Positions 1 through 64,000 of a DNA stretch of 64,000 nt are shown here, one piece after another. The notes beneath the pieces are model-generated. The model worked only from the letters and a program-made list of their open reading frames with translations, had not been told where the DNA came from and ran no database searches. Position numbers and translations under genes: made by a program. The stretch is from Lachnospiraceae bacterium (GTDB lineage Bacteria; Bacillota; Clostridia; Lachnospirales; Lachnospiraceae). The stretch lies in NCBI GenBank assembly GCA_910575255.1, contig CAJTEM010000015.1, forward strand, positions 1-64,000. Reading direction: 5' to 3'. Each line of letters opens with the position of its first letter. Within the stretch, counting starts at the first letter, position 1.

Positions 1-100
1 CTTCTAAATCTCTGCAAAGTCAAAATCCGCAGACCCTTTTCGATGGCTGCTCTCCCCGTTTCCCTGACTGTGTTTCGCGATTTCTTAACTTACTGACATT
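1..100. repeat. Palindromic element copy A (right half only)
   Basis: The window opens inside a copy of the dispersed palindromic element. Visible are the inner marker CTTCTAAATCTCTGCAAAGT, a right arm (about 22-66) that matches the arms of the other copies at AATCCGCAGACC, and the terminal ACTGACATT at 92-100. The left half lies upstream of the window, so the arm pairing cannot be tested here. Forward orientation. Confidence 0.75.
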
Positions 101-230
101 GGATCAGGGGTATGTGAAACTGTCGGAAGCGGTGAAGGCAGATGTGATTTCTTATGTAATCACACAGCCTCAGGGAATCGTAATTACGGATCTGATGGTA
201 AGAGCATCCGGAGAGCTTCCCATCAGCTGA
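99..230 (+). pseudogene. Possible gene remnant or small ORF of 43 codons
   Basis: An open frame beginning at a TTG on the edge of element A encodes a 43-residue peptide with ordinary amino-acid composition, ending in DLMVRASGELPIS. There is no Shine-Dalgarno at the start and the frame stays open into the repeat, so it may be the 3' end of a gene cut by the repeat, or chance. Product not recognised. Confidence 0.2.
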
Positions 231-462
231 TTACGCGGGATTACAGCTCAATCTGCCCAGAGACCGGATGTATTTTTTCCTCATTTTTCTTGAAAAATGT
301 GGATTTTTTGGGTGTTGTCACGTGTGTAGAATTCCATTTTTTTGAGCAGAGTTTAAGGAAAAGAACGCATAAACGGGAATTTACATAAAATTGAAAAAGG
401 AATGTCTGGTGAAATTAGGAGAATTGTGCAGAAAAAGGGGAGGGTAGGAGGAATGTCCGAAT
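231..462. other. AT-rich intergenic stretch
   Basis: No coding region is supported. A 7-bp hairpin (CATTTTT 282-288 with AAAAATG 293-299) is followed by a T-run and may be a weak terminator. Otherwise nothing recognisable before the promoter of the HPr-like gene. Confidence 0.4.
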
Positions 463-491
463 TTGACTTTTTTGGCAGGAAGTGGTATAAA
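463..491 (+). promoter_or_regulatory. Sigma-A type promoter of the HPr-like gene
   Basis: TTGACT (463-468) and TATAAA (486-491) with a 17-bp spacer. A hairpin, GAACAACACC (494-503) with GGTGGTGTTC (507-516), one mismatch, lies at the expected transcription start and could be an operator or a 5' UTR stem. Confidence 0.65.
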
Positions 492-537
492 ATGAACAAC
501 ACCAATGGTGGTGTTCACAATAAAGGAGTTGGATATC

Positions 538-780
538 ATGAAGGAGAAAAAGATCAAATTAGTAAGCATCGCAGACGCAAAGACGTTTGTGACAGCAGCC
601 ATGAAGTGCGATTTTGATGTTGATGTTTTCTACAACCGTGTGGTCATCGACGGGAAATCTATCCTGGGCGTACTGAGTATGGATCTGACCAAAACTCTGA
701 ATGTAAGACTGCATGGGGAAAACGAGGAATTTGAGGAATATCTGGAGACAATTGCACCGGCAGAGGAAAAAATCGCATAA
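538..780 (+). CDS. HPr-like protein lacking the phosphorylatable histidine
   Basis: 80 residues, the usual size of the PTS phosphocarrier HPr. The second half matches the family (VVIDGKSILGVLSM, including the Ser46 region, and the closing helix EFEEYLETI). The segment that should be GLHARPA is IADAKTFV, so the His15 that accepts phosphate from enzyme I is missing. It therefore probably does not carry phosphate in the PTS; a regulatory or structural role is inference. The start at 538 is chosen because AAAGGAG lies 8 bases upstream; the longer frame from 505 has no such site. Monocistronic, with a strong terminator downstream. Confidence 0.8.
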   Translation: MKEKKIKLVSIADAKTFVTAAMKCDFDVDVFYNRVVIDGKSILGVLSMDLTKTLNVRLHGENEEFEEYLETIAPAEEKIA

Positions 781-846
781 AACAGGATTCAAAAGCAGCT
801 GCCTGCCAGATTATCCGGAGGCAGCAGCATAAATAACAATGGCTGG

Positions 847-887
847 AAAACAGGCGGCACAAAAGGATTGTGTTGGCCTGTTTTTTT
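847..887 (+). terminator. Terminator after the HPr-like gene
   Basis: Stem AAAACAGGC (847-855) with GCCTGTTTT (876-884) running into a seven-T tract. A second hairpin, GCTGCCT/AGGCAGC (798-825), precedes it. Confidence 0.75.
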
Positions 888-961
888 CATAAAAAAGTGC
901 AGGATGGAACGCATATGCTTTGTATCATGCTATAAAGAAAAAATAATTTTCGGGGGACAGT

Positions 962-3331
962 ATGGATTCAGAAGAGAGGAACCGGATTCGAATATCGGTC
1001 CGCAGCCTGGTGGAGTTTGTGATGCGGAGCGGGGATATTGACAATCGGCGTTCCGGCGGGGCCAGGAAGGATGCCATGCAGGCAGGCAGCCGCATTCACC
1101 GCAAAATTCAGCGCCGGATGGGGGCGGATTATCAGGCCGAGGTGAGCCTGAAACATATTGTAGAGCAGGAGGATTACCAGATCCTCATCGAGGGCCGTGC
1201 AGATGGAATCATCCGAAATGAGAAGGAGACGGTTATTGACGAAATCAAGGGGATCTTCCGGGATGTGGCACGTCTGGAGGAGCCGTTCCAGGTACATCTG
1301 GCTCAGGCAATGTGTTACGGATATATATATGCCAGCCAGAACCAGCTGGAGAAGATCGGAATTCAGATTACCTACTGCAACATGGAAACCGAAAAAATCC
1401 GGCGGTTTAAGCAGGAGAAAGGATTTGAAGAGCTGAAAATATGGTTTGAGGAGCTGCTTCGGGAATATCAGAAATGGGCAGAATATCAGTATCAGCACAG
1501 CCAGCTGCGGAAGGAATATTTAGGGAAGCTTTCTTTTCCCTATCCTTATCGGGAGGGGCAGAAGGAGCTGGCTGTTGCAGTATATCGTGCTCTGAAACTG
1601 GGAAAAAATCTGTTTATCCAGGCACCTACCGGTATCGGGAAAACTCTTTCTGCCGTATATCCGGCATTGAAAGCAATGGGGGAGGGACAGGGGGAGAAGC
1701 TGTTCTATCTGACGGCGAAGACGATTACCCGAAGTGTGGCAGAGGAGTGCTTCTTCCTGCTTCGGGAGCATGGTCTGTTCTTCAGTACCGTTACCATTAC
1801 TGCCAAAGAAAAACTCTGCCCATGGGAAAAGGCGGAGTGTAATCCGGAGGCCTGTAGCCTGGCCAGAGGGCATTTTGACCGGGTCAATGGAGCGGTGTTC
1901 GATATTATCCACCAGGAGTTGGGAATTACCCGGGAAATCCTGCTTCGTTATGCAGAGAAATATCAGGTCTGTCCCTTTGAATTCTGTCTGGATATCAGCA
2001 ACTGGGTGGATGGGGTAATCTGTGATTACAATTATGTATTTGACCCCAATGCCCGGCTGAAACGGTATTTTTCGGAGGGTGTATCCGGGGAATATCTGTT
2101 TCTGATTGACGAGGCACACAATCTGGTGCATCGTGCCCGGGAAATGTTCAGCGCCATGCTGGTAAAGGAGGATTTTCTGGCTGTAAAGAGGATTTTGAAG
2201 GGGCATGCCGGAAAGGTAGAGCGGCTTCTGGAACGCTGTAACCGAAAACTTCTGGATCTGAAACGGGAATGTGACAGTTATCAGGTTCTGGAGAATGTGA
2301 ATTTCTTTGTCAGCGACCTGAGGGAGCTGTTCGGAGAGATGGAAATTCTTATGGAGGAGCCGGAGGCAGGGCGGGAGCTGCCAGACTGGGATGTGGTGCT
2401 TGACTTCTACTTTTCGGTACGTCATTTTCTGAACATGTATGAAGATCTGGATGATCATTATCGGATTTATACGGAACTGGGGCAGGAGGGAAGTTTTTAC
2501 CTGCACCTGTTTTGCATCGATCCCTCCCGGTGTCTGTCGGATTGTCTGGATAAGGGCAGGGGAAGTGTTTTCTTTTCTGCCACTCTGCTGCCGATCCTGT
2601 ATTACAAGAAGCTGCTTTCGGGGAACCTGGAGGATTACGCCGTCTATGCCCGGTCTCCATTTCCGGCCGAGAACCGGATGCTTTTGATCGGCTCGGATGT
2701 CAGCAGCCGTTATACCCGCAGAAACCGGAGTGAGTATGGTAAGGTGGTCGACTACATTTGCGCGGTTGCCGGAAGCCATATTGGCAATTATATGGTATTT
2801 TTCCCTTCTTACCGCTATATGGAGTCAGTGGAGGAGGAACTGCGGCAAATGGATGACAAAACATTTACCTGGAGAATGCAGGAGGGCAGGATGGCCGAGG
2901 CAGACCGGGAGGCATTTCTGGCAGGCTTTGAGATCGGAAGAACGAGGTCTTTTGTAGGACTCTGTGTGCTCGGAGGAATCTTCTCGGAAGGCATTGACCT
3001 GAAGGCCAAACGGCTGGAAGGGGTGATTATCGTGGGCACAGGACTGCCGAAGGTCTGTACCGAGCAAGAGATCTTAAAGACTTATTTCGATGAACAGCAG
3101 GAGAACGGATACGATTATGCTTATCAGTATCCTGGCATGAATAAGGTTATGCAGGCTGCAGGGCGGGTGATCCGCACCGGTGAGGACCGGGGAATTATTC
3201 TGCTTTTGGATGACCGGTTCCTGCGGCCGGAGCTTCAGGGGATGTTCCCCCGGGAATGGTCTGAATATGCTCCTGTCACCCGAAATACGGTGCGCGGATG
3301 GCTGGAAAGGTTCTGGGGCGGGGAAGAATAA
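962..3331 (+). CDS. PD-(D/E)XK nuclease fused to a DinG/Rad3-type (XPD-like) DNA helicase
   Basis: 789 residues, predicted cytoplasmic DNA repair enzyme. The N-terminal 125 residues look like a RecB/Cas4-type nuclease: His46, GRAD with Asp81, VIDEIK with Glu94 and Lys96, and a QAMCYGY motif near 115-121. The helicase part has Walker A APTGIGKT near residue 221, four cysteines about residues 286-330 placed as in the iron-sulphur domain of XPD/DinG helicases (KLCPW, AECNPEAC, YQVCPF), a DEAH box near 383, and motif VI QAAGRVIRTGED near 728. The ribosome site CGGGGGACAG precedes the ATG directly. Stands alone between the HPr-like gene and a convergent LysR gene. The substrate is unknown; 5' flap or branched DNA processing is inference. 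Confidence 0.85.
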   Translation: MDSEERNRIRISVRSLVEFVMRSGDIDNRRSGGARKDAMQAGSRIHRKIQRRMGADYQAEVSLKHIVEQEDYQILIEGRADGIIRNEKETVIDEIKGIFRDVARLEEPFQVHLAQAMCYGYIYASQNQLEKIGIQITYCNMETEKIRRFKQEKGFEELKIWFEELLREYQKWAEYQYQHSQLRKEYLGKLSFPYPYREGQKELAVAVYRALKLGKNLFIQAPTGIGKTLSAVYPALKAMGEGQGEKLFYLTAKTITRSVAEECFFLLREHGLFFSTVTITAKEKLCPWEKAECNPEACSLARGHFDRVNGAVFDIIHQELGITREILLRYAEKYQVCPFEFCLDISNWVDGVICDYNYVFDPNARLKRYFSEGVSGEYLFLIDEAHNLVHRAREMFSAMLVKEDFLAVKRILKGHAGKVERLLERCNRKLLDLKRECDSYQVLENVNFFVSDLRELFGEMEILMEEPEAGRELPDWDVVLDFYFSVRHFLNMYEDLDDHYRIYTELGQEGSFYLHLFCIDPSRCLSDCLDKGRGSVFFSATLLPILYYKKLLSGNLEDYAVYARSPFPAENRMLLIGSDVSSRYTRRNRSEYGKVVDYICAVAGSHIGNYMVFFPSYRYMESVEEELRQMDDKTFTWRMQEGRMAEADREAFLAGFEIGRTRSFVGLCVLGGIFSEGIDLKAKRLEGVIIVGTGLPKVCTEQEILKTYFDEQQENGYDYAYQYPGMNKVMQAAGRVIRTGEDRGIILLLDDRFLRPELQGMFPREWSEYAPVTRNTVRGWLERFWGGEE

Positions 3332-3348
3332 TAGAGAAGGTTTGGGCT

Positions 3349-4224
3349 TTACAGCATGTCCATGAACTGCTTTGCTGCCTGTGACAGGGGAAGGTTCTCA
3401 TTGCAGGCGACCACCAGCTGACGGGCAGGAACCGGCTCCTCTAAATCCAGGACAAACAGATTGGGAATATTGCCGGGAACACAGTAATCCGGGACAAAAG
3501 CAATGCCCAGGCCGATGCGGGCGAGATCAATCAACAGGTCATTGCTGCTGAGTTCGATCTCGGGGACAAGATCCAGCTGATGACGCTGGAACAGACTATG
3601 CAGGAATTCGCTGGTAGTGCTTTTACGGTCCAGCATCAGGATCGGACAATCCTGAAGCTCACTCAGGCAGATCTTCCGGTTCTTCAGATGCCGGTATTCC
3701 TCATTGGCGATAAATACATCGTGAAATTCCCGGATCACCTGTACGTTTTGTGTATTGGAAAATCCGGAATTGGGATAATTGGTGATGCAAAAGTCCACCT
3801 GTCCGGATGCCAGGAGCCTGGCACAGGCAATGGAGGTCTGGTTGGTGACCTTGATATGAATCCTCGGGTAGCGGCAGTGGAATTCTTTCAAATAGGGGAT
3901 CAGATAATAGCGGCAGATCGTGTCGCTGGCTCCGATGCGCAACTGGCCGCCGTCTAACGTATTCGCTTCCAGAAGCTGGTTCTCGCCGCGTCGGATCAGG
4001 TTCATGGCCGGTTCGATATGTTTTAAGAGGATCTCGCCTTCTGGTGTCAGCTGCACGCGTTTGGTGCTGCGGATAAACAGAGGTTGGTTCAGCTTTTTCT
4101 CCAGCAGTTTGACAGACTGGCTGACCGCTGACTGAGAGATAAAGAGTTGCCTTGAGGCTTCCGAAAAGCTCAAGGTGTTGGCCACATGATAAAAAACCTT
4201 GTATAACTCATAATTAATGTCCAT
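3349..4224 (-). CDS. LysR-family transcriptional regulator
   Basis: 291 residues, normal for the family. The N-terminal winged helix-turn-helix (FSEASRQLFISQSAVSQSVKLLEKKL, read as two halves around residues 20-45) is followed by a substrate-binding domain from about residue 90 (GGQLRIGASDTICRYYLIPYL). Convergent with the helicase gene and divergent from the ATP-grasp operon starting at 4541, so by the usual LysR arrangement it may control that operon; this is inference. Its ligand cannot be predicted from sequence. Confidence 0.88.
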   Translation of the reverse strand: MDINYELYKVFYHVANTLSFSEASRQLFISQSAVSQSVKLLEKKLNQPLFIRSTKRVQLTPEGEILLKHIEPAMNLIRRGENQLLEANTLDGGQLRIGASDTICRYYLIPYLKEFHCRYPRIHIKVTNQTSIACARLLASGQVDFCITNYPNSGFSNTQNVQVIREFHDVFIANEEYRHLKNRKICLSELQDCPILMLDRKSTTSEFLHSLFQRHQLDLVPEIELSSNDLLIDLARIGLGIAFVPDYCVPGNIPNLFVLDLEEPVPARQLVVACNENLPLSQAAKQFMDML

Positions 4225-4431
4225 GATCAGCGCTCCTTATAGGTGGTGATTCTATTTTATCATAGATTATGAAGCAGGTAAAGCGAGAGAGTTACTTTTT
4301 ACGGAGCTGGCATTTACCAGCCCCGAAAGAACGGGAAAACGGGGAGAGAAGCCATCGGAAATCTTATTGAAATTGCCCGTGAAAAGTAAGTGCGGGAAAA
4401 TCAATCGGGAGAGTCAGCAAATAGAAATATC
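4225..4431. other. Divergent intergenic region between lysR and the ATP-grasp operon
   Basis: Contains a 17-bp dyad ATAG-N9-CTAT (4239-4255) just upstream of lysR that could be a LysR-type box (weak). From about 4310 to 4360 there is a degraded fragment of the palindromic element: a piece resembling the outer boundary module of copy G (GAGCTGGCATTTACC) followed by AAACGGGGAGAGAAGCCATC, which is the complement of the arm of copy A with one change. Confidence 0.4.
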
Positions 4432-4460
4432 TTGAAAAAAATGTCAACCTGTTGTAATAT
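4432..4460 (+). promoter_or_regulatory. Promoter of the ATP-grasp operon
   Basis: TTGAAA (4432-4437), 17-bp spacer, TAATAT (4455-4460). Initiation would fall near 4467, just before the leader hairpin. Confidence 0.6.
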
Positions 4461-4473
4461 GGATATAGGAAGT

Positions 4474-4510
4474 AAAGGCGCTCCGTTTGATTTCGAGCGC
4501 CCTTTGTTTT
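4474..4510 (+). terminator. Leader hairpin with T-rich tail, possible attenuator
   Basis: GGCGCTC (4477-4483) pairs with GAGCGCC (4495-4501), extended by AAA/TTT around a one-base bulge and followed by TTTGTTTT. It lies between the promoter and the first gene of the operon, so it would stop most transcripts unless read through. No leader peptide or aptamer was recognised. Confidence 0.5.
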
Positions 4511-4540
4511 ACCTGTTAAAAAGAGAGGGGATGGCTGCCG

Positions 4541-5854
4541 ATGAGGGATATGGTAGAGCACATGGAGGGGATCAACCGGCTGATGGCCAGGTATGGCGTA
4601 AAGTTCGGGATCTATAAGAATCGGGAATTTCATGAACAGTTATTTCCATTTGACCCGCTTCCGCGGGTGATTCCGGCTGAGGAGTTTGAGTATCTGGAAA
4701 AGGGGCTGGCACAGCGGGTAGATGCACTGAATTGTTTTCTGGCGGATATTTATGGAGAGAAGAAGATCGTAAAGGACGGAGTGATTCCGGAGGATTTCAT
4801 CTTCTTGTCGAAGGGATATCTGCCGCAGTGTGAAGGGATGATTCCTCCAAAAAGGATTTACAGCCATATTTCGGGAATCGATCTGGTGCAGGCCAAGGAT
4901 GGAACCTGGTATATTCTGGAGGATAATCTGCGGATTCCTTCCGGGGCATCCTATCCGATGATTGCCAGAGAGCTGACAAGACAGGCATCGCCGCGTACGT
5001 TTATGCGGAATCATGTGCTGGATAACCGGAATTATGCAGGCATGCTGAAAGAGGTGATGGATTATGTCAATACCGGCGGGATTAATGTGGTATTGACGCC
5101 AGGTCGATATAACGCGGCGTTTTTCGAGCATTCCTATCTGGCCGAGCGGTCAGGAGCGATTCTGGCCATGCCGCAGGATCTGTATGTGGAGAATAACCGG
5201 CTGTTTTACCGTCAGTATCAGGGGCGGCAGCTGCAGGTGGGGACCGTGTATCGTCGGCTGTCTGATGAATATCTGGATCCGCTTTGCTTTGAACCGGAAT
5301 CGCTGATCGGTGTGCCGGGGATTATGGATGTGTACCGCAGTGGTAATGTGGCACTGGTCAATGCGCCGGGCAACGGAGTTGCCGATGACAAGGGAATCTA
5401 TTATTTTGTACCGCATATGGTAAAGTATTATCTGGGAGAGGAAGCGATTCTTAGGAATGCGCCCACTTATCTGGCCTTTTATGAGCAGGATCGACGGTTC
5501 ATTCTGGAACATCTGGAACGTCTGGTGGTCAAGGATGTGTCGGAGGCGGGCGGTTATGGTGTTGTGTTCGGCCGTGATCTGACAAAGGAGAAGCTTGCGG
5601 ATCTGAAAGAGATTATTATCAGAGAACCACGGCGCTTTATTGCACAGGAGGTCATTGATTTTATCGATCTGGATATCGTAGAGGGGGATGGCGGTGTTCC
5701 CCGGAAGGCAGATCTGAGGGCATTTGTCTTAAGCGGCGGCAGGACAAGGGTCTGGCCGAGCGGACTGACGAGATTTTCCAGGAATCCGGATTCATTCGTA
5801 GTCAATTCGTCACAGGGAGGAGGATTTAAGGACACATGGGTATTATCTCGATAG
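4541..5854 (+). CDS. Circularly permuted ATP-grasp protein (DUF404/DUF407 type)
   Basis: 437 residues. Matches the circularly permuted ATP-grasp type 2 family: LPRVIPAEEFEYLEKGL at the start, then the segment KDGTWYILEDNLRIPSGASY near residues 125-150, and a C-terminal EVIDFIDLDIVEG region. ATP-grasp enzymes ligate a carboxylate to an amine at the expense of ATP; members of this permuted group are predicted peptide or amide ligases, and the substrate is unknown. First gene of a five-gene operon, overlapping the next gene by 19 bp. The family almost always travels with alpha-E and transglutaminase genes, as here. GGGGATGGCTGCCG precedes the start; a good Shine-Dalgarno is GAGAGGGG about 15 bases upstream. 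Confidence 0.88.
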   Translation: MRDMVEHMEGINRLMARYGVKFGIYKNREFHEQLFPFDPLPRVIPAEEFEYLEKGLAQRVDALNCFLADIYGEKKIVKDGVIPEDFIFLSKGYLPQCEGMIPPKRIYSHISGIDLVQAKDGTWYILEDNLRIPSGASYPMIARELTRQASPRTFMRNHVLDNRNYAGMLKEVMDYVNTGGINVVLTPGRYNAAFFEHSYLAERSGAILAMPQDLYVENNRLFYRQYQGRQLQVGTVYRRLSDEYLDPLCFEPESLIGVPGIMDVYRSGNVALVNAPGNGVADDKGIYYFVPHMVKYYLGEEAILRNAPTYLAFYEQDRRFILEHLERLVVKDVSEAGGYGVVFGRDLTKEKLADLKEIIIREPRRFIAQEVIDFIDLDIVEGDGGVPRKADLRAFVLSGGRTRVWPSGLTRFSRNPDSFVVNSSQGGGFKDTWVLSR

Positions 5855-6510
5855 AAAAAGCGGATCATCTGTTCTGGCTGGGCAGGTATACGGAAAGGGT
5901 GTTTACTACCTTGCAGATGTTCTTCCGGTATTTTGACCAGATGCTGGATATGGATGATACGGCCTACATCGGATTTTGTGAAAAGCTGGCGATCCCGGTG
6001 ATTTATGAGAACAAGGATGATTTTATCAGCAGGTATCTGTTCTCTCCGGAGGACCCCAATTCTATCTACAGCAATATGATGCGGGCATTTGATAATGCGG
6101 TGATTTTGCGGGATGAGCTGAGCAGCGACACTTTGTCTTATATTCAGATGGCGCTGGACTGTATCGAACATGCGAAGGTTCATGCCAATGCGCTGGTATA
6201 TGATCTGCAGCCGGTGAAGGATGATCTGTTTGCTTTCTGGGGCTGCCTGGATGACAATGTGGAAGATGAGGAGGGCCGGAACATCATTAAGTGCGGTAAA
6301 TATCTGGAACGCCTGGATCTGTATATGAGACTGGATTTTCCGTATCCTTATATAGAGAAGGAATGGAATAAATTTTTAAACCGCATGCACAAAATCCGGA
6401 TTGGGTATCAGGTAACGGAAGTGGATCGGCTTACCGGAGTGCTGCAGCTTGGGGAAGGCTGGAGGGCCAGGAAGCAGGAGGCTCTGAATGCCTTATGGAA
6501 TATTTTTTAG
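5836..6510 (+). CDS. Alpha-E domain protein (DUF403)
   Basis: 224 residues, shorter than the roughly 300 residues common in the family. The N-terminal signature KADHLFWLGRYTERV is clear, followed by a predominantly helical protein. Alpha-E proteins have no established enzymatic activity; they co-occur with circularly permuted ATP-grasp and transglutaminase proteins and are presumed partners of the ligase. The gene starts inside the end of the ATP-grasp gene (19-bp overlap, GGGAGGAGG 9 bases upstream of its ATG), implying coupled translation. Confidence 0.85.
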   Translation: MGIISIEKADHLFWLGRYTERVFTTLQMFFRYFDQMLDMDDTAYIGFCEKLAIPVIYENKDDFISRYLFSPEDPNSIYSNMMRAFDNAVILRDELSSDTLSYIQMALDCIEHAKVHANALVYDLQPVKDDLFAFWGCLDDNVEDEEGRNIIKCGKYLERLDLYMRLDFPYPYIEKEWNKFLNRMHKIRIGYQVTEVDRLTGVLQLGEGWRARKQEALNALWNIF

Positions 6511-6522
6511 AGGTGATGCGAT

Positions 6523-7380
6523 TTGAAAAGACTGCGTTTCTGCTATGAGATGCGGTTAACATTTGACCAGGAAGTGTGGGAACATCATTTTCTGATCCGC
6601 TGTCTTCCCATGGAGAATGGCCAACAGCATAAAGAAAGTATGTCAGTGAAGATAGAGCCGGCAGATTTTGTCAATGAGGTGACGGACGGATTCGGGAATG
6701 GAGGCTATGCCGGTTCCGTCCGCAAGCCGCATGGCAGCCTGTCGGTGATGGCTGAGGGAATCGTACGTGTAGAGCAATCCGGCAGCACAGACGGGTTCCA
6801 TCCTATGTACCGTTTCCCGTCGGCATACACGATGCCGGACGAAGGAATCCGCCAGTTCTTTGGGGAGATCTGTAAGGAACTCGGGAAATCCTGTGAGACA
6901 TGCAAAGATTCCCGGGAGAAGTCCGGTAAAGTGCAGGGAGCACATGAGACAGCCCGAAAAGGATGCGAAATATCCCGGGAAGAACTGGTATATATGATGA
7001 ACCGTCTGTATGGGCGGTTTGTTTATGCGCCGGGCACCACCACTGTGAAGACAACAGCAGCACAGGCGCTGGCAGCAGGGCAGGGGGTCTGTCAGGATTA
7101 TGCCCATGTTTTTATCAGCCTGTGTCGTCTGGCAGGGGTGCCGGCACGTTATGCGGCGGGAGTTATGCTGGGAGAGGGTGCCAGCCATGCCTGGGTGGAA
7201 TTGTGGCAGGACGGAAGATGGCTGGGGCTGGATCCCACGAATAACCGTCCGGTGGATGAGACTTATATCAAGCTGACACATGGACGGGATTTCGGAGACG
7301 GAACCATTGACCGGGGACGTTTTCTGGGATTTGCGGGGCAAAGTCAAAAAGTCAGGGTAAGTGTGGAGGAGATCCTATGA
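6523..7380 (+). CDS. Transglutaminase-like cysteine protease-fold protein
   Basis: 285 residues. The catalytic triad is present: Cys in GVCQDYAHVFISLCRLAGVPARY (Cys near residue 190), His in SHAWVELW (near 222) and Asp in LGLDPTNN (near 236). The N-terminal about 90 residues match the bacterial transglutaminase N-terminal beta domain. These proteins are usually amidases or peptidases rather than cross-linkers. Start is TTG at 6523, preceded by GAGGTG; no ATG fits. A Lys/Glu-rich insert of about 45 residues (KSCETCKDSREKSGK onward) lies between the domains. Twelve bases after the alpha-E gene and overlapping the next gene by 4 bp. Confidence 0.87.
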   Translation: MKRLRFCYEMRLTFDQEVWEHHFLIRCLPMENGQQHKESMSVKIEPADFVNEVTDGFGNGGYAGSVRKPHGSLSVMAEGIVRVEQSGSTDGFHPMYRFPSAYTMPDEGIRQFFGEICKELGKSCETCKDSREKSGKVQGAHETARKGCEISREELVYMMNRLYGRFVYAPGTTTVKTTAAQALAAGQGVCQDYAHVFISLCRLAGVPARYAAGVMLGEGASHAWVELWQDGRWLGLDPTNNRPVDETYIKLTHGRDFGDGTIDRGRFLGFAGQSQKVRVSVEEIL

Positions 7381-8315
7381 TAAAAGAGGTGGTTTCTGTC
7401 GGGCTGGCAGTGGATGAGTGTCTTCGGATCAAGAAAAATGTACTGCAGCCGGAACAACTGACCGGAGATGAAAAGAGAATCTGTATCGTGACCGGAACGC
7501 ATGGGGATGAGCTGGAAGGCCAGTATGTCTGCTATGAGCTGAACCGGATTCTTCAGGAGCATAAGGAGTGTCTGAAGGGGATTGTGGAGATCTATCCGGC
7601 ACTGAATCCGTTGGGAGTGGACTCCATCTCCCGGGGGATTCCGATGTTTGATCTGGATATGAACCGGATCTTCCCCGGGGAAGAGAATGGTGCTGTGGCA
7701 GAGTATGTGGCATCGCAGATTATTGAGGATATTGCAGGTGCGGATCTTTGCATCGACATTCATGCCAGTAATATTTTCCTGCGGGAGATTCCCCAGGCAA
7801 GAATCAATGTGAATACGGCGCAGCGTCTTTTGCCCTTTGCCAGGCGCCTGAATCTGGATTTTGTGTGGATTCATGCAGCGGCAACCGTATTGGAATCTAC
7901 GCTGGCTCATAGCTTAAACAGCATCGATGTGCCTACTGTTGTCGTAGAGATGGGGGTGGGGATGCGGATCACCGAGGAATTCTGCCATCAGCTGACGGAC
8001 GGAATTCTCTGCGTGATGAAGGATATGGGGGTCTGGAGCGGCGAGGCCATTGAGCCGAAGAAGCCGATCATCTCTCAGGACGGGGAGGTCGGATTTGTCA
8101 ATGCCGAGGCTCCGGGAATCTTTGTCCCCTGTGTAGAGCACTGGAGAAATGTACAAAAGGGCCAGAGAATCGGCAGGATTCTCAACTCATTGGACGGAAC
8201 CGTGGAGCAGGAGGTATATGCTCCGATCCATGGAATGCTGTTTACCTTGCGGGAATACCCGGTGGTTTCCTGCGGTTCCCTGATAGCCAGGGTATTAGGA
8301 GGTGATTTCGAATGA
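7377..8315 (+). CDS. Succinylglutamate desuccinylase/aspartoacylase-family metallohydrolase, intact active site
   Basis: 312 residues. Zinc-site residues are all present: GTHGDELEG (HxxE), CIDIHAS (third ligand His), the substrate motif MNRIFPG, and the catalytic Glu in VVVEMG. Family members hydrolyse amide bonds of N-acyl amino acids or C-terminal residues of peptides. In this operon it could trim or release the product of the ATP-grasp ligase; that is inference. Overlaps the transglutaminase gene and the following paralogue by 4 bp each (ATGA type), a sign of translational coupling. Confidence 0.85.
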   Translation: MIKEVVSVGLAVDECLRIKKNVLQPEQLTGDEKRICIVTGTHGDELEGQYVCYELNRILQEHKECLKGIVEIYPALNPLGVDSISRGIPMFDLDMNRIFPGEENGAVAEYVASQIIEDIAGADLCIDIHASNIFLREIPQARINVNTAQRLLPFARRLNLDFVWIHAAATVLESTLAHSLNSIDVPTVVVEMGVGMRITEEFCHQLTDGILCVMKDMGVWSGEAIEPKKPIISQDGEVGFVNAEAPGIFVPCVEHWRNVQKGQRIGRILNSLDGTVEQEVYAPIHGMLFTLREYPVVSCGSLIARVLGGDFE

Positions 8316-9247
8316 AAAAAGAATGTCTTTATACTCTGAAAAAACAGTATCGCGATGATTTGAATATCTATGGCTATCGATTTGGCAGGGGGGAAAAGGC
8401 AGCCTGCATTGTGGGAAGTATCCGGGGCAATGAGGTACAGCAGCTCTACATTTGTTCTCAGCTGGTCAAAGCGCTGAAGCGTCTGGAGGAAAAGGGTGCG
8501 ATTGTCGAAGAAAATGAGATTCTGGTGATCCCTTCTGTGAACCACAGCTCCATGAATATCAGAAAACGCTTCTGGGCTACGGACAATACAGACATCAACC
8601 GGATGTTTCCCGGCTATCATGCAGGGGAGACCACACAGCGGATTGCCGCCGGATTGTTTGAAGCCATTCAGGGATACCATTATGGGATTCAGTTCCCAAG
8701 CTTTTATCTTCCGGGAGATTTTGTCCCTCATGTGCGGATGATGGAAACCGGCTTTCAGAGCCATGACCTGGCGAATCATTTCGGAATGCCCTACGTGGTA
8801 ATCCGCCAGCCGAAGCCGATTGATACCACGACATTGAATTATAACTGGCAGATTTGGAATACGAATGCTTTTTCTCTCTACACCAGTGCTACGGACCGGA
8901 TAGACGAGGATTCCGCCCGAAAGGCAGTTGCCAGTGTGCTGCGCTTCCTGACCAGAATGGGGATTCTGCGTTATACCAGCCACAGCGGCTATCTGGCCAG
9001 TGTGATCCGGGAAGAGGAGTTGACCAATCTGAAGACGGGACAGTCCGGAATCTACCAGCGATACGTGAAACCGGGGGAGGAGATTCACCAGGGGCAGATC
9101 CTGGCATCCGTGATTGATCCGCTGGAGGGAGAAGTCCTTGGCAGAATCGTGTCGCCTGTGGACGGCATCATTTTCTTTGCACACAGTGCGCCGCTGGTGA
9201 TGGAGGGAACCATTATCTTTAAGATCATTGAGCAGCTGCATGAATGA
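8312..9247 (+). CDS. Aspartoacylase-family paralogue with a lost zinc site (probable pseudoenzyme)
   Basis: 311 residues, same length and fold as the preceding protein and aligning along its whole length. The key positions differ: GTHGDE becomes GSIRGNE (His to Arg), the DIH ligand becomes QFP, and the catalytic Glu of VEMG becomes Arg in VVIRQP. The substrate-side motif INRMFPG and the C-terminal beta domain (PGEEIHQGQ, SPVDGIIFF) are kept. It most likely cannot bind zinc in the family manner and may be a non-catalytic partner of the intact paralogue. Last gene of the operon; GGAGGTGATTTCGA precedes its ATG. Confidence 0.8.
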   Translation: MKKECLYTLKKQYRDDLNIYGYRFGRGEKAACIVGSIRGNEVQQLYICSQLVKALKRLEEKGAIVEENEILVIPSVNHSSMNIRKRFWATDNTDINRMFPGYHAGETTQRIAAGLFEAIQGYHYGIQFPSFYLPGDFVPHVRMMETGFQSHDLANHFGMPYVVIRQPKPIDTTTLNYNWQIWNTNAFSLYTSATDRIDEDSARKAVASVLRFLTRMGILRYTSHSGYLASVIREEELTNLKTGQSGIYQRYVKPGEEIHQGQILASVIDPLEGEVLGRIVSPVDGIIFFAHSAPLVMEGTIIFKIIEQLHE

Positions 9248-9405
9248 TCCTGCGGAAAAAATGTCTGGATTGCACGAAAAATGCCGAAAATAACAAGAAA
9301 AGTTTGGGAAAATATGAGAAAACAAAATTAGGGATTCACAGAATGGGAAGGATGTGCTATAATACCACTTGTGACTGACAGATTGTGAGATCTGCAGAGT
9401 GACAT

Positions 9406-9478
<73 letters not shown>

Positions 9479-9488
9479 TTTATGATAA

Positions 9489-9512
9489 GCCGTCCGTTGG
9501 GACGGCTTTTTT
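9489..9512 (+). terminator. Terminator of tRNA-Ala
   Basis: GCCGTCC (9489-9495) pairs with GGACGGC (9500-9506), followed by six T. Confidence 0.88.
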
Positions 9513-9603
9513 CTTCCGCTGGAAAGTTTGTCCTATGGAAGAAAATTTCTTTGGGGTATTCCGAGCTGAAACCTGTCGGCATCCAAAGAACCAACCTGTG
9601 AGC

Positions 9604-9925
9604 CAATGTCAGTTCATATAGGAAAGGGATATTCAGCCTTGGAACGAGGGGAGGGCCGCAGCGGGAAAGGGTCTGCGGATGTTGACTTTACAGAGATTTA
9701 GAAGTCCTTAAATTTCTGAGTTTTGCGTTGAAATGAAAATTCACACTGTTTGAGCGCAGCGAGTTTGTGAATTTTTGTTTCGTTTTTAGCAAAAATCAGA
9801 AATTTTAGGAATTCTTGATCTCGAAACCGGAAACATCCGCAGACCCTTTCCCGCTGCGGCCCTCCCCTTGTTTCAAGGCGTACCTTCTGGAACCCTACCC
9901 CACCCCCGTGAAAAGTACCCAAAAG
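9604..9925 (-). repeat. Palindromic element copy B
   Basis: Reverse-orientation full copy. Outer arms 9637-9683 and 9832-9878 pair at 45 of 47 positions and the two exceptions are G-T wobbles. An inner stem carries AAATGAAAATTCAC against GTGAATTTTTGTTT around the cap, here CTGTTTGAGCGCAGCGAGTT on the plus strand. The left end has AATGTCAGT (9605-9613); the right end carries the boundary module GGCGTACCTTCTGGAACC. Lies between tRNA-Ala and luxS. Confidence 0.85.
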
Positions 9926-9959
9926 CATGTGTTTACCGTAGAATAGGGATATTTTTATA

Positions 9960-9988
9960 TTTACATTTCTACCCGATTTCTATATAAT
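9960..9988 (+). promoter_or_regulatory. luxS promoter
   Basis: TTTACA (9960-9965), 17-bp spacer, TATAAT (9983-9988). Downstream, GTCCGAAATTCGGAC (10024-10038) is a perfect palindrome around one central base in the leader and could be an operator or RNA stem. Confidence 0.7.
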
Positions 9989-10073
9989 AAAACCAGTCTG
10001 TTTTCTGTCCGGATTTTTCGGAAGTCCGAAATTCGGACATTCATCCAAACAAAATCCTGCAAAGAAGGGAGAT

Positions 10074-10559
10074 ATGATGGAGAAAATCACCAGTTTTACG
10101 ATTAATCACTTAAAATTGCTTCCGGGCATCTATGTATCGAGAAAGGATCAGGCAGGGGATACGGTTGTCACGACCTTTGATATTCGTATGACACGGCCCA
10201 ATTATGAGCCGGTTCTGAATACTGCTGAGGTGCATACCATTGAGCACCTGGGCGCCACGTATCTGCGGAACCGGGAGGATATGTCCGGCCAGGTTCTGTA
10301 TTTCGGCCCGATGGGCTGTCGGACCGGGTTTTACCTGCTGCTGACTGGAGATTATCAATCCAGGGATATTGTTCCGCTGATGGTGGATATGTTTACATTT
10401 ATCCGTGATTTTGACGGGGAGGTACCGGGGGCTGCAGCGCGGGATTGCGGCAATTATCTGGATATGAACCTGCCCATGGCCCGGTATGTGGCCGGGAGAT
10501 TTTTGGAGGAGACCCTGCTGGATATCGATGAGACAAGACTGAATTATCCAAAAGACTGA
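10074..10559 (+). CDS. luxS: S-ribosylhomocysteine lyase
   Basis: 161 residues, the family length. Cleaves S-ribosylhomocysteine to homocysteine and DPD, the AI-2 precursor, in the activated methyl cycle; cytoplasmic iron or zinc enzyme. Metal ligands His54 and His58 are in HTIEHL and a third Cys (about 125) in ARDCGNYLDMNL. Two adjacent ATG codons (10074, 10077) are possible starts after GAAGGGAGAT. It has its own promoter and is followed 43 bp later by the sigma-like gene. Confidence 0.96.
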   Translation: MMEKITSFTINHLKLLPGIYVSRKDQAGDTVVTTFDIRMTRPNYEPVLNTAEVHTIEHLGATYLRNREDMSGQVLYFGPMGCRTGFYLLLTGDYQSRDIVPLMVDMFTFIRDFDGEVPGAAARDCGNYLDMNLPMARYVAGRFLEETLLDIDETRLNYPKD

Positions 10560-10602
10560 CAGGATTTTGGAAGAGGCAAGGAATGAAGGAGAGAAGACCA
10601 CA

Positions 10603-11124
10603 ATGCATGATGATGTCTATCAGATGTATCTGGAAGAGGTGAAGAGAATTCCGATCTGCACTCCGGAGGAAGAACAAGGGCTTCCCGGGCTGGCGAGAGC
10701 CGGAGACCAGGCAGCAAGGCAACGGCTGCTGGAGGGAATGCTGTATTATGTGATAGAGCTGGCAGGAGAATACAAAAACAGTGGCCTGGCAATGGGCGAT
10801 TTGGTGCAGGAAGCGAACCTGGCACTGCTGCTTGCCTTGGACGAAGACAGGGGAGGGGCATTTCGGGAGCAGGTACGGATTCTGGCTGACGGGCGGATCC
10901 AGGAGGCGCTTCGGTTACAGAAGCAGGAAAAGCAGGCAGAAGAAGAGATTGCTGCCCGGGTCAATGTGCTGAAAGACATCTCCAAAATGATGGCGGATGA
11001 GCTGGGACGGGAAGCTACCGTAGAGGAGCTGGCAGAGAAAATGAAAATGAGTGTCGAAGAAATCAAGGAGATTATGAAGGTGACTCTGGATGCAATGAGT
11101 GTGGAACCGAGCATAGGCTTCTGA
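10603..11124 (+). CDS. Reduced sigma-70-like protein without region 4
   Basis: 173 residues. Region 1.2/2.1-like sequence (YQMYLEEVKRIPICTPEEE, residues 5-23; LGRDLVQEAN equivalent AMGDLVQEANLALLLAL near 65-82) and a region 3-like helix-turn-helix (GREATVEELAEKMKMSVEEI near 132-152) match primary-type sigma factors. The stretch that should hold regions 2.3-2.4 (aromatic FSTYATWWIRQ-type) is shortened and reads AFREQVRILADGRIQEAL, and region 4 is absent. It may bind RNA polymerase core without promoter recognition, or be decaying; function unknown. Start at 10603 chosen for GAAGGAGAG 10 bases upstream. Confidence 0.7.
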   Translation: MHDDVYQMYLEEVKRIPICTPEEEQGLPGLARAGDQAARQRLLEGMLYYVIELAGEYKNSGLAMGDLVQEANLALLLALDEDRGGAFREQVRILADGRIQEALRLQKQEKQAEEEIAARVNVLKDISKMMADELGREATVEELAEKMKMSVEEIKEIMKVTLDAMSVEPSIGF

Positions 11125-11146
11125 TTGAGAAAGGGAGGAAAAGAAG

Positions 11147-11953
11147 GTGGAGTTTTCCTATAAGTTTGGTTTTATCGGCGCCGGGAATATGGGATTTGCC
11201 ATTATGAAGGGTCTGTGTCAGAGCTTTGCCCCGGAACAGATCACTTTTTATGAGAGGAATGCACAGCGGGCAGAGGATGTGTCGGCACGCACCGGAATTG
11301 CCGCAGCAGAAAGCGGCATTGCCTGTGCCTTGGCTTCGGAAGTAGTCATTCTGGCAGTAAAACCGCAGCAGCTGGCGAATGTTGTGCCGCAGATCCGGGA
11401 AGGGATTTCCGGACAGCAGATTCTGATTTCGATTGCGCCGGGAGTATCGGTGAGTGAGCTGAAAGAGTGGTTCGGATCGGACTGCAGGGTGGTACGTGCC
11501 ATGCCCAATACTCCGGCGCTGGTGGGAGAGGGGATGACCGGGGTTTGTTATGATGAAAAGCTCTTTTCAAAAGCCGAACAGGACATGATTCAAAGCTTTT
11601 TCGAGTCCTTCGGGCGAATGGCTTTCGTGGAGGAAAAACTGATCGATGCCGTGGTATGCGTCAGCGGCAGTTCCCCGGCCTATGTCTATCTGTTTATGGA
11701 GGCGCTGGCAGACAGCGGAGTGAGATATGGCTTGCCCAGGGATATGGCCTATGAGATGGCGGCTCAGGCAGTCCTGGGAAGCGCCAGGATGCTTTTGGAG
11801 ACAGGGGAGCATCCGGGATTGCTGAAGGATCGGGTCTGTTCACCGGGAGGAACTACGATTGCGGCAGTAGCTGCTCTGGAAGAGTACGGGCTGCGCAATG
11901 CGGTGATGAAAGCATGTGATGCCTGCTATCAGAAGTGCGGGAATATCCGATAG
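11147..11953 (+). CDS. proC: Pyrroline-5-carboxylate reductase
   Basis: 268 residues. Last step of proline synthesis, reduction of P5C with NAD(P)H. N-terminal Rossmann motif FIGAGNMGFAIMKG, then VILAVKPQQ, and the C-terminal dimerisation domain signature LKDRVCSPGGTTIAAVAALEEYGLR split around residue 230-252. GTG start at 11147 follows GGGAGGAAAAGAAG; an ATG at 11189 would cut the Rossmann fold. Lies 22 bp after the sigma-like gene. Confidence 0.95.
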   Translation: MEFSYKFGFIGAGNMGFAIMKGLCQSFAPEQITFYERNAQRAEDVSARTGIAAAESGIACALASEVVILAVKPQQLANVVPQIREGISGQQILISIAPGVSVSELKEWFGSDCRVVRAMPNTPALVGEGMTGVCYDEKLFSKAEQDMIQSFFESFGRMAFVEEKLIDAVVCVSGSSPAYVYLFMEALADSGVRYGLPRDMAYEMAAQAVLGSARMLLETGEHPGLLKDRVCSPGGTTIAAVAALEEYGLRNAVMKACDACYQKCGNIR

Positions 11954-12021
11954 CGAAGGGGGAAGCTGCCCAAAAAAGGTAACCGGGCAAAAGCAGAGAG
12001 AAAGGAAGACAGGAAAGAGCA

Positions 12022-12600
12022 ATGGAAAAGACGGAAATCAACGGACAAAAAAATAAAAAAGCAGTGGATCCGGTGATTCGCATGGATCGACAGCTCAAAT
12101 ATACAGGGGCAATTTTAAAAATTTACGAGGACACAGTGATTGCTAACGGACATGAAGCCCACTGGGATTTCATTCATCATGACGGTGCGGCGGCAGTTGT
12201 GCCGGTTACGGATGACGGGAAGCTTTTGATGGTACGTCAATTCCGCAATGCACTGAACCGCGAGACGCTGGAGATTCCAGCCGGAAAGCTGGATGATCCC
12301 AATGAGCCGAAGATCGAGTGCGCTTACCGGGAGCTGGAAGAGGAGACCGGATATCGCTGTGAGAAGCTGGAATATCTGATGAGCATGAATACTACCGTGG
12401 CATTTTGCGACGAGGCGATTGATATCTTTGTGGCACGGAATCTGATCCCTTCCCATCAGCATCTGGACGAGGATGAAGTGATCTTTGTGGAGGAGTGGGA
12501 CATAGCTGATCTGGAGGAGCTGATCTATTCCGGCAAGATGACGGATGCCAAGACCGTGGCGGCGATTCTGGCCTATGCCCGCAAATACAAAAACGACTGA
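12022..12600 (+). CDS. nudF: ADP-ribose pyrophosphatase, Nudix family
   Basis: 192 residues. Hydrolyses ADP-ribose to AMP and ribose 5-phosphate. The Nudix box is complete: G at AGKLDDPNE followed by RELEEETGY (residues about 90-115). Start has AGGAAAGAGC upstream. Followed by a SpoIIM-like gene and xerD, the same order as in Bacillus subtilis (nudF, spoIIM, xerD), which supports the assignment of all three. Confidence 0.9.
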   Translation: MEKTEINGQKNKKAVDPVIRMDRQLKYTGAILKIYEDTVIANGHEAHWDFIHHDGAAAVVPVTDDGKLLMVRQFRNALNRETLEIPAGKLDDPNEPKIECAYRELEEETGYRCEKLEYLMSMNTTVAFCDEAIDIFVARNLIPSHQHLDEDEVIFVEEWDIADLEELIYSGKMTDAKTVAAILAYARKYKND

Positions 12601-12683
12601 CCATATCAGGACGGGATTCTGTCAGTACAATAGTCATATCTGCCCCGGATTTTGCGTAAACTAGAAGAAAACGGTGACCGGGC

Positions 12684-13211
12684 ATGAGAAGAAGAAATCA
12701 GGGGATTTACCTGTTGTTTTGGATTGGCACAGGCATGCTTTTGGCGACGGTTCTTGCGAACCGGGTATTTGCCTCAGGACTGGTGGATTATCGGATTCTG
12801 TATCAGTATCTGCAGCAGGGCTGGCAGAATATGATTGCGAAAGACTGGAAATGCATTATGAGGATACTTCTGATCCGTTTCGTACAGACTCTGGCTGTTG
12901 AGCTTTTGTGCAGGAATCGTCTTCATCGCATGCTGGTACCGCTGATTCTGATCTGGGCAGGGGTCTCTGTCGGCTTTTCGATGGTGCTGATGACCTGGTA
13001 TCAGGGGATGTTCGGACTGGTTGTTTTTCTGGTTTCTAATTTTCCCCATCAGCTTTTCTACGGCACAGCCTGGGGGATCCTGATCTTTAAATGCCTGTCC
13101 GGCTACGAGGCCCGAAAACACCGCTTTTGGGGAGCAGTAGCCGCACTTTTATTGTTCGGCGTTTTGATGGAAGTGCATGTGAATGCTATATTTCTTTCCT
13201 GGCTCTTTTAG
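12684..13211 (+). CDS. SpoIIM-like membrane protein (stage II sporulation protein M family)
   Basis: 175 residues, with about five hydrophobic segments (near 8-28, 62-75, 85-110, 112-135, 150-170) and basic first residues MRRRNQG. SpoIIM is part of the DMP peptidoglycan-remodelling complex that drives engulfment. Sequence motifs are weak, so the assignment rests on topology, size and position between nudF and xerD as in Bacillus. Upstream ribosome site is poor (ACGGTGACCGGGC). It could be another small integral membrane protein. Confidence 0.6.
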   Translation: MRRRNQGIYLLFWIGTGMLLATVLANRVFASGLVDYRILYQYLQQGWQNMIAKDWKCIMRILLIRFVQTLAVELLCRNRLHRMLVPLILIWAGVSVGFSMVLMTWYQGMFGLVVFLVSNFPHQLFYGTAWGILIFKCLSGYEARKHRFWGAVAALLLFGVLMEVHVNAIFLSWLF

Positions 13212-13294
13212 CTGACCGGGAAAATACTATTGGATTTTGACTGGAAATGGGATATAATGGTACAATATGATTCAAAAAAGGGGGGACAGGGGTA

Positions 13295-14161
13295 ATGCAG
13301 GCGGCGATCGAGGAATTTACAGATTATCTGGAGAATATTAAAAAGGCATCCAGAAATACGATTCTTTCTTATCGACGGGATCTGCTGCAGCTTGCCGCTT
13401 ATCTGGAGAGCCAGGGGATTACAGAGCCGGCAAGGGTGACCCGGACGAGCCTGAACTCCTTTATTCTTCATCTGGAGAATGAAGGGAAGGCGGCATCGAG
13501 CATATCCCGAATGACAGCTTCCATCAAAGCATTCTTTCATCATGAGGTCAGCAGACAGAAGCTGCGCCGGGATCCGTCAGAGGCGTTAAAGCCGCCGAAA
13601 ATCGAGAAAAAACCACCAATGATTCTGACGGTGGAGGAGGTAGAGCGTTTTTTGCACCAGCCGGACGGAGGAACTCCCAAGGAGCTTCGGGATAAGGCTA
13701 TGCTGGAGCTTTTATATGCGACAGGAATCCGGGTTTCGGAGCTGGTGAGTCTTCAGATTTCTGATGTGAATCTGCAGGTAGGATTTATTATCTGCCGGGA
13801 CGGGCAGAAGGAACGGGTGATCCCGTTTGGGAGGACCGCGGGCCAGGCGCTGCGCGAATATATGAATCAAGCCAGATCTCAGCTGACACGGGACAGCGAA
13901 ATCCCATGGCTGTTTACGAACTGCAACGGGAAACCGATGTCCAGGCAGGGCTTCTGGAAGCTTGTAAAATACTACGGAGAAAAGGCAGGCATTCAGGCTG
14001 ATATCACACCCCATTCTCTGCGCCATTCGTTTGCCGTACACCTGATCCGCGGCGGAGCGGATCTGCAGGTGGTAAAGGCAATGCTCGGCCATGCGGATCT
14101 GGCAACCACCCAGATGTATATCAATTACATGCAAAAGGACGCCATGCGTCTGGTACAATAG
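13295..14161 (+). CDS. xerD: Tyrosine recombinase XerD-like
   Basis: 288 residues. Resolves chromosome dimers at dif together with XerC. N-terminal SAM-like core-binding domain (residues 1-90) and catalytic domain with Arg in YATGIRVSEL (near 146), HSLRHSFA (near 239-246), LGHAD (near 263) and the tyrosine in TTQMYINYMQ (near 275). Preceded by GGGGGACAGGGGTA. Position after nudF and the SpoIIM-like gene agrees with xerD. No cognate mobile element is present, so it is a housekeeping recombinase. Confidence 0.88.
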   Translation: MQAAIEEFTDYLENIKKASRNTILSYRRDLLQLAAYLESQGITEPARVTRTSLNSFILHLENEGKAASSISRMTASIKAFFHHEVSRQKLRRDPSEALKPPKIEKKPPMILTVEEVERFLHQPDGGTPKELRDKAMLELLYATGIRVSELVSLQISDVNLQVGFIICRDGQKERVIPFGRTAGQALREYMNQARSQLTRDSEIPWLFTNCNGKPMSRQGFWKLVKYYGEKAGIQADITPHSLRHSFAVHLIRGGADLQVVKAMLGHADLATTQMYINYMQKDAMRLVQ

Positions 14162-14196
14162 ATCATTGTTGTAAAGGGAAAGGAACCCCGGATAAT

Positions 14197-16227
14197 ATGG
14201 GAAAATCATTATACATTGCCGAGAAGCCCAGTGTGGCGCAGCAGTTTGCGGCGGCATTGAAGCTTTCCGGCAGACGCTCGGACGGCTATATAGAGTCAGA
14301 CACTGCGATCGTGACCTGGTGTGTGGGGCATCTGGTTACGATGAGCTATCCGGAGGCCTATGATCCGAAGTATAAAAGATGGAGTCTGCAGACCCTTCCC
14401 TTTTTGCCGAAAGAATTTAAATATCAGGTGATTGAGGGAGTTGCCAAGCAGTTTAAGATTGTCCGGGAACTGCTGAACCGGCAGGATGTGGAGACAATTT
14501 ATATCTGTACGGACTCCGGACGGGAGGGAGAATATATCTATCGTCTGGTGGATCAGATGGCAGGCGTAAAAGGAAAAACGCGAAAGAGAGTGTGGATTGA
14601 TTCCCAGACCGAGGAGGAGATTCTGCGCGGCATTCAGAGTGCAAAGGACTGGGCAGATTATGACAATCTGGCGGCATCTGCGTATCTGCGGGCCAAGGAG
14701 GACTATCTGATGGGAATCAATTTTTCCCGTCTTCTGACACTCAAATACGGGCCGGTGATTTCCGGATATATGAAGACCGAACGCACCGTGCTTTCGGTGG
14801 GCCGGGTGATGACATGTGTGTTGGGCATGGCAGTGAGAAGAGAGCGGGAGATCCGTGAATTTGTCAAAACACCCTTTTACCGGGTGATTGGTGACTTTGA
14901 GGCAGGCGGCATGCATTTTGACGGGGAATGGAGGAGTGCAGAGGGCTCCCGTTATTTTCAGTCTCCGGTTCTTTACAAGGAGAATGGATTTCGTGAGCGA
15001 AAGACAGCGGAAGCCTTGATCCATGAGCTGCAGCAGAAGGAACCGCTGATGGCAGTTCTGCAGAAGGTGGAAAAGAAAAAAGAGACGAAAAACCCGCCGC
15101 TTCTTTATAACCTGGCTGAGCTTCAGAACGACTGTTCCCGGATTTTTAAGATCAGCCCGGATCAGACTCTTCAGATTGTGCAGGATTTGTATGAAAAAAA
15201 GCTGGTTACCTATCCCCGTACGGATGCCCGGGTGTTATCCACGGCGGTAGCGAAGGAGATCCATAAGAATATCGGCGGCCTGCGCAGTTATGAGCCGGTG
15301 AGGGTCTTTGCAGAGGAGATTCTCACTCAGGGATCCTTTCGGGGGATAGCAAAGACACGCTATGTCAACGATAAGCAGATTACGGATCACTATGCGATTA
15401 TCCCGACCGGGCAGGGCTTCGGTGCGCTTAAGAGTCTGGCGCCGCTGACACTTAAGGTTTTTGAACGGATTGCAAGACGTTTCTTAAGCATTTTTTATCC
15501 GGCTGCCATTTACCAGAGATATTCTCTGGAACTGGTGGCAGATCGGGAGCATTTCTTTGCCGGATTTCGGGTGTTGAAGGAAAACGGATATCGGAAAGTG
15601 GCGGAGGCAGAGGCTTCTCAAAAGAAAAGGGAAGAACCGGAGAAAGAGGATTCCGAGCTGAATCAGAAGGAACAGGAAAATCCGGCTTTTATTGCCATGC
15701 TGGAGACTTTGAAAAAAGGTATGAATTTGCCGGTTGCCGGACTGACGATCAAGGAGGGGGAGACCTCTCCGCCGAAGCGCTATTCTTCCGGCTCCATGAT
15801 TCTGGCAATGGAGAATGCCGGGCAGTTGATCGAGGATGAGGAGCTGCGGGCACAGATCAAGGGAAGCGGGATCGGCACCAGTGCGACGCGGGCAGAGATT
15901 CTGAAAAAACTGGTCAGCATTCAATATCTGGCATTGAACGGCAAAACACAGATCATTACGCCGACTCTGTTGGGAGAGTTGATCTATGAGGTGGTGAATG
16001 CCTCGATCCGCCAGCTTTTGAATCCGGAACTGACAGCCAGCTGGGAGAAAGGATTGACCTATGTGGCGGAAGGGACGATCACACCAGAGGAGTACATGCA
16101 GAAGCTGGAGAGCTTTGTGGCAGGGCGGACCTATGGGGTATTGAAGCTGAATAATCAGTATCAGCTTCGGGAATATTTCGAGAATTTGGGCAGAAATTAT
16201 CAGAAGCGGACGACCTCCGGAAAGTAA
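14197..16227 (+). CDS. topB: DNA topoisomerase III
   Basis: 676 residues, type IA topoisomerase that relaxes and decatenates DNA through a 5'-phosphotyrosine. TOPRIM domain at the N-terminus (YIAEKPSVAQQFA, then CTDSGREGEYIYR), active tyrosine 339 in VTYPRTDAR, and GSGIGTSATRAEIL near residue 560. No C-terminal zinc ribbon is visible. A charged insert (EEPEKEDSELNQKEQE) around 475-495 looks like a flexible loop. It follows xerD after 35 bp; a shorter paralogue type (TopB) rather than TopA is judged from length and motifs. Confidence 0.93.
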   Translation: MGKSLYIAEKPSVAQQFAAALKLSGRRSDGYIESDTAIVTWCVGHLVTMSYPEAYDPKYKRWSLQTLPFLPKEFKYQVIEGVAKQFKIVRELLNRQDVETIYICTDSGREGEYIYRLVDQMAGVKGKTRKRVWIDSQTEEEILRGIQSAKDWADYDNLAASAYLRAKEDYLMGINFSRLLTLKYGPVISGYMKTERTVLSVGRVMTCVLGMAVRREREIREFVKTPFYRVIGDFEAGGMHFDGEWRSAEGSRYFQSPVLYKENGFRERKTAEALIHELQQKEPLMAVLQKVEKKKETKNPPLLYNLAELQNDCSRIFKISPDQTLQIVQDLYEKKLVTYPRTDARVLSTAVAKEIHKNIGGLRSYEPVRVFAEEILTQGSFRGIAKTRYVNDKQITDHYAIIPTGQGFGALKSLAPLTLKVFERIARRFLSIFYPAAIYQRYSLELVADREHFFAGFRVLKENGYRKVAEAEASQKKREEPEKEDSELNQKEQENPAFIAMLETLKKGMNLPVAGLTIKEGETSPPKRYSSGSMILAMENAGQLIEDEELRAQIKGSGIGTSATRAEILKKLVSIQYLALNGKTQIITPTLLGELIYEVVNASIRQLLNPELTASWEKGLTYVAEGTITPEEYMQKLESFVAGRTYGVLKLNNQYQLREYFENLGRNYQKRTTSGK

Positions 16228-16247
16228 AGGAAAAGGAGATTATAATT

Positions 16248-16919
16248 ATGAAAAAGAATGAAACCCGGATCACAGAGCTGTATAATCTGGAGCATACGAT
16301 GGCAAAGGAACTGATGGAAGAATTTGAATATCCCTGGGAGGTGCTTCCGAATATCGGAGATTATGTCAGAAAGCTGGGGGAGTCTCTGCCAAAAAGCGAG
16401 TATGACCATCCGATGGAAGGAATCTGGATTCACAAGACTGCCCGGGTAGCACCGACGGCAGGGATTATCGGGCCGGTGATCATCGGGCCGGCAGCAGAGA
16501 TCCGCCATTGTGCCTTTATCCGCGGGAAGGTGATCATCGGAGCCAATGCAGTGGTGGGCAATTCCACGGAGCTTAAGAATGTCATCTTGTTTGATTCTGT
16601 GCAGGTTCCGCACTATAATTATGTGGGGGATTCTATTCTTGGCTATCAGGCACATATGGGAGCAGGCTCAATTACCTCGAACGTAAAGTCCGATAAGCAG
16701 CTGGTAAAAGTTCACTGTGAGGACGGAGACATAGAGACCGGCATGAAAAAATTCGGCGCCATGATCGGAGATCAGGTGGAGGTGGGATGCGGTTCTGTAC
16801 TGAATCCGGGAACCGTGATCGGCAGGCATACCAATATTTATCCTCTGTCCAGTGTGCGCCGATGTGTGGACGCTGATTCCATCTATAAAAATCAGGGTGA
16901 GATCGCCAAAAAGCAGTGA
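16248..16919 (+). CDS. Left-handed beta-helix (hexapeptide) acyl- or nucleotidyltransferase-like protein
   Basis: 223 residues. Residues about 60-205 carry hexapeptide repeats typical of the LbH fold (VAPTAGIIGPVIIGPAAEI, VIIGANAVVGNS, VGCGSVLNPGTVIGRH). It resembles the C-terminal acetyltransferase half of GlmU-type proteins and stand-alone UDP-GlcNAc pyrophosphorylase-related proteins without the nucleotidyltransferase domain. Substrate not known. Begins 20 bp after topB with AAGGAGATTATAATT before its ATG. Confidence 0.8.
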   Translation: MKKNETRITELYNLEHTMAKELMEEFEYPWEVLPNIGDYVRKLGESLPKSEYDHPMEGIWIHKTARVAPTAGIIGPVIIGPAAEIRHCAFIRGKVIIGANAVVGNSTELKNVILFDSVQVPHYNYVGDSILGYQAHMGAGSITSNVKSDKQLVKVHCEDGDIETGMKKFGAMIGDQVEVGCGSVLNPGTVIGRHTNIYPLSSVRRCVDADSIYKNQGEIAKKQ

Positions 16920-16934
16920 TCTCGCCAATAATAA

Positions 16935-16957
16935 AGAATCCTGCTTTGCAGGATTCT
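16935..16957 (+). terminator. Hairpin after the hexapeptide protein gene
   Basis: GAATCCTGC (16936-16944) and GCAGGATTC (16948-16956) pair perfectly around TTT. There is no long T tract, so it may be a weak terminator or RNA-stabilising stem. Confidence 0.5.
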
Positions 16958-16964
16958 CCGTCTG

Positions 16965-17015
16965 ATACAAAAAAGTCCCTGCCTTCCCAGGTATCTTCGG
17001 AAAGACAGGGACTTT
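16965..17015 (-). terminator. Terminator of upp
   Basis: Read on the minus strand, AAAGTCCCTGTCTTTCC pairs with GGAAGGCAGGGACTTT and runs into six T (complement of 16969-16974). Confidence 0.8.
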
Positions 17016-17027
17016 CGTATGAATGAT

Positions 17028-17657
17028 CTAACGGGTTCCGAAAATCCGGTCTCCCGCGTCGCCAAGTCCGGGACAGATATAGGCGTCCTTGTTGAGGCAG
17101 CGGTCCAGATGTCCGATATAGAGCTGAATGTCCGGATGAGCCTCCTGCAGACGTCTGACACCCTCCGGTGCGGCAATGATGGACATGAATTTGATATGCC
17201 GTCCGCCGTGCCGCTTGATAAAATCAACAGCAGCAACTGCAGAACCGCCGGTAGCCAGCATAGGATCCGTGACAACAATGGTTCTCAGTTCAATCGGAGT
17301 CGGCAGCTTGCAGTAATATTCGTGAGGCTCATGAGTCTCTTCATCCCGATACAATCCGATATGGCCGACCTTGGCGCTGGGAACCAAGGCAAGAATCCCG
17401 TTGACCATGCCTAAACCGGCACGGAGAATCGGAACTACAGCCAGCTTCTTACCAGAGATCATAGGAGTCATGCAGGTCTCGATCGGGGTATCCACCCTGA
17501 CGTCTTCAGTCGGAAGATCGCGCAGAGCCTCATATCCCATCAGCATAGCAATCTCTTCAATGAGAGAGCGGAATTCATTGGTACCCGTGCGCTTGTCGCG
17601 GAGAATGGAAATCTTGTGCTGAATGAGCGGATGACTGATAATCGTTACATTTTCCAT
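17028..17657 (-). CDS. upp: Uracil phosphoribosyltransferase
   Basis: 209 residues, family length. Converts uracil and PRPP to UMP in pyrimidine salvage. N-terminus [20 protein letters not shown] is typical; PRPP loop [13 protein letters not shown] and the uracil-binding C-terminus [16 protein letters not shown] are present. The start at 17657 is set by the conserved N-terminus and the upstream AAAGGATAATACTT; the frame remains open further upstream but that part is non-conserved. The leader holds GACAGCTGT-ACCTG-ACAGCTGTC (17683-17705). Confidence 0.96.
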
Positions 17658-17682
17658 AAGTATTATCCTTTCTTGAATGGAT

Positions 17683-17705
17683 GACAGCTGTACCTGACAG
17701 CTGTC
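17683..17705. promoter_or_regulatory. Inverted repeat in the upp leader
   Basis: GACAGCTGT and ACAGCTGTC are perfect 9-bp inverted repeats with a 5-base spacer, 26 bp upstream of the upp start. It could be an operator or a leader hairpin. It does not match the PyrR binding loop. Confidence 0.35.
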
Positions 17706-17775
17706 TTTTGTGTAGAAGCATTCCCTCATTTTATTATACATACAAGAAGGAAAAATGTCATCTGTTTTCTGGGAC

Positions 17776-18615
17776 TTACTTGGAATCCGGTGCAAACATC
17801 ACAATGGCGTAATCTCCCAGTGCATGCGGAACCGGAATGGAGAAATAGATTACCCCCTGATCCTCATAACTGAAGGATTCAGGGAAGGTGCCATCCAGGG
17901 GAAAGTCTGCGTTCGTGAACATCTGAGTGTAGGCTTCAAGGCTGGTGTCATTCTTGACATCCATCAGCTGAACTCTTCGGGCATCGTCCGCCTGATAAAA
18001 GGTGCAGTCTCCGGAAAGCACGTAACCAGCCATGGTATAGGGATCCGCGAAACGGTCAAAGCCAATGTCGGATACATTGCCCACGTCTACGGTGTTGCTG
18101 TACATGACATTGGTCGGATGAGCGGCGTCTTTGGGCGTGAAGGTTCCGGTATATACGGCTGTGATACGGTTACGGTCAGCGGAAAGCACCTGACAGGAGA
18201 CAGACAGCGAATCTTCGGCTTCCTGAATCTCCCAGGCATCCAGGACAGAGAGGGCATTCTTTTTTAACAGGGCGTCCAGGGCAGCGGTTTTTTCGGCATC
18301 CGGCAGATTCGTGACGCTCGGATAGGCGATGGAAACCTTACCGGAAGAATAGGTGTTCATCCTGGTGGAAATATTCTGAGAACTTCCGGCAGAAGTCAGG
18401 CTTTCTGCGGTTGAGGCCGGTTCGGTCTCTGCAGTTGCCGAAGAGGACGGTGCGGCCGTGGAAGCTGCCATTGTCTCGGCGGCCGTGGAATGTGTGCTGC
18501 TTAAGTCAATCTTCTCCGGGGACTTTTTGCAGCCGGTGATCAGCAGAGCGCTCAGAAGAGCCAGAAAGCCAAGAGCAATCCCTTTATGAGAGCAAATGTG
18601 ATTGAGCTTCATCAT
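17776..18615 (-). CDS. Putative lipoprotein with a DUF3298-like C-terminal domain
   Basis: 279 residues. Signal peptide with basic start ([12 protein letters not shown]), hydrophobic core [11 protein letters not shown] and lipobox ITGCKK, so it should be lipid-anchored outside the membrane. A Ser/Thr/Ala/Glu-rich linker (about residues 35-80) precedes a globular domain ([12 protein letters not shown] onward) with features of the DUF3298 type found in secreted proteins of Firmicutes. Start chosen at 18615 because AGGAGGAAACACAG precedes it; the frame stays open upstream through the tRNA gene, which is coincidence. Function unknown. Confidence 0.75.
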
Positions 18616-18689
18616 CTGTGTTTCCTCCTTTGTCTGTTGAGTGAAATAAAAGATAAGTTTGGCCTTATGATTGACGGATTCCTGCTTAA

Positions 18690-18729
18690 AAGAAAAGCCC
18701 TGAAATCTCTGCACAACAAGAGATTCAGG
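18690..18729 (-). terminator. Terminator of tRNA-Leu
   Basis: On the minus strand CCTGAATCTCT pairs with AGAGATTTCAGG (complement of 18699-18729, one bulge) and is followed by GCTTTTCTTTT. Confidence 0.75.
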
Positions 18730-18748
18730 ACTTTGCCCCTGCCAAGGA

Positions 18749-18831
18749 TGCCGGCAGCCGGACTCGAACCGGCACGAGGTTGCCCCCGTCAGATTTTGAG
18801 TCTGATGCGTCTGCCATTCCGCCACGCCGGC
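18749..18831 (-). tRNA. tRNA-Leu (anticodon CAA)
   Basis: Acceptor GCCGGCG/TGCCGGC, discriminator A at 18749, anticodon stem TCAGA/TCTGA with loop CTCAAAA giving anticodon CAA (complement of 18796-18798). The long variable arm GGGGGCAACCTC is typical of class II leucine tRNA. T loop TTCGAGT. CCA is not encoded. Confidence 0.95.
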
Positions 18832-18924
18832 CTGCTTATGCAACGAAAGTATTGTAGCACAAGCGGGAGAATTTGGCAAGCGTTTTTTGCTGAAAATTAA
18901 GAAAGCGAGGTAACAGTTCAAGGG

Positions 18925-19273
18925 TTATTTTTCCAGAGCGTATCTTTCGGACCCCCACCCCATGAACCAATGTCAGTCAGTTAAGCGTTTCTGAAAGGTA
19001 CGCCAAGGAAACGGGAGAGAGGCCACCAGAAATGATCTGCGGATTTTTCCGGTTTCGAGATCAAGAATTCCTAAAATCCCTGATTTTTGCTAAGAACAAA
19101 ACGGAAATCCACAAACTCGCTTCGCTCAGACAGTGTGGATTTCCGTTTCAACGCAAAATTCAGAGATTTAAGGACTTCTAAATCTCTGCAAAGTCAAAAT
19201 CCGCAGATCATTTCTGGTGGCCTCTCTCCCGTTTCCTTGGCTGCATTTTCGTTTTCTTAATTTATTGACATTG
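18925..19273 (+). repeat. Palindromic element copy C
   Basis: Full forward copy. Arms 19003-19047 and 19196-19240 are perfectly complementary over 45 nt. The inner stem (CTGATTTTTGC...GCAAAATTCAG and CGGAAATCCACA...TGTGGATTTCCG) supports the cap AACTCGCTTCGCTCAGACAG at about 19114-19133. Ends: AATGTCAGT (18969-18977) and ATTGACATT (19264-19272). Upstream, 18925-18965 repeats the outer boundary module seen at copies B, F and the 33.9-kb remnant. Lies between tRNA-Leu and the 3' end of dapL. Confidence 0.88.
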
Positions 19274-19296
19274 CCTATGGACAGTAACAAACGCGG

Positions 19297-20493
19297 TCAA
19301 AACAGCCGGTGAAATCTTTCCATCGCCTCTTTGGTATTTTCATGGCTGCCAAAGGCTGTCAGGCGGAAGTAGTTGCGGCCGTTTTCTCCGAAACCGGCGC
19401 CGGGGGTGCCGACGATCTGGGCGTTGGTTAACAGATAGTCAAAGAACTCCCAGGATTCCATTCCCTGCGGACATTCAAACCAGATATAGGGGGAGTGAAT
19501 TCCACCGAAGAAGCGGATTTTCTTATGGTTCAGCGTATCGGCAATCATGCGGGCATTCTGCTGATAGTAGCGGATGTTCTCCTGACATTGCCGGATGCCT
19601 TCGGGGGAGAAGACGGCTTCTGCGCCTTTCTGGATGATGTAGGAGGTTCCGTTGAACTTGGTTGACTGGCGGCGGTTCCACATGGCATGGAGGGACATCT
19701 CCCTGCCGTCTCTGGCTTTAAATACCAGCTCTCTGGGGACAACCGTATAGCCGCAGCGAGTGCCGGTAAAGCCGGCAGTCTTGGAAAGGGAGCAAAACTC
19801 GATGGCACAGCGTCTGGCGCCTTCAATGGCATAGATGCTCCGCGGAAGTCCAGGGTCGCTGATAAAGGCCTCATAGGCAGAGTCAAACAGGATTACCGCT
19901 TCATTCTCCAGAGCATAGTTTACCCATTCTTCCAGCTGACCGCGATTGTAAACCGCACCGGTGGGATTGTTGGGAGAGCACAGGTAAATGATGTCGGCAG
20001 CAATGCTTCTGTCTGGCATGGGCAGGAATTGGTTGTCTGCATTGCCGGACAGATAAGTGACCGTTTTGCCGTTCATCACATTGGAGTCCACATATACCGG
20101 ATAGACAGGATCCGGGATCAGGATCGTGTTGTCAGCGGCAAAAAGTTCGGAGATATTGCCGGTATCGCTTTTGGCGCCGTCGGAGATAAAAATATCGGCA
20201 GGATCTACAGTGATTCCATTGCGGGCATAATATTCGCTGATGGCGTTGCGGAGAAACTCATAGCCCTGTTCGGGACCATATCCCCGAAAGGTATCGGAGG
20301 AGGCCATGGCATCCACTCCGGCATGAAGCCCCTGAATCGCCAGGCTTCCTAAAGGAAGGGTGACATCTCCGATTCCCAGACGGATGATCTTTTGGTCCGG
20401 ATGGGCCTGGGAATAGGCAGCAACGCGATGTGCGATTTCGGAAAACAGATAGCTTTCTTTCAGATTCTGGTAATTTTCATTTAACTTTGGCAT
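19297..20493 (-). CDS. dapL: LL-diaminopimelate aminotransferase
   Basis: 398 residues, PLP enzyme of fold type I. Converts tetrahydrodipicolinate directly to LL-DAP, the short route of lysine and peptidoglycan synthesis in many clostridia. N-terminal NENYQNLKESYLFSEIAHRV, the LGIGDVTLPL segment, SPNNPTG, and the PLP lysine in SLSKTAGFTGTRCGY (near 236) are typical. AAAGGAATCCCCC precedes the ATG at 20493. Single gene, divergent from the zinc-finger gene. Confidence 0.94.
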   Translation of the reverse strand: MPKLNENYQNLKESYLFSEIAHRVAAYSQAHPDQKIIRLGIGDVTLPLGSLAIQGLHAGVDAMASSDTFRGYGPEQGYEFLRNAISEYYARNGITVDPADIFISDGAKSDTGNISELFAADNTILIPDPVYPVYVDSNVMNGKTVTYLSGNADNQFLPMPDRSIAADIIYLCSPNNPTGAVYNRGQLEEWVNYALENEAVILFDSAYEAFISDPGLPRSIYAIEGARRCAIEFCSLSKTAGFTGTRCGYTVVPRELVFKARDGREMSLHAMWNRRQSTKFNGTSYIIQKGAEAVFSPEGIRQCQENIRYYQQNARMIADTLNHKKIRFFGGIHSPYIWFECPQGMESWEFFDYLLTNAQIVGTPGAGFGENGRNYFRLTAFGSHENTKEAMERFHRLF

Positions 20494-20600
20494 GGGGGAT
20501 TCCTTTCTTTTGCTTGGATTTTAATGATTTGGGATTTTCCTAAAGGTTGATTTTAGCAGAGAATGGAAAGGCCGTCAAGAAAATTGGTGCCCGGAACTCC

Positions 20601-20629
20601 TTGAACATGAGAAGAAATCTGTGTATAAT
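20601..20629 (+). promoter_or_regulatory. Promoter of the zinc-finger/polA operon
   Basis: TTGAAC (20601-20606), 17-bp spacer, perfect TATAAT (20624-20629). Transcription would begin about 28 bp before the first gene. Confidence 0.75.
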
Positions 20630-20663
20630 GGAGAATAGTTATCATTCGGATGAGGTGAGAGAA

Positions 20664-21017
20664 ATGCTGACCTGCAAAGAAGCAGAGAAGATGGTTATGC
20701 CATATATCGACGAGATGCTGGGAGAAGAGGAGCTGGACGAATTCCTGGAACATATGGAAAGCTGTGAATCCTGTCGGGAGGAGCTGGAGATCTATTACAC
20801 GGTTTCGGTAGGACTCCGGCAGCTGGACTCCGGCACCGGAGTTTTTGATATTACGGGGGCTCTGGAAGAGAGTATGGATCTGGCATGGCTGAAGGTCCGG
20901 GCGGCAAGACTGCGCCGGATAGCCTGTTATGCGGTGGGCACTCTGTGTACAACAGGGGTATTGGTTACCCTGATTTTGCAGCTGCGGATCTGGTGGCAGA
21001 CAGGATGGAAATGGTAA
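20664..21017 (+). CDS. Putative zinc-finger (zf-HC2) single-pass membrane protein
   Basis: 117 residues. The N-terminus (TCKEAEKMVMPYIDEMLGEEE) leads to HMESCESC, the H-x3-C-x2-C zinc motif of anti-sigma-type zf-HC2 domains, residues about 29-36. One transmembrane helix (ACYAVGTLCTTGVLVTLIL) near the C-terminus with a short tail. Anti-sigma factors have this layout, but no ECF sigma gene is adjacent, so its partner is unknown. Start at 20664 follows GAGGTGAGAGAA. Ten bases before polA, same operon. Confidence 0.72.
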   Translation: MLTCKEAEKMVMPYIDEMLGEEELDEFLEHMESCESCREELEIYYTVSVGLRQLDSGTGVFDITGALEESMDLAWLKVRAARLRRIACYAVGTLCTTGVLVTLILQLRIWWQTGWKW

Positions 21018-21027
21018 GGAGAGCAGA

Positions 21028-24000
21028 ATGGAAAAGCTGGTATTGATTGACGGACACAGTATTTTGAACCGGGCTTTTTACGGAGTTCCGGAGCTGACGA
21101 ATTCGGAGGGACTCCACACCAATGCGGTGTATGGGTTCCTCAATATTATGTTTCGGATTCTGGAGGAGGAGAAGGCGGATCATCTGGCAGTGGCTTTTGA
21201 CCTGCATGAGCCGACCTTTCGTCATAAAATGTACGCAGAATATAAGGGAACCCGCAAGCCGATGCCGGAAGAGCTTCGGGAACAGGTTCCGCTTATGAAG
21301 GATATTCTGGAAGCGATGGAGATACCGGTTCTGACACTGGCCGGATATGAGGCGGATGATATTCTGGGAACCCTGGCAAAGAAGATGGCAGGGGAAGGAA
21401 AAGAGGTTTCGGTCGTGTCCGGAGACCGGGATCTTTTGCAGCTGGCCGATGAGCACATTAAGATCCGGATTCCCCGGACCAACAGAAATGGTACAGAAGT
21501 AAAGGATTATTATCCGGAGGATGTAAAGCGGGAATATCAGGTGACGCCGCAGGAGTTTATTGATGTCAAAGCTCTGATGGGAGATTCCTCAGATAATATT
21601 CCGGGGGTTCCTTCTATCGGAGAAAAGACAGCTACCAGCCTGATCGTGACATATGGGAATATTGAGAATGCCTATGCCCATCTTGAGGAGATCCGTCCGC
21701 CGCGGGCAAAGAAGGCTCTGACAGAGCATTATGATATGGCAGTGATGAGCAAGGAGCTGGCAACCATCTGCCTGGACTGTCCGATCGACTTTTCTTATGA
21801 GGATGCAAAGCTGGAAAATCTGTATACGCCGGCTGCCTATCAGTATATGAAGCGTCTGGGCTTTCGTTCGATTCTGTCCCGGTTTGATACCCGGAAGATG
21901 GGAAGCTGTGCGGCCGAGGAGCATTTCTGGCTCATCGAAGAGTATGATGGGGCGGAGCAGCTTTTTGTGAGAGCGTCAGAGGCAGAACGGGTGGGGTTTC
22001 AGTTGATTTCGGGCCTAAGCGGAGTGGAAGGCCTGGGAATCTGTTTCGGGGAAGAGGACTGTTATGCCATACCGGTATCCGGATTGGTGACAGAGGCCTA
22101 TCTCTGCAGCAAACTGAAAGAACTCATCCAAAAGCTTGACGGACAAAAGCAGAAAGCGTCCCCCTATGTGGCGGCTGTATTGGATCTGAAGTCCCAGCTT
22201 GAATATCTGAAGCTGGATAACGGCTCTCCGGTCATGGATGCCAGGGTTGCCGCGTATCTCCTCAATCCGTTAAAGGATACCTATGATTATGACGATATTG
22301 CCAGGGATTATCTGGATCTGACAGTGCCCTCAAGAACCGATCTGCTGGGGAAGGAAAAACTGGGGATGGCATTGAAGTGCGGGGAGGAAAACGCAGTTTC
22401 CTGTGCCTGCTATCTGGGTTATATTGCCTGGAAGTCCATGCCGGCGCTGGAGATTAAGCTTCGGGAACAGGGGCTTTTCGATCTGTTTGTGACGATGGAA
22501 ATGCCGCTGATCTATAGTCTGCACCATATGGAAACAGCAGGAATCCGGGTGGATAAGGAACAGCTGAAAAAATATGGAGAACAGCTCAAGGTGAAGATTG
22601 ATAAGGTGGAGAAGGAGATCTATGAACTGGCAGGAGAGCAGTTTAATATCAATTCGCCCAAGCAGCTGGGAGAGGTATTGTTTGATCATTTGAAGCTGCC
22701 GCATGGAAAGAAAACCCGAACCGGTTATTCCACGGCTGCGGAGGTTCTGGAAAAGCTGGCTCCTGACTATCCGCTGGTCGGGAAGATCCTTGATTACCGG
22801 CAGCTGGCCAAGCTCAATTCCACTTATGCGGAGGGGCTGGCTGTCTACATCGGTGAGGACGGACGGATTCACGGCAAATTCAACCAGACGATCACGGCTA
22901 CCGGAAGAATCAGCAGTACGGAACCGAATCTTCAGAACATTCCGGTTCGCATGGATCTGGGAAGGGAGATCCGCAAGGTATTCGTTCCGGCAGAGGGATG
23001 TGTGTTTGTAGATGCCGATTACTCTCAGATTGAGCTGCGGATCCTGGCGCATATGTCAGAAGATGCCCGCCTGATCCGTGCCTACGGAGAGGCGCAGGAT
23101 ATTCATGCAATTACCGCCTCCGAAGTTTTTCATACACCGTTAGACCAGGTGACACCGCTGCAGAGGCGCAATGCAAAGGCAGTGAATTTTGGTATTGTTT
23201 ACGGGATCAGTGCCTTTGGGCTGAGTGAGGATTTAAGCATCTCCCGGCAGGAAGCGCTGGAGTATATCCATAAATATTTTGAGACTTATCCGGGGATTAA
23301 GACATTTCTGGATAAGCAAGTGGAGGACGGAAAGGAGAAGGGCTATGTCACAACGATGTTCGGCAGGAGACGCCCCATTCCGGAGCTGAAATCTGCGAAT
23401 TATATGCAGCGTTCCTTCGGAGAGCGGGTTGCCATGAATTCGCCCATACAGGGGTCGGCAGCAGATATCATGAAGCTGGCGATGATTGCCGTGGACCGGG
23501 AGCTGCAAAAACAGGGCCTGCAATCCCGGATTGTCCTGCAGATCCATGACGAGCTTCTGGTGGAAGCACCCAGGCAGGAGGCCGGGAAGGTAGTGCAGAT
23601 TCTGGAAGACTGCATGAAGCATGCGGCGGATCTGCGGGTGGCACTGGAGGTGGAGGCCCATCAGGGAGAAAGCTGGTTTGATACCAAAGAGGAATCCGGA
23701 CGGCAGGTGGTCACGGAATGCCCGAATGAAGCAGGAGAAGCGGATATTGCCGGATATCAGACCAGAGAAGAGCCAGAAGAGAAGACTGGGGTTTTGGAGT
23801 TTACGATCCGCAGGGCAGAATCCGGGGATGTGGATGCCATTGCGGGAATTATGGATATTGTGCGGGAGAATATGGAGCAGCCGGAATGGTTTGCGGCAGA
23901 TGGCCGTTCCTGGATCGAAAGCCATATCCGGGAGCAGGGCTTTACCATGGTGGCCGAAACGAAGGCCCGGCCGGCAGAGATCGCGGCATTCTTTATTGTT

Positions 24001-24780
24001 GCATTTCCGGAAGCAGGCGAGAACAACCTGGGACGGGAGCTGCAGCTTTTGGAGAATCAGCTCTTGCTGACTGCACACATGGATTCGGCAGCGGTGCTTC
24101 CCCAATATCGCGGTCATCATCTGCAGGGAAGGCTTCTGGAGGCAGCAGAACAGGAGCTTTGCCATTATCCCCATCAGTACCTGTTTGCGACCGTGCACCC
24201 AGAGAATCATGCCAGCCTGAATACGATGCTGCGCCATGATTATGTGATCATTGCCACAAAGGAAAAATATCATGGACGGCTGCGCCATATTCTGTACAAA
24301 AAGAAGGAGACACAAAAGGCAAAGCCCAATATTCTGGTCAGTGCCTGCCTGCTGGGCATGCACTGTCGCTATGACGGCAGCGGAGTCACAGAAAAATGGG
24401 TGAAGGATTTGATGGCTCAGGCCAATCTGATTCCTGTATGTCCGGAAATCCTCGGAGGACTGGCGACTCCTCGGGAACCGGCAGAGCAAAGCGGCGGCAG
24501 AGTCATCACCAAATGTGGGGAGGACGTTACGGCGCCCTATCAGAAGGGAGCCGCGGAAGCGCTGGCTCTGGCGCAGCTTTTCGGATGTCGTTTGGCGATA
24601 TTGAAGGAACGCAGTCCCTCCTGCGGCAGCGGTATGGTATATGACGGCACGCATTCGGGTACGCTTACAGAAGGAGACGGAGTGACAGCGAAGCTGTTTA
24701 AGGCCAATAATATCCAAATATTCGGAGAGAGTGAAGAAAAGAAAATAAAAGATATGGTAGATGATCTCAATAAATTGTGA
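21028..24780 (+). CDS. polA: DNA polymerase I with C-terminal GNAT acetyltransferase and DUF523 domains
   Basis: 1250 residues in one open frame. Residues 1-300: 5' nuclease domain (LVLIDGHSILNRAFYG, GDRDLLQL, GEKTATSL). Residues about 310-480: degenerate 3' exonuclease domain without the usual acidic DEDD set. Residues about 490-888: polymerase with motif A DYSQIELRILAHMS (near 662), motif B RRNAKAVNFGIVYG (near 713) and motif C QIHDELLVEAP (near 838). A normal Pol I would stop after GESWFDTK. Here a 35-residue linker continues into a GNAT domain (about 923-1092; acetyl-CoA loop VLPQYRGHHLQGRLL, HPENHASLNTML) and a DUF523 domain (about 1100-1250; SACLLGMHCRYDG, CPEILGGLATPREPAE, RSPSCG). Function of the additions is unknown. 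Confidence 0.92.
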   Translation: MEKLVLIDGHSILNRAFYGVPELTNSEGLHTNAVYGFLNIMFRILEEEKADHLAVAFDLHEPTFRHKMYAEYKGTRKPMPEELREQVPLMKDILEAMEIPVLTLAGYEADDILGTLAKKMAGEGKEVSVVSGDRDLLQLADEHIKIRIPRTNRNGTEVKDYYPEDVKREYQVTPQEFIDVKALMGDSSDNIPGVPSIGEKTATSLIVTYGNIENAYAHLEEIRPPRAKKALTEHYDMAVMSKELATICLDCPIDFSYEDAKLENLYTPAAYQYMKRLGFRSILSRFDTRKMGSCAAEEHFWLIEEYDGAEQLFVRASEAERVGFQLISGLSGVEGLGICFGEEDCYAIPVSGLVTEAYLCSKLKELIQKLDGQKQKASPYVAAVLDLKSQLEYLKLDNGSPVMDARVAAYLLNPLKDTYDYDDIARDYLDLTVPSRTDLLGKEKLGMALKCGEENAVSCACYLGYIAWKSMPALEIKLREQGLFDLFVTMEMPLIYSLHHMETAGIRVDKEQLKKYGEQLKVKIDKVEKEIYELAGEQFNINSPKQLGEVLFDHLKLPHGKKTRTGYSTAAEVLEKLAPDYPLVGKILDYRQLAKLNSTYAEGLAVYIGEDGRIHGKFNQTITATGRISSTEPNLQNIPVRMDLGREIRKVFVPAEGCVFVDADYSQIELRILAHMSEDARLIRAYGEAQDIHAITASEVFHTPLDQVTPLQRRNAKAVNFGIVYGISAFGLSEDLSISRQEALEYIHKYFETYPGIKTFLDKQVEDGKEKGYVTTMFGRRRPIPELKSANYMQRSFGERVAMNSPIQGSAADIMKLAMIAVDRELQKQGLQSRIVLQIHDELLVEAPRQEAGKVVQILEDCMKHAADLRVALEVEAHQGESWFDTKEESGRQVVTECPNEAGEADIAGYQTREEPEEKTGVLEFTIRRAESGDVDAIAGIMDIVRENMEQPEWFAADGRSWIESHIREQGFTMVAETKARPAEIAAFFIVAFPEAGENNLGRELQLLENQLLLTAHMDSAAVLPQYRGHHLQGRLLEAAEQELCHYPHQYLFATVHPENHASLNTMLRHDYVIIATKEKYHGRLRHILYKKKETQKAKPNILVSACLLGMHCRYDGSGVTEKWVKDLMAQANLIPVCPEILGGLATPREPAEQSGGRVITKCGEDVTAPYQKGAAEALALAQLFGCRLAILKERSPSCGSGMVYDGTHSGTLTEGDGVTAKLFKANNIQIFGESEEKKIKDMVDDLNKL

Positions 24781-24922
24781 TATACTGATTGCGCTGATAC
24801 GCAGGCAGGCCTTCAGATTCCCTGAGTGGCTGATGATGGCCAGCGTGTGATTATTTTGTTTCAAAAACGCTTCGCTTAAGATGCGCACTTTTTTATTTAA
24901 AAGAGAAAGAAGGATGATTCAT

Positions 24923-25381
24923 ATGAACAATCAACCGTCAGAAGAGATTCGGAATCCGGAGCTGGTTGAGGCTATGCGCGCCATGCTTCGGCATGACAAT
25001 GAAAAGACACGCGGACACATGGCGGAAGTCCTGATGAATGCCCGTCTGCTGTCACCGATTCAGCAGCAGACCGTGCTGACGGAGAAGGAGGGACCTTCTA
25101 CCAGAATCAAGTTTGAGGATATCCAGAATACCGAGGGAGACAAATACTATCTTGCATTTACGGATATGAACGAATATGCCAAGTGGAATGAGGATGAGAG
25201 TCATAACCGGGCTCTGATCATGACTATGGAGGATTTTGGCAATATCCTGATCCGTAATATCAATGATCTGAAAGGCTTTGTGATCAATCCCTATGGAGAG
25301 AATGTCAGCATTTCCAAGAGTCTGCTGCTTTCCCTGCTGAAGCAGAGAGAGGCGAGACAGCATGCATCCCTGGAGAATTAG
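24923..25381 (+). CDS. SseB-like protein
   Basis: 152 residues. The stretch YYLAFTDMNEYAKWNEDESHNRALIMTMEDFGNIL (middle third) and NDLKGFVINPYGENVSISKSLL resemble the SseB N-terminal domain, a family with no firm biochemical role. Start at 24923 chosen because GAAAGAAGGATGATTC lies just upstream; an extension to 24881 has no ribosome site. Overlaps coaE by 20 bp. Confidence 0.68.
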   Translation: MNNQPSEEIRNPELVEAMRAMLRHDNEKTRGHMAEVLMNARLLSPIQQQTVLTEKEGPSTRIKFEDIQNTEGDKYYLAFTDMNEYAKWNEDESHNRALIMTMEDFGNILIRNINDLKGFVINPYGENVSISKSLLLSLLKQREARQHASLEN

Positions 25382-26015
25382 GCCGGACAGGATTGGGCAC
25401 AGGGACGGCCAGGTGCTGGTAATCGGTATTACCGGCGGCGTAGGAGCCGGAAAGAGCCGGATTCTGCAGATCTTGAAGGAAGAATATCATGCACAGATCC
25501 TGCTTGCCGACGAGGTGGCAGCCGAGCAGGAGGAGCCGGGGAAGGAAGGGTATCGGCTTCTGGTGGAATGCTTTGGTGAGGGGATTCTACAGGCTGACGG
25601 GAGGCTGGATCGCGGTGCGTTTGCAGAGCTGATTTTTAAAGATGAAAAAGCGCTTGGACAAGTGAATGCGATCATTCATCCTCTGACCTGGCAGGCGCTT
25701 TGTGAGAGAGTGGAAAGGCTTGCCGGACAGGCTGCCGGGGAAGAACTTCTTATCGCTGTGGAGGCAGCCCTGTTTGATGAGCAAAGCCGTGGTCTCTGTG
25801 ATACATTGTGGTTTGTCGATACTTCTGAGGAAAATCGTATCCGGCGTCTGATGGAGAACCGGGGATATACCCGAAAAAAGTGTCTAAGTATTATTCGCAA
25901 TCAGCTGTGCCGGGAAGAATTTCTGGCGTTGGCAGATGCGGTGATCGATAATAACGGCACAGTCGCAGAGGTCCGGGAACAGATTGCTTGGCTTCTTTCC
26001 CGGGAACGTGGATAG
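25362..26015 (+). CDS. coaE: Dephospho-CoA kinase
   Basis: 217 residues. Final step of coenzyme A synthesis, ATP-dependent phosphorylation of dephospho-CoA. P-loop GITGGVGAGKS at residues 22-32, LADEVA, and a C-terminal ENRGYTRKKCLSIIRNQ then DAVIDNNG typical of the family. The first 18 residues (MHPWRIRPDRIGHRDGQV) are an extra non-conserved leader; a GTG start within it near 25413 is a possible alternative. The gene begins within the end of the SseB-like gene. Confidence 0.9.
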   Translation: MHPWRIRPDRIGHRDGQVLVIGITGGVGAGKSRILQILKEEYHAQILLADEVAAEQEEPGKEGYRLLVECFGEGILQADGRLDRGAFAELIFKDEKALGQVNAIIHPLTWQALCERVERLAGQAAGEELLIAVEAALFDEQSRGLCDTLWFVDTSEENRIRRLMENRGYTRKKCLSIIRNQLCREEFLALADAVIDNNGTVAEVREQIAWLLSRERG

Positions 26016-26026
26016 CCTGACAGCAA

Positions 26027-26192
26027 GATAAGCTTTCCAGAAGGTACGCCTTGGAAAAAGGAGAGGGAAGACGCCGGAAATGGTCTGGTGATTTTCCCTG
26101 CAAAGTCAAAATCACCAGACCATTTCCGGCGTCTTCCCTCTCCTTTTTCCAAGGCTGTGTATTCTTTGAGCTAAATTAAATGACATGATGTT
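26027..26192 (+). repeat. Palindromic element copy D (internally deleted)
   Basis: Arms 26049-26095 and 26108-26154 are perfectly complementary over 47 nt with only a 12-base loop, CCCTGCAAAGTC, which is the element's right-hand inner marker. The inner stem and cap are missing. Left boundary GGTACGCC and right end AAATGACAT (26181-26189) are kept. Lies between coaE and the MBL gene. Confidence 0.9.
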
Positions 26193-26240
26193 GGGGATTG
26201 AATTGTTACAAAAAAGAGACAGAAAAGCAGGATAATGTAA

Positions 26241-27038
26241 ATGAGATTAGTGAGCATTGCAAGCGGGAGCAGTGGAAATTGTACCTACATAGGATCAGAG
26301 AATACCCATCTTTTGGTGGATGCGGGAATCAGCAACCGGCGGATCGAGCAGGGATTGAATGAGATCGGGGTGAAAGGCAGCGAGCTGAACGGAATTATGA
26401 TTACCCATGAGCATTCCGATCACATCCGGGGTCTGGGTGTTCTGGCGAGAAAATACGGGATTCCGGTATATGGTACGCGGGAGACTCTGGAAGAGATCGC
26501 CGGCAAAAAATGTCTGGGCGAATATCCGAAGGAGCTTTTGACAGAGATCCGGCCGGATCTGGAATTTTCGGTTGGGGATCTGACGCTTCTACCCTTTTCG
26601 ATCGATCATGACGCGGCCAATCCCGTGGCCTACCGCATCCGGCAGGGACAGAAGAGTGTTGCCGTAGCTACGGATATGGGGCATTTTGATGCCTATGTCA
26701 TCGATCACCTTCAGGGTCTGGATGCGTTGTTAGTCGAATCGAACCATGATGTGAATATGCTGCAGACGGGGCCTTATCCCTATTATCTGAAATGCCGGAT
26801 TTTGGGAGATCACGGGCATCTGTCCAATGAAAATGCCGGCCGGCTTTTAAATCATCTGCTGCACGACCGGCTGAAGCACATTTTGCTCGGACATCTGAGC
26901 AAGGAGAACAATTATGAAGCGCTGGCTTATGAGACCGTGAAGCTGGAGATTGATCAGGGGGACACTCCTTATCGGGCGTCTGATTTTTCAATTGCGGTAG
27001 CCAGGAGGGATGAAATGTCACAGATCCTGTATGTATAG
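26241..27038 (+). CDS. MBL-fold metallohydrolase, WalJ (YycJ) type
   Basis: 265 residues. Metallo-beta-lactamase fold with THEHSDHIRGL (metal ligands, residues about 54-62), a later ATDMGHFD, GDHGHLSN and LGHLSKENN. The N-terminus VSIASGSSGNCTYIGSENTHLLVDAGIS is typical of the YycJ/WalJ group, thought to act in replication or repair as a 5'-3' exonuclease in some species. Weak ribosome site CAGGATAATGTAA. Possibly co-transcribed with the ACT gene 28 bp downstream. Confidence 0.82.
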   Translation: MRLVSIASGSSGNCTYIGSENTHLLVDAGISNRRIEQGLNEIGVKGSELNGIMITHEHSDHIRGLGVLARKYGIPVYGTRETLEEIAGKKCLGEYPKELLTEIRPDLEFSVGDLTLLPFSIDHDAANPVAYRIRQGQKSVAVATDMGHFDAYVIDHLQGLDALLVESNHDVNMLQTGPYPYYLKCRILGDHGHLSNENAGRLLNHLLHDRLKHILLGHLSKENNYEALAYETVKLEIDQGDTPYRASDFSIAVARRDEMSQILYV

Positions 27039-27066
27039 ATCGGAAGGAAGAGAGGGGATAACAGGA

Positions 27067-27339
27067 ATGAACAAGGTGATTATCACTGTAGTGGGAAAGG
27101 ATACCGTGGGAATTATTGCCCGGGTATGTACGTATCTGTCTGAGAAGAATGTGAATGTACTGGATATTTCCCAGACCATTGTACAGGAGTATTTCAATAT
27201 GATGATGATTGCGGACATTAACCAGGCGACCGTGCCTTTTGAGGAAATCTATACCCGGCTGGAGGCGCTGGGAGAAGAAATCGGTGTGAAGATTCATTGT
27301 CAGCGGGAAGAAATTTTCACGAAAATGCACCGGATCTGA
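27067..27339 (+). CDS. ACT domain protein (UPF0237)
   Basis: 90 residues, a single ACT domain ([35 protein letters not shown]) as in the small UPF0237 family. ACT domains bind amino acids or similar ligands. The protein lies 49 bp before the UPF0210 gene, a pairing seen widely in Firmicutes and archaea, so the two likely work together; the process is unknown. Start at 27067 set by the conserved N-terminus. Confidence 0.88.
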
Positions 27340-27388
27340 CAATCGATCCGCAAGATACCACAATCAAAGAAAAAGGTGGGAGACGAAA

Positions 27389-28753
27389 ATGTTAAACCTG
27401 TTTGAAGTCATTGAGACCAATAACATGATCGAACATGAGCGGCTGGATGTCCGTACCATCACCATGGGAATCAGTCTTTTGGATTGCTGCGACAGCGATC
27501 TGGATACGGTCAACAATAAAATATACGAGAAAATCACCCGGTATGCCCGGGACCTGGTGTCCACCGGGGAAGCAATTGCCAGGGATTTCGGCGTTCCGAT
27601 CGTGAATAAGAGGATCTCTGTGACCCCCATTTCACTGGTGGGAGGATGTGCCTGCAAAAGCCCGAAGGACTTTGTTGCCATTGCCTGTACCCTGGATCGG
27701 GCGGCACATGAGGTGGGAGTGAATTTTATCGGCGGCTATTCGGCGCTGGTGTCGAAAGGGATGACGGATGCAGACAAGAATCTGATCCTCTCGATTCCCC
27801 AGGCGATGGCCTGCACAGAACGGGTATGCAGCTCTGTCAATGTCGGTTCCACGAAGACCGGTCTCAATATGGATGCCGTACGCCTGATGGGAGAGATGGT
27901 TCTGGATACGGCAAAAGCGACAAAGGATCAGGACTCGCTGGGCTGTGCCAAGCTGGTGGTATTCTGCAATGCACCGGATGACAATCCCTTTATGGCGGGA
28001 GCTTTTCACGGTGTGACCGAGGCGGATGCCATTATCAATGTAGGTGTCAGCGGTCCGGGTGTGGTAAAGGTAGCCCTGGAGAAGGCTAGGGGAGAGAATT
28101 TTGAAGTACTCTGCGAGACCATCAAGAAGACAGCCTTTAAGATTACCAGGGTCGGACAGCTGGTTGCACAGGAGGCGTCCAGACGACTGGGAGTTCCCTT
28201 TGGCATTATCGATCTGTCATTAGCACCTACCCCGGCTGTCGGGGACAGTGTGGCTGAGATCCTGGAGGAGATTGGTCTGGAACGTGTGGGAGCGCCGGGG
28301 ACCACGGCTGCACTGGCTATGCTCAATGATCAGGTCAAAAAAGGTGGTGTGATGGCTTCTTCCTATGTGGGAGGTTTAAGCGGGGCATTTATTCCGGTCA
28401 GCGAGGATCAGGGGATGATCGACGCTGTGACAGAGGGAGCGCTGAGTCTGGAAAAGCTGGAAGCCATGACTTGCGTCTGCTCGGTCGGCCTGGATATGAT
28501 CGCCATTCCGGGCGACACCACATCATCAACCATTGCCGGCATCATTGCCGACGAAGCCGCCATCGGGATGATCAATCAGAAGACCACGGCAGTCCGTGTG
28601 ATACCGGTGATCGGGAAAACCGTGGGAGATACCGTGGAGTTCGGCGGGCTTTTGGGGTATGCGCCGGTCATGCCGGTCAATCCCTATTCCTGTGAAAAGT
28701 TCGTCAGCCGCGGAGGAAGAATCCCGGCTCCGATCCACAGCTTCAAAAACTGA
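27389..28753 (+). CDS. PFL-like protein of family UPF0210 (DUF711)
   Basis: 454 residues, full length. N-terminus [29 protein letters not shown] is diagnostic of UPF0210. Structures of this family have a pyruvate formate-lyase-like barrel, but no activity is established. AAAAAGGTGGGAGACGAAA precedes the ATG. The upstream ACT protein is a probable partner or sensor. Confidence 0.92.
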
Positions 28754-28789
28754 CCTTGCCACAGGGAAGGACAAAAAGAGGAAAGAAAT

Positions 28790-29974
28790 ATGGGAAAAGA
28801 AACTCTGGAAGCTCTGCTGGATTTTTTTACCAATGAATCTCTGGAGCAGATGATTTTCAGTAATCCGGCGGATAAGGACGGGCTCTTGAGGGTGAGGGTC
28901 CGTCCGGTTCTGCTTCGGGGAAAGCTTTTATTTCAGGCAGAGGCATGGAAAGGAAATCAGGCCTTTCACCGCAACCTTTCGGCAGAGGAGCTGAAGGAGT
29001 ACGGGAAGAACTTGCTAAACGGTCAGTTCCGACAGGCAGAGATTCGTTCCGGGCTGGGAAGCGGTACGGTTCTGGTTGGAAAAAAGGGAACGATGACCGT
29101 AAAGAGCCGCCGGAAAATACAGGCTGACCAATCAGCGGCCGCAAAGCCGCAGGACTTGGCGGCCCTTTTGCATAACCGTCAGAAGCAATATGTTCTAGAG
29201 GAGGGTATCCCGGTTCCTTTTCTTGTGGATCTGGGGGTAATGACACCGGAGGGAAAGGTGGTTCGCGCCCGCTATGACAAATTTCGTCAGATCAACCGTT
29301 TCCTGGAATTTATCGAGGATATTCTGCCCAGGCTCCATAAGGACAGAGAAAATGTCGTGATTGATTTTGGCTGCGGCAAATCTTATCTGACCTTTGCCAT
29401 GTATCATTATCTTTGTGAGTTGAAGGGCTATCCTGTGCGGGTGATCGGTCTGGACTTGAAAAGAGATGTGATTGAGCGCTGTAAGCTTCTGGCGGAGAAA
29501 TACGGCTATGAGCATCTGACCTTTCTTTACGGAGATATTGCCGATTATGAGGGAGTGAAACAGGTAGATATGGTAGTAACGCTTCATGCCTGTGATACAG
29601 CCACGGACTATGCGCTGGCAAAGGCAGTAAGCTGGGGAGCCAGGGTGATCCTGTCTGTTCCCTGCTGCCAGCATGAGCTGAACCGGCAGATGGACAATGA
29701 ATTGTTAAGGTCTGTCTTTTGCTACGGTGTGATCCGGGAACGGATGGCCGCACTTTATACGGATGCTCTGCGGGCTCAGCTTCTGGAAAGTGTGGGTTAT
29801 CGGACTCAGATCCTGGAATTCATCGACATGGAACATACGCCGAAAAACCTCCTGATCCGTGCCGTAAGGGAAGGAAAGCCAAAAGAAAACCAGGAAGAGC
29901 TTCGCCGGATCCTGGAGTTTTTAGGGGCAGAACCGACCCTGGCCAGGCTTTTGCGTCCTTTTTCCGGATCTTAA
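28790..29974 (+). CDS. Class I SAM-dependent methyltransferase (Methyltransf_32 type)
   Basis: 394 residues. The N-terminal 130 residues are an unassigned domain; then KFRQINRFLEFIED, SAM motif I VIDFGCGKSYLTFAMYHYL (near 185-203), VIGLDLK, TLHACDTATDYALAKAV and VPCCQHEL (near 290-297). The HACDTATD/PCCQHEL pair is typical of Methyltransf_32 and related RNA methyltransferase-like proteins. Substrate unknown, RNA suspected by similarity. Its 3' end overlaps that of convergent tmcAL by 4 bp. Confidence 0.8.
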   Translation: MGKETLEALLDFFTNESLEQMIFSNPADKDGLLRVRVRPVLLRGKLLFQAEAWKGNQAFHRNLSAEELKEYGKNLLNGQFRQAEIRSGLGSGTVLVGKKGTMTVKSRRKIQADQSAAAKPQDLAALLHNRQKQYVLEEGIPVPFLVDLGVMTPEGKVVRARYDKFRQINRFLEFIEDILPRLHKDRENVVIDFGCGKSYLTFAMYHYLCELKGYPVRVIGLDLKRDVIERCKLLAEKYGYEHLTFLYGDIADYEGVKQVDMVVTLHACDTATDYALAKAVSWGARVILSVPCCQHELNRQMDNELLRSVFCYGVIRERMAALYTDALRAQLLESVGYRTQILEFIDMEHTPKNLLIRAVREGKPKENQEELRRILEFLGAEPTLARLLRPFSGS

Positions 29975-31266
29975 AGAAGGATCACCGACTGGGTATATTC
30001 ATTTTTCATTCGTACGCCGGTTTTCGAAAAAACGAGGGATTGATACAGATGTGAGGCGTGAAAATCCATATGAAGCATGGCAAGGCCGTCGTCGTCCAGA
30101 ATTTTGTGGGCGTCGGCGGTTTTGGTGATCAGGGGAAGCGATGTTTTTTGGCGGATCCGGCCAAGCAGCGGACGTGCCTCATGCCGGAAGCCCAGGATGC
30201 GGGCATAGCTGACATAATCCCGTTTTTTGCAGCAGGATATCTGTTCGTCCGTAATGCCAAGCAAAAGATGCAGCAGTGCCCTGCTGATGCGGGTGTACGT
30301 GTAGCCGCGGGTTTTGAGCTGCCGGATACGTCCGGAGAAGTCCTCCCACTCCAGCAGTTTATGCTGCAGACGCAGTGCCAGATCCGGGGACAGATCCGCA
30401 TAAGCATCCAGGGGATGCGCTGCCCTGGTTCGGTTCAGATCCATCAGGCGATAGTTGAGCAGTCCGCTCAGGTCCTCCGCAAAGACAGGAACAGGGGAGG
30501 GAGACTGGTCAGAATCTCCGTCCCTGTTGTCCTCTCCTCCGGGAAGCTGCAGAAGAGAAAATACCTTCTCGGGAAGCTGTCTGCGCACCATTGCAAAATC
30601 ATTTTCCCGGATGGCACTGCGAATGGCAGAGGCGGAGGCAAGAACTTCTCCTCCGACAGACGCAGTATCGTGGTAATCCTGCCCCAGACGCTGAATGGTG
30701 ACCGGCTGAATGCGGCTTGTGCGCCGGATCAGCGCTTTTAAATATTCAATCCCCAGAATGTTATTGGGAGCAAGCAGCAGGGAGCCAAGTTTTTCTGATT
30801 CTTCCGGATCACAAAGAAAATGAGCCAGCGCCTGTGCTCTGGCATCCGGAAACGAAAGCCCCTGCTTTAACAGCCCCAGCAGTCTGCTTCGCAATTCTTC
30901 CGGTTCCTCCGCCAGCACGGAGGCTACCTGCCAGAGTCTCCTGCAATCTCCCGATTCACTGCCAAAGCCCAGCCAGTCCACAACCCCCAGCCGGTCCAGC
31001 AGAGCCACGCCGCAGGCGGCAAAATCCTCTGCACTGCCGGTAGCAAAGCAGACCGGCAGCTCCAATACCAGATCCACCCCGGCAGCCAAAGCCATCCGTG
31101 TCCGGGTGTATTTATCATAGACAGCCGGTTCCCCTCTCTGAACAAAGTCCCCGCTCATGACTACAATCACATAATCCGCTCCTGTCCGGGCGCGAAGCTG
31201 CCGCAGCTGATAAAGATGGCCGTTGTGGAAGGGATTGTACTCTGCAATAATTCCGACGGTTTTCAT
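29971..31266 (-). CDS. tmcAL: tRNA(Met) cytidine acetate ligase
   Basis: 431 residues from the chosen start. Makes N4-acetylcytidine at the wobble base of elongator tRNA-Met from acetate and ATP. Nucleotidyltransferase motif KTVGIIAEYNPFHNGHLYQL at the N-terminus (HNGH), VMSGDFVQRGEPA, and ELPVCFATGSAEDFA are typical of the family. The start at 31266 is preferred over 31284 because AAAGGATC is well spaced from it. A run DGDSDQSPSPVP near residue 250 is a low-complexity loop. Upstream are palindromic elements E and F. Confidence 0.92.
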   Translation of the reverse strand: MKTVGIIAEYNPFHNGHLYQLRQLRARTGADYVIVVMSGDFVQRGEPAVYDKYTRTRMALAAGVDLVLELPVCFATGSAEDFAACGVALLDRLGVVDWLGFGSESGDCRRLWQVASVLAEEPEELRSRLLGLLKQGLSFPDARAQALAHFLCDPEESEKLGSLLLAPNNILGIEYLKALIRRTSRIQPVTIQRLGQDYHDTASVGGEVLASASAIRSAIRENDFAMVRRQLPEKVFSLLQLPGGEDNRDGDSDQSPSPVPVFAEDLSGLLNYRLMDLNRTRAAHPLDAYADLSPDLALRLQHKLLEWEDFSGRIRQLKTRGYTYTRISRALLHLLLGITDEQISCCKKRDYVSYARILGFRHEARPLLGRIRQKTSLPLITKTADAHKILDDDGLAMLHMDFHASHLYQSLVFSKTGVRMKNEYTQSVILL

Positions 31267-31334
31267 GACAAACGATCCTTTCATCCTGAATTGATATTAT
31301 TATAAAGGGAACCAATTCTTTCGTAAACCCCTAA

Positions 31335-31612
31335 AAAGAGTATTCCGGGGGTACGCCTTGGAGGAAGGAGCGGGGCCGGGGCGTGGGGCGTCGGATCCGT
31401 TTTCCGGTTTCGGGATTAAGAAGGCCTAAGTTTTCTGTATTTTGCTAAAAGCAAAACGAAAATACCCAAACTCGCTGCGCTCAGACAGTGAGTATTTTCG
31501 TTTTAACGCAAAATACAGAAAGCTAAGGTCTTCTAAATCCCTGCAAAGTCAAACGGATCCGACGCCCCACGCCCCGGCCCCGCTCCTTCCCCCAAGGCTG
31601 ATTCTATCTGTT
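31335..31612 (+). repeat. Palindromic element copy E
   Basis: Forward copy with very GC-rich arms: 31356-31402 and 31551-31597 pair at 46 of 47 positions. The arm sequence (GGGGCCGGGGCGTGGGG core) is unlike any other copy. Inner stem CTGTATTTTGC/GCAAAATACAG and cap with CTCGCTGCGCTCAGACAG (about 31470-31487). The inner markers TTCTAAATCCCTGCAAAGTC are conserved. Between tmcAL and copy F. Confidence 0.9.
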
Positions 31613-31679
31613 TCTGATTTTTTGAAAACAGATTATTATTACTTTTCATTGGACAATATCATTTGTTTTAGAAAAAGGA

Positions 31680-31915
31680 ATATTCAGCTCTGGAACAAGA
31701 GGGGAGACGCAGCCGGAAATGGTCTGCTGCCTTTGACTTTGCAGAGATTTAGAAGTCCTAAAGTTTCTGAGTTTTGCGTTTCGTTCTTAGCAAAAATCGG
31801 AAACTATAGGAATTCTTGATCTCGAAACCGGAAAAGTCAGCAGACCATTTCCGGCTGCGTCTCCCCTCTTGTTCCGGAGCGTACCTCCCGGAATCTCACC
31901 CATGAAGCGCCCCCA
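31680..31915 (-). repeat. Palindromic element copy F (cap deleted)
   Basis: Reverse copy. Arms 31688-31729 and 31838-31879 pair at 41 of 42 positions, the exception being a T-G wobble. The inner stem is shortened and the conserved cap is absent: GTTTTGCG is joined through TTTCGTTCTTAG to CAAAAATC. The boundary module GGAGCGTACCTCCCGGAATC follows. Lies immediately after copy E in the divergent region upstream of pduL. Confidence 0.87.
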
Positions 31916-31953
31916 TTGTTTGCCAAAAAGTGCAAATTTGTAAAGCGAAGGAC

Positions 31954-31982
31954 TTGAAAATTTTCCTCAAAAACAATAGAAT
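31954..31982 (+). promoter_or_regulatory. pduL-ackA promoter
   Basis: TTGAAA (31954-31959), 17-bp spacer, TAGAAT (31977-31982). Confidence 0.6.
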
Positions 31983-32042
31983 AGAAACAGAATCGTTTTT
32001 ATGGATCTCGATTCACAAAAACAAAGACAGGAGAGAAATAAT

Positions 32043-32612
32043 ATGAAATTCATGGTAGAAACATCCGCACGTCACGTACATTTAAGCCCGGAGGATCTGG
32101 TCACTTTGTTTGGAGAAGGATATGAGCTGACCAAGAAGAAGGATCTGTCTCAGCCCGGACAGTATGCCTGTGAGGAGCGTGTGACCATCGTGGGACCGAA
32201 GAAGGAGCTGAAAGGGGTATCGGTGCTGGGACCGGTCAGAAAGCAGACTCAGGTAGAGCTTTCCATGACAGATGCCCGTTCGATCGGGATTGCGGCTCCG
32301 GTTCGGGAATCCGGTGATTTGACCGGCAGCGGCGCCTGCAAGGTAATCGGGCCGAAGGGTGAGATTGAGATCAGTGAGGGTGTGATCGTCGCCAAGCGCC
32401 ATATTCATGCGACAGTGGCAGATGCCAAGGCGCTGGGAGTGGAGAACGGCGATATCGTTTCTGTAAAGATTGACAGTGACGGCAGAAGCCTGGTCTTCGG
32501 TGATGTGGTAGTACGTGTCAGTGATTCTTACGCACTGGCTATGCACATTGATACGGACGAGTCCAATGCCGCTGCCTGTCCGAGAGATGCCGAGGGCGAG
32601 ATTGTAAAGTAA
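32043..32612 (+). CDS. pduL: Phosphate propanoyltransferase/phosphotransacetylase, PduL type
   Basis: 189 residues. Interconverts acyl-CoA and acyl phosphate; with AckA it yields acetate and ATP. Two PduL domains with metal-binding histidines are seen in SARHVHLSPEDL and AKRHIHATVADAKAL. No encapsulation peptide precedes the first domain, and no microcompartment genes are near, so it is probably the housekeeping phosphotransacetylase rather than a compartment enzyme. Start at 32043 follows GGAGAGAAATAAT. Operon with ackA, 42 bp apart. Confidence 0.92.
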   Translation: MKFMVETSARHVHLSPEDLVTLFGEGYELTKKKDLSQPGQYACEERVTIVGPKKELKGVSVLGPVRKQTQVELSMTDARSIGIAAPVRESGDLTGSGACKVIGPKGEIEISEGVIVAKRHIHATVADAKALGVENGDIVSVKIDSDGRSLVFGDVVVRVSDSYALAMHIDTDESNAAACPRDAEGEIVK

Positions 32613-32654
32613 TCCTGCCAAAATATAAGTGTGAATAAAGGAGAACGGAAACCT

Positions 32655-33851
32655 ATGAAAATTTTAGTGGTTAACTGCGGAAGCTCTTCTCTGAAATATC
32701 AGCTGATTGATATGGAGAATGAGAGCGTCATTGCCAAGGGCCTGTGTGAAAGAATCGGAATTGAAGGCTCCAAGCTGACTCATCAGCCGGCTGGTAAGGA
32801 TAAATATGAGCTGGAGTCTCCGATGCCGGATCATAAGGTGGCGATTCAGCTGGTTATGGATGCCCTGCAGGATAAGGATCATGGCGTGATTGCCAATGTG
32901 GACGAGATTTCAGCGATCGGACACCGGGTTCTGCACGGAGGTACCACCTACAGTGAATCGATTGTGGTGGATGAAGATGTCAAGAGAGTCATCCGCGAGT
33001 GTTTCGATCTGGGACCGTTGCACAATCCGGCGAACCTGATGGGAATCGAGGCCTGCGAGGCGGCCATGCCGGGCAAGGCCAATGTCGCTGTATGGGATAC
33101 CGGCTTTGGGATGGCGATGCCGGAGAAGGCATATCTTTATGCGATTCCTCACGAGTATTATGAGAAGTACGGTGTCCGCCGTTATGGCTTCCATGGGACA
33201 AGCCATATGTTCGTGTCCGGCGAGGCGATCAAGTTCGGCGGCCTGGATCCGAAGAATGCCAGGGTGATCGTCTGCCATCTGGGCAACGGAGCCAGCATTT
33301 CTGCTTCCGTCGGCGGGAAATGTGTAGATACCAGCATGGGCCTGACTCCGTTGGAGGGCCTGATCATGGGAACCAGAAGCGGAGATATTGATCCGGCAGT
33401 AGTGCAGTATATCTGTAACAAGGAGAACCGCGATGTCAACGATGTGCTGAATATTCTGAACAAGAAGTCCGGTGTGCTGGGCATGAGCGGAGGCATTTCC
33501 AGTGATTTCCGTGATATCGGAGCAGCGAAGGAAGAGGGCAATCATCTGGCAGAGGTGGCTTTGGATGCTTTCATTTACCGTGTTGCCAAGTATATCGGCG
33601 CATATACAGCTGCCATGAACGGTGTGGATGCCATTGCTTTTACAGCCGGGGTAGGTGAGAATGACAAGGCAGCCAGAAAGGAGATCTGTAATTATCTGGG
33701 ATATCTGGGTGTGAAGATTGACGACAAAGCGAATGATGTGAGAGGTAAGAATGCCGTGATTTCAGCCGCAGATTCCAAGGTCAAGGTCATGCTGCTTCCC
33801 ACCAACGAGGAGCTGGCAATCGCAAGAGAGACCAAGAGACTGACCGAATAA
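32655..33851 (+). CDS. ackA: Acetate kinase
   Basis: 398 residues, family length. Transfers phosphate from acetyl phosphate to ADP. N-terminus MKILVVNCGSSSLKYQL, GHRVLHGG, the FHGTSHMFVS segment and MGTRSGDIDP are all present, with FTAGVGEN near the C-terminus. Start at 32655 is preferred over the upstream 32631 by the conserved N-terminus and AAAGGAGAACGG. Downstream lies a remnant repeat and a hairpin overlapping the ylxM promoter. Confidence 0.97.
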   Translation: MKILVVNCGSSSLKYQLIDMENESVIAKGLCERIGIEGSKLTHQPAGKDKYELESPMPDHKVAIQLVMDALQDKDHGVIANVDEISAIGHRVLHGGTTYSESIVVDEDVKRVIRECFDLGPLHNPANLMGIEACEAAMPGKANVAVWDTGFGMAMPEKAYLYAIPHEYYEKYGVRRYGFHGTSHMFVSGEAIKFGGLDPKNARVIVCHLGNGASISASVGGKCVDTSMGLTPLEGLIMGTRSGDIDPAVVQYICNKENRDVNDVLNILNKKSGVLGMSGGISSDFRDIGAAKEEGNHLAEVALDAFIYRVAKYIGAYTAAMNGVDAIAFTAGVGENDKAARKEICNYLGYLGVKIDDKANDVRGKNAVISAADSKVKVMLLPTNEELAIARETKRLTE

Positions 33852-33872
33852 GGAACGAATGCGAGGAAAAAG

Positions 33873-33920
33873 TTATTTTCCAAGGCGTACCTTCCGGAAT
33901 CTCACCTCCCATGAAAAGTA
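33873..33920. repeat. Remnant of palindromic element (boundary module)
   Basis: TCCAAGGCGTACCTTCCGGAATCTCACC followed by CATGAAAAGTAAC matches (in two pieces here) the outer boundary of copies B and F. No arms or cap remain. Confidence 0.6.
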
Positions 33921-33983
33921 ACAGGAAAAAGCCCTGGGCGTAAAGAAAAAACACTTGACACCCAGGGGTTTTTCCTGTATGAT
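33921..33983 (+). promoter_or_regulatory. ylxM-ffh promoter embedded in a long hairpin
   Basis: TTGACA (33955-33960), 17-bp spacer, TATGAT (33978-33983). The spacer is the right arm of an 18-bp inverted repeat (33921-33938 with 33961-33978, one mismatch), with the -35 element in the loop. On the plus strand the right arm is followed by no long T tract but contains GGGGTTTTTCC, so the structure may also terminate ackA transcripts. Confidence 0.65.
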
Positions 33984-33998
33984 AGTGCAGGTGGTGTT

Positions 33999-34340
33999 AT
34001 GGAAAGCATTGTAAAACAAAGCTTATTGTATGATTTCTATGGAGAATTATTGACAGATCATCAGCGTGCGGTCTATGAGGATGCCGTATTCAATGACATG
34101 TCTTTAAGCGAGATTGCCCAGGAGCAGGGAATCAGCAGGCAGGGGGTTCACGATCTGATCAAGCGATGTGACCGGCTTCTTGACGGTTATGAGGAGAAGC
34201 TGCAGCTGGTCAGCAAGTTTCAAAAGACCCGGCAGATGGTGGCAGAGATTCGGAAGAAATTGCAGCAGTTTCAGGAAACCAGGGATGAGGAGCTGATCCG
34301 TCAGATCGATCAGCTGTCGGTGGAGATCATGGAGCTTTAA
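33999..34340 (+). CDS. ylxM: YlxM-family helix-turn-helix protein
   Basis: 113 residues. Sigma-70 region 4-like HTH (LTDHQRAVYEDAVFNDMSLSEIAQEQGISRQGVHDLI split about residues 18-52) followed by a helical tail. YlxM is co-encoded with ffh and is thought to modulate the signal recognition particle. First gene of the ffh cluster, 18 bp from ffh. Confidence 0.9.
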   Translation: MESIVKQSLLYDFYGELLTDHQRAVYEDAVFNDMSLSEIAQEQGISRQGVHDLIKRCDRLLDGYEEKLQLVSKFQKTRQMVAEIRKKLQQFQETRDEELIRQIDQLSVEIMEL

Positions 34341-34358
34341 CAGGCAGGAGGACTGGCT

Positions 34359-35720
34359 ATGGCTTTTGAAAGCTTATCTGATAAATTGCAGAATGTATTC
34401 AAGAGTCTGCGCGGCAAGGGACGGTTGACGGAAGCAGATGTGAAGGCGGCTCTGAAGGAAGTAAAGATGGCTCTTCTGGAAGCAGACGTCAGCTTTAAGG
34501 TGGTCAAGCAGTTTATCAGCTCGGTACAGGAGCGCGCAGTGGGCGAGGAAGTGCTCGGTTCTTTGCAGCCCGGACAGATGGTGATCAAGATCGTCAATGA
34601 AGAGTTGATCCGTCTGATGGGTTCTGATACCACGGAGATTGCCCTCAGGCCGTCCAATGAGATTACCGTGATTATGATGGCCGGTCTTCAGGGAGCAGGA
34701 AAGACCACTACTACCGCCAAGATAGCCGGGAAGCTGAAGGCAAAGGGACGTAAGCCGCTTTTAGTAGCCTGTGACGTATACCGTCCGGCGGCGATTCAGC
34801 AGCTGCAGATCAATGGGCAGCGGCAGGGAGTGCCGGTATTTTCGATGGGAGAGCATCAGGATCCGGTGAACATTGCCCGGGCGTCTCTTGAGCATGCGGC
34901 TAAGAACGGATATAATGTAGTGATTCTGGATACAGCCGGCCGGCTGCATGTGGATGAGGACATGATGCAGGAGCTGGTACGTATTCGGGAAGCTGTTTCG
35001 GTGGGGCAGACTTTGCTGGTCGTGGATGCCATGACCGGACAGGATGCGGTGAATGTGGCTTCGATGTTTCAGGAAAAGGTCGGTGTGGATGGTGTGATCC
35101 TGACAAAGCTGGATGGCGATACCCGGGGCGGGGCAGCGCTTTCTATCCGTGCAGTGACCGGCAAGCCGATTCTGTATATTGGTATGGGAGAGAAGCTGTC
35201 GGATCTGGAACAGTTTTATCCGGATCGCATGGCATCACGGATTCTGGGGATGGGAGATGTCCTGACTCTGATCGAGAAGGCAGAGCTGGAGCTGGATGAA
35301 GAAAAGGCCAGGGCGATGAGCCAGAAGCTGCGCAAGGCAGAATTTGACTACAATGATTTTCTCGAACAGATGCAGCAGATCAAGAAGATGGGCGGTCTGG
35401 GAGGCATTATGAGCATGCTTCCGGGTATGGGGCAGATCAAGGGCGGTATACCTGAGGCGGATGACTCTGCCATGAACCGGGTGGAGGCCATTATCCTGTC
35501 CATGACCAAAGAAGAGAGGGCGAATCCGTCGCTGATGAATCTCTCCCGGAAGCAGAGGATTGCAAAGGGCGCTGGTGTGGATATCAGTGAGGTGAACCGT
35601 ATTGTCAAGCAGTTTGATCAGATGAAGAAGATGATGAAGCAGCTGCCTGGCATGATGGGGGGCAAGAAAGGCCGCGGCGGTCTGGGCGGCATGTTTGGCA
35701 AGATGAAGCTGCCATTTTAG
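34359..35720 (+). CDS. ffh: Signal recognition particle protein Ffh (SRP54)
   Basis: 453 residues. GTPase that binds signal sequences and SRP RNA and delivers ribosomes to FtsY. N domain, then G1 GLQGAGKTTTTAKIA near residue 110, DVYRPAAIQQL, DTAGRLHVDE, TKLDGDTRGGAALS, and a Met-rich M domain from about 320 (MSMLPGMGQIKGG, KMMKQLPGMMGGKKG). All G motifs are intact. Good ribosome site GCAGGAGGACTGGCT. Confidence 0.97.
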   Translation: MAFESLSDKLQNVFKSLRGKGRLTEADVKAALKEVKMALLEADVSFKVVKQFISSVQERAVGEEVLGSLQPGQMVIKIVNEELIRLMGSDTTEIALRPSNEITVIMMAGLQGAGKTTTTAKIAGKLKAKGRKPLLVACDVYRPAAIQQLQINGQRQGVPVFSMGEHQDPVNIARASLEHAAKNGYNVVILDTAGRLHVDEDMMQELVRIREAVSVGQTLLVVDAMTGQDAVNVASMFQEKVGVDGVILTKLDGDTRGGAALSIRAVTGKPILYIGMGEKLSDLEQFYPDRMASRILGMGDVLTLIEKAELELDEEKARAMSQKLRKAEFDYNDFLEQMQQIKKMGGLGGIMSMLPGMGQIKGGIPEADDSAMNRVEAIILSMTKEERANPSLMNLSRKQRIAKGAGVDISEVNRIVKQFDQMKKMMKQLPGMMGGKKGRGGLGGMFGKMKLPF

Positions 35721-35765
35721 TCCAGATGCTTATGGGCAGATTTTGTCCGATGATAGGGATGACAG

Positions 35766-35789
35766 TACGGATCTTCCGTATTTGTTGTT
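35766..35789 (+). terminator. Weak hairpin between ffh and rpsP
   Basis: TACGGA (35766-35771) and TCCGTA (35775-35780) followed by TTTGTTGTT. Short stem, likely partial termination at most. Confidence 0.35.
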
Positions 35790-35828
35790 ATAGAAGTAAG
35801 AGAAAACAGGTTAAGGAGGTGAAACGAC

Positions 35829-36071
35829 ATGGCAGTTAAGATGAGATTGAGAAGAATGGGTGCAAAAAAGAAACCTTTCTATAGAATCGTTGTTGCAGAT
35901 TCCAGATCCCCCAGAGATGGCAGATTCATTGAGGAGGTCGGAACCTACGATCCGAATCAGGAGCCGAGCGCAATTAAGTTCGACGAAGAAGCAACGAAGA
36001 AATGGTTGGCGACCGGTGCTCAGCCGACAGACCGCGTTGCGAAGCTGTTAAAGACCGCGGGCATTCAGTAA
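35829..36071 (+). CDS. rpsP: 30S ribosomal protein S16
   Basis: 80 residues. N-terminus [29 protein letters not shown] is diagnostic. The Shine-Dalgarno AAGGAGGTGA is a near-perfect match to the 16S rRNA tail, fitting high expression. Sits in the classic ffh-rpsP-khpA-rimM-trmD-rplS order. Confidence 0.97.
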
Positions 36072-36087
36072 TGATGAGGTGATTACT

Positions 36088-36315
36088 ATGAAAGAACTGG
36101 TTGAGGTAATTGCGAGAGCATTAGTTGAGAACCCGGATGAAGTGGTGGTAACGGAGACTGAGAAGGACGGCGAAACCGTGATTGAACTCAAGGTAGCGCC
36201 TTCGGACATGGGGAAGGTGATTGGCAAGCAGGGGCGTATTGCAAAGGCGATCCGTTCGGTTGTCAAGGCTGCCGCTTCGAAAGAAGACAAAAAGGTTGTT
36301 GTGGATATTCAATAG
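36088..36315 (+). CDS. khpA: KH-domain RNA-binding protein KhpA
   Basis: 75 residues, a single KH domain with VIGKQGRIAKAIRSVVKAAA carrying the GxxG loop (GKQG). KhpA, with KhpB, binds RNA and affects cell elongation in Firmicutes. Start ATG at 36088 is preferred to GTG at 36079 because GATGAGGTG is then correctly spaced. Confidence 0.93.
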   Translation: MKELVEVIARALVENPDEVVVTETEKDGETVIELKVAPSDMGKVIGKQGRIAKAIRSVVKAAASKEDKKVVVDIQ

Positions 36316-36317
36316 CC

Positions 36318-36368
36318 CAAAAGGCTGTCGCCCGACCAAGATGAGCGGCAGCCTTTTCCTTTGTTTTT
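36318..36368 (+). terminator. Hairpin between khpA and rimM
   Basis: AAAGGCTGTCGC (36320-36331) pairs with GCGGCAGCCTTT (36345-36356) and is followed by TCCTTTGTTTTTTC. Probably a partial terminator inside the ribosomal-protein cluster. Confidence 0.6.
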
Positions 36369-36389
36369 TCATGAAAAAGAGGTAAGCTT

Positions 36390-36902
36390 ATGGAAGATAT
36401 GCTGCGCGTAGGCGTGATTTCCTCCACCCATGGGGTGCGGGGAGAGGTGAAGGTGTTCCCTACCACAGATGATGTGAGCCGGTTCAAAAAGCTGAAAACC
36501 GTTGTTTTGGATATCCGGCCCGAGCCGGTGACGCTCCATATTGAGACGGTAAAGTTCTTCAAAAATATGGCGATTCTGAAGTTTAAAGAATTTAATGATA
36601 TCAATGAGATTGAGAAATATAAAGGGACCGATCTGCTGATCCGGAGAGAACAGGCGGTGAAGCTGGAACCGAATGAGAATTTTATCGTGGATTTGATCGG
36701 ACTTTCTGTGGTGACGGACGAAGGAGAGGAATTTGGAACCCTGAAGGATGTACTGAAAACAGGAGCCAATGATGTCTACATCATTCAGGGGAAGGATGGT
36801 AAAGAATATCTGTTCCCGGCGATCCAGGAGTGTATTCTGGATGTGAATCTGAAAGAGCAGAAGGTCCTGGTCCATATTATGGACGGACTTCTGGATCTGT
36901 AG
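36390..36902 (+). CDS. rimM: 16S rRNA processing protein RimM
   Basis: 170 residues. Ribosome maturation factor that binds S19 and helps 30S head assembly. N-terminal RimM domain (LRVGVISSTHGVRGEVKVFPTTDD) and C-terminal PRC-barrel (LIGLSVVTDEGEEFGTLKDVL). AAAAAGAGGTAAGCTT precedes the ATG. Eleven bases before trmD. Confidence 0.95.
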   Translation: MEDMLRVGVISSTHGVRGEVKVFPTTDDVSRFKKLKTVVLDIRPEPVTLHIETVKFFKNMAILKFKEFNDINEIEKYKGTDLLIRREQAVKLEPNENFIVDLIGLSVVTDEGEEFGTLKDVLKTGANDVYIIQGKDGKEYLFPAIQECILDVNLKEQKVLVHIMDGLLDL

Positions 36903-36913
36903 GAGGAACGGAA

Positions 36914-37666
36914 ATGAACTATCACATTCTGACCTTGTTTCCGGATATGGTTGCCGACGGGCTGAATACCAGTATCATAGGAAGGGCAGCAGACAAGGGA
37001 CTGCTGTCAATAGAAGCCATTAATATCCGGGATTATACCAAAGAAAAGCATGGGCATGTAGATGACGCACCCTATGGCGGCGGGGCCGGCATGGTCATGC
37101 AGGCCTTGCCGGTATGCGAGGCTTATGAAGCTTTGTGCAAACGTCTGGGAAAACGACCGAAAGTTCTCTATATGACTCCGCAGGGAAGAGTGTTTAATCA
37201 GACGATTGCCCGCGAGTTAGCCGGCGAGGAGGATCTGGTGTTTCTGTGCGGGCATTATGAAGGAATTGATGAACGGGCGCTGGAGATGATTGTCTCGGAT
37301 TGTCTGTCCATCGGGGATTATGTGCTGACAGGGGGAGAACTGCCGGCAATGGTGATGATCGATTGTATTTCCCGCCTGATCCCCGGGGTGCTGAGCAATG
37401 ACAGCTCGGCAGAGATAGAATCTTTTCATGACAATTTGCTGGAGTATCCTCAATATACCCGTCCGGAGATCTATGAGGGAAGAAGGGTTCCTGAGGTGCT
37501 TTTATCTGGTCATCACAAAAGGATTGAGCAGTGGCGGCGGGAGCAGTCGATCCGCAGAACCTGGGAGCGGCGGCCGGATTTGCTGGATGGAGCCAATCTG
37601 ACGGAGAAAGAGATGATTTTTCTGAAAAGCCTGGGCAGTGAGGCGAAAAAAGACTTGCAAATATAA
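36914..37666 (+). CDS. trmD: tRNA (guanine37-N1)-methyltransferase
   Basis: 250 residues. SPOUT methyltransferase that makes m1G37 and prevents +1 frameshifting. Knot motifs KEKHGHVDDAPYGGGAGMVM, FLCGHYEGIDERA and SIGDYVLTGGELPAMVMID are intact. The start at 36914 is set by GGAGGAACGGAA and by the conserved N-terminus YHILTLFPDM; the frame upstream overlaps rimM and is not conserved. Confidence 0.97.
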   Translation: MNYHILTLFPDMVADGLNTSIIGRAADKGLLSIEAINIRDYTKEKHGHVDDAPYGGGAGMVMQALPVCEAYEALCKRLGKRPKVLYMTPQGRVFNQTIARELAGEEDLVFLCGHYEGIDERALEMIVSDCLSIGDYVLTGGELPAMVMIDCISRLIPGVLSNDSSAEIESFHDNLLEYPQYTRPEIYEGRRVPEVLLSGHHKRIEQWRREQSIRRTWERRPDLLDGANLTEKEMIFLKSLGSEAKKDLQI

Positions 37667-37683
37667 GAAAATTATGTTAATAT
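37655..37683 (+). promoter_or_regulatory. Possible internal promoter for rplS
   Basis: TTGCAA (37655-37660), 17-bp spacer, TAATAT (37678-37683), overlapping the end of trmD and about 90 bp before rplS. Confidence 0.45.
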
Positions 37684-37773
37684 CAATTGCGTTGTGACTA
37701 AGAAAAAGAGATGGTCCTCTGTTGCCCCCAAAGCATTTAAGAACATCAAACATATGAAGGAGGTTCACACAAC

Positions 37774-38121
37774 ATGAATGACATTATCAAGAAGATTGAA
37801 GATGAGCAGCTGAAGGCGTCCGTGCCGGAATTCCATGTGGGAGATACCGTTCGGGTGTACAACAAGATCAAAGAGGGAAACCGCGAGAGAATTCAGGTAT
37901 TTGAGGGAACCGTGATCAAGAGACAGAACGGCGGAGCCCGTGAGACCTTTACCGTCCGGAAGAACTCCAACGGAATCGGCGTGGAGAAGACCTGGCCGGT
38001 GCATTCTCCGTTTGTGGACAACATTGAAGTGGTACGGAGAGGTAAAGTAAGACGTGCGAAACTGAATTACCTGAGAGACCGCGTAGGAAAAGCTGCGAAG
38101 GTCAAAGAGCTGGTAAAGTAA
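37774..38121 (+). CDS. rplS: 50S ribosomal protein L19
   Basis: 115 residues. [26 protein letters not shown] and [16 protein letters not shown] are diagnostic of L19, at the 30S-50S interface. GAAGGAGGTTCACACAAC precedes the ATG. The roughly 90-nt leader may be structured, but I could not identify a known L19 leader. Confidence 0.97.
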
Positions 38122-38176
38122 GACTGGTTCCGGCAGGCTGCATAAGCAGCCGATGAACGGGATGAGAGACGGATGA

Positions 38177-38206
38177 GGGACAATGCAAATTGTCCCTTGC
38201 TTTTTA
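38177..38206 (+). terminator. Terminator after rplS
   Basis: GGGACAAT (38177-38184) and ATTGTCCC (38189-38196) form a perfect stem with loop GCAA, followed by TTGCTTTTT. The 38207-38362 stretch beyond it holds no supported gene. Confidence 0.82.
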
Positions 38207-38362
38207 TGCACAGGCCCATACAGAGGAATATGCTGCCAAGGCGGTGTGTGAGCTGCGCGGCGAGCAGGGGAACGCCCGCACAGCGCACAGGGGGAATCTT
38301 CCCTGGCCTGATGAGAGGATAAAGGGGAACGGATGTTCCGTTTATATAGATGAGGTAGAATC

Positions 38363-38914
38363 GTGAATTTTTATTATCGAGAAGAGATAAGTCCGATCCG
38401 GTCGGTCATGAGCTGGGTTGTGGACATTGTTGTGGTACTTGCCTTTGCCTGGTTCTGTCTGCATGCCTTCGGTGGGCAGATTGTGATAGCCGGACAGTCT
38501 ATGATGCCGCTTTTGAATCCGGATGACGTGGTTTTGGTGAACCGGCTCAGCTATGATTTCGGAAAGCCGAAGCGCCTGGATGTGGTGGTATTTGAACGCG
38601 GTGACAACAAGACGAATGTGAAACGGGTGATCGGGCTCCCCGGAGAAGAGATATTGATTCAGGGAGGCTATGTGTATATCGATGGAGAGAGGCTGGAGGC
38701 CGGGGACAATCTGGATCAGGTTTCACTGGCCGGGCTGGCAGAAAGTCCGGTAAGACTTGGGGAAGATGAGTATTTTCTTCTGGGGGACAACCGGGACAGC
38801 AGTGAGGATAGTCGTTTTGCTAACGTGGGGAATGTGAAAGAGGAGCAGATCCTGGGAAAAGTCTGGCTGCGCATTTACCCTTTGATGCATATCCGTCTGA
38901 TTCCTTCCCATTAA
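38363..38914 (+). CDS. lepB: Signal peptidase I
   Basis: 183 residues. Removes signal peptides on the outer face of the membrane. One N-terminal transmembrane helix (VMSWVVDIVVVLAFAWFCL), catalytic Ser46 in AGQSMMP and catalytic Lys87 in NVKRVIGLPGE, and the box D GDNRDSSEDSR. Gram-positive type with a single anchor. GATGAGGTAGAATC precedes a GTG-ATG region; the ATG at 38363 is taken. Confidence 0.94.
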   Translation: MNFYYREEISPIRSVMSWVVDIVVVLAFAWFCLHAFGGQIVIAGQSMMPLLNPDDVVLVNRLSYDFGKPKRLDVVVFERGDNKTNVKRVIGLPGEEILIQGGYVYIDGERLEAGDNLDQVSLAGLAESPVRLGEDEYFLLGDNRDSSEDSRFANVGNVKEEQILGKVWLRIYPLMHIRLIPSH

Positions 38915-38933
38915 AAGACAGGAGGAGAATTGC

Positions 38934-39785
38934 TTGAACATACAATGGTATCCCGGACATATGACAAAGGCCAGGCGTGCCATGGAGGAGGATATCCGTC
39001 TGATTGACCTGATAATCGAATTGGTTGACGCACGAGCTCCCATGGCCAGCCGGAATCCGGATATTGATGAGCTGGGGAAAACAAAAGCCCGCCTGATTCT
39101 TCTGAATAAGTCAGATCTGGCAGAGGAAAGGTGGAACCGCGTCTGGACGGAATGGTTTCAGGCAAAAGGATTTTCTGTGATTGAGGTGAATTCCCGCAGC
39201 GGAGCCGGACTGAAGAGAATCAATCCAGTAGTGCAAAAGGCCTGCCAGGAAAAGATTGAGAGAGACCGGCGGCGGGGGATTGTGAACCGTCCTATCCGCG
39301 CTATGGTTGCAGGAATTCCTAATGTCGGGAAATCGACCTTTATCAATTCCTTTGCTGGAAAAGCCTGTACCAAAACCGGCAACAAACCAGGGGTAACGAA
39401 GGGGAAACAATGGATTCGTCTGAACAAATCACTGGAGCTTTTGGATACCCCGGGGATTTTGTGGCCTAAATTTGAAGATCAGCAGGTGGGGCTTTATTTG
39501 GCAATGTTGGGTTCGATCAATGATGAGATCTTGAATCAGGAGGAGCTTGCCTTGGAACTGCTGAAGCTGTTTCAGAATCGTTATCCTGAGATTTTGGATA
39601 CACGATATGGAATTAGTCCGGGACAGGATTCCCCTGTCAGTATTCTGGAAAGGATAGCAGTGGTTCGCGGGTGTCTGCAGAAAGGCGCAGAAAGGGATCT
39701 GTTAAAAGCCGCCCGATTACTGATTGACGATTTCCGCAGCGGAAAGCTTGGACGAATTACTTTGGAGATACCGAGTGCATTTTAG
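38934..39785 (+). CDS. rbgA: Ribosome biogenesis GTPase A
   Basis: 283 residues. Circularly permuted GTPase for late 50S assembly (YlqF): G4 NKSDLAEE (near 60) comes before G1 GIPNVGKSTFINS (near 128), and G3 DTPGILWP follows. N-terminus IQWYPGHMTKARRAM is typical. TTG start at 38934 with GGAGGAGAATTGC upstream. Twenty bases after lepB. Confidence 0.95.
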   Translation: MNIQWYPGHMTKARRAMEEDIRLIDLIIELVDARAPMASRNPDIDELGKTKARLILLNKSDLAEERWNRVWTEWFQAKGFSVIEVNSRSGAGLKRINPVVQKACQEKIERDRRRGIVNRPIRAMVAGIPNVGKSTFINSFAGKACTKTGNKPGVTKGKQWIRLNKSLELLDTPGILWPKFEDQQVGLYLAMLGSINDEILNQEELALELLKLFQNRYPEILDTRYGISPGQDSPVSILERIAVVRGCLQKGAERDLLKAARLLIDDFRSGKLGRITLEIPSAF

Positions 39786-39834
39786 AGAGATCTGTCATTC
39801 GACACACTCCAAAACAGAGAATGGAGAAAATACA

Positions 39835-40485
39835 ATGAGAAAATTAAGTGGAGAAAAGCTGGCTGCTGAACGGGAGCGGCTGGAGCAGATGCGGGTATAC
39901 GAGCACGAGTATGCCTCCTTTTCCGCAATATGCGGCATAGATGAGGCCGGAAGAGGACCACTGGCCGGACCGGTGGTGGCCGGAGCAGTGATTTTGCCAA
40001 CAGATTGTGAGATTTTATACCTGAATGATTCCAAAAAACTGACGGAAAAACGCCGGGAAGCACTGTTTTTGGAGATTAAGGAGAAGGCAGTGGCCTGGAA
40101 TGTGGGAATTGTGGATGCTGCAGAGATTGATCAGATCAATATTCTGCAGGCAACCTATGAAGCAATGAGAAAGGCCATCACCGGATTGGAGGTGACGCCG
40201 GATCTGCTTTTGAATGATGCGGTAGAGATACCAGATGTGCAGATTCCTCAGGTGAAGATTATCAAAGGCGATGCCAAGAGTGTATCCATTGCTGCTGCCA
40301 GCATTTTGGCAAAGGTCACCCGGGATCATCTGATGATCGAATACGATCAGAAATATCCAGATTACGGATTTGCCAGACATAAAGGCTACGGAACGGGTGT
40401 CCATATTGAGGCAATTCGGGATTACGGACCCTGCCCGCTTCACCGGAAGACTTTCATTCGGAAATTCACTGGCAGGATTGACTGA
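39835..40485 (+). CDS. rnhB: Ribonuclease HII
   Basis: 216 residues. Removes ribonucleotides from RNA-DNA hybrids. Catalytic residues are in CGIDEAGRGPLAGPVVAGAV (Asp, Glu) and in LLLNDAVEIPD, with SIAAASILAKVTRD. The frame is open upstream to 39724, overlapping rbgA, but ATG 39835 has the ribosome site AATGGAGAAAATAC and the family length. Confidence 0.95.
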   Translation: MRKLSGEKLAAERERLEQMRVYEHEYASFSAICGIDEAGRGPLAGPVVAGAVILPTDCEILYLNDSKKLTEKRREALFLEIKEKAVAWNVGIVDAAEIDQINILQATYEAMRKAITGLEVTPDLLLNDAVEIPDVQIPQVKIIKGDAKSVSIAAASILAKVTRDHLMIEYDQKYPDYGFARHKGYGTGVHIEAIRDYGPCPLHRKTFIRKFTGRID

Positions 40486-40617
40486 GAAGACCAATCAGAC
40501 GGCTGATTTTGGAGAGCAATGGTCCCAAGCGCCAGTGGCGCTTTTTAGGATGGATCGGAACGGTTGACGGACAGGAGGAACGGCCAGCAGGCCGGCAAAT
40601 TTACAAGGGAGCAGGAT

Positions 40618-40956
40618 TTGAACAAGCGCAATACAGGGAAAAGATATGAGAGCCTGGCTGCAGATTATCTGCAGGGGCAAGGGCTGACGATTATGGAACG
40701 GAATTATCAGGACCGGACAGGGGAGATCGACCTGATCGGGCGGGATGGAACCTTTCTGGTCTTTGTGGAGGTAAAATACCGCAGGGATATGAGAAGCGGG
40801 GATCCGGCTGAGGCAGTCACACCAAGAAAACAGCAGCATATCCGAAGGACAGCACAATACTATCTATACAGCCACCGGTGTGGGGATGTCCCATGCCGGT
40901 TTGACGTAGTAAGTATCTTAGGAGAGGAGATTCGCTGGATTCGGGATGCTTTTTAG
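40618..40956 (+). CDS. YraN/UPF0102 family protein, PD-(D/E)XK nuclease fold
   Basis: 112 residues from the TTG at 40618. Motifs LAADYLQGQGLTIMERNY, GEIDLIGRD and LVFVEVKYRR give the Asp-x-Glu-x-Lys endonuclease-like core. Start chosen because AAGGGAG lies 6 bases upstream and the resulting length fits the family; the frame extends back to a TTG at 40564, which lacks a ribosome site. Commonly follows rnhB. Activity not established. Confidence 0.85.
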   Translation: MNKRNTGKRYESLAADYLQGQGLTIMERNYQDRTGEIDLIGRDGTFLVFVEVKYRRDMRSGDPAEAVTPRKQQHIRRTAQYYLYSHRCGDVPCRFDVVSILGEEIRWIRDAF

Positions 40957-41001
40957 CAGGAAGAGAAAGCAGCCAAGGTTTGCAAAAAAGAGGGACAGGA
41001 T

Positions 41002-41877
41002 ATGAACTGGAAAAGAAAGACAGGAAAAGAGAAACTGGATATCAGAGAAAAGGACAATGTCATCTGGCTGGAATTCCCGGCTCTGGCCGAGACCGGAATG
41101 GTTCGTCATGGCTTTTCCACCAGAATGGGGGGTGTCAGCGAAGGAATATTCGCTTCCATGAATTTCACCTTTACCAGAGGAGATAATCCGGATCATGTGA
41201 TGGAAAACTATCAAAGGATGGCATCGGTTTTGGGGGTGGATGTGAACCGGATGGTATTATCCTGGCAGACCCATACCACGAATGTCCGCAGAGTGACAGG
41301 CGAGGATGCCGGAAAGGGACTCTTTCGGGAACGGGACTATCGGGATGTAGATGGTCTGATTACCGATGTGCCGGGACTTACTCTGGTTACCTTTTATGCG
41401 GATTGTGTCCCGCTTTATCTTCTGGATCCGGTTCACAGAGCTATCGGGCTTTCTCATTCCGGATGGCGGGGGACGGTAAACCGGATGGGCCAGGTGACTT
41501 TGGATGCCATGAAAAAGGCTTATGGGACGAAAGCAGAAGATGTGATTGCCTGCATTGGCCCCAGTATCTGTCAGGATTGTTTCGAAGTTGGCGAAGAGGT
41601 GGCGGAGGCTTTTGCAGAGGTGTTGGATCCGAAATATCTGCCGCAGCTGTATTACCGGAAGGATAACGGAAAATATCAGCTTGATCTGTGGCTGGCCAAT
41701 GAGATTCTCTTTCGGGAGGCAGGAGTGAAACCGGAAAAGATACATATTACCGATATCTGCACGCATTGCAATCCGAAGCTGCTGTTTTCTCACCGAACGA
41801 CAGGCAATGAACGGGGCAACCTGGCAGCATTTTTGTGCCTGAATGATGAGAAACCGTACAGAAGGGAGGAGATCTGA
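41002..41877 (+). CDS. pgeF: Purine nucleoside phosphorylase/laccase-domain protein (PgeF/YfiH type)
   Basis: 291 residues. Laccase-fold family with metal-binding histidines in MVRHGFSTRMGG, ADCVPLYLLDP and HSGWRGTVNRM, plus HCNPKLLFSHR near the end. Proposed roles are peptidoglycan editing (removal of mischarged alanyl-muropeptides) and adenosine deaminase or phosphorylase activity. The first 35 residues are a variable leader. One base separates it from the next gene. Confidence 0.85.
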   Translation: MNWKRKTGKEKLDIREKDNVIWLEFPALAETGMVRHGFSTRMGGVSEGIFASMNFTFTRGDNPDHVMENYQRMASVLGVDVNRMVLSWQTHTTNVRRVTGEDAGKGLFRERDYRDVDGLITDVPGLTLVTFYADCVPLYLLDPVHRAIGLSHSGWRGTVNRMGQVTLDAMKKAYGTKAEDVIACIGPSICQDCFEVGEEVAEAFAEVLDPKYLPQLYYRKDNGKYQLDLWLANEILFREAGVKPEKIHITDICTHCNPKLLFSHRTTGNERGNLAAFLCLNDEKPYRREEI

Positions 41878-41878
41878 A

Positions 41879-42385
41879 ATGAAAATTATGGTAATCGGCT
41901 ACAGCGGGAGCGGGAAATCCACTTTGGCGGAGTATTTGGGTAAAAAATATGAGATTCCAATCCTGCATCTGGATCATATTTTTTGGCTTCCCGGATGGAA
42001 ATCGCGCTCACGGGAGGAAATGCAGAGAATCGTTGCCCGTTTTCTTAAACATCACAATTCCTGGGTGATTGACGGGAATTATACAAAGACGGAATATGAA
42101 CATCGGCTTGCACAGGCAGATCGGATCATTTTTCTGAGTTTTAATCGTTTTTCCTGCCTGTATCGGGTGTGGAGGCGTTATCGAAAATATAAAGGACGGA
42201 CAAGAAAGGATATGGGCCGGGGATGTAAGGAAAAGCTGGATCGAGAATTCATCCGCTGGGTGTTCTGGGAAGGGCGAGATGCCAGACATCAGGCAGAATA
42301 TCGGGAGGTTCAAAAGAAATACCGAAAAAAAGTTATCATAATCCGGAATCAAAGGCAGCTTGACTGGTTCATGAAAACGGTCTGA
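41879..42385 (+). CDS. Small P-loop kinase, adenylate kinase-like (FlaR/topology-modulation type)
   Basis: 168 residues. Walker A GYSGSGKSTLA at residues 7-17, LDHIFWLPGW, the DGNYTKT loop and an Arg-rich lid (YRVWRRYRKYKGRTRKD). The family is annotated as a DNA topology modulation protein but its substrate is unproven; a nucleoside or small-molecule kinase is likely. Start ATG at 41879 follows GGGAGGAGATCTG; the upstream frame overlaps pgeF. Confidence 0.8.
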   Translation: MKIMVIGYSGSGKSTLAEYLGKKYEIPILHLDHIFWLPGWKSRSREEMQRIVARFLKHHNSWVIDGNYTKTEYEHRLAQADRIIFLSFNRFSCLYRVWRRYRKYKGRTRKDMGRGCKEKLDREFIRWVFWEGRDARHQAEYREVQKKYRKKVIIIRNQRQLDWFMKTV

Positions 42386-42393
42386 CCGTTTTC

Positions 42394-42430
42394 CCTGCCC
42401 TGATGCGGCTGTTTGTCGCATCAGGGCAGG
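42394..42430. terminator. Bidirectional terminator between the P-loop kinase and prs
   Basis: CCTGCCCTGATGCG (42394-42407) and CGCATCAGGGCAGG (42417-42430) are perfectly complementary over 14 bp around GCTGTTTGT. Short A/T runs on both sides suit termination from either direction. Confidence 0.75.
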
Positions 42431-42443
42431 AAAGCGTCATGGT

Positions 42444-43652
42444 TTACACAATCCTTTGAAAATATTCATAGCCATCTGCCTGATATCTCTGTACCAGCTT
42501 TTGAATCTTCTCTGTAGAGGAGAGTGCTGCTCCGATAGATACATCATGGTTAAAAGAGTTGATGATTGCAGCTAAATATTTGCTCATATCGGCTTCCAGA
42601 TACCAATCCTGTTCCAGCAGAGCCTGCGGACGGTAGTTCAGATTGGTGGTAATGACATAGTTAATATAATTCTTATGATAGAATTCGTCAAATTTTTCCA
42701 GGCCACCCGTAAACAGACCGAAGGTACAACAGATAATCACCTTTTTCGCTTTTCGTTCCTTCAGCTCTCTGGCCGTATCCAGCATGCTTTCCCCGGAAGC
42801 AATCATGTCGTCAATGATCAGCACGGTCTTACCTTCTACCGAGGAGCCCAGGAATTCATGGGCTACGATGGGATTCCTTCCGTCGATGATTCGGGAGTAA
42901 TCGCGGCGTTTATAGAACATTCCCATATCTACACTCAGATTGTTGGCCAGATATACCGCCCGGTTCATGGCGCCTTCATCCGGGCTGATGACCATCAGAT
43001 GATCCTTGTCTATTTTCAGGGAACGGTCATGATGAAACAAGGTCTTAATGAACTGATAAGTGGGCATGAAATTGTCAAAGCCGTTTAAAGGAATTGCATT
43101 CTGTACCCGTGGATCGTGGGCATCAAAGGTGATAATATTCGAGACTCCCATAGAAATGAGTTCTTTTAATGCCATGGCGCAGTCTAAGGACTCCCGTTTG
43201 GTCCGTTTGTGCTGGCGTCCCTCATAGAGAAAGGGCATGATCACATTGACCCGGTGGGCAGTGGCGGCAGAAGCGCCGATGATACGTTTCAGATCCTGGT
43301 AATGGTCGTCCGGCGACATGTGATTGGTGTAGCCGCAGACCTTGTAGGGAATGCTGTAATTCGTGACATCAACCATCGCGAAGAGGTCAACCCCGCGGAC
43401 AGATTCCTGGATTACCGCTTTGGCCTCACCGGTGCCGAAGCGGGGACAAAAACACTGCAGCAGATAGGAATCTACGTTGTAGCCCCGATAATTCAGATCC
43501 TTTTGCCGGCGAATCAGTTCTTCCGTATCATTTTTTCGAAATTCTACAATATGGCTGTTAACCTTCTCTGCAAGTGTCCTGCAGCTTTCCAATGCCGCGA
43601 TCTTCAGCGGAGCAATGGGCAACACATCATTAAATACATACTTGTTTGCCAT
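42444..43652 (-). CDS. prs: Ribose-phosphate pyrophosphokinase (long form)
   Basis: 402 residues, about 80 more than classic Prs, as usual in Lachnospiraceae. Makes PRPP from ribose 5-phosphate and ATP. PRPP-binding VLIIDDMIASGESM near residue 280 and the FDAHDPRVQNAIP segment near 175 are clear; the flexible loop GRQHKRTKRES near 145 matches the ATP-binding loop. GGGAAGGAGTTTACT precedes the ATG at 43652. Single gene, divergent from the radical SAM gene. Confidence 0.92.
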   Translation of the reverse strand: MANKYVFNDVLPIAPLKIAALESCRTLAEKVNSHIVEFRKNDTEELIRRQKDLNYRGYNVDSYLLQCFCPRFGTGEAKAVIQESVRGVDLFAMVDVTNYSIPYKVCGYTNHMSPDDHYQDLKRIIGASAATAHRVNVIMPFLYEGRQHKRTKRESLDCAMALKELISMGVSNIITFDAHDPRVQNAIPLNGFDNFMPTYQFIKTLFHHDRSLKIDKDHLMVISPDEGAMNRAVYLANNLSVDMGMFYKRRDYSRIIDGRNPIVAHEFLGSSVEGKTVLIIDDMIASGESMLDTARELKERKAKKVIICCTFGLFTGGLEKFDEFYHKNYINYVITTNLNYRPQALLEQDWYLEADMSKYLAAIINSFNHDVSIGAALSSTEKIQKLVQRYQADGYEYFQRIV

Positions 43653-43830
43653 AGTAAACTCCTTCCCGGGATAATCGTGTTGTAAGATATCTCTGCTTTA
43701 CTTATATCATTCCGGAAAGCGGACCGTCAATAGCAGGGACTGTATTTTGCGAAAAAAAACAAAACGCCATTCCTTTACAAAGCAGAGGAATGTTGATATG
43801 ATAAGAAAAGAACGAGAGAGGAACAGCGGT

Positions 43831-45252
43831 ATGAAAAAAGGAAAGCACAAAATCCAGGCAGTGGAGCCGGGATCCATTGCCGAGGAACTGGAATTGGAGG
43901 CAGGGGATTTCCTGCTTTCCATCAATGGCAATGAGATTGAAGATATTTTTGATTACGAGTACTATGTAAATAGCGAAAGCATGGTGATGCTGGTGGAGAA
44001 GGCTGACGGTGAGCTCTGGGAGCTGGAGATCGAGAATGGGTACGAGGATCCGGGGATTATCTTTGAGAACGGGCTCATGAGTGCATATAAGACCTGCAGT
44101 AACCGCTGCATTTTCTGTTTTATTGATCAGATGCCTCCCGGAATGAGGGATACTCTGTATTTTAAGGATGACGATTCCCGGTTATCCTTTCTGCAGGGGA
44201 ATTATATTACCTTGACTAATATGAAAGACCATGATATTGAGCGGATTATCCGGTTTAAGCTGGCGCCGATCAATATTTCTGTCCACACGACGAATCCCCG
44301 TCTGCGCTGTGAGATGCTGCACAACCGTTTTGCCGGGGAGGCGCTCAAAAAGATAGACCGGCTCTATGCGGCACAGATTCCGATGAATGGCCAGATCGTA
44401 CTTTGCCGGGGAATCAACGACGGGGAAGAACTGGAACGGACGATTCGGGATCTGACAAAATATCTGCCGGTGATGGAAAGCGTGTCTGTGGTTCCGGTCG
44501 GACTTTCCCGGTTTCGGGAGGGGCTTTATCCTCTTGAGCCCTTTGATGAAGAATCCGCGAAAGCAGCACTGGAGATTATTGAACGCTGGCAGAGAGAACT
44601 CTGGAAGAGCCGGCATACTCACTTTGTCCATGCCAGCGACGAGTTCTATATTCTCGCCGGCCGGCCTCTGCCGAAGAATGAGCGCTATGACAATTATCCG
44701 CAGCTGGAGAACGGTGTGGGAATGCTGCGGCTGTTGGATTGCGAGGTGACGGCTGCACTGAAGGAACTGACACGAAAGCGAAAGAGCGCCAAGCAAAGGC
44801 AGGATCCGGATAAAATCAAACCGGAGACCTTGTCAATTGCTACCGGAGAGCTTGCCCGTCCTTATCTGAAACAGCAGATTGAGAAGATTACCCGACAGTA
44901 TCCGCAAAAGCAGGTGCATGTCTATGCCATCCGCAATGATTATTTCGGTGAGAGGATCACGGTGGCCGGTTTGCTTACCGGACAGGATATCATTCGTCAG
45001 CTGACGGGGAAGGTTCTGGGAGAACGTCTGCTTCTGCCGGCTTGTATGTTCCGCAGTGGTGAAGAGGTTTTTTTGGACGATGTGACGCGTGAGGAAGTAC
45101 AAAGTGCTTTACAAGTTCCGGTAAATATTGTAAAATCGGGCGGTCAGGATCTGATTCGTGCCGTTCTTGGCCTGACCGGGGAGCCTGCCAGGATAGCTTC
45201 CTGCCAGAGCTATGAACTGAGAGACGCAGGTCCAAACGCAGATTCGGATTGA
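43831..45252 (+). CDS. DUF512 radical SAM protein with N-terminal PDZ-like domain
   Basis: 473 residues. N-terminal PDZ-like domain (IQAVEPGSIAEELELEAGDFLLSING). A CX3CX2C cluster, CSNRCIFC (Cys89, 93, 96), marks a radical SAM or related iron-sulphur domain, followed by the DUF512 C-terminus (TGELARPYLKQQI). Activity unknown. The gene is regularly found just before der, as here, suggesting a link to ribosome or tRNA biology. Start at 43831 chosen by GAGAGAGGAACAGCGGT; the frame extends upstream to 43747 without a ribosome site. Confidence 0.87.
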   Translation: MKKGKHKIQAVEPGSIAEELELEAGDFLLSINGNEIEDIFDYEYYVNSESMVMLVEKADGELWELEIENGYEDPGIIFENGLMSAYKTCSNRCIFCFIDQMPPGMRDTLYFKDDDSRLSFLQGNYITLTNMKDHDIERIIRFKLAPINISVHTTNPRLRCEMLHNRFAGEALKKIDRLYAAQIPMNGQIVLCRGINDGEELERTIRDLTKYLPVMESVSVVPVGLSRFREGLYPLEPFDEESAKAALEIIERWQRELWKSRHTHFVHASDEFYILAGRPLPKNERYDNYPQLENGVGMLRLLDCEVTAALKELTRKRKSAKQRQDPDKIKPETLSIATGELARPYLKQQIEKITRQYPQKQVHVYAIRNDYFGERITVAGLLTGQDIIRQLTGKVLGERLLLPACMFRSGEEVFLDDVTREEVQSALQVPVNIVKSGGQDLIRAVLGLTGEPARIASCQSYELRDAGPNADSD

Positions 45253-45274
45253 AGGAGATCAGAATGGAGGAAAC

Positions 45275-46603
45275 ATGAGCAAACCAATTGTGGCGATTGT
45301 GGGGCGTCCGAATGTAGGGAAATCTACTCTGTTTAATGCACTGGCTGGGGAGACGATTTCTATTGTTAAGGATACGCCGGGAGTGACCAGGGATCGAATC
45401 TATGCAGACTGTACCTGGCTGAATATGAATTTTACACTGATCGATACTGGTGGTATCGAGCCGGACAGCAAGGATATCATTCTTTCCCAGATGCGGGAAC
45501 AGGCACAGATTGCCATTGATACAGCAGATGTGATTCTGTTTCTGGCGGATGTGAGACAGGGGCTGACGGATTCGGATTCCAAGGTTGCGGATATGCTGCG
45601 ACGTTCGGGCAAGCCGGTAGTCCTGGCTGTCAATAAGGTGGACAGTTTCCAGAAATACGGCAATGATGTCTATGAATTTTATAACCTGGGGATCGGAGAT
45701 CCGATTGCCGTGTCGGCTGCTTCCCGTCTGGGGATCGGGGATCTATTGGATGCTGTATCCTCCCATTTCCGTGCAGAACAACTGGAGGAGACAGAAGATG
45801 AGCGTCCCCGGATAGCGATTGTAGGAAAGCCGAATGTGGGGAAGTCTTCGATTATCAATAAGCTGATCGGAGCAAATCGGGTTATTGTATCCGATATTGC
45901 CGGAACCACCCGTGACGCGGTGGATACCGAGGTGGTTCATGATGGAACGGAATATGTGTTTATTGATACGGCCGGCCTGCGGAGAAAGAGCCGAATCAAG
46001 GAGGATCTGGAGCGATACAGCATCATCCGCACCGTATCGGCTGTGGAGCGGGCGGATGTAGTGGTTCTGGTGATTGACGCGGCGGAAGGAGTGACGGAGC
46101 AGGATGCCAAGATCGCCGGAATCGCCCATGACCGGGGGAAAGGGATTATCGTGGCGGTCAATAAGTGGGATGCCGTAGAAAAGACAGATAAAACCATTTA
46201 TGAGTATACCCAAAAAATCCGGAACACTTTGTCATTTATGCAGTATGCAGAGATGATTTTTGTCTCAGCAGTGACCGGACAGCGGCTGACGAAGCTGTTT
46301 GAGCTGATTGATGTTGTGCGGCAGAACCAGAATATGAGGATAGCCACCGGTGTCCTCAATGAGATTATGACAGAGGCAGTTGCCTTGCAGCAGCCGCCAT
46401 CCGACAAGGGGAAGCGACTGAAGCTGTTTTATATGACACAGGTGGCAGTAAAGCCTCCGACTTTTGTAATCTTTGTCAATGATAAGGAACTGATGCATTT
46501 TTCTTATGTCCGATATCTGGAGAATAAGATCCGGGATACCTTCGGATTCAAGGGGACGGCCCTGCGATTTCTGATTCGTGAGCGGTCCGGAAAGGAGCAG
46601 TAA
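45275..46603 (+). CDS. der: Ribosome biogenesis GTPase Der (EngA)
   Basis: 442 residues. Two tandem GTPase domains: GRPNVGKSTLFN at residues 9-20 and GKPNVGKSSIIN near 186, each with its own DTGG/DTAGL and NKVD/NKWD, and a C-terminal KH-like domain. Required for 50S assembly. GAAGGAGATCAGAATGGAGGAAACs precede the ATG. The next gene starts on the following base. Confidence 0.97.
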   Translation: MSKPIVAIVGRPNVGKSTLFNALAGETISIVKDTPGVTRDRIYADCTWLNMNFTLIDTGGIEPDSKDIILSQMREQAQIAIDTADVILFLADVRQGLTDSDSKVADMLRRSGKPVVLAVNKVDSFQKYGNDVYEFYNLGIGDPIAVSAASRLGIGDLLDAVSSHFRAEQLEETEDERPRIAIVGKPNVGKSSIINKLIGANRVIVSDIAGTTRDAVDTEVVHDGTEYVFIDTAGLRRKSRIKEDLERYSIIRTVSAVERADVVVLVIDAAEGVTEQDAKIAGIAHDRGKGIIVAVNKWDAVEKTDKTIYEYTQKIRNTLSFMQYAEMIFVSAVTGQRLTKLFELIDVVRQNQNMRIATGVLNEIMTEAVALQQPPSDKGKRLKLFYMTQVAVKPPTFVIFVNDKELMHFSYVRYLENKIRDTFGFKGTALRFLIRERSGKEQ

Positions 46604-47239
46604 ATGGAACGAGCAATTTGTCTTGCCATCGGGTATCTGTTTGGTCTGTTTCAGACGGGGTATCTTTATAGCAAAGCACATCATATGGATATTCGTAACT
46701 ATGGAAGCGGCAATTCTGGCAGCACCAATGTGCTGCGGGTGATGGGAGTGAAGGCGGGCTTTATCGTGTTTCTGGGTGATTCCTTTAAGACGATCTTTGC
46801 CTGTCTTCTGACCCGGTATCTGTTCCGGACACAGCCGGAAATGCTCTATGTATATCTTCTTTACACAGGGTTCGGCGTGATTCTTGGCCATAATTTTCCT
46901 TTTTATATGGGATTTAAGGGAGGAAAGGGAATTGCTGCGTCGGCCGGCCTTCTGGCGGCTATGGACTGGCGGGTGATGCTGATCTGTCTGATTGTATTTG
47001 TGGCTGTGGTGGCTGTGACCCGCTATGTATCTCTGGGGTCTATATTGGTGATGATACTTTTTTCAACCGGTATGATATATTTTGCCGGAAGGGGGGATTT
47101 CGGCATCCATGAGGCTGCTTTTCCGGAATTTTGTCTGATGGCAGTGGTGATTGCCTTGATGGGGATCTGGCGCCACAGGACGAATATCCGGCGTCTTCTT
47201 TCCGGAACTGAAAACAAGCTTGGGGCAAAGAAACAATAG
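46604..47239 (+). CDS. plsY: Glycerol-3-phosphate acyltransferase PlsY
   Basis: 211 residues. Integral membrane enzyme that transfers acyl from acyl phosphate to sn-glycerol 3-phosphate, the first step of phospholipid synthesis. About five hydrophobic segments and the motifs YGSGNSGSTNVLRVMG, GHNFPFYMGFKGGKGIA. Directly abuts der, and precedes gpsA whose product is its substrate, so the pair forms a pathway unit. Confidence 0.95.
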   Translation: MERAICLAIGYLFGLFQTGYLYSKAHHMDIRNYGSGNSGSTNVLRVMGVKAGFIVFLGDSFKTIFACLLTRYLFRTQPEMLYVYLLYTGFGVILGHNFPFYMGFKGGKGIAASAGLLAAMDWRVMLICLIVFVAVVAVTRYVSLGSILVMILFSTGMIYFAGRGDFGIHEAAFPEFCLMAVVIALMGIWRHRTNIRRLLSGTENKLGAKKQ

Positions 47240-47279
47240 ACATGAGAAAAAGAATGTCGTCAGGAAGGATGTGGCAATC

Positions 47280-48290
47280 ATGGCAAAGATCAGTATCATC
47301 GGAGCAGGAAGCTGGGGAGTCGCTCTGGCTTCCCTTTTATATCATCAGGGGCATGAGATTATTGTGTGGTCGGCAATTGGAATGGAGATCGAACAGCTGA
47401 ACCTGACCCGGCAGCTGCGGACGCTTCCGGACCTGAAGCTGCCGGCAGAGATGTGTTTTACGTCAGATCTGGAACAGGCGATGACAGACCGGGATTTGCT
47501 GGTTCTGGCAGTTCCTTCCATCTATGTACGTCAGACAGCGGCAAGGATGCGTCCTTTCTGCAAAAAGGGACAGATCCTCGTCAATGTGGCAAAAGGAATC
47601 GAAGATTCTACCCTGATGACCTTGTCTGCGGTGATCGAACAGGAGCTTCCCATGGCGGATGTGGCAGTGCTTTCCGGACCCAGCCATGCGGAAGAGGTGA
47701 GCCGTGGCCTGCCGACGACTTGTGTGGCTGGAGCCAGAAGCCGGCTGACGGCAGAATATCTTCAGGAGATCTTTATGAGCCCGGTATTCCGTGTCTATAC
47801 CAGCCCAGATGTGCTGGGAATCGAGATTGGCGGTTCTTTGAAGAATGTGATTGCCCTGGCGGCAGGGATTGCTGACGGACTGGGATATGGCGATAATACA
47901 AAAGCAGCTCTGATCACACGGGGAATCTACGAGATTACCCGTCTGGGAGTTGCCATGGGCGGCAGAGAATCCACATTCGGCGGCCTTTCCGGAATCGGAG
48001 ATCTGATCGTAACATGTGCGAGTATACACAGCCGCAACCGGAGGGCAGGCATTCTGATTGGAAAGGGATATTCCATGAAGGAAGCGACGGAAGAGGTACA
48101 GATGGTAGTGGAGGGAGTCTACTCCGCACGTGCCGGACTGGCATTGGCCGGGAAATATCAGGTCCCGGTGCCGATTATCGCAGAGGTCAATCAGGTTTTG
48201 TTTGAAGGCAAATCCGCACAAAGAGCAGTGAACGATCTGATGCTGCGGGACAAGACCAGGGAAAGTTCAGACTATGTCTGGGAAAAATAG
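47280..48290 (+). CDS. gpsA: Glycerol-3-phosphate dehydrogenase [NAD(P)+]
   Basis: 336 residues. Reduces dihydroxyacetone phosphate to glycerol 3-phosphate for PlsY. NAD-binding GAGSWGVALASLL at the N-terminus, GPSHAEEVSRGLPTT, the catalytic-lysine region GGSLKNVIALAAGI, and NTKAALITRG. Start at 47280 matches the family N-terminus and is preceded by AGGAAGGATG; the frame upstream to 47220 overlaps plsY. Confidence 0.95.
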   Translation: MAKISIIGAGSWGVALASLLYHQGHEIIVWSAIGMEIEQLNLTRQLRTLPDLKLPAEMCFTSDLEQAMTDRDLLVLAVPSIYVRQTAARMRPFCKKGQILVNVAKGIEDSTLMTLSAVIEQELPMADVAVLSGPSHAEEVSRGLPTTCVAGARSRLTAEYLQEIFMSPVFRVYTSPDVLGIEIGGSLKNVIALAAGIADGLGYGDNTKAALITRGIYEITRLGVAMGGRESTFGGLSGIGDLIVTCASIHSRNRRAGILIGKGYSMKEATEEVQMVVEGVYSARAGLALAGKYQVPVPIIAEVNQVLFEGKSAQRAVNDLMLRDKTRESSDYVWEK

Positions 48291-48358
48291 CATATCTCAC
48301 CTCACCCTGTGAAAAACAACTATAATCTGAGGTTATGGTTACTATGCATAAAAAGTTC

Positions 48359-48387
48359 TTGACAAGGTTTTTTTATCCGCTTATAAT
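48359..48387 (+). promoter_or_regulatory. Promoter of the branched-chain amino-acid-type transporter
   Basis: TTGACA (48359-48364), 17-bp spacer, TATAAT (48382-48387), both consensus. A 9-bp inverted repeat, CCGCTTATA (48377-48385) with TATAAGCGG (48438-48446), overlaps the -10 box and the leader. Confidence 0.85.
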
Positions 48388-48470
48388 GATTTCCAGCTTA
48401 TTGGCGCGATTTTTGTGTACCAGGAAAGCGTCACTTTTATAAGCGGAATAACAAAGAGGAGGATACTATT

Positions 48471-49700
48471 ATGAGAAAGTTTGTCGGTTTAGGACTGGCG
48501 GCAGTGCTTGCGGCGTCTCTGACTGCCTGCGGTGGCGGGAACGCTGCAACATCCACAACAGCGGCGCCGGCTGCAGGGAATGACACAACTACCGAAGCTG
48601 CTGCAGAGAACGGCAACGAAGAGACCACTGCTTCTGCAGAGGGCGGTGCTTTTAAGATTGGCGTGATCGGCCCCCTGACGGGTCCGGCGGCCGCCTATGG
48701 AATTGCGGTACAGAATGGTGTGGATCTGGCTGTGAAGGAGATCAATGAGGCAGGCGGCGTGAACGGCGCCATGTTGGAGATGAATTCTCAGGATGATGAG
48801 CACGATCCCGAGAAGTCTGTCAATGCTTACAATACTTTGAAGGACTGGAATATGCAGATGCTGGTAGGTGCGGTTACCTCCAAGCCTTGTATTGCTGTTG
48901 CAGCAGAGTCTTCCAATGATAATCTGTTCCAGATTACCCCTTCTGGTTCAGCAGTAGAGTGTGCGGCTCCTGAGAATGTGTTCCGTGTATGTTTCGCAGA
49001 TCCGGCTCAGGGAACTGCTTCTGCAAAGTATATCGGTGAGAATAAGCTCGCAACGAAGATTGCGATTATCTATGACAGCTCTACAGAGTACTCTTCTGGC
49101 ATCCGTGAGGCATTTGTGGCTGAGGCTGCCAATGAGGGACTGGAGATTGTGGCGGATGAAGCATTCACTGCTGATACCAATACAGACTTCTCTGTACAGT
49201 TGGATAAGGCAAAGAATGCTGGTGCAGAGTTAGTATTCCTGCCAATCTATTATCAGGAGGCTTCTGTAATTTTAAAGCAGGCCAGCGATAAAGAATTTGC
49301 TCCGGTATTCTTCGGTGTTGACGGTATGGATGGTATCCTGAGTGTAAAGAATTTTGATACCTCTCTCGCTGAGGGTGTTATGCTTTTGACTCCGTTCTCT
49401 GCTACCGAGGAAGGAAGCAAGGCGTTTACAGACGCTTACGTGTCTGCCTACGGTATTGAGCCGAACCAGTTTGCAGCAGATGCCTATGATGCCGTCTATG
49501 CAATCAAGGCGGCAGCAGTACAGGCTGGTATCAGCCCGGATATGGATGCTTCTTCCATCTGTGATGCCATGAAAGCAGCTATGACAGAGATCTCCATTGA
49601 TGGTCTGACCGGCGACGGAATGACCTGGGATGCAGCAGGCGAGACCGGTAAGGCTCCGAAGGCTGTAAAGATTGTGAACGGCGTATATGAGATGCAGTAA
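48471..49700 (+). CDS. ABC transporter substrate-binding lipoprotein, branched-chain amino acid type
   Basis: 409 residues. Signal peptide MRKFVGLGLAAVLAASLTACGGG with lipobox LTAC, then an Ala/Thr/Glu-rich linker, then a periplasmic-binding fold type I (FKIGVIGPLTGPAAAYGIAV, GAVTSKPCIAVAAES). Lipid-anchored receptor of the importer encoded by the next four genes. Ligand likely Leu, Ile, Val or a related compound; not proven. Codon use is biased, fitting high expression. Followed by a terminator that should leave less permease than receptor. Confidence 0.92.
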   Translation: MRKFVGLGLAAVLAASLTACGGGNAATSTTAAPAAGNDTTTEAAAENGNEETTASAEGGAFKIGVIGPLTGPAAAYGIAVQNGVDLAVKEINEAGGVNGAMLEMNSQDDEHDPEKSVNAYNTLKDWNMQMLVGAVTSKPCIAVAAESSNDNLFQITPSGSAVECAAPENVFRVCFADPAQGTASAKYIGENKLATKIAIIYDSSTEYSSGIREAFVAEAANEGLEIVADEAFTADTNTDFSVQLDKAKNAGAELVFLPIYYQEASVILKQASDKEFAPVFFGVDGMDGILSVKNFDTSLAEGVMLLTPFSATEEGSKAFTDAYVSAYGIEPNQFAADAYDAVYAIKAAAVQAGISPDMDASSICDAMKAAMTEISIDGLTGDGMTWDAAGETGKAPKAVKIVNGVYEMQ

Positions 49701-49717
49701 AGATTCGGGATTTGACA

Positions 49718-49748
49718 AAGGGGCCGTCTTAAGACGGCTCCTTGTTTC
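49718..49748 (+). terminator. Terminator after the substrate-binding protein gene
   Basis: AAGGGGCCGTCTT (49718-49730) pairs with AAGACGGCTCCTT (49731-49743), 13 bp with one G-T, followed by GTTTC. Read-through would feed the permease genes. Confidence 0.65.
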
Positions 49749-49783
49749 ATAGGAACGTTTGGCACTCCACGCGAAGGAAATGG

Positions 49784-49812
49784 TTGCACATCACTTCTTC
49801 CTATGATATAAT
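49784..49812 (+). promoter_or_regulatory. Second promoter, upstream of the permease genes
   Basis: TTGCAC (49784-49789), 17-bp spacer, TATAAT (49807-49812), giving a leader of about 130 nt before livH. ATAGGAA (49750-49756) and TTCCTAT (49798-49804) are inverted around it. Confidence 0.65.
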
Positions 49813-49946
49813 TCGGCTTATATCCGCGGCATTTTATTTGCCAAATGATTGGGATTTGCAGCGAAGTCATGGAAAAAAATCGGCAGATCAATTGGTTTGC
49901 GGTTGGTAATATGCGTTAAGAGAAAAGACGAAAAGGGGTAGGTTTC

Positions 49947-50828
49947 ATGAGTTTTCTGTCATATTTGATTAATGGAATCAGCCTGGGCAGTATTTATGCG
50001 ATTATCGCTTTGGGATACACGATGGTGTACGGAATTGCGCGGATGCTGAATTTTGCCCATGGAGACATCATTATGGTAGGCGGATTTGCTATCTTTACCA
50101 TCGTCAGCACGATGGGACTTCCGCCGTTTCTGGGGATTCTGGTGGCTGTCGCAGTATGTACGGTACTGGGTGTGACTATTGAAAGGGTCGCCTATCGTCC
50201 GTTGCGGGGAGCTTCCTCGCTGGCTGTGCTGATCACGGCTATCGGCGTCAGCTATCTGCTTCAGAATATGGCATTGCTGATTTTCGGGTCCAATGCCCGC
50301 CAGTTTACTTCTGTAGTGACTCTGCCGAATCTGAAGCTGGCCGACGGAGCGCTTACGATTTCCAGTGTCACGATTGTGACAATCATTTCCTGTATTGTCA
50401 TCATGGCTGCGCTGACCTCCTTTATCAATAAGACGAAGATCGGACAGGCGATGCTTGCCGTGTCGGAGGATAATGGAGCCGCCACCCTGATGGGGATCGA
50501 TGTGAACCGGACCATTGCGATCACCTTTGCCATCGGTTCGGCCCTGGCTGCGATTGCGGGGGCGCTTCTTTGCTCAACCTATCCGTCCCTGACCCCGTAT
50601 ACCGGTTCCATGCCCGGCATTAAGGCCTTTGTGGCAGCGGTGTTTGGCGGAATCGGCTCGATTCCCGGCGCATTGATCGGCGGGATTCTGCTGGGAGTGA
50701 TTGAGAATTTGTCCAAGGCTTATATTTCCTCCCAGCTTTCAGATGCCATTGTTTTTTCGGTGCTGATTATCGTGCTTCTGGTACGTCCCACCGGTATTCT
50801 GGGCCGGAAGATCAATGAGAAAGTGTAG
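49947..50828 (+). CDS. livH: Branched-chain amino acid ABC permease, LivH type
   Basis: 293 residues with about eight hydrophobic segments. Opening segment LINGISLGSIYAIIALGYTMVYGI and the loop GASSLAVLITAIGVSYLLQN are typical of LivH. Membrane component of the importer. The next gene follows with a short gap. Confidence 0.92.
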   Translation: MSFLSYLINGISLGSIYAIIALGYTMVYGIARMLNFAHGDIIMVGGFAIFTIVSTMGLPPFLGILVAVAVCTVLGVTIERVAYRPLRGASSLAVLITAIGVSYLLQNMALLIFGSNARQFTSVVTLPNLKLADGALTISSVTIVTIISCIVIMAALTSFINKTKIGQAMLAVSEDNGAATLMGIDVNRTIAITFAIGSALAAIAGALLCSTYPSLTPYTGSMPGIKAFVAAVFGGIGSIPGALIGGILLGVIENLSKAYISSQLSDAIVFSVLIIVLLVRPTGILGRKINEKV

Positions 50829-50837
50829 GTGGATGCG

Positions 50838-51905
50838 ATGAACAAGAATAAAGTACGAATGCAAAACGGCATCACATACGCGATTGTGGTTGGCTGCTGG
50901 ATTCTGGTGCAGATCATGGATAAGACCGGGCATATGACCAGCCTTCTGCGGGGAATTCTGGTTCCTCTGTGTATGTATTCCATTCTGGCTATTTCGCTGA
51001 ATCTTACAGTGGGGATTCTGGGTGAGCTGAGTCTGGGCCATGCCGGTTTTATGTGCGTGGGCGCTTTTTCCGGTGCATTCCTCACCAAATGCCTGGAGAA
51101 CCTGCTTCCGAATCTGCAGCTGCGGTTTTTTCTTGCGATTTTGATTGGTGCCGCCGTTGCAGGAATCTGCGGGATCCTGATCGGCATTCCGGTGCTGCGT
51201 CTGAAAGGAGATTATCTTGCCATTGTCACATTGGCTTTTGGGGAGATCATCAAGAATCTGATTAATGTTATGTATATCGGGCTGGATAAGAGCGGCTTTC
51301 ATTTTTCCATCAAGGATACCATGTCCCTGGGGATGGACGAGACCGGGGTGGTTATTATAAAGGGAGCACAGGGAATCACGGGTACACCGAAAGCTTCCAC
51401 CTTTTTGATTGCAGTGGTTTTGCTTCTGATTACGCTTTTTATTGTGCTGAATCTGATTCACTCCCGCACCGGACGTGCCATCATGTCTATCCGTGACAAC
51501 CGGATTGCGGCAGAATCAATCGGGATCAATATTACCAAATATAAGCTGATGGCATTTTCCATCTCTGCGGCGCTGGCCGGAGTGGCCGGAGTTTTGTATG
51601 CTCATAATCTGTCCACACTGGCGGCAACACCCAAGAATTTTGGCTATAACATGTCCATCATGATCCTGGTATTTGTTGTCCTGGGAGGCCTTGGCAATAT
51701 CCGCGGCTCGATGATTGCGGCGGTTGTTCTGACCCTGCTTCCGGAGCTGCTGCGCGGACTGAATGATTACCGGATGCTGATCTACGCGGTCGTTCTTATT
51801 GTAATGATGCTGTTCAACTCCAGTCCCAGGGCAATTGAGCTGCGTTCCGTATTGTTAGAGCGTTTCCGCAGGAAAAAAGAACCTGCTGCAAAGGAGGCTG
51901 CATAA
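50838..51905 (+). CDS. livM: Branched-chain amino acid ABC permease, LivM type
   Basis: 355 residues with about ten hydrophobic segments; LNLTVGILGELSLGHAGFMCVGAF and the RLKGDYLAIVTLAFGEII segment are typical of LivM. ATG at 50838 is preferred because AGGTGG lies 5 bases upstream; a GTG at 50829, immediately after livH, is possible. Ends one base before livG. Confidence 0.92.
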   Translation: MNKNKVRMQNGITYAIVVGCWILVQIMDKTGHMTSLLRGILVPLCMYSILAISLNLTVGILGELSLGHAGFMCVGAFSGAFLTKCLENLLPNLQLRFFLAILIGAAVAGICGILIGIPVLRLKGDYLAIVTLAFGEIIKNLINVMYIGLDKSGFHFSIKDTMSLGMDETGVVIIKGAQGITGTPKASTFLIAVVLLLITLFIVLNLIHSRTGRAIMSIRDNRIAAESIGINITKYKLMAFSISAALAGVAGVLYAHNLSTLAATPKNFGYNMSIMILVFVVLGGLGNIRGSMIAAVVLTLLPELLRGLNDYRMLIYAVVLIVMMLFNSSPRAIELRSVLLERFRRKKEPAAKEAA

Positions 51906-51906
51906 T

Positions 51907-52665
51907 ATGGCAATGTTGGAAGTGAAAAATCTGGGCATTTCCTTTGGCGGTCTGAAGGCAGTAGACGATTTTAGCGTGGCCATTGAAAAAGGGCAGCTGT
52001 ATGGACTGATCGGGCCGAACGGAGCTGGCAAAACGACGATATTCAACCTCCTGACCGGCGTATACCGTCCGGATACCGGGACGATCCTGTTAAACGGCCA
52101 GAATATTACCGGGAAAAAGACGATTGAGATCAATCAGTGCGGAATTGCCAGGACCTTTCAGAATATCCGTCTGTTTAAAGATCTGAGTGTTCTGGATAAT
52201 GTCAAAGCCGGATTGCATAACCATTACCGATATTCTACAGTAGAAGGAATTCTTCGTCTGCCGCGATATTATAAGGTGGAAAAGCAGATGGACGAACGAG
52301 CCATGGAGCTTTTGAAAGTGTTTGATCTGGATGGAGAGTGGGATTATAAGGCATCCAACCTCCCCTACGGGAAACAGAGGAAGTTAGAGATTGCCCGCGC
52401 CTTGGCCACAGAGCCAAAGCTGTTGCTTTTAGACGAACCGGCTGCCGGCATGAATCCCAATGAGACAGCTGAACTGATGGAGACGATTCGCTTTGTCCGG
52501 GATAATTTTGACATGACCATTCTCTTGATTGAGCATGATATGAAGCTGGTTTCCGGTATTTGTGAGCGGCTGACGGTGCTGAATTTCGGCCAGGTCCTGA
52601 CTCAGGGCGAGACTTCCGAGGTGCTCAATGACAAACGCGTAATCACGGCTTATCTTGGAGAGTAG
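51907..52665 (+). CDS. livG: Branched-chain amino acid ABC ATPase, LivG type
   Basis: 252 residues. Walker A GPNGAGKTT near 36-44, signature region LPYGKQRKLEIARAL, Walker B LLLLDEPAAGMNP. The stretch RTFQNIRLFKDLSVLDNV is characteristic of LivG. Cytoplasmic motor subunit. Confidence 0.95.
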   Translation: MAMLEVKNLGISFGGLKAVDDFSVAIEKGQLYGLIGPNGAGKTTIFNLLTGVYRPDTGTILLNGQNITGKKTIEINQCGIARTFQNIRLFKDLSVLDNVKAGLHNHYRYSTVEGILRLPRYYKVEKQMDERAMELLKVFDLDGEWDYKASNLPYGKQRKLEIARALATEPKLLLLDEPAAGMNPNETAELMETIRFVRDNFDMTILLIEHDMKLVSGICERLTVLNFGQVLTQGETSEVLNDKRVITAYLGE

Positions 52666-52679
52666 GAGGAGAGACGACT

Positions 52680-53390
52680 ATGGCGATACTGGAAGTAACG
52701 GATCTGGAAGTGTTTTATGGTGTGATCCAGGCCATCAAGGGAATCTCCTTTGAAGTGAATCCGGGAGAGATCATTGCGCTGATCGGAGCCAATGGAGCCG
52801 GGAAAACCACCACATTGCAGACGATCACCGGACTGATCCCTTCAAAAGCCGGACATATTGTCTACGACGGGAAGGATATTACAAAAATGCCCGGACATAA
52901 GCTGGTATCGATGGGAATGGCCCATGTACCAGAGGGAAGGCGTGTTTTTGCTCAGCTGACTGTGCTCCAGAATCTGAAACTGGGTGCTTATACCCGAAAG
53001 GATAAAGGAGAGCTTGAGGAGACTTTGCAGATAATTTATCAGCGTTTTCCGCGTCTGGAGGAGAGAAAGAATCAGCTGGCGGGAACTCTCTCCGGCGGTG
53101 AGCAGCAGATGCTGGCTATGGGACGGGCTTTGATGTCTCATCCAAAGCTGATTGTGATGGATGAACCCTCCATGGGGCTCTCTCCCATCTATGTGAATGA
53201 GATCTTTGATATCATTCAAAAGATCAATGCAGATGGCACTACGGTGCTTCTGGTAGAACAGAACGCAAAGAAGGCGTTGGCTGTCGCTGACCGGGCTTAT
53301 GTACTGGAGACGGGAAAGATTGTACTGAGCGGAGACGCCTCAGAACTGATGAACGATGATTCCGTGAAAAAGGCATATCTGAGCGAGTAA
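52680..53390 (+). CDS. livF: Branched-chain amino acid ABC ATPase, LivF type
   Basis: 236 residues. Walker A GANGAGKTT near 39-47, signature LSGGEQQMLAMGRAL, Walker B LIVMDEPSMGLSP. MAHVPEGRRVFAQLTVLQNL is typical of LivF. Last gene of the transport operon, followed by palindromic element G. Confidence 0.95.
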   Translation: MAILEVTDLEVFYGVIQAIKGISFEVNPGEIIALIGANGAGKTTTLQTITGLIPSKAGHIVYDGKDITKMPGHKLVSMGMAHVPEGRRVFAQLTVLQNLKLGAYTRKDKGELEETLQIIYQRFPRLEERKNQLAGTLSGGEQQMLAMGRALMSHPKLIVMDEPSMGLSPIYVNEIFDIIQKINADGTTVLLVEQNAKKALAVADRAYVLETGKIVLSGDASELMNDDSVKKAYLSE

Positions 53391-53411
53391 TACCGGGAGC
53401 TTTTTACAGGG

Positions 53412-53660
53412 TTCCGAAAGATGCGCTCCGGAAAAAGGATTCCCCGGCTTGCGAGTTTCGGATGCAGAAACTCTAAGCTTGCAGAAATCTGCTAAAAGCA
53501 GGCTCAAAAATACAGAACTCGCTTCGCTCAGACAGCTGTATTTTTGAGTCTGACGCAGATTCCTGCGAGCTAAGAGTTTCTATGCATCCTGCAAACGCAA
53601 TCCGGGGAATCCTTTTTCCAGAGCTGGTATTTGCCGGTCCAGAAGGAAGTACTCCATGAA
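53412..53660 (+). repeat. Palindromic element copy G (diverged subfamily)
   Basis: Arms 53426-53453 and 53596-53623 pair at 26 of 28 positions. A second stem (53461-53492 with 53556-53588) pairs at most positions, and a third (GCTCAAAAATACAG with CTGTATTTTTGAGTC) closes on the cap AACTCGCTTCGCTCAGACAG (about 53517-53536). The stem sequences are unlike all other copies; only the cap and boundary are shared. Confidence 0.85.
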
Positions 53661-53699
53661 AAGCAATAGTAATCATTACTTACAATGTTATTTCATTCA

Positions 53700-53815
53700 T
53701 AACTAAGAATATTCAGCCTTGGAACAAGGGGAGGACCCTTTCCGACGGCTGCTCTCCCCGTTTCCCTGGCGTACCTTTTGGAACAGCTTAACTACTGACA
53801 TTGGGGGTGAACAGT
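53700..53815 (-). repeat. Palindromic element copy H (collapsed)
   Basis: ATTCAGCCTTGGAACAAGG at 53708 onward is the left boundary and first bases of an arm, joined directly to a right arm (GACGGCTGCTCTCCCCGTTT, as in copy A), the boundary GGCGTACCTTTTGGAAC and the end ACTGACATT (53792-53800). The inner part and most of one arm are deleted. Confidence 0.7.
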
Positions 53816-53847
53816 AATCAATGGGCCTATAGTTCTCGCATATTCAA

Positions 53848-53878
53848 GGGAAAAGTCCTAGACTTTTCCCTTATTATT
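53848..53878 (+). terminator. Hairpin upstream of the phosphofructokinase gene
   Basis: GGGAAAAGTC (53848-53857) and GACTTTTCCC (53861-53870) form a perfect 10-bp stem, followed by TTATTATT. Either a terminator for upstream read-through or a leader element of pfp. No confident promoter was seen. Confidence 0.5.
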
Positions 53879-53946
53879 GTGGTAAAATAAAACCATAGCA
53901 AAGGTAATTAACAAATAAATTTTATCATTCAGAGGAGGTTTTTGCG

Positions 53947-55200
53947 ATGAAAGGAAATGTGATTGTCGGACAGTCCGGAGGTCCCACGGCGGTGATTAAT
54001 TCCAGCCTTGCAGGTGTTTACCGCACTGCCATCGACCGGGGGGCCAAGAAGGTTTACGGTATGAGATTCGGAATCCAGGGACTTTTGGATGAGCAGTATG
54101 TGGATCTGTCCAAACATATTAAAAATGATCTGGATGTGGAGATTTTAAAGCGTACTCCATCTGCTTTTTTAGGAACCTGCCGTTATAAACTGCCGGATAT
54201 TCATGAAAATCAGGAGATTTATGTAAAGATTTTTGAGATTCTGGAAAAGCTGAATATCGAATGCTTTATTTATATTGGCGGCAATGATTCCATGGATACG
54301 ATCAAGAAGCTTTCCGACTATGCGATCCTGACCGGAAAGAGCCAGAAATTCGTAGGTGTGCCCAAGACGATTGATAATGATCTGGCACTTACGGATCACA
54401 CTCCGGGATATGGAAGCGCTGCCAAATACATTGCCACCTCCACCAAGGAAGTTATCCGCGACGGACTGGGCTTTTCCTACAAGAAAAAGCTGGTGACCAT
54501 TATCGAGATCATGGGACGGAACGCCGGATGGCTGACCGGCGCTTCTGCATTATCCAAAGGAGAAGACTGCGATGGACCGGATCTGATCTATCTGCCGGAG
54601 GTTGCCTTTGAGATCGATAAGTTCGTATCCAGAGTGAAAAAGCTTCTGGAGAAAAAGGATGTGGTGGTAATTGCCATTTCAGAGGGAATCCGGACCGAAG
54701 ACGGCAAGTATATCAGTGAGCTGTCTACGGCGAGCGATTATGTGGATGCATTCGGTCATAAGCAGCTGACCGGTTCTGCCAGCTATCTGGCCAATGTGAT
54801 TAATCAGCAGATCGGCTGCAAGGCCAGGGCCGTGGAGTTCAGTACCCTGCAGAGAAGCGCGGCTCATCTGGCTTCCCGGGTGGATGTAAATGAGGCATTT
54901 ATGGTTGGCGGCGCTGCGGTGAAAGCGGCGGATGAAGGAGACACCGGCAAGATGGTTGTCATTGACCGGGTATCGGATGACCCGTACCAGAGCGCAACCG
55001 GTATTTACGATGTGCACAAGATTGCGAACGGAGAGAAGCTGGTGCCGAGAGAATGGATCACCAAGGACGGCACCTATGTGACGGAAGAATTTATTGATTA
55101 TGTGCGTCCGCTGATTCAGGGCGATTATCCTTGCGTCATGGTAGGCGGTATTCCACGTCATCTTTATATGTCTTCCGGCCGGGGGAAGAAAGGGGAATAA
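53947..55200 (+). CDS. pfp: Phosphofructokinase, pyrophosphate-dependent type
   Basis: 417 residues. Phosphorylates fructose 6-phosphate in glycolysis. N-terminus GNVIVGQSGGPTAVINSSLAGVY; YIGGNDSMDTI near 112; PKTIDNDL near 138, where Lys in place of Gly after Pro is a marker of PPi-dependent enzymes. PPi use is therefore likely but the donor is not proven. AGAGGAGGTTTTTGCG precedes the ATG. Three bases before the HD gene. Confidence 0.9.
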   Translation: MKGNVIVGQSGGPTAVINSSLAGVYRTAIDRGAKKVYGMRFGIQGLLDEQYVDLSKHIKNDLDVEILKRTPSAFLGTCRYKLPDIHENQEIYVKIFEILEKLNIECFIYIGGNDSMDTIKKLSDYAILTGKSQKFVGVPKTIDNDLALTDHTPGYGSAAKYIATSTKEVIRDGLGFSYKKKLVTIIEIMGRNAGWLTGASALSKGEDCDGPDLIYLPEVAFEIDKFVSRVKKLLEKKDVVVIAISEGIRTEDGKYISELSTASDYVDAFGHKQLTGSASYLANVINQQIGCKARAVEFSTLQRSAAHLASRVDVNEAFMVGGAAVKAADEGDTGKMVVIDRVSDDPYQSATGIYDVHKIANGEKLVPREWITKDGTYVTEEFIDYVRPLIQGDYPCVMVGGIPRHLYMSSGRGKKGE

Positions 55201-55203
55201 TCT

Positions 55204-55635
55204 ATGCTGTCAAAGGCAATTGGAATCGCTACGAATGCTTTTCAGGGTGTGAAAGACGCTAACGGGAATCCCTATATTGACCATGCCATGCGTGTCATGA
55301 GCAAGATGGACACGGAGGAAGAGAAGATCATAGCGGTGCTTCATGACGTGGTGGAGGATACGGAGATGACCCTGCATGAGCTGCAGGAGGAAGGTTTCTC
55401 CCGAACCGTCCTGGATACAATTGGCATGCTGACAAAGAAACCTGACATGAAATACTTTGATTACATTGAGGACATTCATTCCAGTGAACTGGCATCCAAG
55501 GTAAAGATCGCAGAGATTGAGGACAACCAGGATATTATGCGTGTCCGCAAGATGTCGTTCCAGACCTATACGGCGGCGGAACGGGTAAAGAAGACACTCG
55601 CCATTCTTCGTGATGAGGAAAGCAGTGTGAAATAA
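55204..55635 (+). CDS. Stand-alone HD-domain protein, RelA/SpoT hydrolase-like
   Basis: 143 residues, only the HD hydrolase part of RelA/SpoT proteins: YIDHAMRVM supplies the first His, VLHDVVEDTEMT the HD pair and following acid motif, KVKIAEIEDNQDIM the later Asp/Asn. No synthetase, TGS or ACT domain. Proteins of this build (small alarmone hydrolases) can cleave (p)ppGpp; that activity is inferred. Four bases after pfp, so probably co-transcribed with it. Confidence 0.82.
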   Translation: MLSKAIGIATNAFQGVKDANGNPYIDHAMRVMSKMDTEEEKIIAVLHDVVEDTEMTLHELQEEGFSRTVLDTIGMLTKKPDMKYFDYIEDIHSSELASKVKIAEIEDNQDIMRVRKMSFQTYTAAERVKKTLAILRDEESSVK

Positions 55636-55638
55636 GTG

Positions 55639-55665
55639 ATAAATCCTTTCCCCCTGGCATATGCT
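55639..55665 (+). promoter_or_regulatory. Possible sigma-E promoter of spoIVA
   Basis: CATATGCT (55658-55665) resembles the sigma-E -10 box and ATAAAT (55639-55644) could be the -35 with a 13-bp spacer. spoIVA is sigma-E controlled in Bacillus. The match is weak. Confidence 0.35.
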
Positions 55666-55749
55666 TATAGCAGTAAAGTACTGTCAGAGGTGCCATAGAG
55701 CAGAGAAAAAGCCTCTAAAGTACTAAAAGCATAGCAAGGGGGTATCTTC

Positions 55750-57225
55750 ATGGAAAGCTATAATGTATACAAAGATATCAAGGCACGGACCGGCGGTGAG
55801 ATCTATTTAGGTGTTGTCGGACCGGTCCGGACCGGGAAATCAACCTTTATCAAGCGTTTTATGGAACAGCTGGTGCTTCCGGAGATGGAGGATGAGCACC
55901 GGAAAAATCAGACAAGGGATGAGCTGCCCCAGAGCGCGGCAGGGAAGACCATCATGACTACAGAGCCAAAGTTCATTCCCAAGGAAGCCGCTCTGATACA
56001 GCCTGCGGAGGGAATTCAGGCCAAGGTGCGGCTGATTGACTGTGTGGGTTTCATGGTAGATGGCGCTGCCGGTCATGTAGAAAATGAGAGAGAACGTCTG
56101 GTGAAGACTCCTTGGTTTGAAGAAGAGATCCCTTTTACCCAGGCGGCGGAGATCGGTACCCGTAAGGTTATCAAGGATCATTCCACCATCGGGATTGTAA
56201 TAACCACGGATGGCTCTTTTGGAGATCTGAAGAGGGAAGCATACATAGCGGCAGAGAACACGGCAATTCAGGAGTTGAAGGATATCGGCAAGCCATTTCT
56301 GGTGCTTCTCAATTCCGACCGTCCTTATTCGGAAGAAACGACACGCCTGGCAAGAGAGCTCGAGAAGCAGCATGCCGTGACGGTAATGCCGGTCAATTGT
56401 GAGCAGTTGAAGCGGGAAGATGTTCATCGGATTCTGGAAAAGGTTCTGAAAGAATTTCCGGTGACAGAGGTGGATTTCTATATTCCCAAATGGCTGGAGA
56501 TTCTGCCCGGAAGCCATTGGCTGAAGGAGCAGGCAGTAAAGACGGCCCGGGAGCTGATGGCTCGGGTACGTCATATGAAAGATGTCCCTGCCGACTTTGG
56601 AAACGGTGATTCTGAGGTGATCCGTTCGATGAAAGTAGATCAGATGGATCTTTCCAACGGCAGCGTATCTGTCCAGGTTGCGCTGGAGGATGGCTATTAT
56701 TATCAGACGCTCAGTGATTTTGCCGGAATTCCCATCACGGATGAATATCAGCTGATGCAGAAGCTGCGGGATCTGGCATCCATGCAGATTGAGTATGATA
56801 AGGTTTTAAATGCCATGAATCAGGTGCGAATGCGCGGCTATGGTGTGGTTACACCGGAGCGTTCAGAGATTATCTTAGATGAGCCCACGGTAATCCGCCA
56901 TGGGAATAAATACGGCGTAAAGATGCGGGCGGAAGCCCCGTCCATCAATCTCATTAAGGCCCATATCCAGACAGAGATTGCTCCGATTGTCGGCAGCGAA
57001 CAGCAGGCTGAGGATCTGATTGCCTATATGAAAGAGAATGCCAGGAAGAAGGAAGACGGCATCTGGGATACCAATATTTTCGGGAAATCGATTGAACAGA
57101 TTGTTGAGGATGGTATCCAGGCCAAGGTAAGTCAGATGACAGAGGAATGTCAGATGAAGCTGCAGGATGCTTTGCAGAAAATTATCAATGACAGCTCGGG
57201 CGGAATGATTTGCATTATTATTTGA
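55750..57225 (+). CDS. spoIVA: Stage IV sporulation protein A
   Basis: 491 residues. Cytoskeletal ATPase that forms the basement layer of the spore coat around the forespore. Walker A GPVRTGKSTFI near residues 24-34, the N-terminal YKDIKARTGGEIYLGVVGPV, DCVGFMVDGAAGH, and the C-terminal NDSSGGMICIII are diagnostic. AGCAAGGGGGTATCTTC precedes the ATG. Strong evidence that the organism forms endospores. Confidence 0.97.
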   Translation: MESYNVYKDIKARTGGEIYLGVVGPVRTGKSTFIKRFMEQLVLPEMEDEHRKNQTRDELPQSAAGKTIMTTEPKFIPKEAALIQPAEGIQAKVRLIDCVGFMVDGAAGHVENERERLVKTPWFEEEIPFTQAAEIGTRKVIKDHSTIGIVITTDGSFGDLKREAYIAAENTAIQELKDIGKPFLVLLNSDRPYSEETTRLARELEKQHAVTVMPVNCEQLKREDVHRILEKVLKEFPVTEVDFYIPKWLEILPGSHWLKEQAVKTARELMARVRHMKDVPADFGNGDSEVIRSMKVDQMDLSNGSVSVQVALEDGYYYQTLSDFAGIPITDEYQLMQKLRDLASMQIEYDKVLNAMNQVRMRGYGVVTPERSEIILDEPTVIRHGNKYGVKMRAEAPSINLIKAHIQTEIAPIVGSEQQAEDLIAYMKENARKKEDGIWDTNIFGKSIEQIVEDGIQAKVSQMTEECQMKLQDALQKIINDSSGGMICIII

Positions 57226-57241
57226 GAAAGCCCGGTTTGTT

Positions 57242-57306
57242 GCGTCAGGGCAAAACGGTTCGTAGCGGCGTTCTGCCGGCTGTGGCCATGGGGTTTTGTC
57301 CTGCGC
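57242..57306 (+). ncRNA. Structured stretch between spoIVA and the RNase-like gene
   Basis: GCGTCAGGGCAAAAC (57242-57256) pairs with GTTTTGTCCTGCGC (57293-57306) over 14 bp with one bulge and one G-T, enclosing about 36 nt that can form a second stem (AGCGGC/GCCGGCT). No T tract follows. It may be a leader of the downstream gene or a small RNA; no known family was recognised. Confidence 0.35.
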
Positions 57307-57393
57307 AGTCGAAATACCGATCCTGATACATCCCCATATCCCCAACGATAACCTGATGATTCTAAAATTCCCCACCAAAGAGGAGGAAGAATT

Positions 57394-58995
57394 ATGCGTA
57401 TAGTATTCAGCGGAGCTGCCCACGAGGTAACCGGAAGCTGCCATTATGTACAGGCCGGGGAGACTCATCTGCTTGTTGACTGCGGTATGGAGCAGGGGTT
57501 CAATATTTATGAGAATGTTGAACCTCCGGTTCCGTGGTCACAGATTGATTATGTACTGCTTACACATGCCCATATCGATCATGCCGGAATGCTTCCGTAT
57601 ATCTATGCCCGCGGCTTTTCTGGTTCTGTTATGGCGACAAATGCTACCTGTGATCTCTGTAATATTATGCTGAAGGATAGTGCCCATATTCAGGAAATGG
57701 AAGCTGAGTGGAAGAACCGCAAAGCACGGCGGGCCGGAGATCCCGAAGTGAAGCCTCTCTATGAGATGAACGATGCTCTGGGGGTTTTGGAGCATTTTGT
57801 TCCCAATAATTACGGAGATATTGTCAAGCTGACGGATGATGTGACGATCCGTTTTACAGATATTGGCCATCTTTTGGGATCCGCGTCTATTGAAGTCTGG
57901 CTGCGTGAGGGCGATATCGAGAAAAAGATTGTATTTTCAGGCGACATTGGCAATAAAAATAAACCGTTGATCTGTGATCCCTCTTATACGATGGCTGCCG
58001 ATTACGCCGTGATGGAGTCTACCTATGGCAACCGGCTTCATCAGAAGGGAACCGACCATATCAGTGAGCTGGTACGGATTGTGCAGGAGACTCTTGATCG
58101 TGGCGGCAATGTGGTGATTCCTGCTTTTGCCGTGGGCAGAACTCAGGAGCTTTTGTATTATTTCCGCCACATTAAGACCCAGCGTCTTATCCGCGGCCAC
58201 GAGAATTTTGAGGTATATGTGGACAGCCCTCTGGCCGTAGAGGCTACCCATGTTTTTAAGCAGAATCAGCTGGAATGCTATGATGAAGAGACGCAAGATC
58301 TGGTGCGGATGGGCATTAATCCGATCTCTTTCCCGGGATTAAAGCTTTCCATCAGCAGTGAGGAATCAAAAAATATCAATTTCGATCCCTCACCAAAGGT
58401 GATCATTTCCGCTTCCGGTATGTGTGACGCCGGAAGAATCCGCCATCATTTAAAACACAACCTCTGGAGGCGGGAGTGCACGGTGATCTTCGCCGGCTAT
58501 CAGGCAGAGGGAACCCTGGGACGGAGTCTGGTAGACGGGAACCGGACAGTCAAGCTGTTCGGTGAGACCATTGATGTGGAGGCTCATATTGAGACACTGC
58601 ACGATATCAGCGGACATGCCGACCGGGACGGACTTCTGGAATGGGTGGAGAATTTCCAAAAGAAGCCAGAGCAGATTTTCGTGGTGCATGGCAGTGATGA
58701 TGTCTGTGATCAATTTGCCGAGCTGGTTACCGAGAGGACCGGTGTTCCGGCCAAAGCGCCTTTCAGCGGCGCGGAATACGATCTGATTGCCGGAGAGTGG
58801 ATCAAAGAGACGGTTGGTGTTCCGATTACCACTAAGAGTGCTGCCACCAGAAAGGCGAAGGGAATTTTTGCCCGTCTGCTGGCTGCCGGAGAGCGTCTCA
58901 TGACAGTGATTGCTCACAATGAGGGCGGTACGAATAAAGATCTGGCTAAATTTGCAGATCAGATCAATGCCCTATGCGATAAATGGGACAGATAG
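57394..58995 (+). CDS. Beta-CASP metallo-beta-lactamase RNase-like protein
   Basis: 533 residues. MBL fold with LTHAHIDHAGMLPY (zinc ligands, residues about 55-68), GHLLGSASIEVW, SGDIGNKNKPL and ESTYGNRLH, then the beta-CASP insert, YVDSPLAVEATHVF, and a C-terminal RMMBL segment HDISGHADRDGLLEW with IFVVHGSDD. Same build as CPSF73/YSH1-type RNases rather than RNase J. RNA processing is inferred. GAGGAGGAAGAATT precedes the ATG. Fifteen bases before rnhA. Confidence 0.9.
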   Translation: MRIVFSGAAHEVTGSCHYVQAGETHLLVDCGMEQGFNIYENVEPPVPWSQIDYVLLTHAHIDHAGMLPYIYARGFSGSVMATNATCDLCNIMLKDSAHIQEMEAEWKNRKARRAGDPEVKPLYEMNDALGVLEHFVPNNYGDIVKLTDDVTIRFTDIGHLLGSASIEVWLREGDIEKKIVFSGDIGNKNKPLICDPSYTMAADYAVMESTYGNRLHQKGTDHISELVRIVQETLDRGGNVVIPAFAVGRTQELLYYFRHIKTQRLIRGHENFEVYVDSPLAVEATHVFKQNQLECYDEETQDLVRMGINPISFPGLKLSISSEESKNINFDPSPKVIISASGMCDAGRIRHHLKHNLWRRECTVIFAGYQAEGTLGRSLVDGNRTVKLFGETIDVEAHIETLHDISGHADRDGLLEWVENFQKKPEQIFVVHGSDDVCDQFAELVTERTGVPAKAPFSGAEYDLIAGEWIKETVGVPITTKSAATRKAKGIFARLLAAGERLMTVIAHNEGGTNKDLAKFADQINALCDKWDR

Positions 58996-59010
58996 GAGAA
59001 TTTTCATTTT

Positions 59011-59493
59011 ATGACCAAGGTTCAGATATATACGGATGGTTCTGCGAGGGGGAATCCGGACGGTCCGGGAGGCTATGGAACGGTTCTGCAGTTTCTGGAC
59101 AGTAAGGGACAGCTACATGAAAAGGTGCTTTCTGCCGGTTATCAAAAGACCACAAATAACCGGATGGAGCTGATGGCAGCTATTGTCGGCCTGGAGGCCT
59201 TGAACCGTCCCTGTCAGGTGGAATTGTATTCAGATTCCAAATATCTGACAGATGCCTTTAATCAGCATTGGATCGACAATTGGGTGGCAAATAACTGGAA
59301 GCGTGGCAAGAGCGGAGAAGTAAAGAATATTGATTTGTGGGAACGTCTTCTGGATGCCAAAGCACCACACCAGGTGAGCTTTATCTGGGTTAAGGGGCAC
59401 GCAGGCCATCCGCAGAATGAACGATGTGATAAGCTGGCTACTTCTGCAGCAGACGGGGAATATCTGCTGATGGATGAGGGAATGAACAGATAA
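59011..59493 (+). CDS. rnhA: Ribonuclease HI
   Basis: 160 residues. Degrades RNA in RNA-DNA hybrids. Catalytic acids: Asp9 in IYTDGSARGNPDGPGG, Glu in NNRMELMAAI, Asp in LYSDSKYL, and Asp near the C-terminus with His in KGHAGHPQNERCDKLA. With the beta-CASP protein upstream this looks like an RNA-turnover pair. Confidence 0.95.
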   Translation: MTKVQIYTDGSARGNPDGPGGYGTVLQFLDSKGQLHEKVLSAGYQKTTNNRMELMAAIVGLEALNRPCQVELYSDSKYLTDAFNQHWIDNWVANNWKRGKSGEVKNIDLWERLLDAKAPHQVSFIWVKGHAGHPQNERCDKLATSAADGEYLLMDEGMNR

Positions 59494-59508
59494 AGGGAAT
59501 TTCTGTTT

Positions 59509-59537
59509 GGGGTGCGTGAAAGCGTACCCCCTTTTTG
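59509..59537 (+). terminator. Terminator after rnhA
   Basis: GGGGTGCG (59509-59516) pairs with CGTACCCC (59523-59530, one G-T) followed by CTTTTTG. Confidence 0.82.
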
Positions 59538-59691
59538 TATCAAATCGTTACGGTTCTCTTACAAATATTTACTTCTTTTGTCGGATGGTTCCCTTTCCTG
59601 GGAGATTGTGTTATGGTATGAATCAGAGGGGACAAAAGATCTTTGGCTCCCAATATCATATGATAAAAAATGAAGGACAGGGTGGGGTGCT

Positions 59692-60495
59692 ATGAAGCCA
59701 AGAGGGATCTGGATTGCGATCGGGATAATTTTGGTTATTGGAAGCCTTTCAACTGATTATGTGAAGAAGCGAACAGCAGGGAGTGAGGAGACAGCAGCAG
59801 CTGTCCCGGAGGCTGCCTCTGGTTTTGCAGGGATTCTTTCGGCCCGGGAGGGGACAGACGGAGAACCCCTGCAGGAATTTTCCATGGATGGGAAGAAAAG
59901 CGATGATTTTATCTCCCGGGCTTTGGAACCGGCCAGAGAAAACCCTCCATGTGAGGAAGGCCAACAGAATAAGGAAAGTTTTTCCACTGCCACAGCGTCT
60001 GAATCTGGAAGTGCCGTGATCACCAGGCAAAGGATGGACATTGCCGTGGATCCTGCAGAAGTGAATCCTTCCCTCACACAGGAGGATGCCGACTGGTCAG
60101 AAATCCCTCAGAAGGAAGAAGGCAGTCCGGACAATCCGGTCTTAATCCGGCTGCAGGAATTGGACGGGCAGATTGCCATCAATCAGTCCCGCGAGTCGGA
60201 GAATACCACTAATTCCCGGAAAGCCTCCTCTGAGAACGAGTGGATGTTGTGGGAAACCGAGCTGCAGCGGATCTTGGGAATTCTAAAAGAGAAGCTGGAT
60301 TCCCAGGCACAGGAAGCACTCATGCATGAACAGATCGAATGGATGAAGAGCCGCGAAGAAGAAGCGGTCGATGCTTCCAGGAAAGAACTGGGAGGCACCA
60401 TGGAGGAGGTTAATTATAACCGTTCGCGTGCGCAGCGAACCAGAAGCCGCGCCTACGAACTGGCGGAAACCTATGCAGATCTGTTCCGGGAGTGA
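59692..60495 (+). CDS. Membrane-anchored protein with an LprI-like (DUF1311) domain
   Basis: 267 residues. N-terminal transmembrane helix or signal anchor (GIWIAIGIILVIGSLST). A low-complexity acidic region (about residues 40-150) links to a C-terminal helical domain (LDGQIAINQSR, MLWETELQRILGILKEKL, HEQIEWMKSREEE) with the Trp and charged pattern of DUF1311, the lysozyme-inhibitor LprI fold. Extracytoplasmic; inhibition of muramidases is family knowledge, not shown here. The start has AGGGTGGGGTGCT upstream. Function otherwise unknown. Confidence 0.7.
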   Translation: MKPRGIWIAIGIILVIGSLSTDYVKKRTAGSEETAAAVPEAASGFAGILSAREGTDGEPLQEFSMDGKKSDDFISRALEPARENPPCEEGQQNKESFSTATASESGSAVITRQRMDIAVDPAEVNPSLTQEDADWSEIPQKEEGSPDNPVLIRLQELDGQIAINQSRESENTTNSRKASSENEWMLWETELQRILGILKEKLDSQAQEALMHEQIEWMKSREEEAVDASRKELGGTMEEVNYNRSRAQRTRSRAYELAETYADLFRE

Positions 60496-60510
60496 ATGAT
60501 CTCTTTGCTT

Positions 60511-61215
60511 TCATTTCACCCCAGACTTCGCAGGCGTGCAGAAGACGCTGACAGCGGGTGATTCATTCACCGGGTTTTCGCGATTCAAAAGCAGTTCAAA
60601 GGTGGCATTCTTTGACTGCAAAAGATGCTCATACATAGCATCTGCTGCCGCCTGCCATTCCTTTTTGATACAGGCCTTGATAATGGCAAGATGTTCATTC
60701 CTGGTATCCTCCAGACGCTGTTCGGCGCGCTGGCCGGTAATGATACGAAAACGCTGATTCTGGTTATTGATAATCCGGAAATACTCCTGAATGTAATGAT
60801 TGGGTACCGCACTGTTAAGAAAGCTGTGGAAATTATCATCCAGGATAAAAAAGGTCTTTGCGTCTTGGGTAATATCCAACCGTAAAAGATTCTGATAATA
60901 GTCTAAAAGAGTTCCTTCATCTAAGGTATAGCCATAATTTCGAATGCTGTAGGGTTCTAGCAGCAACCTCAGTTCAAAAATGTTATTGACTTCGGAAATG
61001 GAGAGGCTGGAAACCACAATTCCCTTTTTGGAACGAATGGTAACCAGGCCTTCCTGTTCCAGTCGGCTCAGAGCATCACGGATGGGAGTGCGGCTTACAT
61101 GAAAAGTCTCGCAGAGAACGGCTTCATTTAAATGCATACCAGGAGAAAATTCACAGTTGAGAATCTTTTCCTTGATATTGTTGTAGGCTTGGACCTTTAA
61201 GCTTTTTTTTGTCAT
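60511..61215 (-). CDS. GntR-family regulator, FCD subfamily
   Basis: 234 residues. Winged helix N-terminus (AYNNIKEKILNCEFSPGMHLNEAVLCETFHVSRTPIRDALSRLEQEGLV, in pieces over residues 10-60), then the FCD ligand-binding domain with FILDDNFHSFLN and NEHLAIIKACIKKEW carrying its metal-binding His/Asp. Divergent from the zinc dehydrogenase, whose promoter has paired operator-like sites, so it probably represses that gene in response to a sugar or its acid. The ligand is unknown. Confidence 0.9.
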   Translation of the reverse strand: MTKKSLKVQAYNNIKEKILNCEFSPGMHLNEAVLCETFHVSRTPIRDALSRLEQEGLVTIRSKKGIVVSSLSISEVNNIFELRLLLEPYSIRNYGYTLDEGTLLDYYQNLLRLDITQDAKTFFILDDNFHSFLNSAVPNHYIQEYFRIINNQNQRFRIITGQRAEQRLEDTRNEHLAIIKACIKKEWQAAADAMYEHLLQSKNATFELLLNRENPVNESPAVSVFCTPAKSGVK

Positions 61216-61309
61216 GCCAGAAAACCTCCTCAGGTACGATTTCGCTATGGTTCTACATCCATTATAGATGAAAAGAAAGAAAAAACCAAGTTACTTTTGA
61301 TGTTGCATT

Positions 61310-61664
61310 TCCAGAGCTGAGATCTATCGTTCCCGAAGAAGCAACTCCCGTGAATCAATGCCAGAGTTGAAATTTCCGAAAGGTACGCCTTGTAAAAAGA
61401 GAGGAGAGGTGTTTTGAAATGGTCTGCTGTTTTTTTCGGTTTCGGGATCAAGAATTCCTAAAACCCCTGATTTTTGCTAAGAACGAAACGAAAATCCCCG
61501 AACTCGCTTCGCTCAGACAGCGGGGATTTTCATTTCAACGCAAAACTCAGGGATTTAAGGACTTCTAAATCCCTGCAAAGTCAAAAACAGCAGACCATTT
61601 CAAAACACCTCTCCTCTCTTTTTACAAGGCTAAGTATTCTCAAGGTTAAAGAACTGACATTGCC
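61310..61664 (+). repeat. Palindromic element copy I
   Basis: Forward full copy. Arms 61388-61434 and 61583-61629 are perfectly complementary over 47 nt. Inner stem (CCTGATTTTTGC/GCAAAACTCAGG and AAAATCCCCG/CGGGGATTTT) and cap AACTCGCTTCGCTCAGACAG (61501-61520). The right end is ACTGACATT (61653-61661); the left end carries AATGCCAG and a boundary module from about 61310. In the divergent region between gntR and the dehydrogenase. Confidence 0.88.
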
Positions 61665-61688
61665 TGTGAAATAGAATAGGAATTTATG

Positions 61689-61705
61689 ATTGTGTTGAAT
61701 ACAAT
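61689..61705. promoter_or_regulatory. Operator-like site 1 of the GntR regulator
   Basis: ATTGTGTTGAATACAAT is a 17-bp palindrome with one mismatch, close to the ATTGTATACAAT-like operators of FCD-type GntR proteins. A site identical at 14 of 17 positions lies over the dehydrogenase promoter. Confidence 0.5.
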
Positions 61706-61835
61706 AAAAACGGAGAAAGAGGGGGAGGGAATGGGAATGAATCAGAGAAAGTGTTTTGAAATATTGAAAATTGGGGAATTGTCATAAAAAAACCATTAAA
61801 ATTTAAAAGAAATAGTGGAAATATGAAGAATACTA

Positions 61836-61878
61836 TTGACAATTCGAGAAAAATCATTTACATTATGATGTATACAAT
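61836..61878 (+). promoter_or_regulatory. Dehydrogenase promoter with overlapping operator-like site 2
   Basis: TTGACA (61836-61841), 17-bp spacer, TACATT (61859-61864). Site 2, ATTATGATGTATACAAT (61862-61878), overlaps the -10 box and start, the usual place for repressor binding. Confidence 0.55.
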
Positions 61879-61905
61879 AAGAAATAAAAAGGAGCAATAA
61901 AGGCT

Positions 61906-62925
61906 ATGAAGTCTGTTTTTATTGAAAATCCGCACCAAGTAGAAATGAAGGATATTCCCCGTCCGGTGCGCAAGCCAGGGGAGGCTTTGCTGAAGCTGCT
62001 TTATGGCGGTATCTGTGGAAGTGATCTGGGATCTTACCGGGGCACATTTGCCTACTTTTCCTATCCCAGGACCCCGGGACATGAGTTTTCAGCGGAGATT
62101 GTGGAGGTTGATGACAATGATTATGGACTGAAACCGGGAATGGTGGTTACCTGTAATCCTTATTTCAATTGCGGGGAATGCTATTCCTGCAGGCGCGGAC
62201 TGGTCAATGCCTGTATGGATAACCAGACGATGGGAGTTCAGAGAGAGGGAGCCTTTTCTGAATATATCACCATGCCCCTGGAAAGAATCTATGATGGAAA
62301 AGGATTGGATCCCAGAGTGCTTGCGGTGATTGAGCCTCTTTGCATCAGCTATCACGGGGTAAAGCGGGCGGAAGTGCAAAGGAATGATAAGGTTTTGATT
62401 GTGGGAGCCGGCACCATCGGCATCCTGGCAGCTATTGCAGCCAAGCAGAAAGGGGCAGTTGTATACATTACAGATGTCTCGGAGATCAAACTGCGGTATG
62501 CCAGAGAATTCGGGGTGGATGGGACGATCTGTGTCAACGGCGCTTATTCTTACCAGCAGGTTGTGGATGAGATTACCGGAGGAAGCGGATTTGATGTGAC
62601 GATTGAGGCCGTAGGCCTTCCTGGCACTTTTCAGAATTGCATTGATGCGGCAGCATTCGGAGGCAAGATGGTTCTGATCGGTGTGGGAAAACAGAACCTG
62701 GATTTTAATTTTACCATGATACAGAAAAAGGAATTGAATGTTTACGGTTCCAGGAATTCCCTGAAGCCGGATTTCCTGGAATTGATTGATCTGGTGAGGG
62801 AGGGGAAAATTCCTCTTGAAAAAATCATAACCAATACTTACAAATTTGACGAGGCACCCCGGGCTTTTCGGGAGCTGGATGAAAATGCGGGAGAGATGCT
62901 GAAGGTGTTGATTGACTTTACTTAA
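61906..62925 (+). CDS. Zinc-dependent medium-chain alcohol dehydrogenase
   Basis: 339 residues. Catalytic zinc site GGICGSDLGS (Cys near 38) and GHEFSAEI, structural zinc Cys cluster NCGECYSCRRGLVNAC (residues about 87-102), and NAD-binding GAGTIG near 168. Nearest look-alikes are L-idonate, L-gulonate or sorbitol-type dehydrogenases, so a sugar alcohol or sugar acid is a plausible substrate; not proven. Under the divergent GntR regulator. AAAAGGAGCAATAAAGGCT precedes the ATG. Confidence 0.85.
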   Translation: MKSVFIENPHQVEMKDIPRPVRKPGEALLKLLYGGICGSDLGSYRGTFAYFSYPRTPGHEFSAEIVEVDDNDYGLKPGMVVTCNPYFNCGECYSCRRGLVNACMDNQTMGVQREGAFSEYITMPLERIYDGKGLDPRVLAVIEPLCISYHGVKRAEVQRNDKVLIVGAGTIGILAAIAAKQKGAVVYITDVSEIKLRYAREFGVDGTICVNGAYSYQQVVDEITGGSGFDVTIEAVGLPGTFQNCIDAAAFGGKMVLIGVGKQNLDFNFTMIQKKELNVYGSRNSLKPDFLELIDLVREGKIPLEKIITNTYKFDEAPRAFRELDENAGEMLKVLIDFT

Positions 62926-62973
62926 AGAGTGCCAAAGGCGAACACATCTGTCAGCACAGAGAGGAGGAGCATT

Positions 62974-64000
62974 ATGTATGAATGTTTAAAAGGTCTGGAG
63001 CCTGTGAGGTTCTTTGAGATTTTCAGTCAGCTCTGTCAGATTCCTCATGGTTCGAAAAATGAGAAGGCGATCAGTGACTGGATTTATCAGTTTTGCAAAG
63101 AAAGGGACATTGAGGTCTGGCAGGATGAAAAATATAACCTGATTGCCAAAAAGCCGGCAACTATTGGCTATGAGAATGCTCCCATTGTGATTCTCCAGGC
63201 ACATCTGGATATGGTGTGTGAGAAAAATGCCGGAACGGTTCATGACTTTGCCAAAGACCCGATTTCGGTGCAGAGGGATGGAGACCGGATCTATGCCAAG
63301 GGAACAACATTGGGAGCGGATGATGCAACCGGAGTGGCATTTGCCCTGTGTGTGCTGGAGTCTTCGGATATCCCTCACCCAAAGCTGGAGGTGGTTCTGA
63401 CAGCAGATGAAGAGGCAGGAATGAGTGGGATCCGCGCTCTTGATTTTTCCCGGCTTCAGGGACGTGTGATTGTGAATCTTGACTGTAGTGATGAAGGAAT
63501 TGTGGTTGGCTGCGCCGGTGTGACCTGTCTTCGGCAGGAACTGGAACTGAAACGTGAGGAAGCTTCTGAGATGCTTACATGGGCAAAAGTTAAGATCCGG
63601 GGACTGAAAGGAGGGCACAGCGGTCTGGATATCACCAAAGAGCGGGGAAATGCCAATCTGATTCTGGCAAGGATTCTTTCTTCCCTGGACAGTGAGATCG
63701 GAATCCGGATCTCATCCGTGGACGGCGGACTTCAGACCAATGCCATCTGTCGGGAAGCGGAGGCAGCCATTGCCTTTTCCCCGGAAAAGAGAGAAAAGCT
63801 GGAAGAAAAAATCCAGTGGTGGGGACAGATCCTTGCCAAGGAATTTAAGGTCAGTGATCCTGGGATCTGCCTTTTGCTGGAAGAATCCGTGCCGTTCAAA
63901 GAAGTGTTTGCACCAGAAGAGGCACAGCGGCTTCTGGATTTACTTCTCAATATTGACTGCGGAGTGATAGCCATGAATGTGGAGGTTCCCGGAGTTCCGG
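62974..64000 (+). CDS. pepD: Aminoacyl-histidine dipeptidase (beta-Ala-His dipeptidase), 3' end outside the window
   Basis: Open from the ATG at 62974 (GAGGAGGAGCATT just before it) to the window edge, 342 codons seen of about 480. M20 metallopeptidase: LQAHLDMVCEKN (metal His and Asp), TTLGADDATGVAFAL (bridging Asp), VLTADEEAGMSG (catalytic Glu-Glu), then the lid domain ITKERGNANLILARIL. Cleaves Xaa-His dipeptides in the cytoplasm. No frameshift is seen. It may be co-transcribed with the dehydrogenase 48 bp upstream. Confidence 0.9.
   Translation, partial: MYECLKGLEPVRFFEIFSQLCQIPHGSKNEKAISDWIYQFCKERDIEVWQDEKYNLIAKKPATIGYENAPIVILQAHLDMVCEKNAGTVHDFAKDPISVQRDGDRIYAKGTTLGADDATGVAFALCVLESSDIPHPKLEVVLTADEEAGMSGIRALDFSRLQGRVIVNLDCSDEGIVVGCAGVTCLRQELELKREEASEMLTWAKVKIRGLKGGHSGLDITKERGNANLILARILSSLDSEIGIRISSVDGGLQTNAICREAEAAIAFSPEKREKLEEKIQWWGQILAKEFKVSDPGICLLLEESVPFKEVFAPEEAQRLLDLLLNIDCGVIAMNVEVPGVP

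What the first reader, a model, noticed from the sequence alone, without database searches (positions are those of the whole stretch)
1..61664. Family of palindromic intergenic elements with copy-specific, co-varying arms
About ten copies or remnants (A 1-100, fragment near 4310-4360, B 9604-9925, C 18925-19273, D 26027-26192, E 31335-31612, F 31680-31915, 33873-33920, G 53412-53660, H 53700-53815, I 61310-61664) share a plan: outer arms of 28-47 nt, inner stem, constant cap AACTCGCTTCGCTCAGACAG or a near variant, and markers such as CTGCAAAGTC. Within a copy the arms pair perfectly (C 45/45, D 47/47, I 47/47) or almost so (E 46/47, B 45/47 with G-T wobbles, F 41/42, G 26/28), yet arm sequences differ greatly between copies. 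Pairing rather than sequence is preserved. This suggests selection for an RNA or cruciform structure, or arm-to-arm correction by template switching. I know of no named family with this combination.
Basis: partly seen in the sequence, partly recalled or inferred. Interest (0 to 1): 0.88.

Follow-up and report, generated by a model that had tools for sequence, protein, structure and literature searches.

The report
Mobile hairpins with one universal loop
This bacterium carries well over a hundred copies of a mobile DNA hairpin whose two arms differ from copy to copy yet still match each other, and whose tip recurs letter for letter in hairpins of very distant bacteria, which points to an undescribed way of recognising a folded strand.

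Summary
In a 40-copy alignment 95.4% of 3436 pair cells are paired and 56 of 86 pairs changed on both sides, far above shuffles and slides. The genome holds 145 caps. In this genus the copies spread as MITEs: units of about 309 bp with ends CAATGTCA..TGACATTG and 9-11 bp direct repeats, often inside a second pair of ends with 8-bp repeats. A sister species has an element with such ends and a broken IS4-type transposase. That part is ordinary.

The cap is not. It recurs in at least six phyla as a hairpin loop on unrelated stems (92 of 120 places, swapped control 4.6), and in two Bacteroidetes genomes as inward-facing pairs (32 of 32). Rfam has no such family. The cap strand shows no wobble preference; outside Lachnospiraceae wobbles favour the other strand (47 to 20), where the cap reads GC-GNA-GC. 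Compensated changes are transversion-rich, and 2 of 89 copies show one arm overwritten by the other.

Best reading: a structure-recognised folded strand, dispersed by transposases, arms matched by selection plus arm copying. No cognate enzyme was found; RAYT was tested and is not associated.

The parts
1..101 (+). Copy A, right half only: CTGCAAAGTC marker, outer arm, A-type end at 84-101
4291..4390 (.). Fragment near 4.3 kb bounded by two B-type ends (GTTACTTTTTAC and the inverse GTGAAAAGTAAG), no cap
9604..9919 (-). Copy B, type 1, cap 9746-9765, A-type end 9604-9621, B-like end 9908-9919
18910..19288 (+). Copy C, type 1, A unit 18968-19273, cap 19114-19133, B-like ends outside
26042..26155 (+). 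Copy D, cap-less, arms 48 of 48 paired with 12 nt between
31350..31600 (+). Copy E, type 1, cap 31469-31488; outer arm strongly different from other copies yet paired
31680..31889 (-). Copy F, inverted and cap-less partner of E
33873..33922 (-). Fragment: arm base GGCGTACCT and B-type end 33911-33922
53424..53626 (+). Copy G, type 2, cap 53516-53535
53709..53818 (-). Copy H, inverted cap-less remnant beside G, B-type end 53807-53818
61356..61662 (+). Copy I, type 1, cap 61501-61520, right A-type end 61645-61662

Best explanation
Two layers. (1) Dispersal, shown: in this genus the hairpins sit in miniature transposons, an about 309-bp unit A with IS4-like ends (9-11 bp direct repeats) and an outer unit B with GTTACTGTTCAC ends (8-bp repeats). 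This explains copy number, patchy bursts and lack of gene orientation. (2) Structure, partly inferred: the core is a pan-bacterial hairpin whose unpaired letters (the apical cap; in Lachnospiraceae also internal loops) are conserved while stems may take any sequence that pairs. Most likely the strand complementary to the cap as written (CTGTCTGA-GC-GNA-GC-GAGTT) folds as a single strand, DNA more likely than RNA, and a protein reads its unpaired bases, much as attC sites or IS200/REP hairpins are read. Arms stay matched because badly folding copies do not propagate and because one arm gets copied onto the other when the palindrome folds. The protein is unknown.
For: Covariation: 56 of 86 pairs, score 0.343 versus 0.109 shuffled and at most 0.100 slid. 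Ends and repeats: exact 8-bp repeats in 9 of 26 rows, one mismatch in 7 more; direct repeats of 9 or more in 11 of 35 rows versus 22 of 675 swapped. IS4-type transposase pieces next to A-type ends in G302 and G309. Pan-bacterial loop with unrelated stems: 92 of 120 versus 4.6. Strand: outside Lachnospiraceae 20 G-T to 47 A-C (60 nt, 166 elements) and 31 to 61 (120 nt, 160 elements); places new to the second set 3 to 13. Cap variation: the only freely variable base of 20 (T65 G19 C16 A12 of 112) is the middle of GNA on the other strand. Compensated changes 47 transversion and 49 transition types, uncompensated 22 and 55, p 0.008. Two overwritten arms of 89. No gene-orientation bias, 32 co- to 28 anti-directional.
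Against: No cognate enzyme found. In the own genome wobbles are symmetric (62 G-T to 58 A-C; 39 to 57 cells, 27 to 31 types) and in Lachnospiraceae relatives 19 to 15. The swapped-partner control for the 60-nt strand test itself leans 50 to 70, which weakens that window; the 120-nt control is even (131 to 135). The DNA folding program shows no GNA hairpin: no structure for three of four forms of the complement, a different one for GCA. Stability for any N is recalled. Own genome has no close match to the G302 transposase. Nothing here tests single-strandedness or binding.
Confidence: 0.5

Rival explanations
1. Passive quasi-palindromes: ordinary MITEs whose arms are homogenised by polymerase template switching, with no selection on folding and no reader of the cap.
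For: Transversion-rich compensated changes; pairs of copies differing at two arm columns already show 14 compensated to 6 single changes; overwritten arms in L206 and L301. PMC8604942 (abstract and passages) says template switching homogenises arms and in earlier bacterial data favoured transversions.
Against: Does not explain a loop kept over many phyla, nor conserved internal mismatches such as columns 83/191 and 99/175 (unpaired in 37 and 33 of 40), nor the strand preference outside Lachnospiraceae.
Confidence: 0.22
2. A functional host RNA (from the strand complementary to the cap as written) that also became mobile.
For: Wobble pairs favour that strand outside Lachnospiraceae; a likely pseudoknot upstream in other phyla; conserved internal loops in Lachnospiraceae.
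Against: Absent from 14 of 24 congeners and in bursts of 133, 66 and 18 copies in three; no orientation relative to genes; target duplications; no Rfam family; own-genome wobbles symmetric.
Confidence: 0.15
3. Members of the REP/REPIN world moved by a RAYT (Y1 transposase).
For: Inward-facing pairs: 23 of 26 close neighbours here, 17 of 17 and 15 of 15 in two Bacteroidetes genomes; REP papers report head-to-head dimers as predominant (PMC3733652, passages).
Against: Y1_Tnp found in 13 of 20 genomes with caps and 11 of 20 without. Two own-genome Y1 proteins are of IS200 type and score far below the RAYT cut-off (29.4 of 80 bits, and none); the third, with a stop, was not scanned.
Confidence: 0.06
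4. Transcription terminators or mRNA 3' protecting hairpins.
For: Intergenic hairpins, some followed by T-runs.
Against: 20 convergent to 26 divergent gene pairs; very long stems; target duplications.
Confidence: 0.04

Closest known systems
MITEs of IS4-family insertion sequences
   Same: Terminal inverted repeats, direct repeats near 10 bp (IS4 family: about 10 bp, PMC2266710, passages), no coding region of their own, a transposase piece with matching ends in sister species
   Different: The core is a covarying hairpin with a loop shared across phyla and carried also by unrelated ends
REP/REPIN/BIME palindromes with RAYT
   Same: Dispersed intergenic palindromes, inward-facing dimers
   Different: REPs are recognised at the hairpin base (GTAG or CGTC tags; stems 5-13 bp, PMC3733652 passages); here stems are far longer, the tip is constant, and RAYT is not associated
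Integron attC sites (recalled, no call)
   Same: Folded single strand, unpaired bases recognised, stems free to vary
   Different: No integrase link or attC core site was tested; here the apical loop is constant
Quasi-palindromes corrected by template switching
   Same: Arm homogenisation, transversion-rich in bacterial data (PMC8604942, abstract and passages)
   Different: Those are local mutation events, not a mobile family with a conserved tip

Membership tests
MITE of an IS4-family element | Defined terminal inverted repeats and near-constant length | tested here: met
   A ends in 35 rows, 31 of them 306-316 bp
MITE of an IS4-family element | Target duplication near 10 bp | tested here: met
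   9 or more bases in 11 of 35 rows, 22 of 675 swapped; the other rows mostly lie inside B ends
MITE of an IS4-family element | Same ends on an element with an IS4 transposase | tested here: met
   G302 1152-bp element, IS4 model E 2.3e-11 but below its curated cut-off, DDE_Tnp_1 E 4.4e-5; G309 relative
MITE of an IS4-family element | Transposase present in the same genome | tested here: not met
   No match to the G302 transposase in the own genome; own DDE_Tnp_1 genes checked lack A-type ends at their borders
REP/REPIN with RAYT | Cognate RAYT gene | tested here: not met
REP/REPIN with RAYT | GTAG or CGTC tag at the hairpin base | not tested
   none
REP/REPIN with RAYT | Inverted dimers | tested here: met
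Structured RNA of Rfam | Match to a curated model | tested here: not met
Structured RNA of Rfam | Transcribed | not testable with these tools
   no expression data
Quasi-palindrome correction by template switching | Arms become identical by one arm copying the other | tested here: inconclusive
   searches agree; no orthologous loci in sister strains were compared
Integron attC | Core sites and integrase | not tested
   none

The most novel reading that the evidence does not exclude
A bacterial-wide class of mobile elements defined by a folded strand rather than by a sequence: an ultra-stable GNA mini-hairpin tip flanked by GA on both sides, on stems of any sequence, typically as two inward-facing ends (in other phyla with an upstream pseudoknot), served by one undescribed structure-reading enzyme and able to borrow the ends of local transposons.
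Probability: 0.3. Interest if true: 0.88.

Novelty: new variant of a known kind. Interest (0 to 1): 0.68.

Why it matters
A loop kept letter for letter over at least six phyla while its stems are replaced freely is what one expects if something reads folded nucleic acid. If one protein does it, that is a new and widely portable structure-specific recognition system. If arm copying does most of the work, a family of about 145 copies in one genome is a natural record of template switching in bacteria. Either way, repeated intergenic sequence in Lachnospiraceae, Bacteroidetes, Ralstonia, Variovorax and Nitrospira gets a shared description.

Tried and rejected
RAYT as mover: not associated; two own-genome proteins are IS200-type. 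IS66 as parent of the outer ends: its ends differ. DDE_Tnp_1 genes of the own genome as parents: no A-type ends at their borders. A gene family common to cap neighbourhoods: ORF clustering over 140 loci gave nothing convincing (the largest cluster was ABC-type ATPases). Terminator role: no orientation bias (with a crude ORF caller; 6 of 112 caps at edges, 5 inside an ORF). Terminator-like hairpins as positive control for the wobble test: only 29 found, 4 to 3, uninformative, so the test has no positive control. Caps elsewhere: none in E. coli, 3 phage records and 8 plasmid records (20-letter BLAST queries), 7 viral contigs. The DNA folding program does not show the GNA hairpin. A skipping-rope RNA, recalled as a candidate, had no Rfam match; the one paper found for it was unrelated. 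My first wobble counts for other phyla included two Lachnospiraceae loci by mistake; one search leaves them out and replaces them. Script labels put window copy E under type 2; it is type 1. Literature searches; papers read only as passages: PMC10527192, PMC3733652, PMC8604942, PMC2266710.
Full report
OBSERVATION. The genome has 145 caps at up to two mismatches, 73 on one strand and 72 on the other, against 5 for the reversed pattern. I fetched 75 stretches around the places that were listed; with the window they hold 112 caps at up to three mismatches, so part of the genome's caps were not fetched. By script label they are type 1 (75), type 1 with a replaced left half (5) and type 2 (32, of which window copy E is really type 1).

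COVARIATION. Of 63 type-1 copies with both anchors, 62 had 34 or more of 41 arm columns paired; one with 30 was dropped. From 61 of these I chose 40 for diversity and aligned them. On a structure written from the palindrome, 95.4% of 3436 cells pair, 56 of 86 pairs changed on both sides, covariation score 0.343 against 0.109 shuffled and at most 0.100 slid. The long outer arm is 98.0% paired with 33 of 36 pairs changed on both sides. RNAalifold on its own predicts 89 pairs, 54 with compensatory changes. Choosing well-paired copies favours pairing, and related copies inflate the shuffle comparison; the slides keep relatedness.

HOW COPIES MOVE HERE. Comparison of copies shows two sets of ends. 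Unit A runs from CAATGTCA(G/T)TTAG(T/A)TAAG to its inverse and is 306-316 bp in 31 of 35 rows (three 352-354, one 399); 11 of 35 rows have flanking direct repeats of 9 or more bases against 22 of 675 with swapped flanks. Several of these targets are themselves B-type ends, which inflates both numbers. Unit B has ends GTTACTGTTCAC and encloses A units (about 340 bp), doublets (558-604 bp), or an unrelated core (L255, L256); 9 of 26 rows have exact 8-bp repeats, 7 more have one mismatch, and doublets are counted from both sides. Another genus (G046) has copies with GTTAC(C/T)GTT ends, 8-bp repeats and unrelated arms (L267, L268). In the sister species G302 a 1152-bp element with A-type ends carries a broken transposase matching the NCBIfam IS4 model (E 2.3e-11, below its cut-off) and Pfam DDE_Tnp_1 (E 4.4e-5); a 63% relative in G309 also lies near such an end. 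IS4 elements make about 10-bp duplications (PMC2266710, passages). Copies are patchy in the genus: present in 10 of 24, with 133, 66, 18 and otherwise 1-3. Elements show no gene-orientation preference: 32 co-, 28 anti-directional, 26 divergent, 20 convergent, 6 at edges. So dispersal here is that of MITEs.

THE LOOP IS PAN-BACTERIAL. The 80 titles shown include Bacillota, Bacteroidota, Nitrospirota, Pseudomonadota, Desulfobacterales and Thermoanaerobaculia (phylum placement recalled); Fusobacteriota came. Of 120 distinct places among these loci (some are Lachnospiraceae) 92 have a perfect stem of 6 or more within 7 nt of the cap, swapped control 4.6, and 105 of 120 left 12-mers differ. In Lachnospiraceae itself 20 of 299 sampled genomes hold the stricter pattern. 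Twenty-two genomes chosen because they hold caps carry 1-72 copies. In two of them, G326 and G337, all close neighbours among the places I took from that listing face inward (17 of 17, 15 of 15); in the own genome 23 of 26. Internal-loop motifs recur in Lachnospiraceae, for example CTGCA(A/C/T)A in 10 of 40 elements of other genera and 17 of 17 of congeners, shuffled 0.3 and 0.2; outside the family this one does not (2 of 105, shuffled 1.0). In 31 of 124 elements of the loci a short upstream hairpin has its 3' arm repeated behind it (no control run); in several, by my reading of the printed rows, its loop is complementary to the bases beyond (CTTGAC/GTCAAG, CTTGAT/ATCAAG, TCGCC/GGCGA, GTTGC/GCAAC), a likely pseudoknot.

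WHICH STRAND, DNA OR RNA. A mismatch flanked by three pairs on each side was scored as G-T or A-C on the cap strand. Own genome 62 to 58 after removal of duplicates, relatives 19 to 15, first mixed set 21 to 35 and 35 to 53 (p 0.08 and 0.07). With Lachnospiraceae left out: 17 to 34 in the first set, 3 to 13 in places new to the second, 20 to 47 pooled over 166 elements (p 0.001), one element per locus 13 to 38, bootstrap interval of the difference 12 to 42; with 120-nt arms 31 to 61 over 160 elements (p 0.002). Swapped partners give 50 to 70 for 60 nt and 131 to 135 for 120 nt, so the 60-nt window is somewhat biased. The cap strand is therefore not the selected RNA; the complementary strand may be the folding one. 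There the cap is CTGTCTGAGCGNAGCGAGTT, and its one freely variable base (T65 G19 C16 A12 of 112 on the cap strand) is the middle of GNA in GC-GNA-GC. GCGAAGC-type DNA hairpins are extraordinarily stable (PMC10527192, passages); that any middle base will do is recalled. This favours DNA, but the folding program does not reproduce it.

HOW ARMS STAY MATCHED. Compensated variants comprise 47 transversion and 49 transition types, uncompensated ones 22 and 55 (Fisher p 0.008); compensation through wobble intermediates would be transition-rich. Pairs of copies that differ at only two arm columns show 14 compensated to 6 single changes (pairs are not independent). In 2 of 89 elements the right arm carries the reverse complement of the left arm across an internal loop (L206, L301). 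L301 returns to the usual sequence after about 20 nt and is the clearer case; L206 could be a rearrangement. Template switching is known to homogenise arms (PMC8604942, abstract and passages). Yet some internal mismatches are kept in most copies, which argues for a constraint on the loops.

WHAT IT IS. Best reading: a structure-recognised folded strand with a universal tip, spread here as MITEs, arms matched by selection plus copying. Shown: pairing, ends, repeats, pan-bacterial loop. Inferred: single-strand folding, a reading protein, DNA rather than RNA. Not found: the protein. The literature searches listed under Tried and rejected found no description of this loop; they cover only the held open-access library.

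Noticed in passing
L345, L254, L346 (Parabacteroides distasonis plasmid records): Three related HU / smalltalk / amidase loci share a cap element between HU and smalltalk; L345 has a second, inverted element after smalltalk that the other two lack, and a partial repeat of the upstream short hairpin.
   Followed up: partly
L016, L051, L108 and own-genome B ends: The upstream short hairpin of other phyla often begins GTTACTTT, like the own genome's outer ends GTTACTTTTCAC; chance or kinship was not decided.
   Followed up: no
L255, L256, L262, L266 (own genome): The same GTTACTGTTCAC ends bound an unrelated 144-bp core, a tiny palindrome and an A-unit remnant, so one mover seems to serve several cores.
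   Followed up: partly
G311 (congener), many contig ends: Many caps of this genome lie within about 100 nt of a contig end, as if recent near-identical copies broke the assembly.
   Followed up: no
L011, L018, L028, L138, L147: A longer cap, CTGCGG-cap-TCCTCG, is shared by Nitrospira, Barnesiella and some Lachnospiraceae, so some stem bases next to the loop may also be conserved.
   Followed up: no
L259:1-300 (own genome contig C42): A tandem-looking repeat with GGAGCGAAGCG(A/G)AGG lies beside an A-type end.
   Followed up: no
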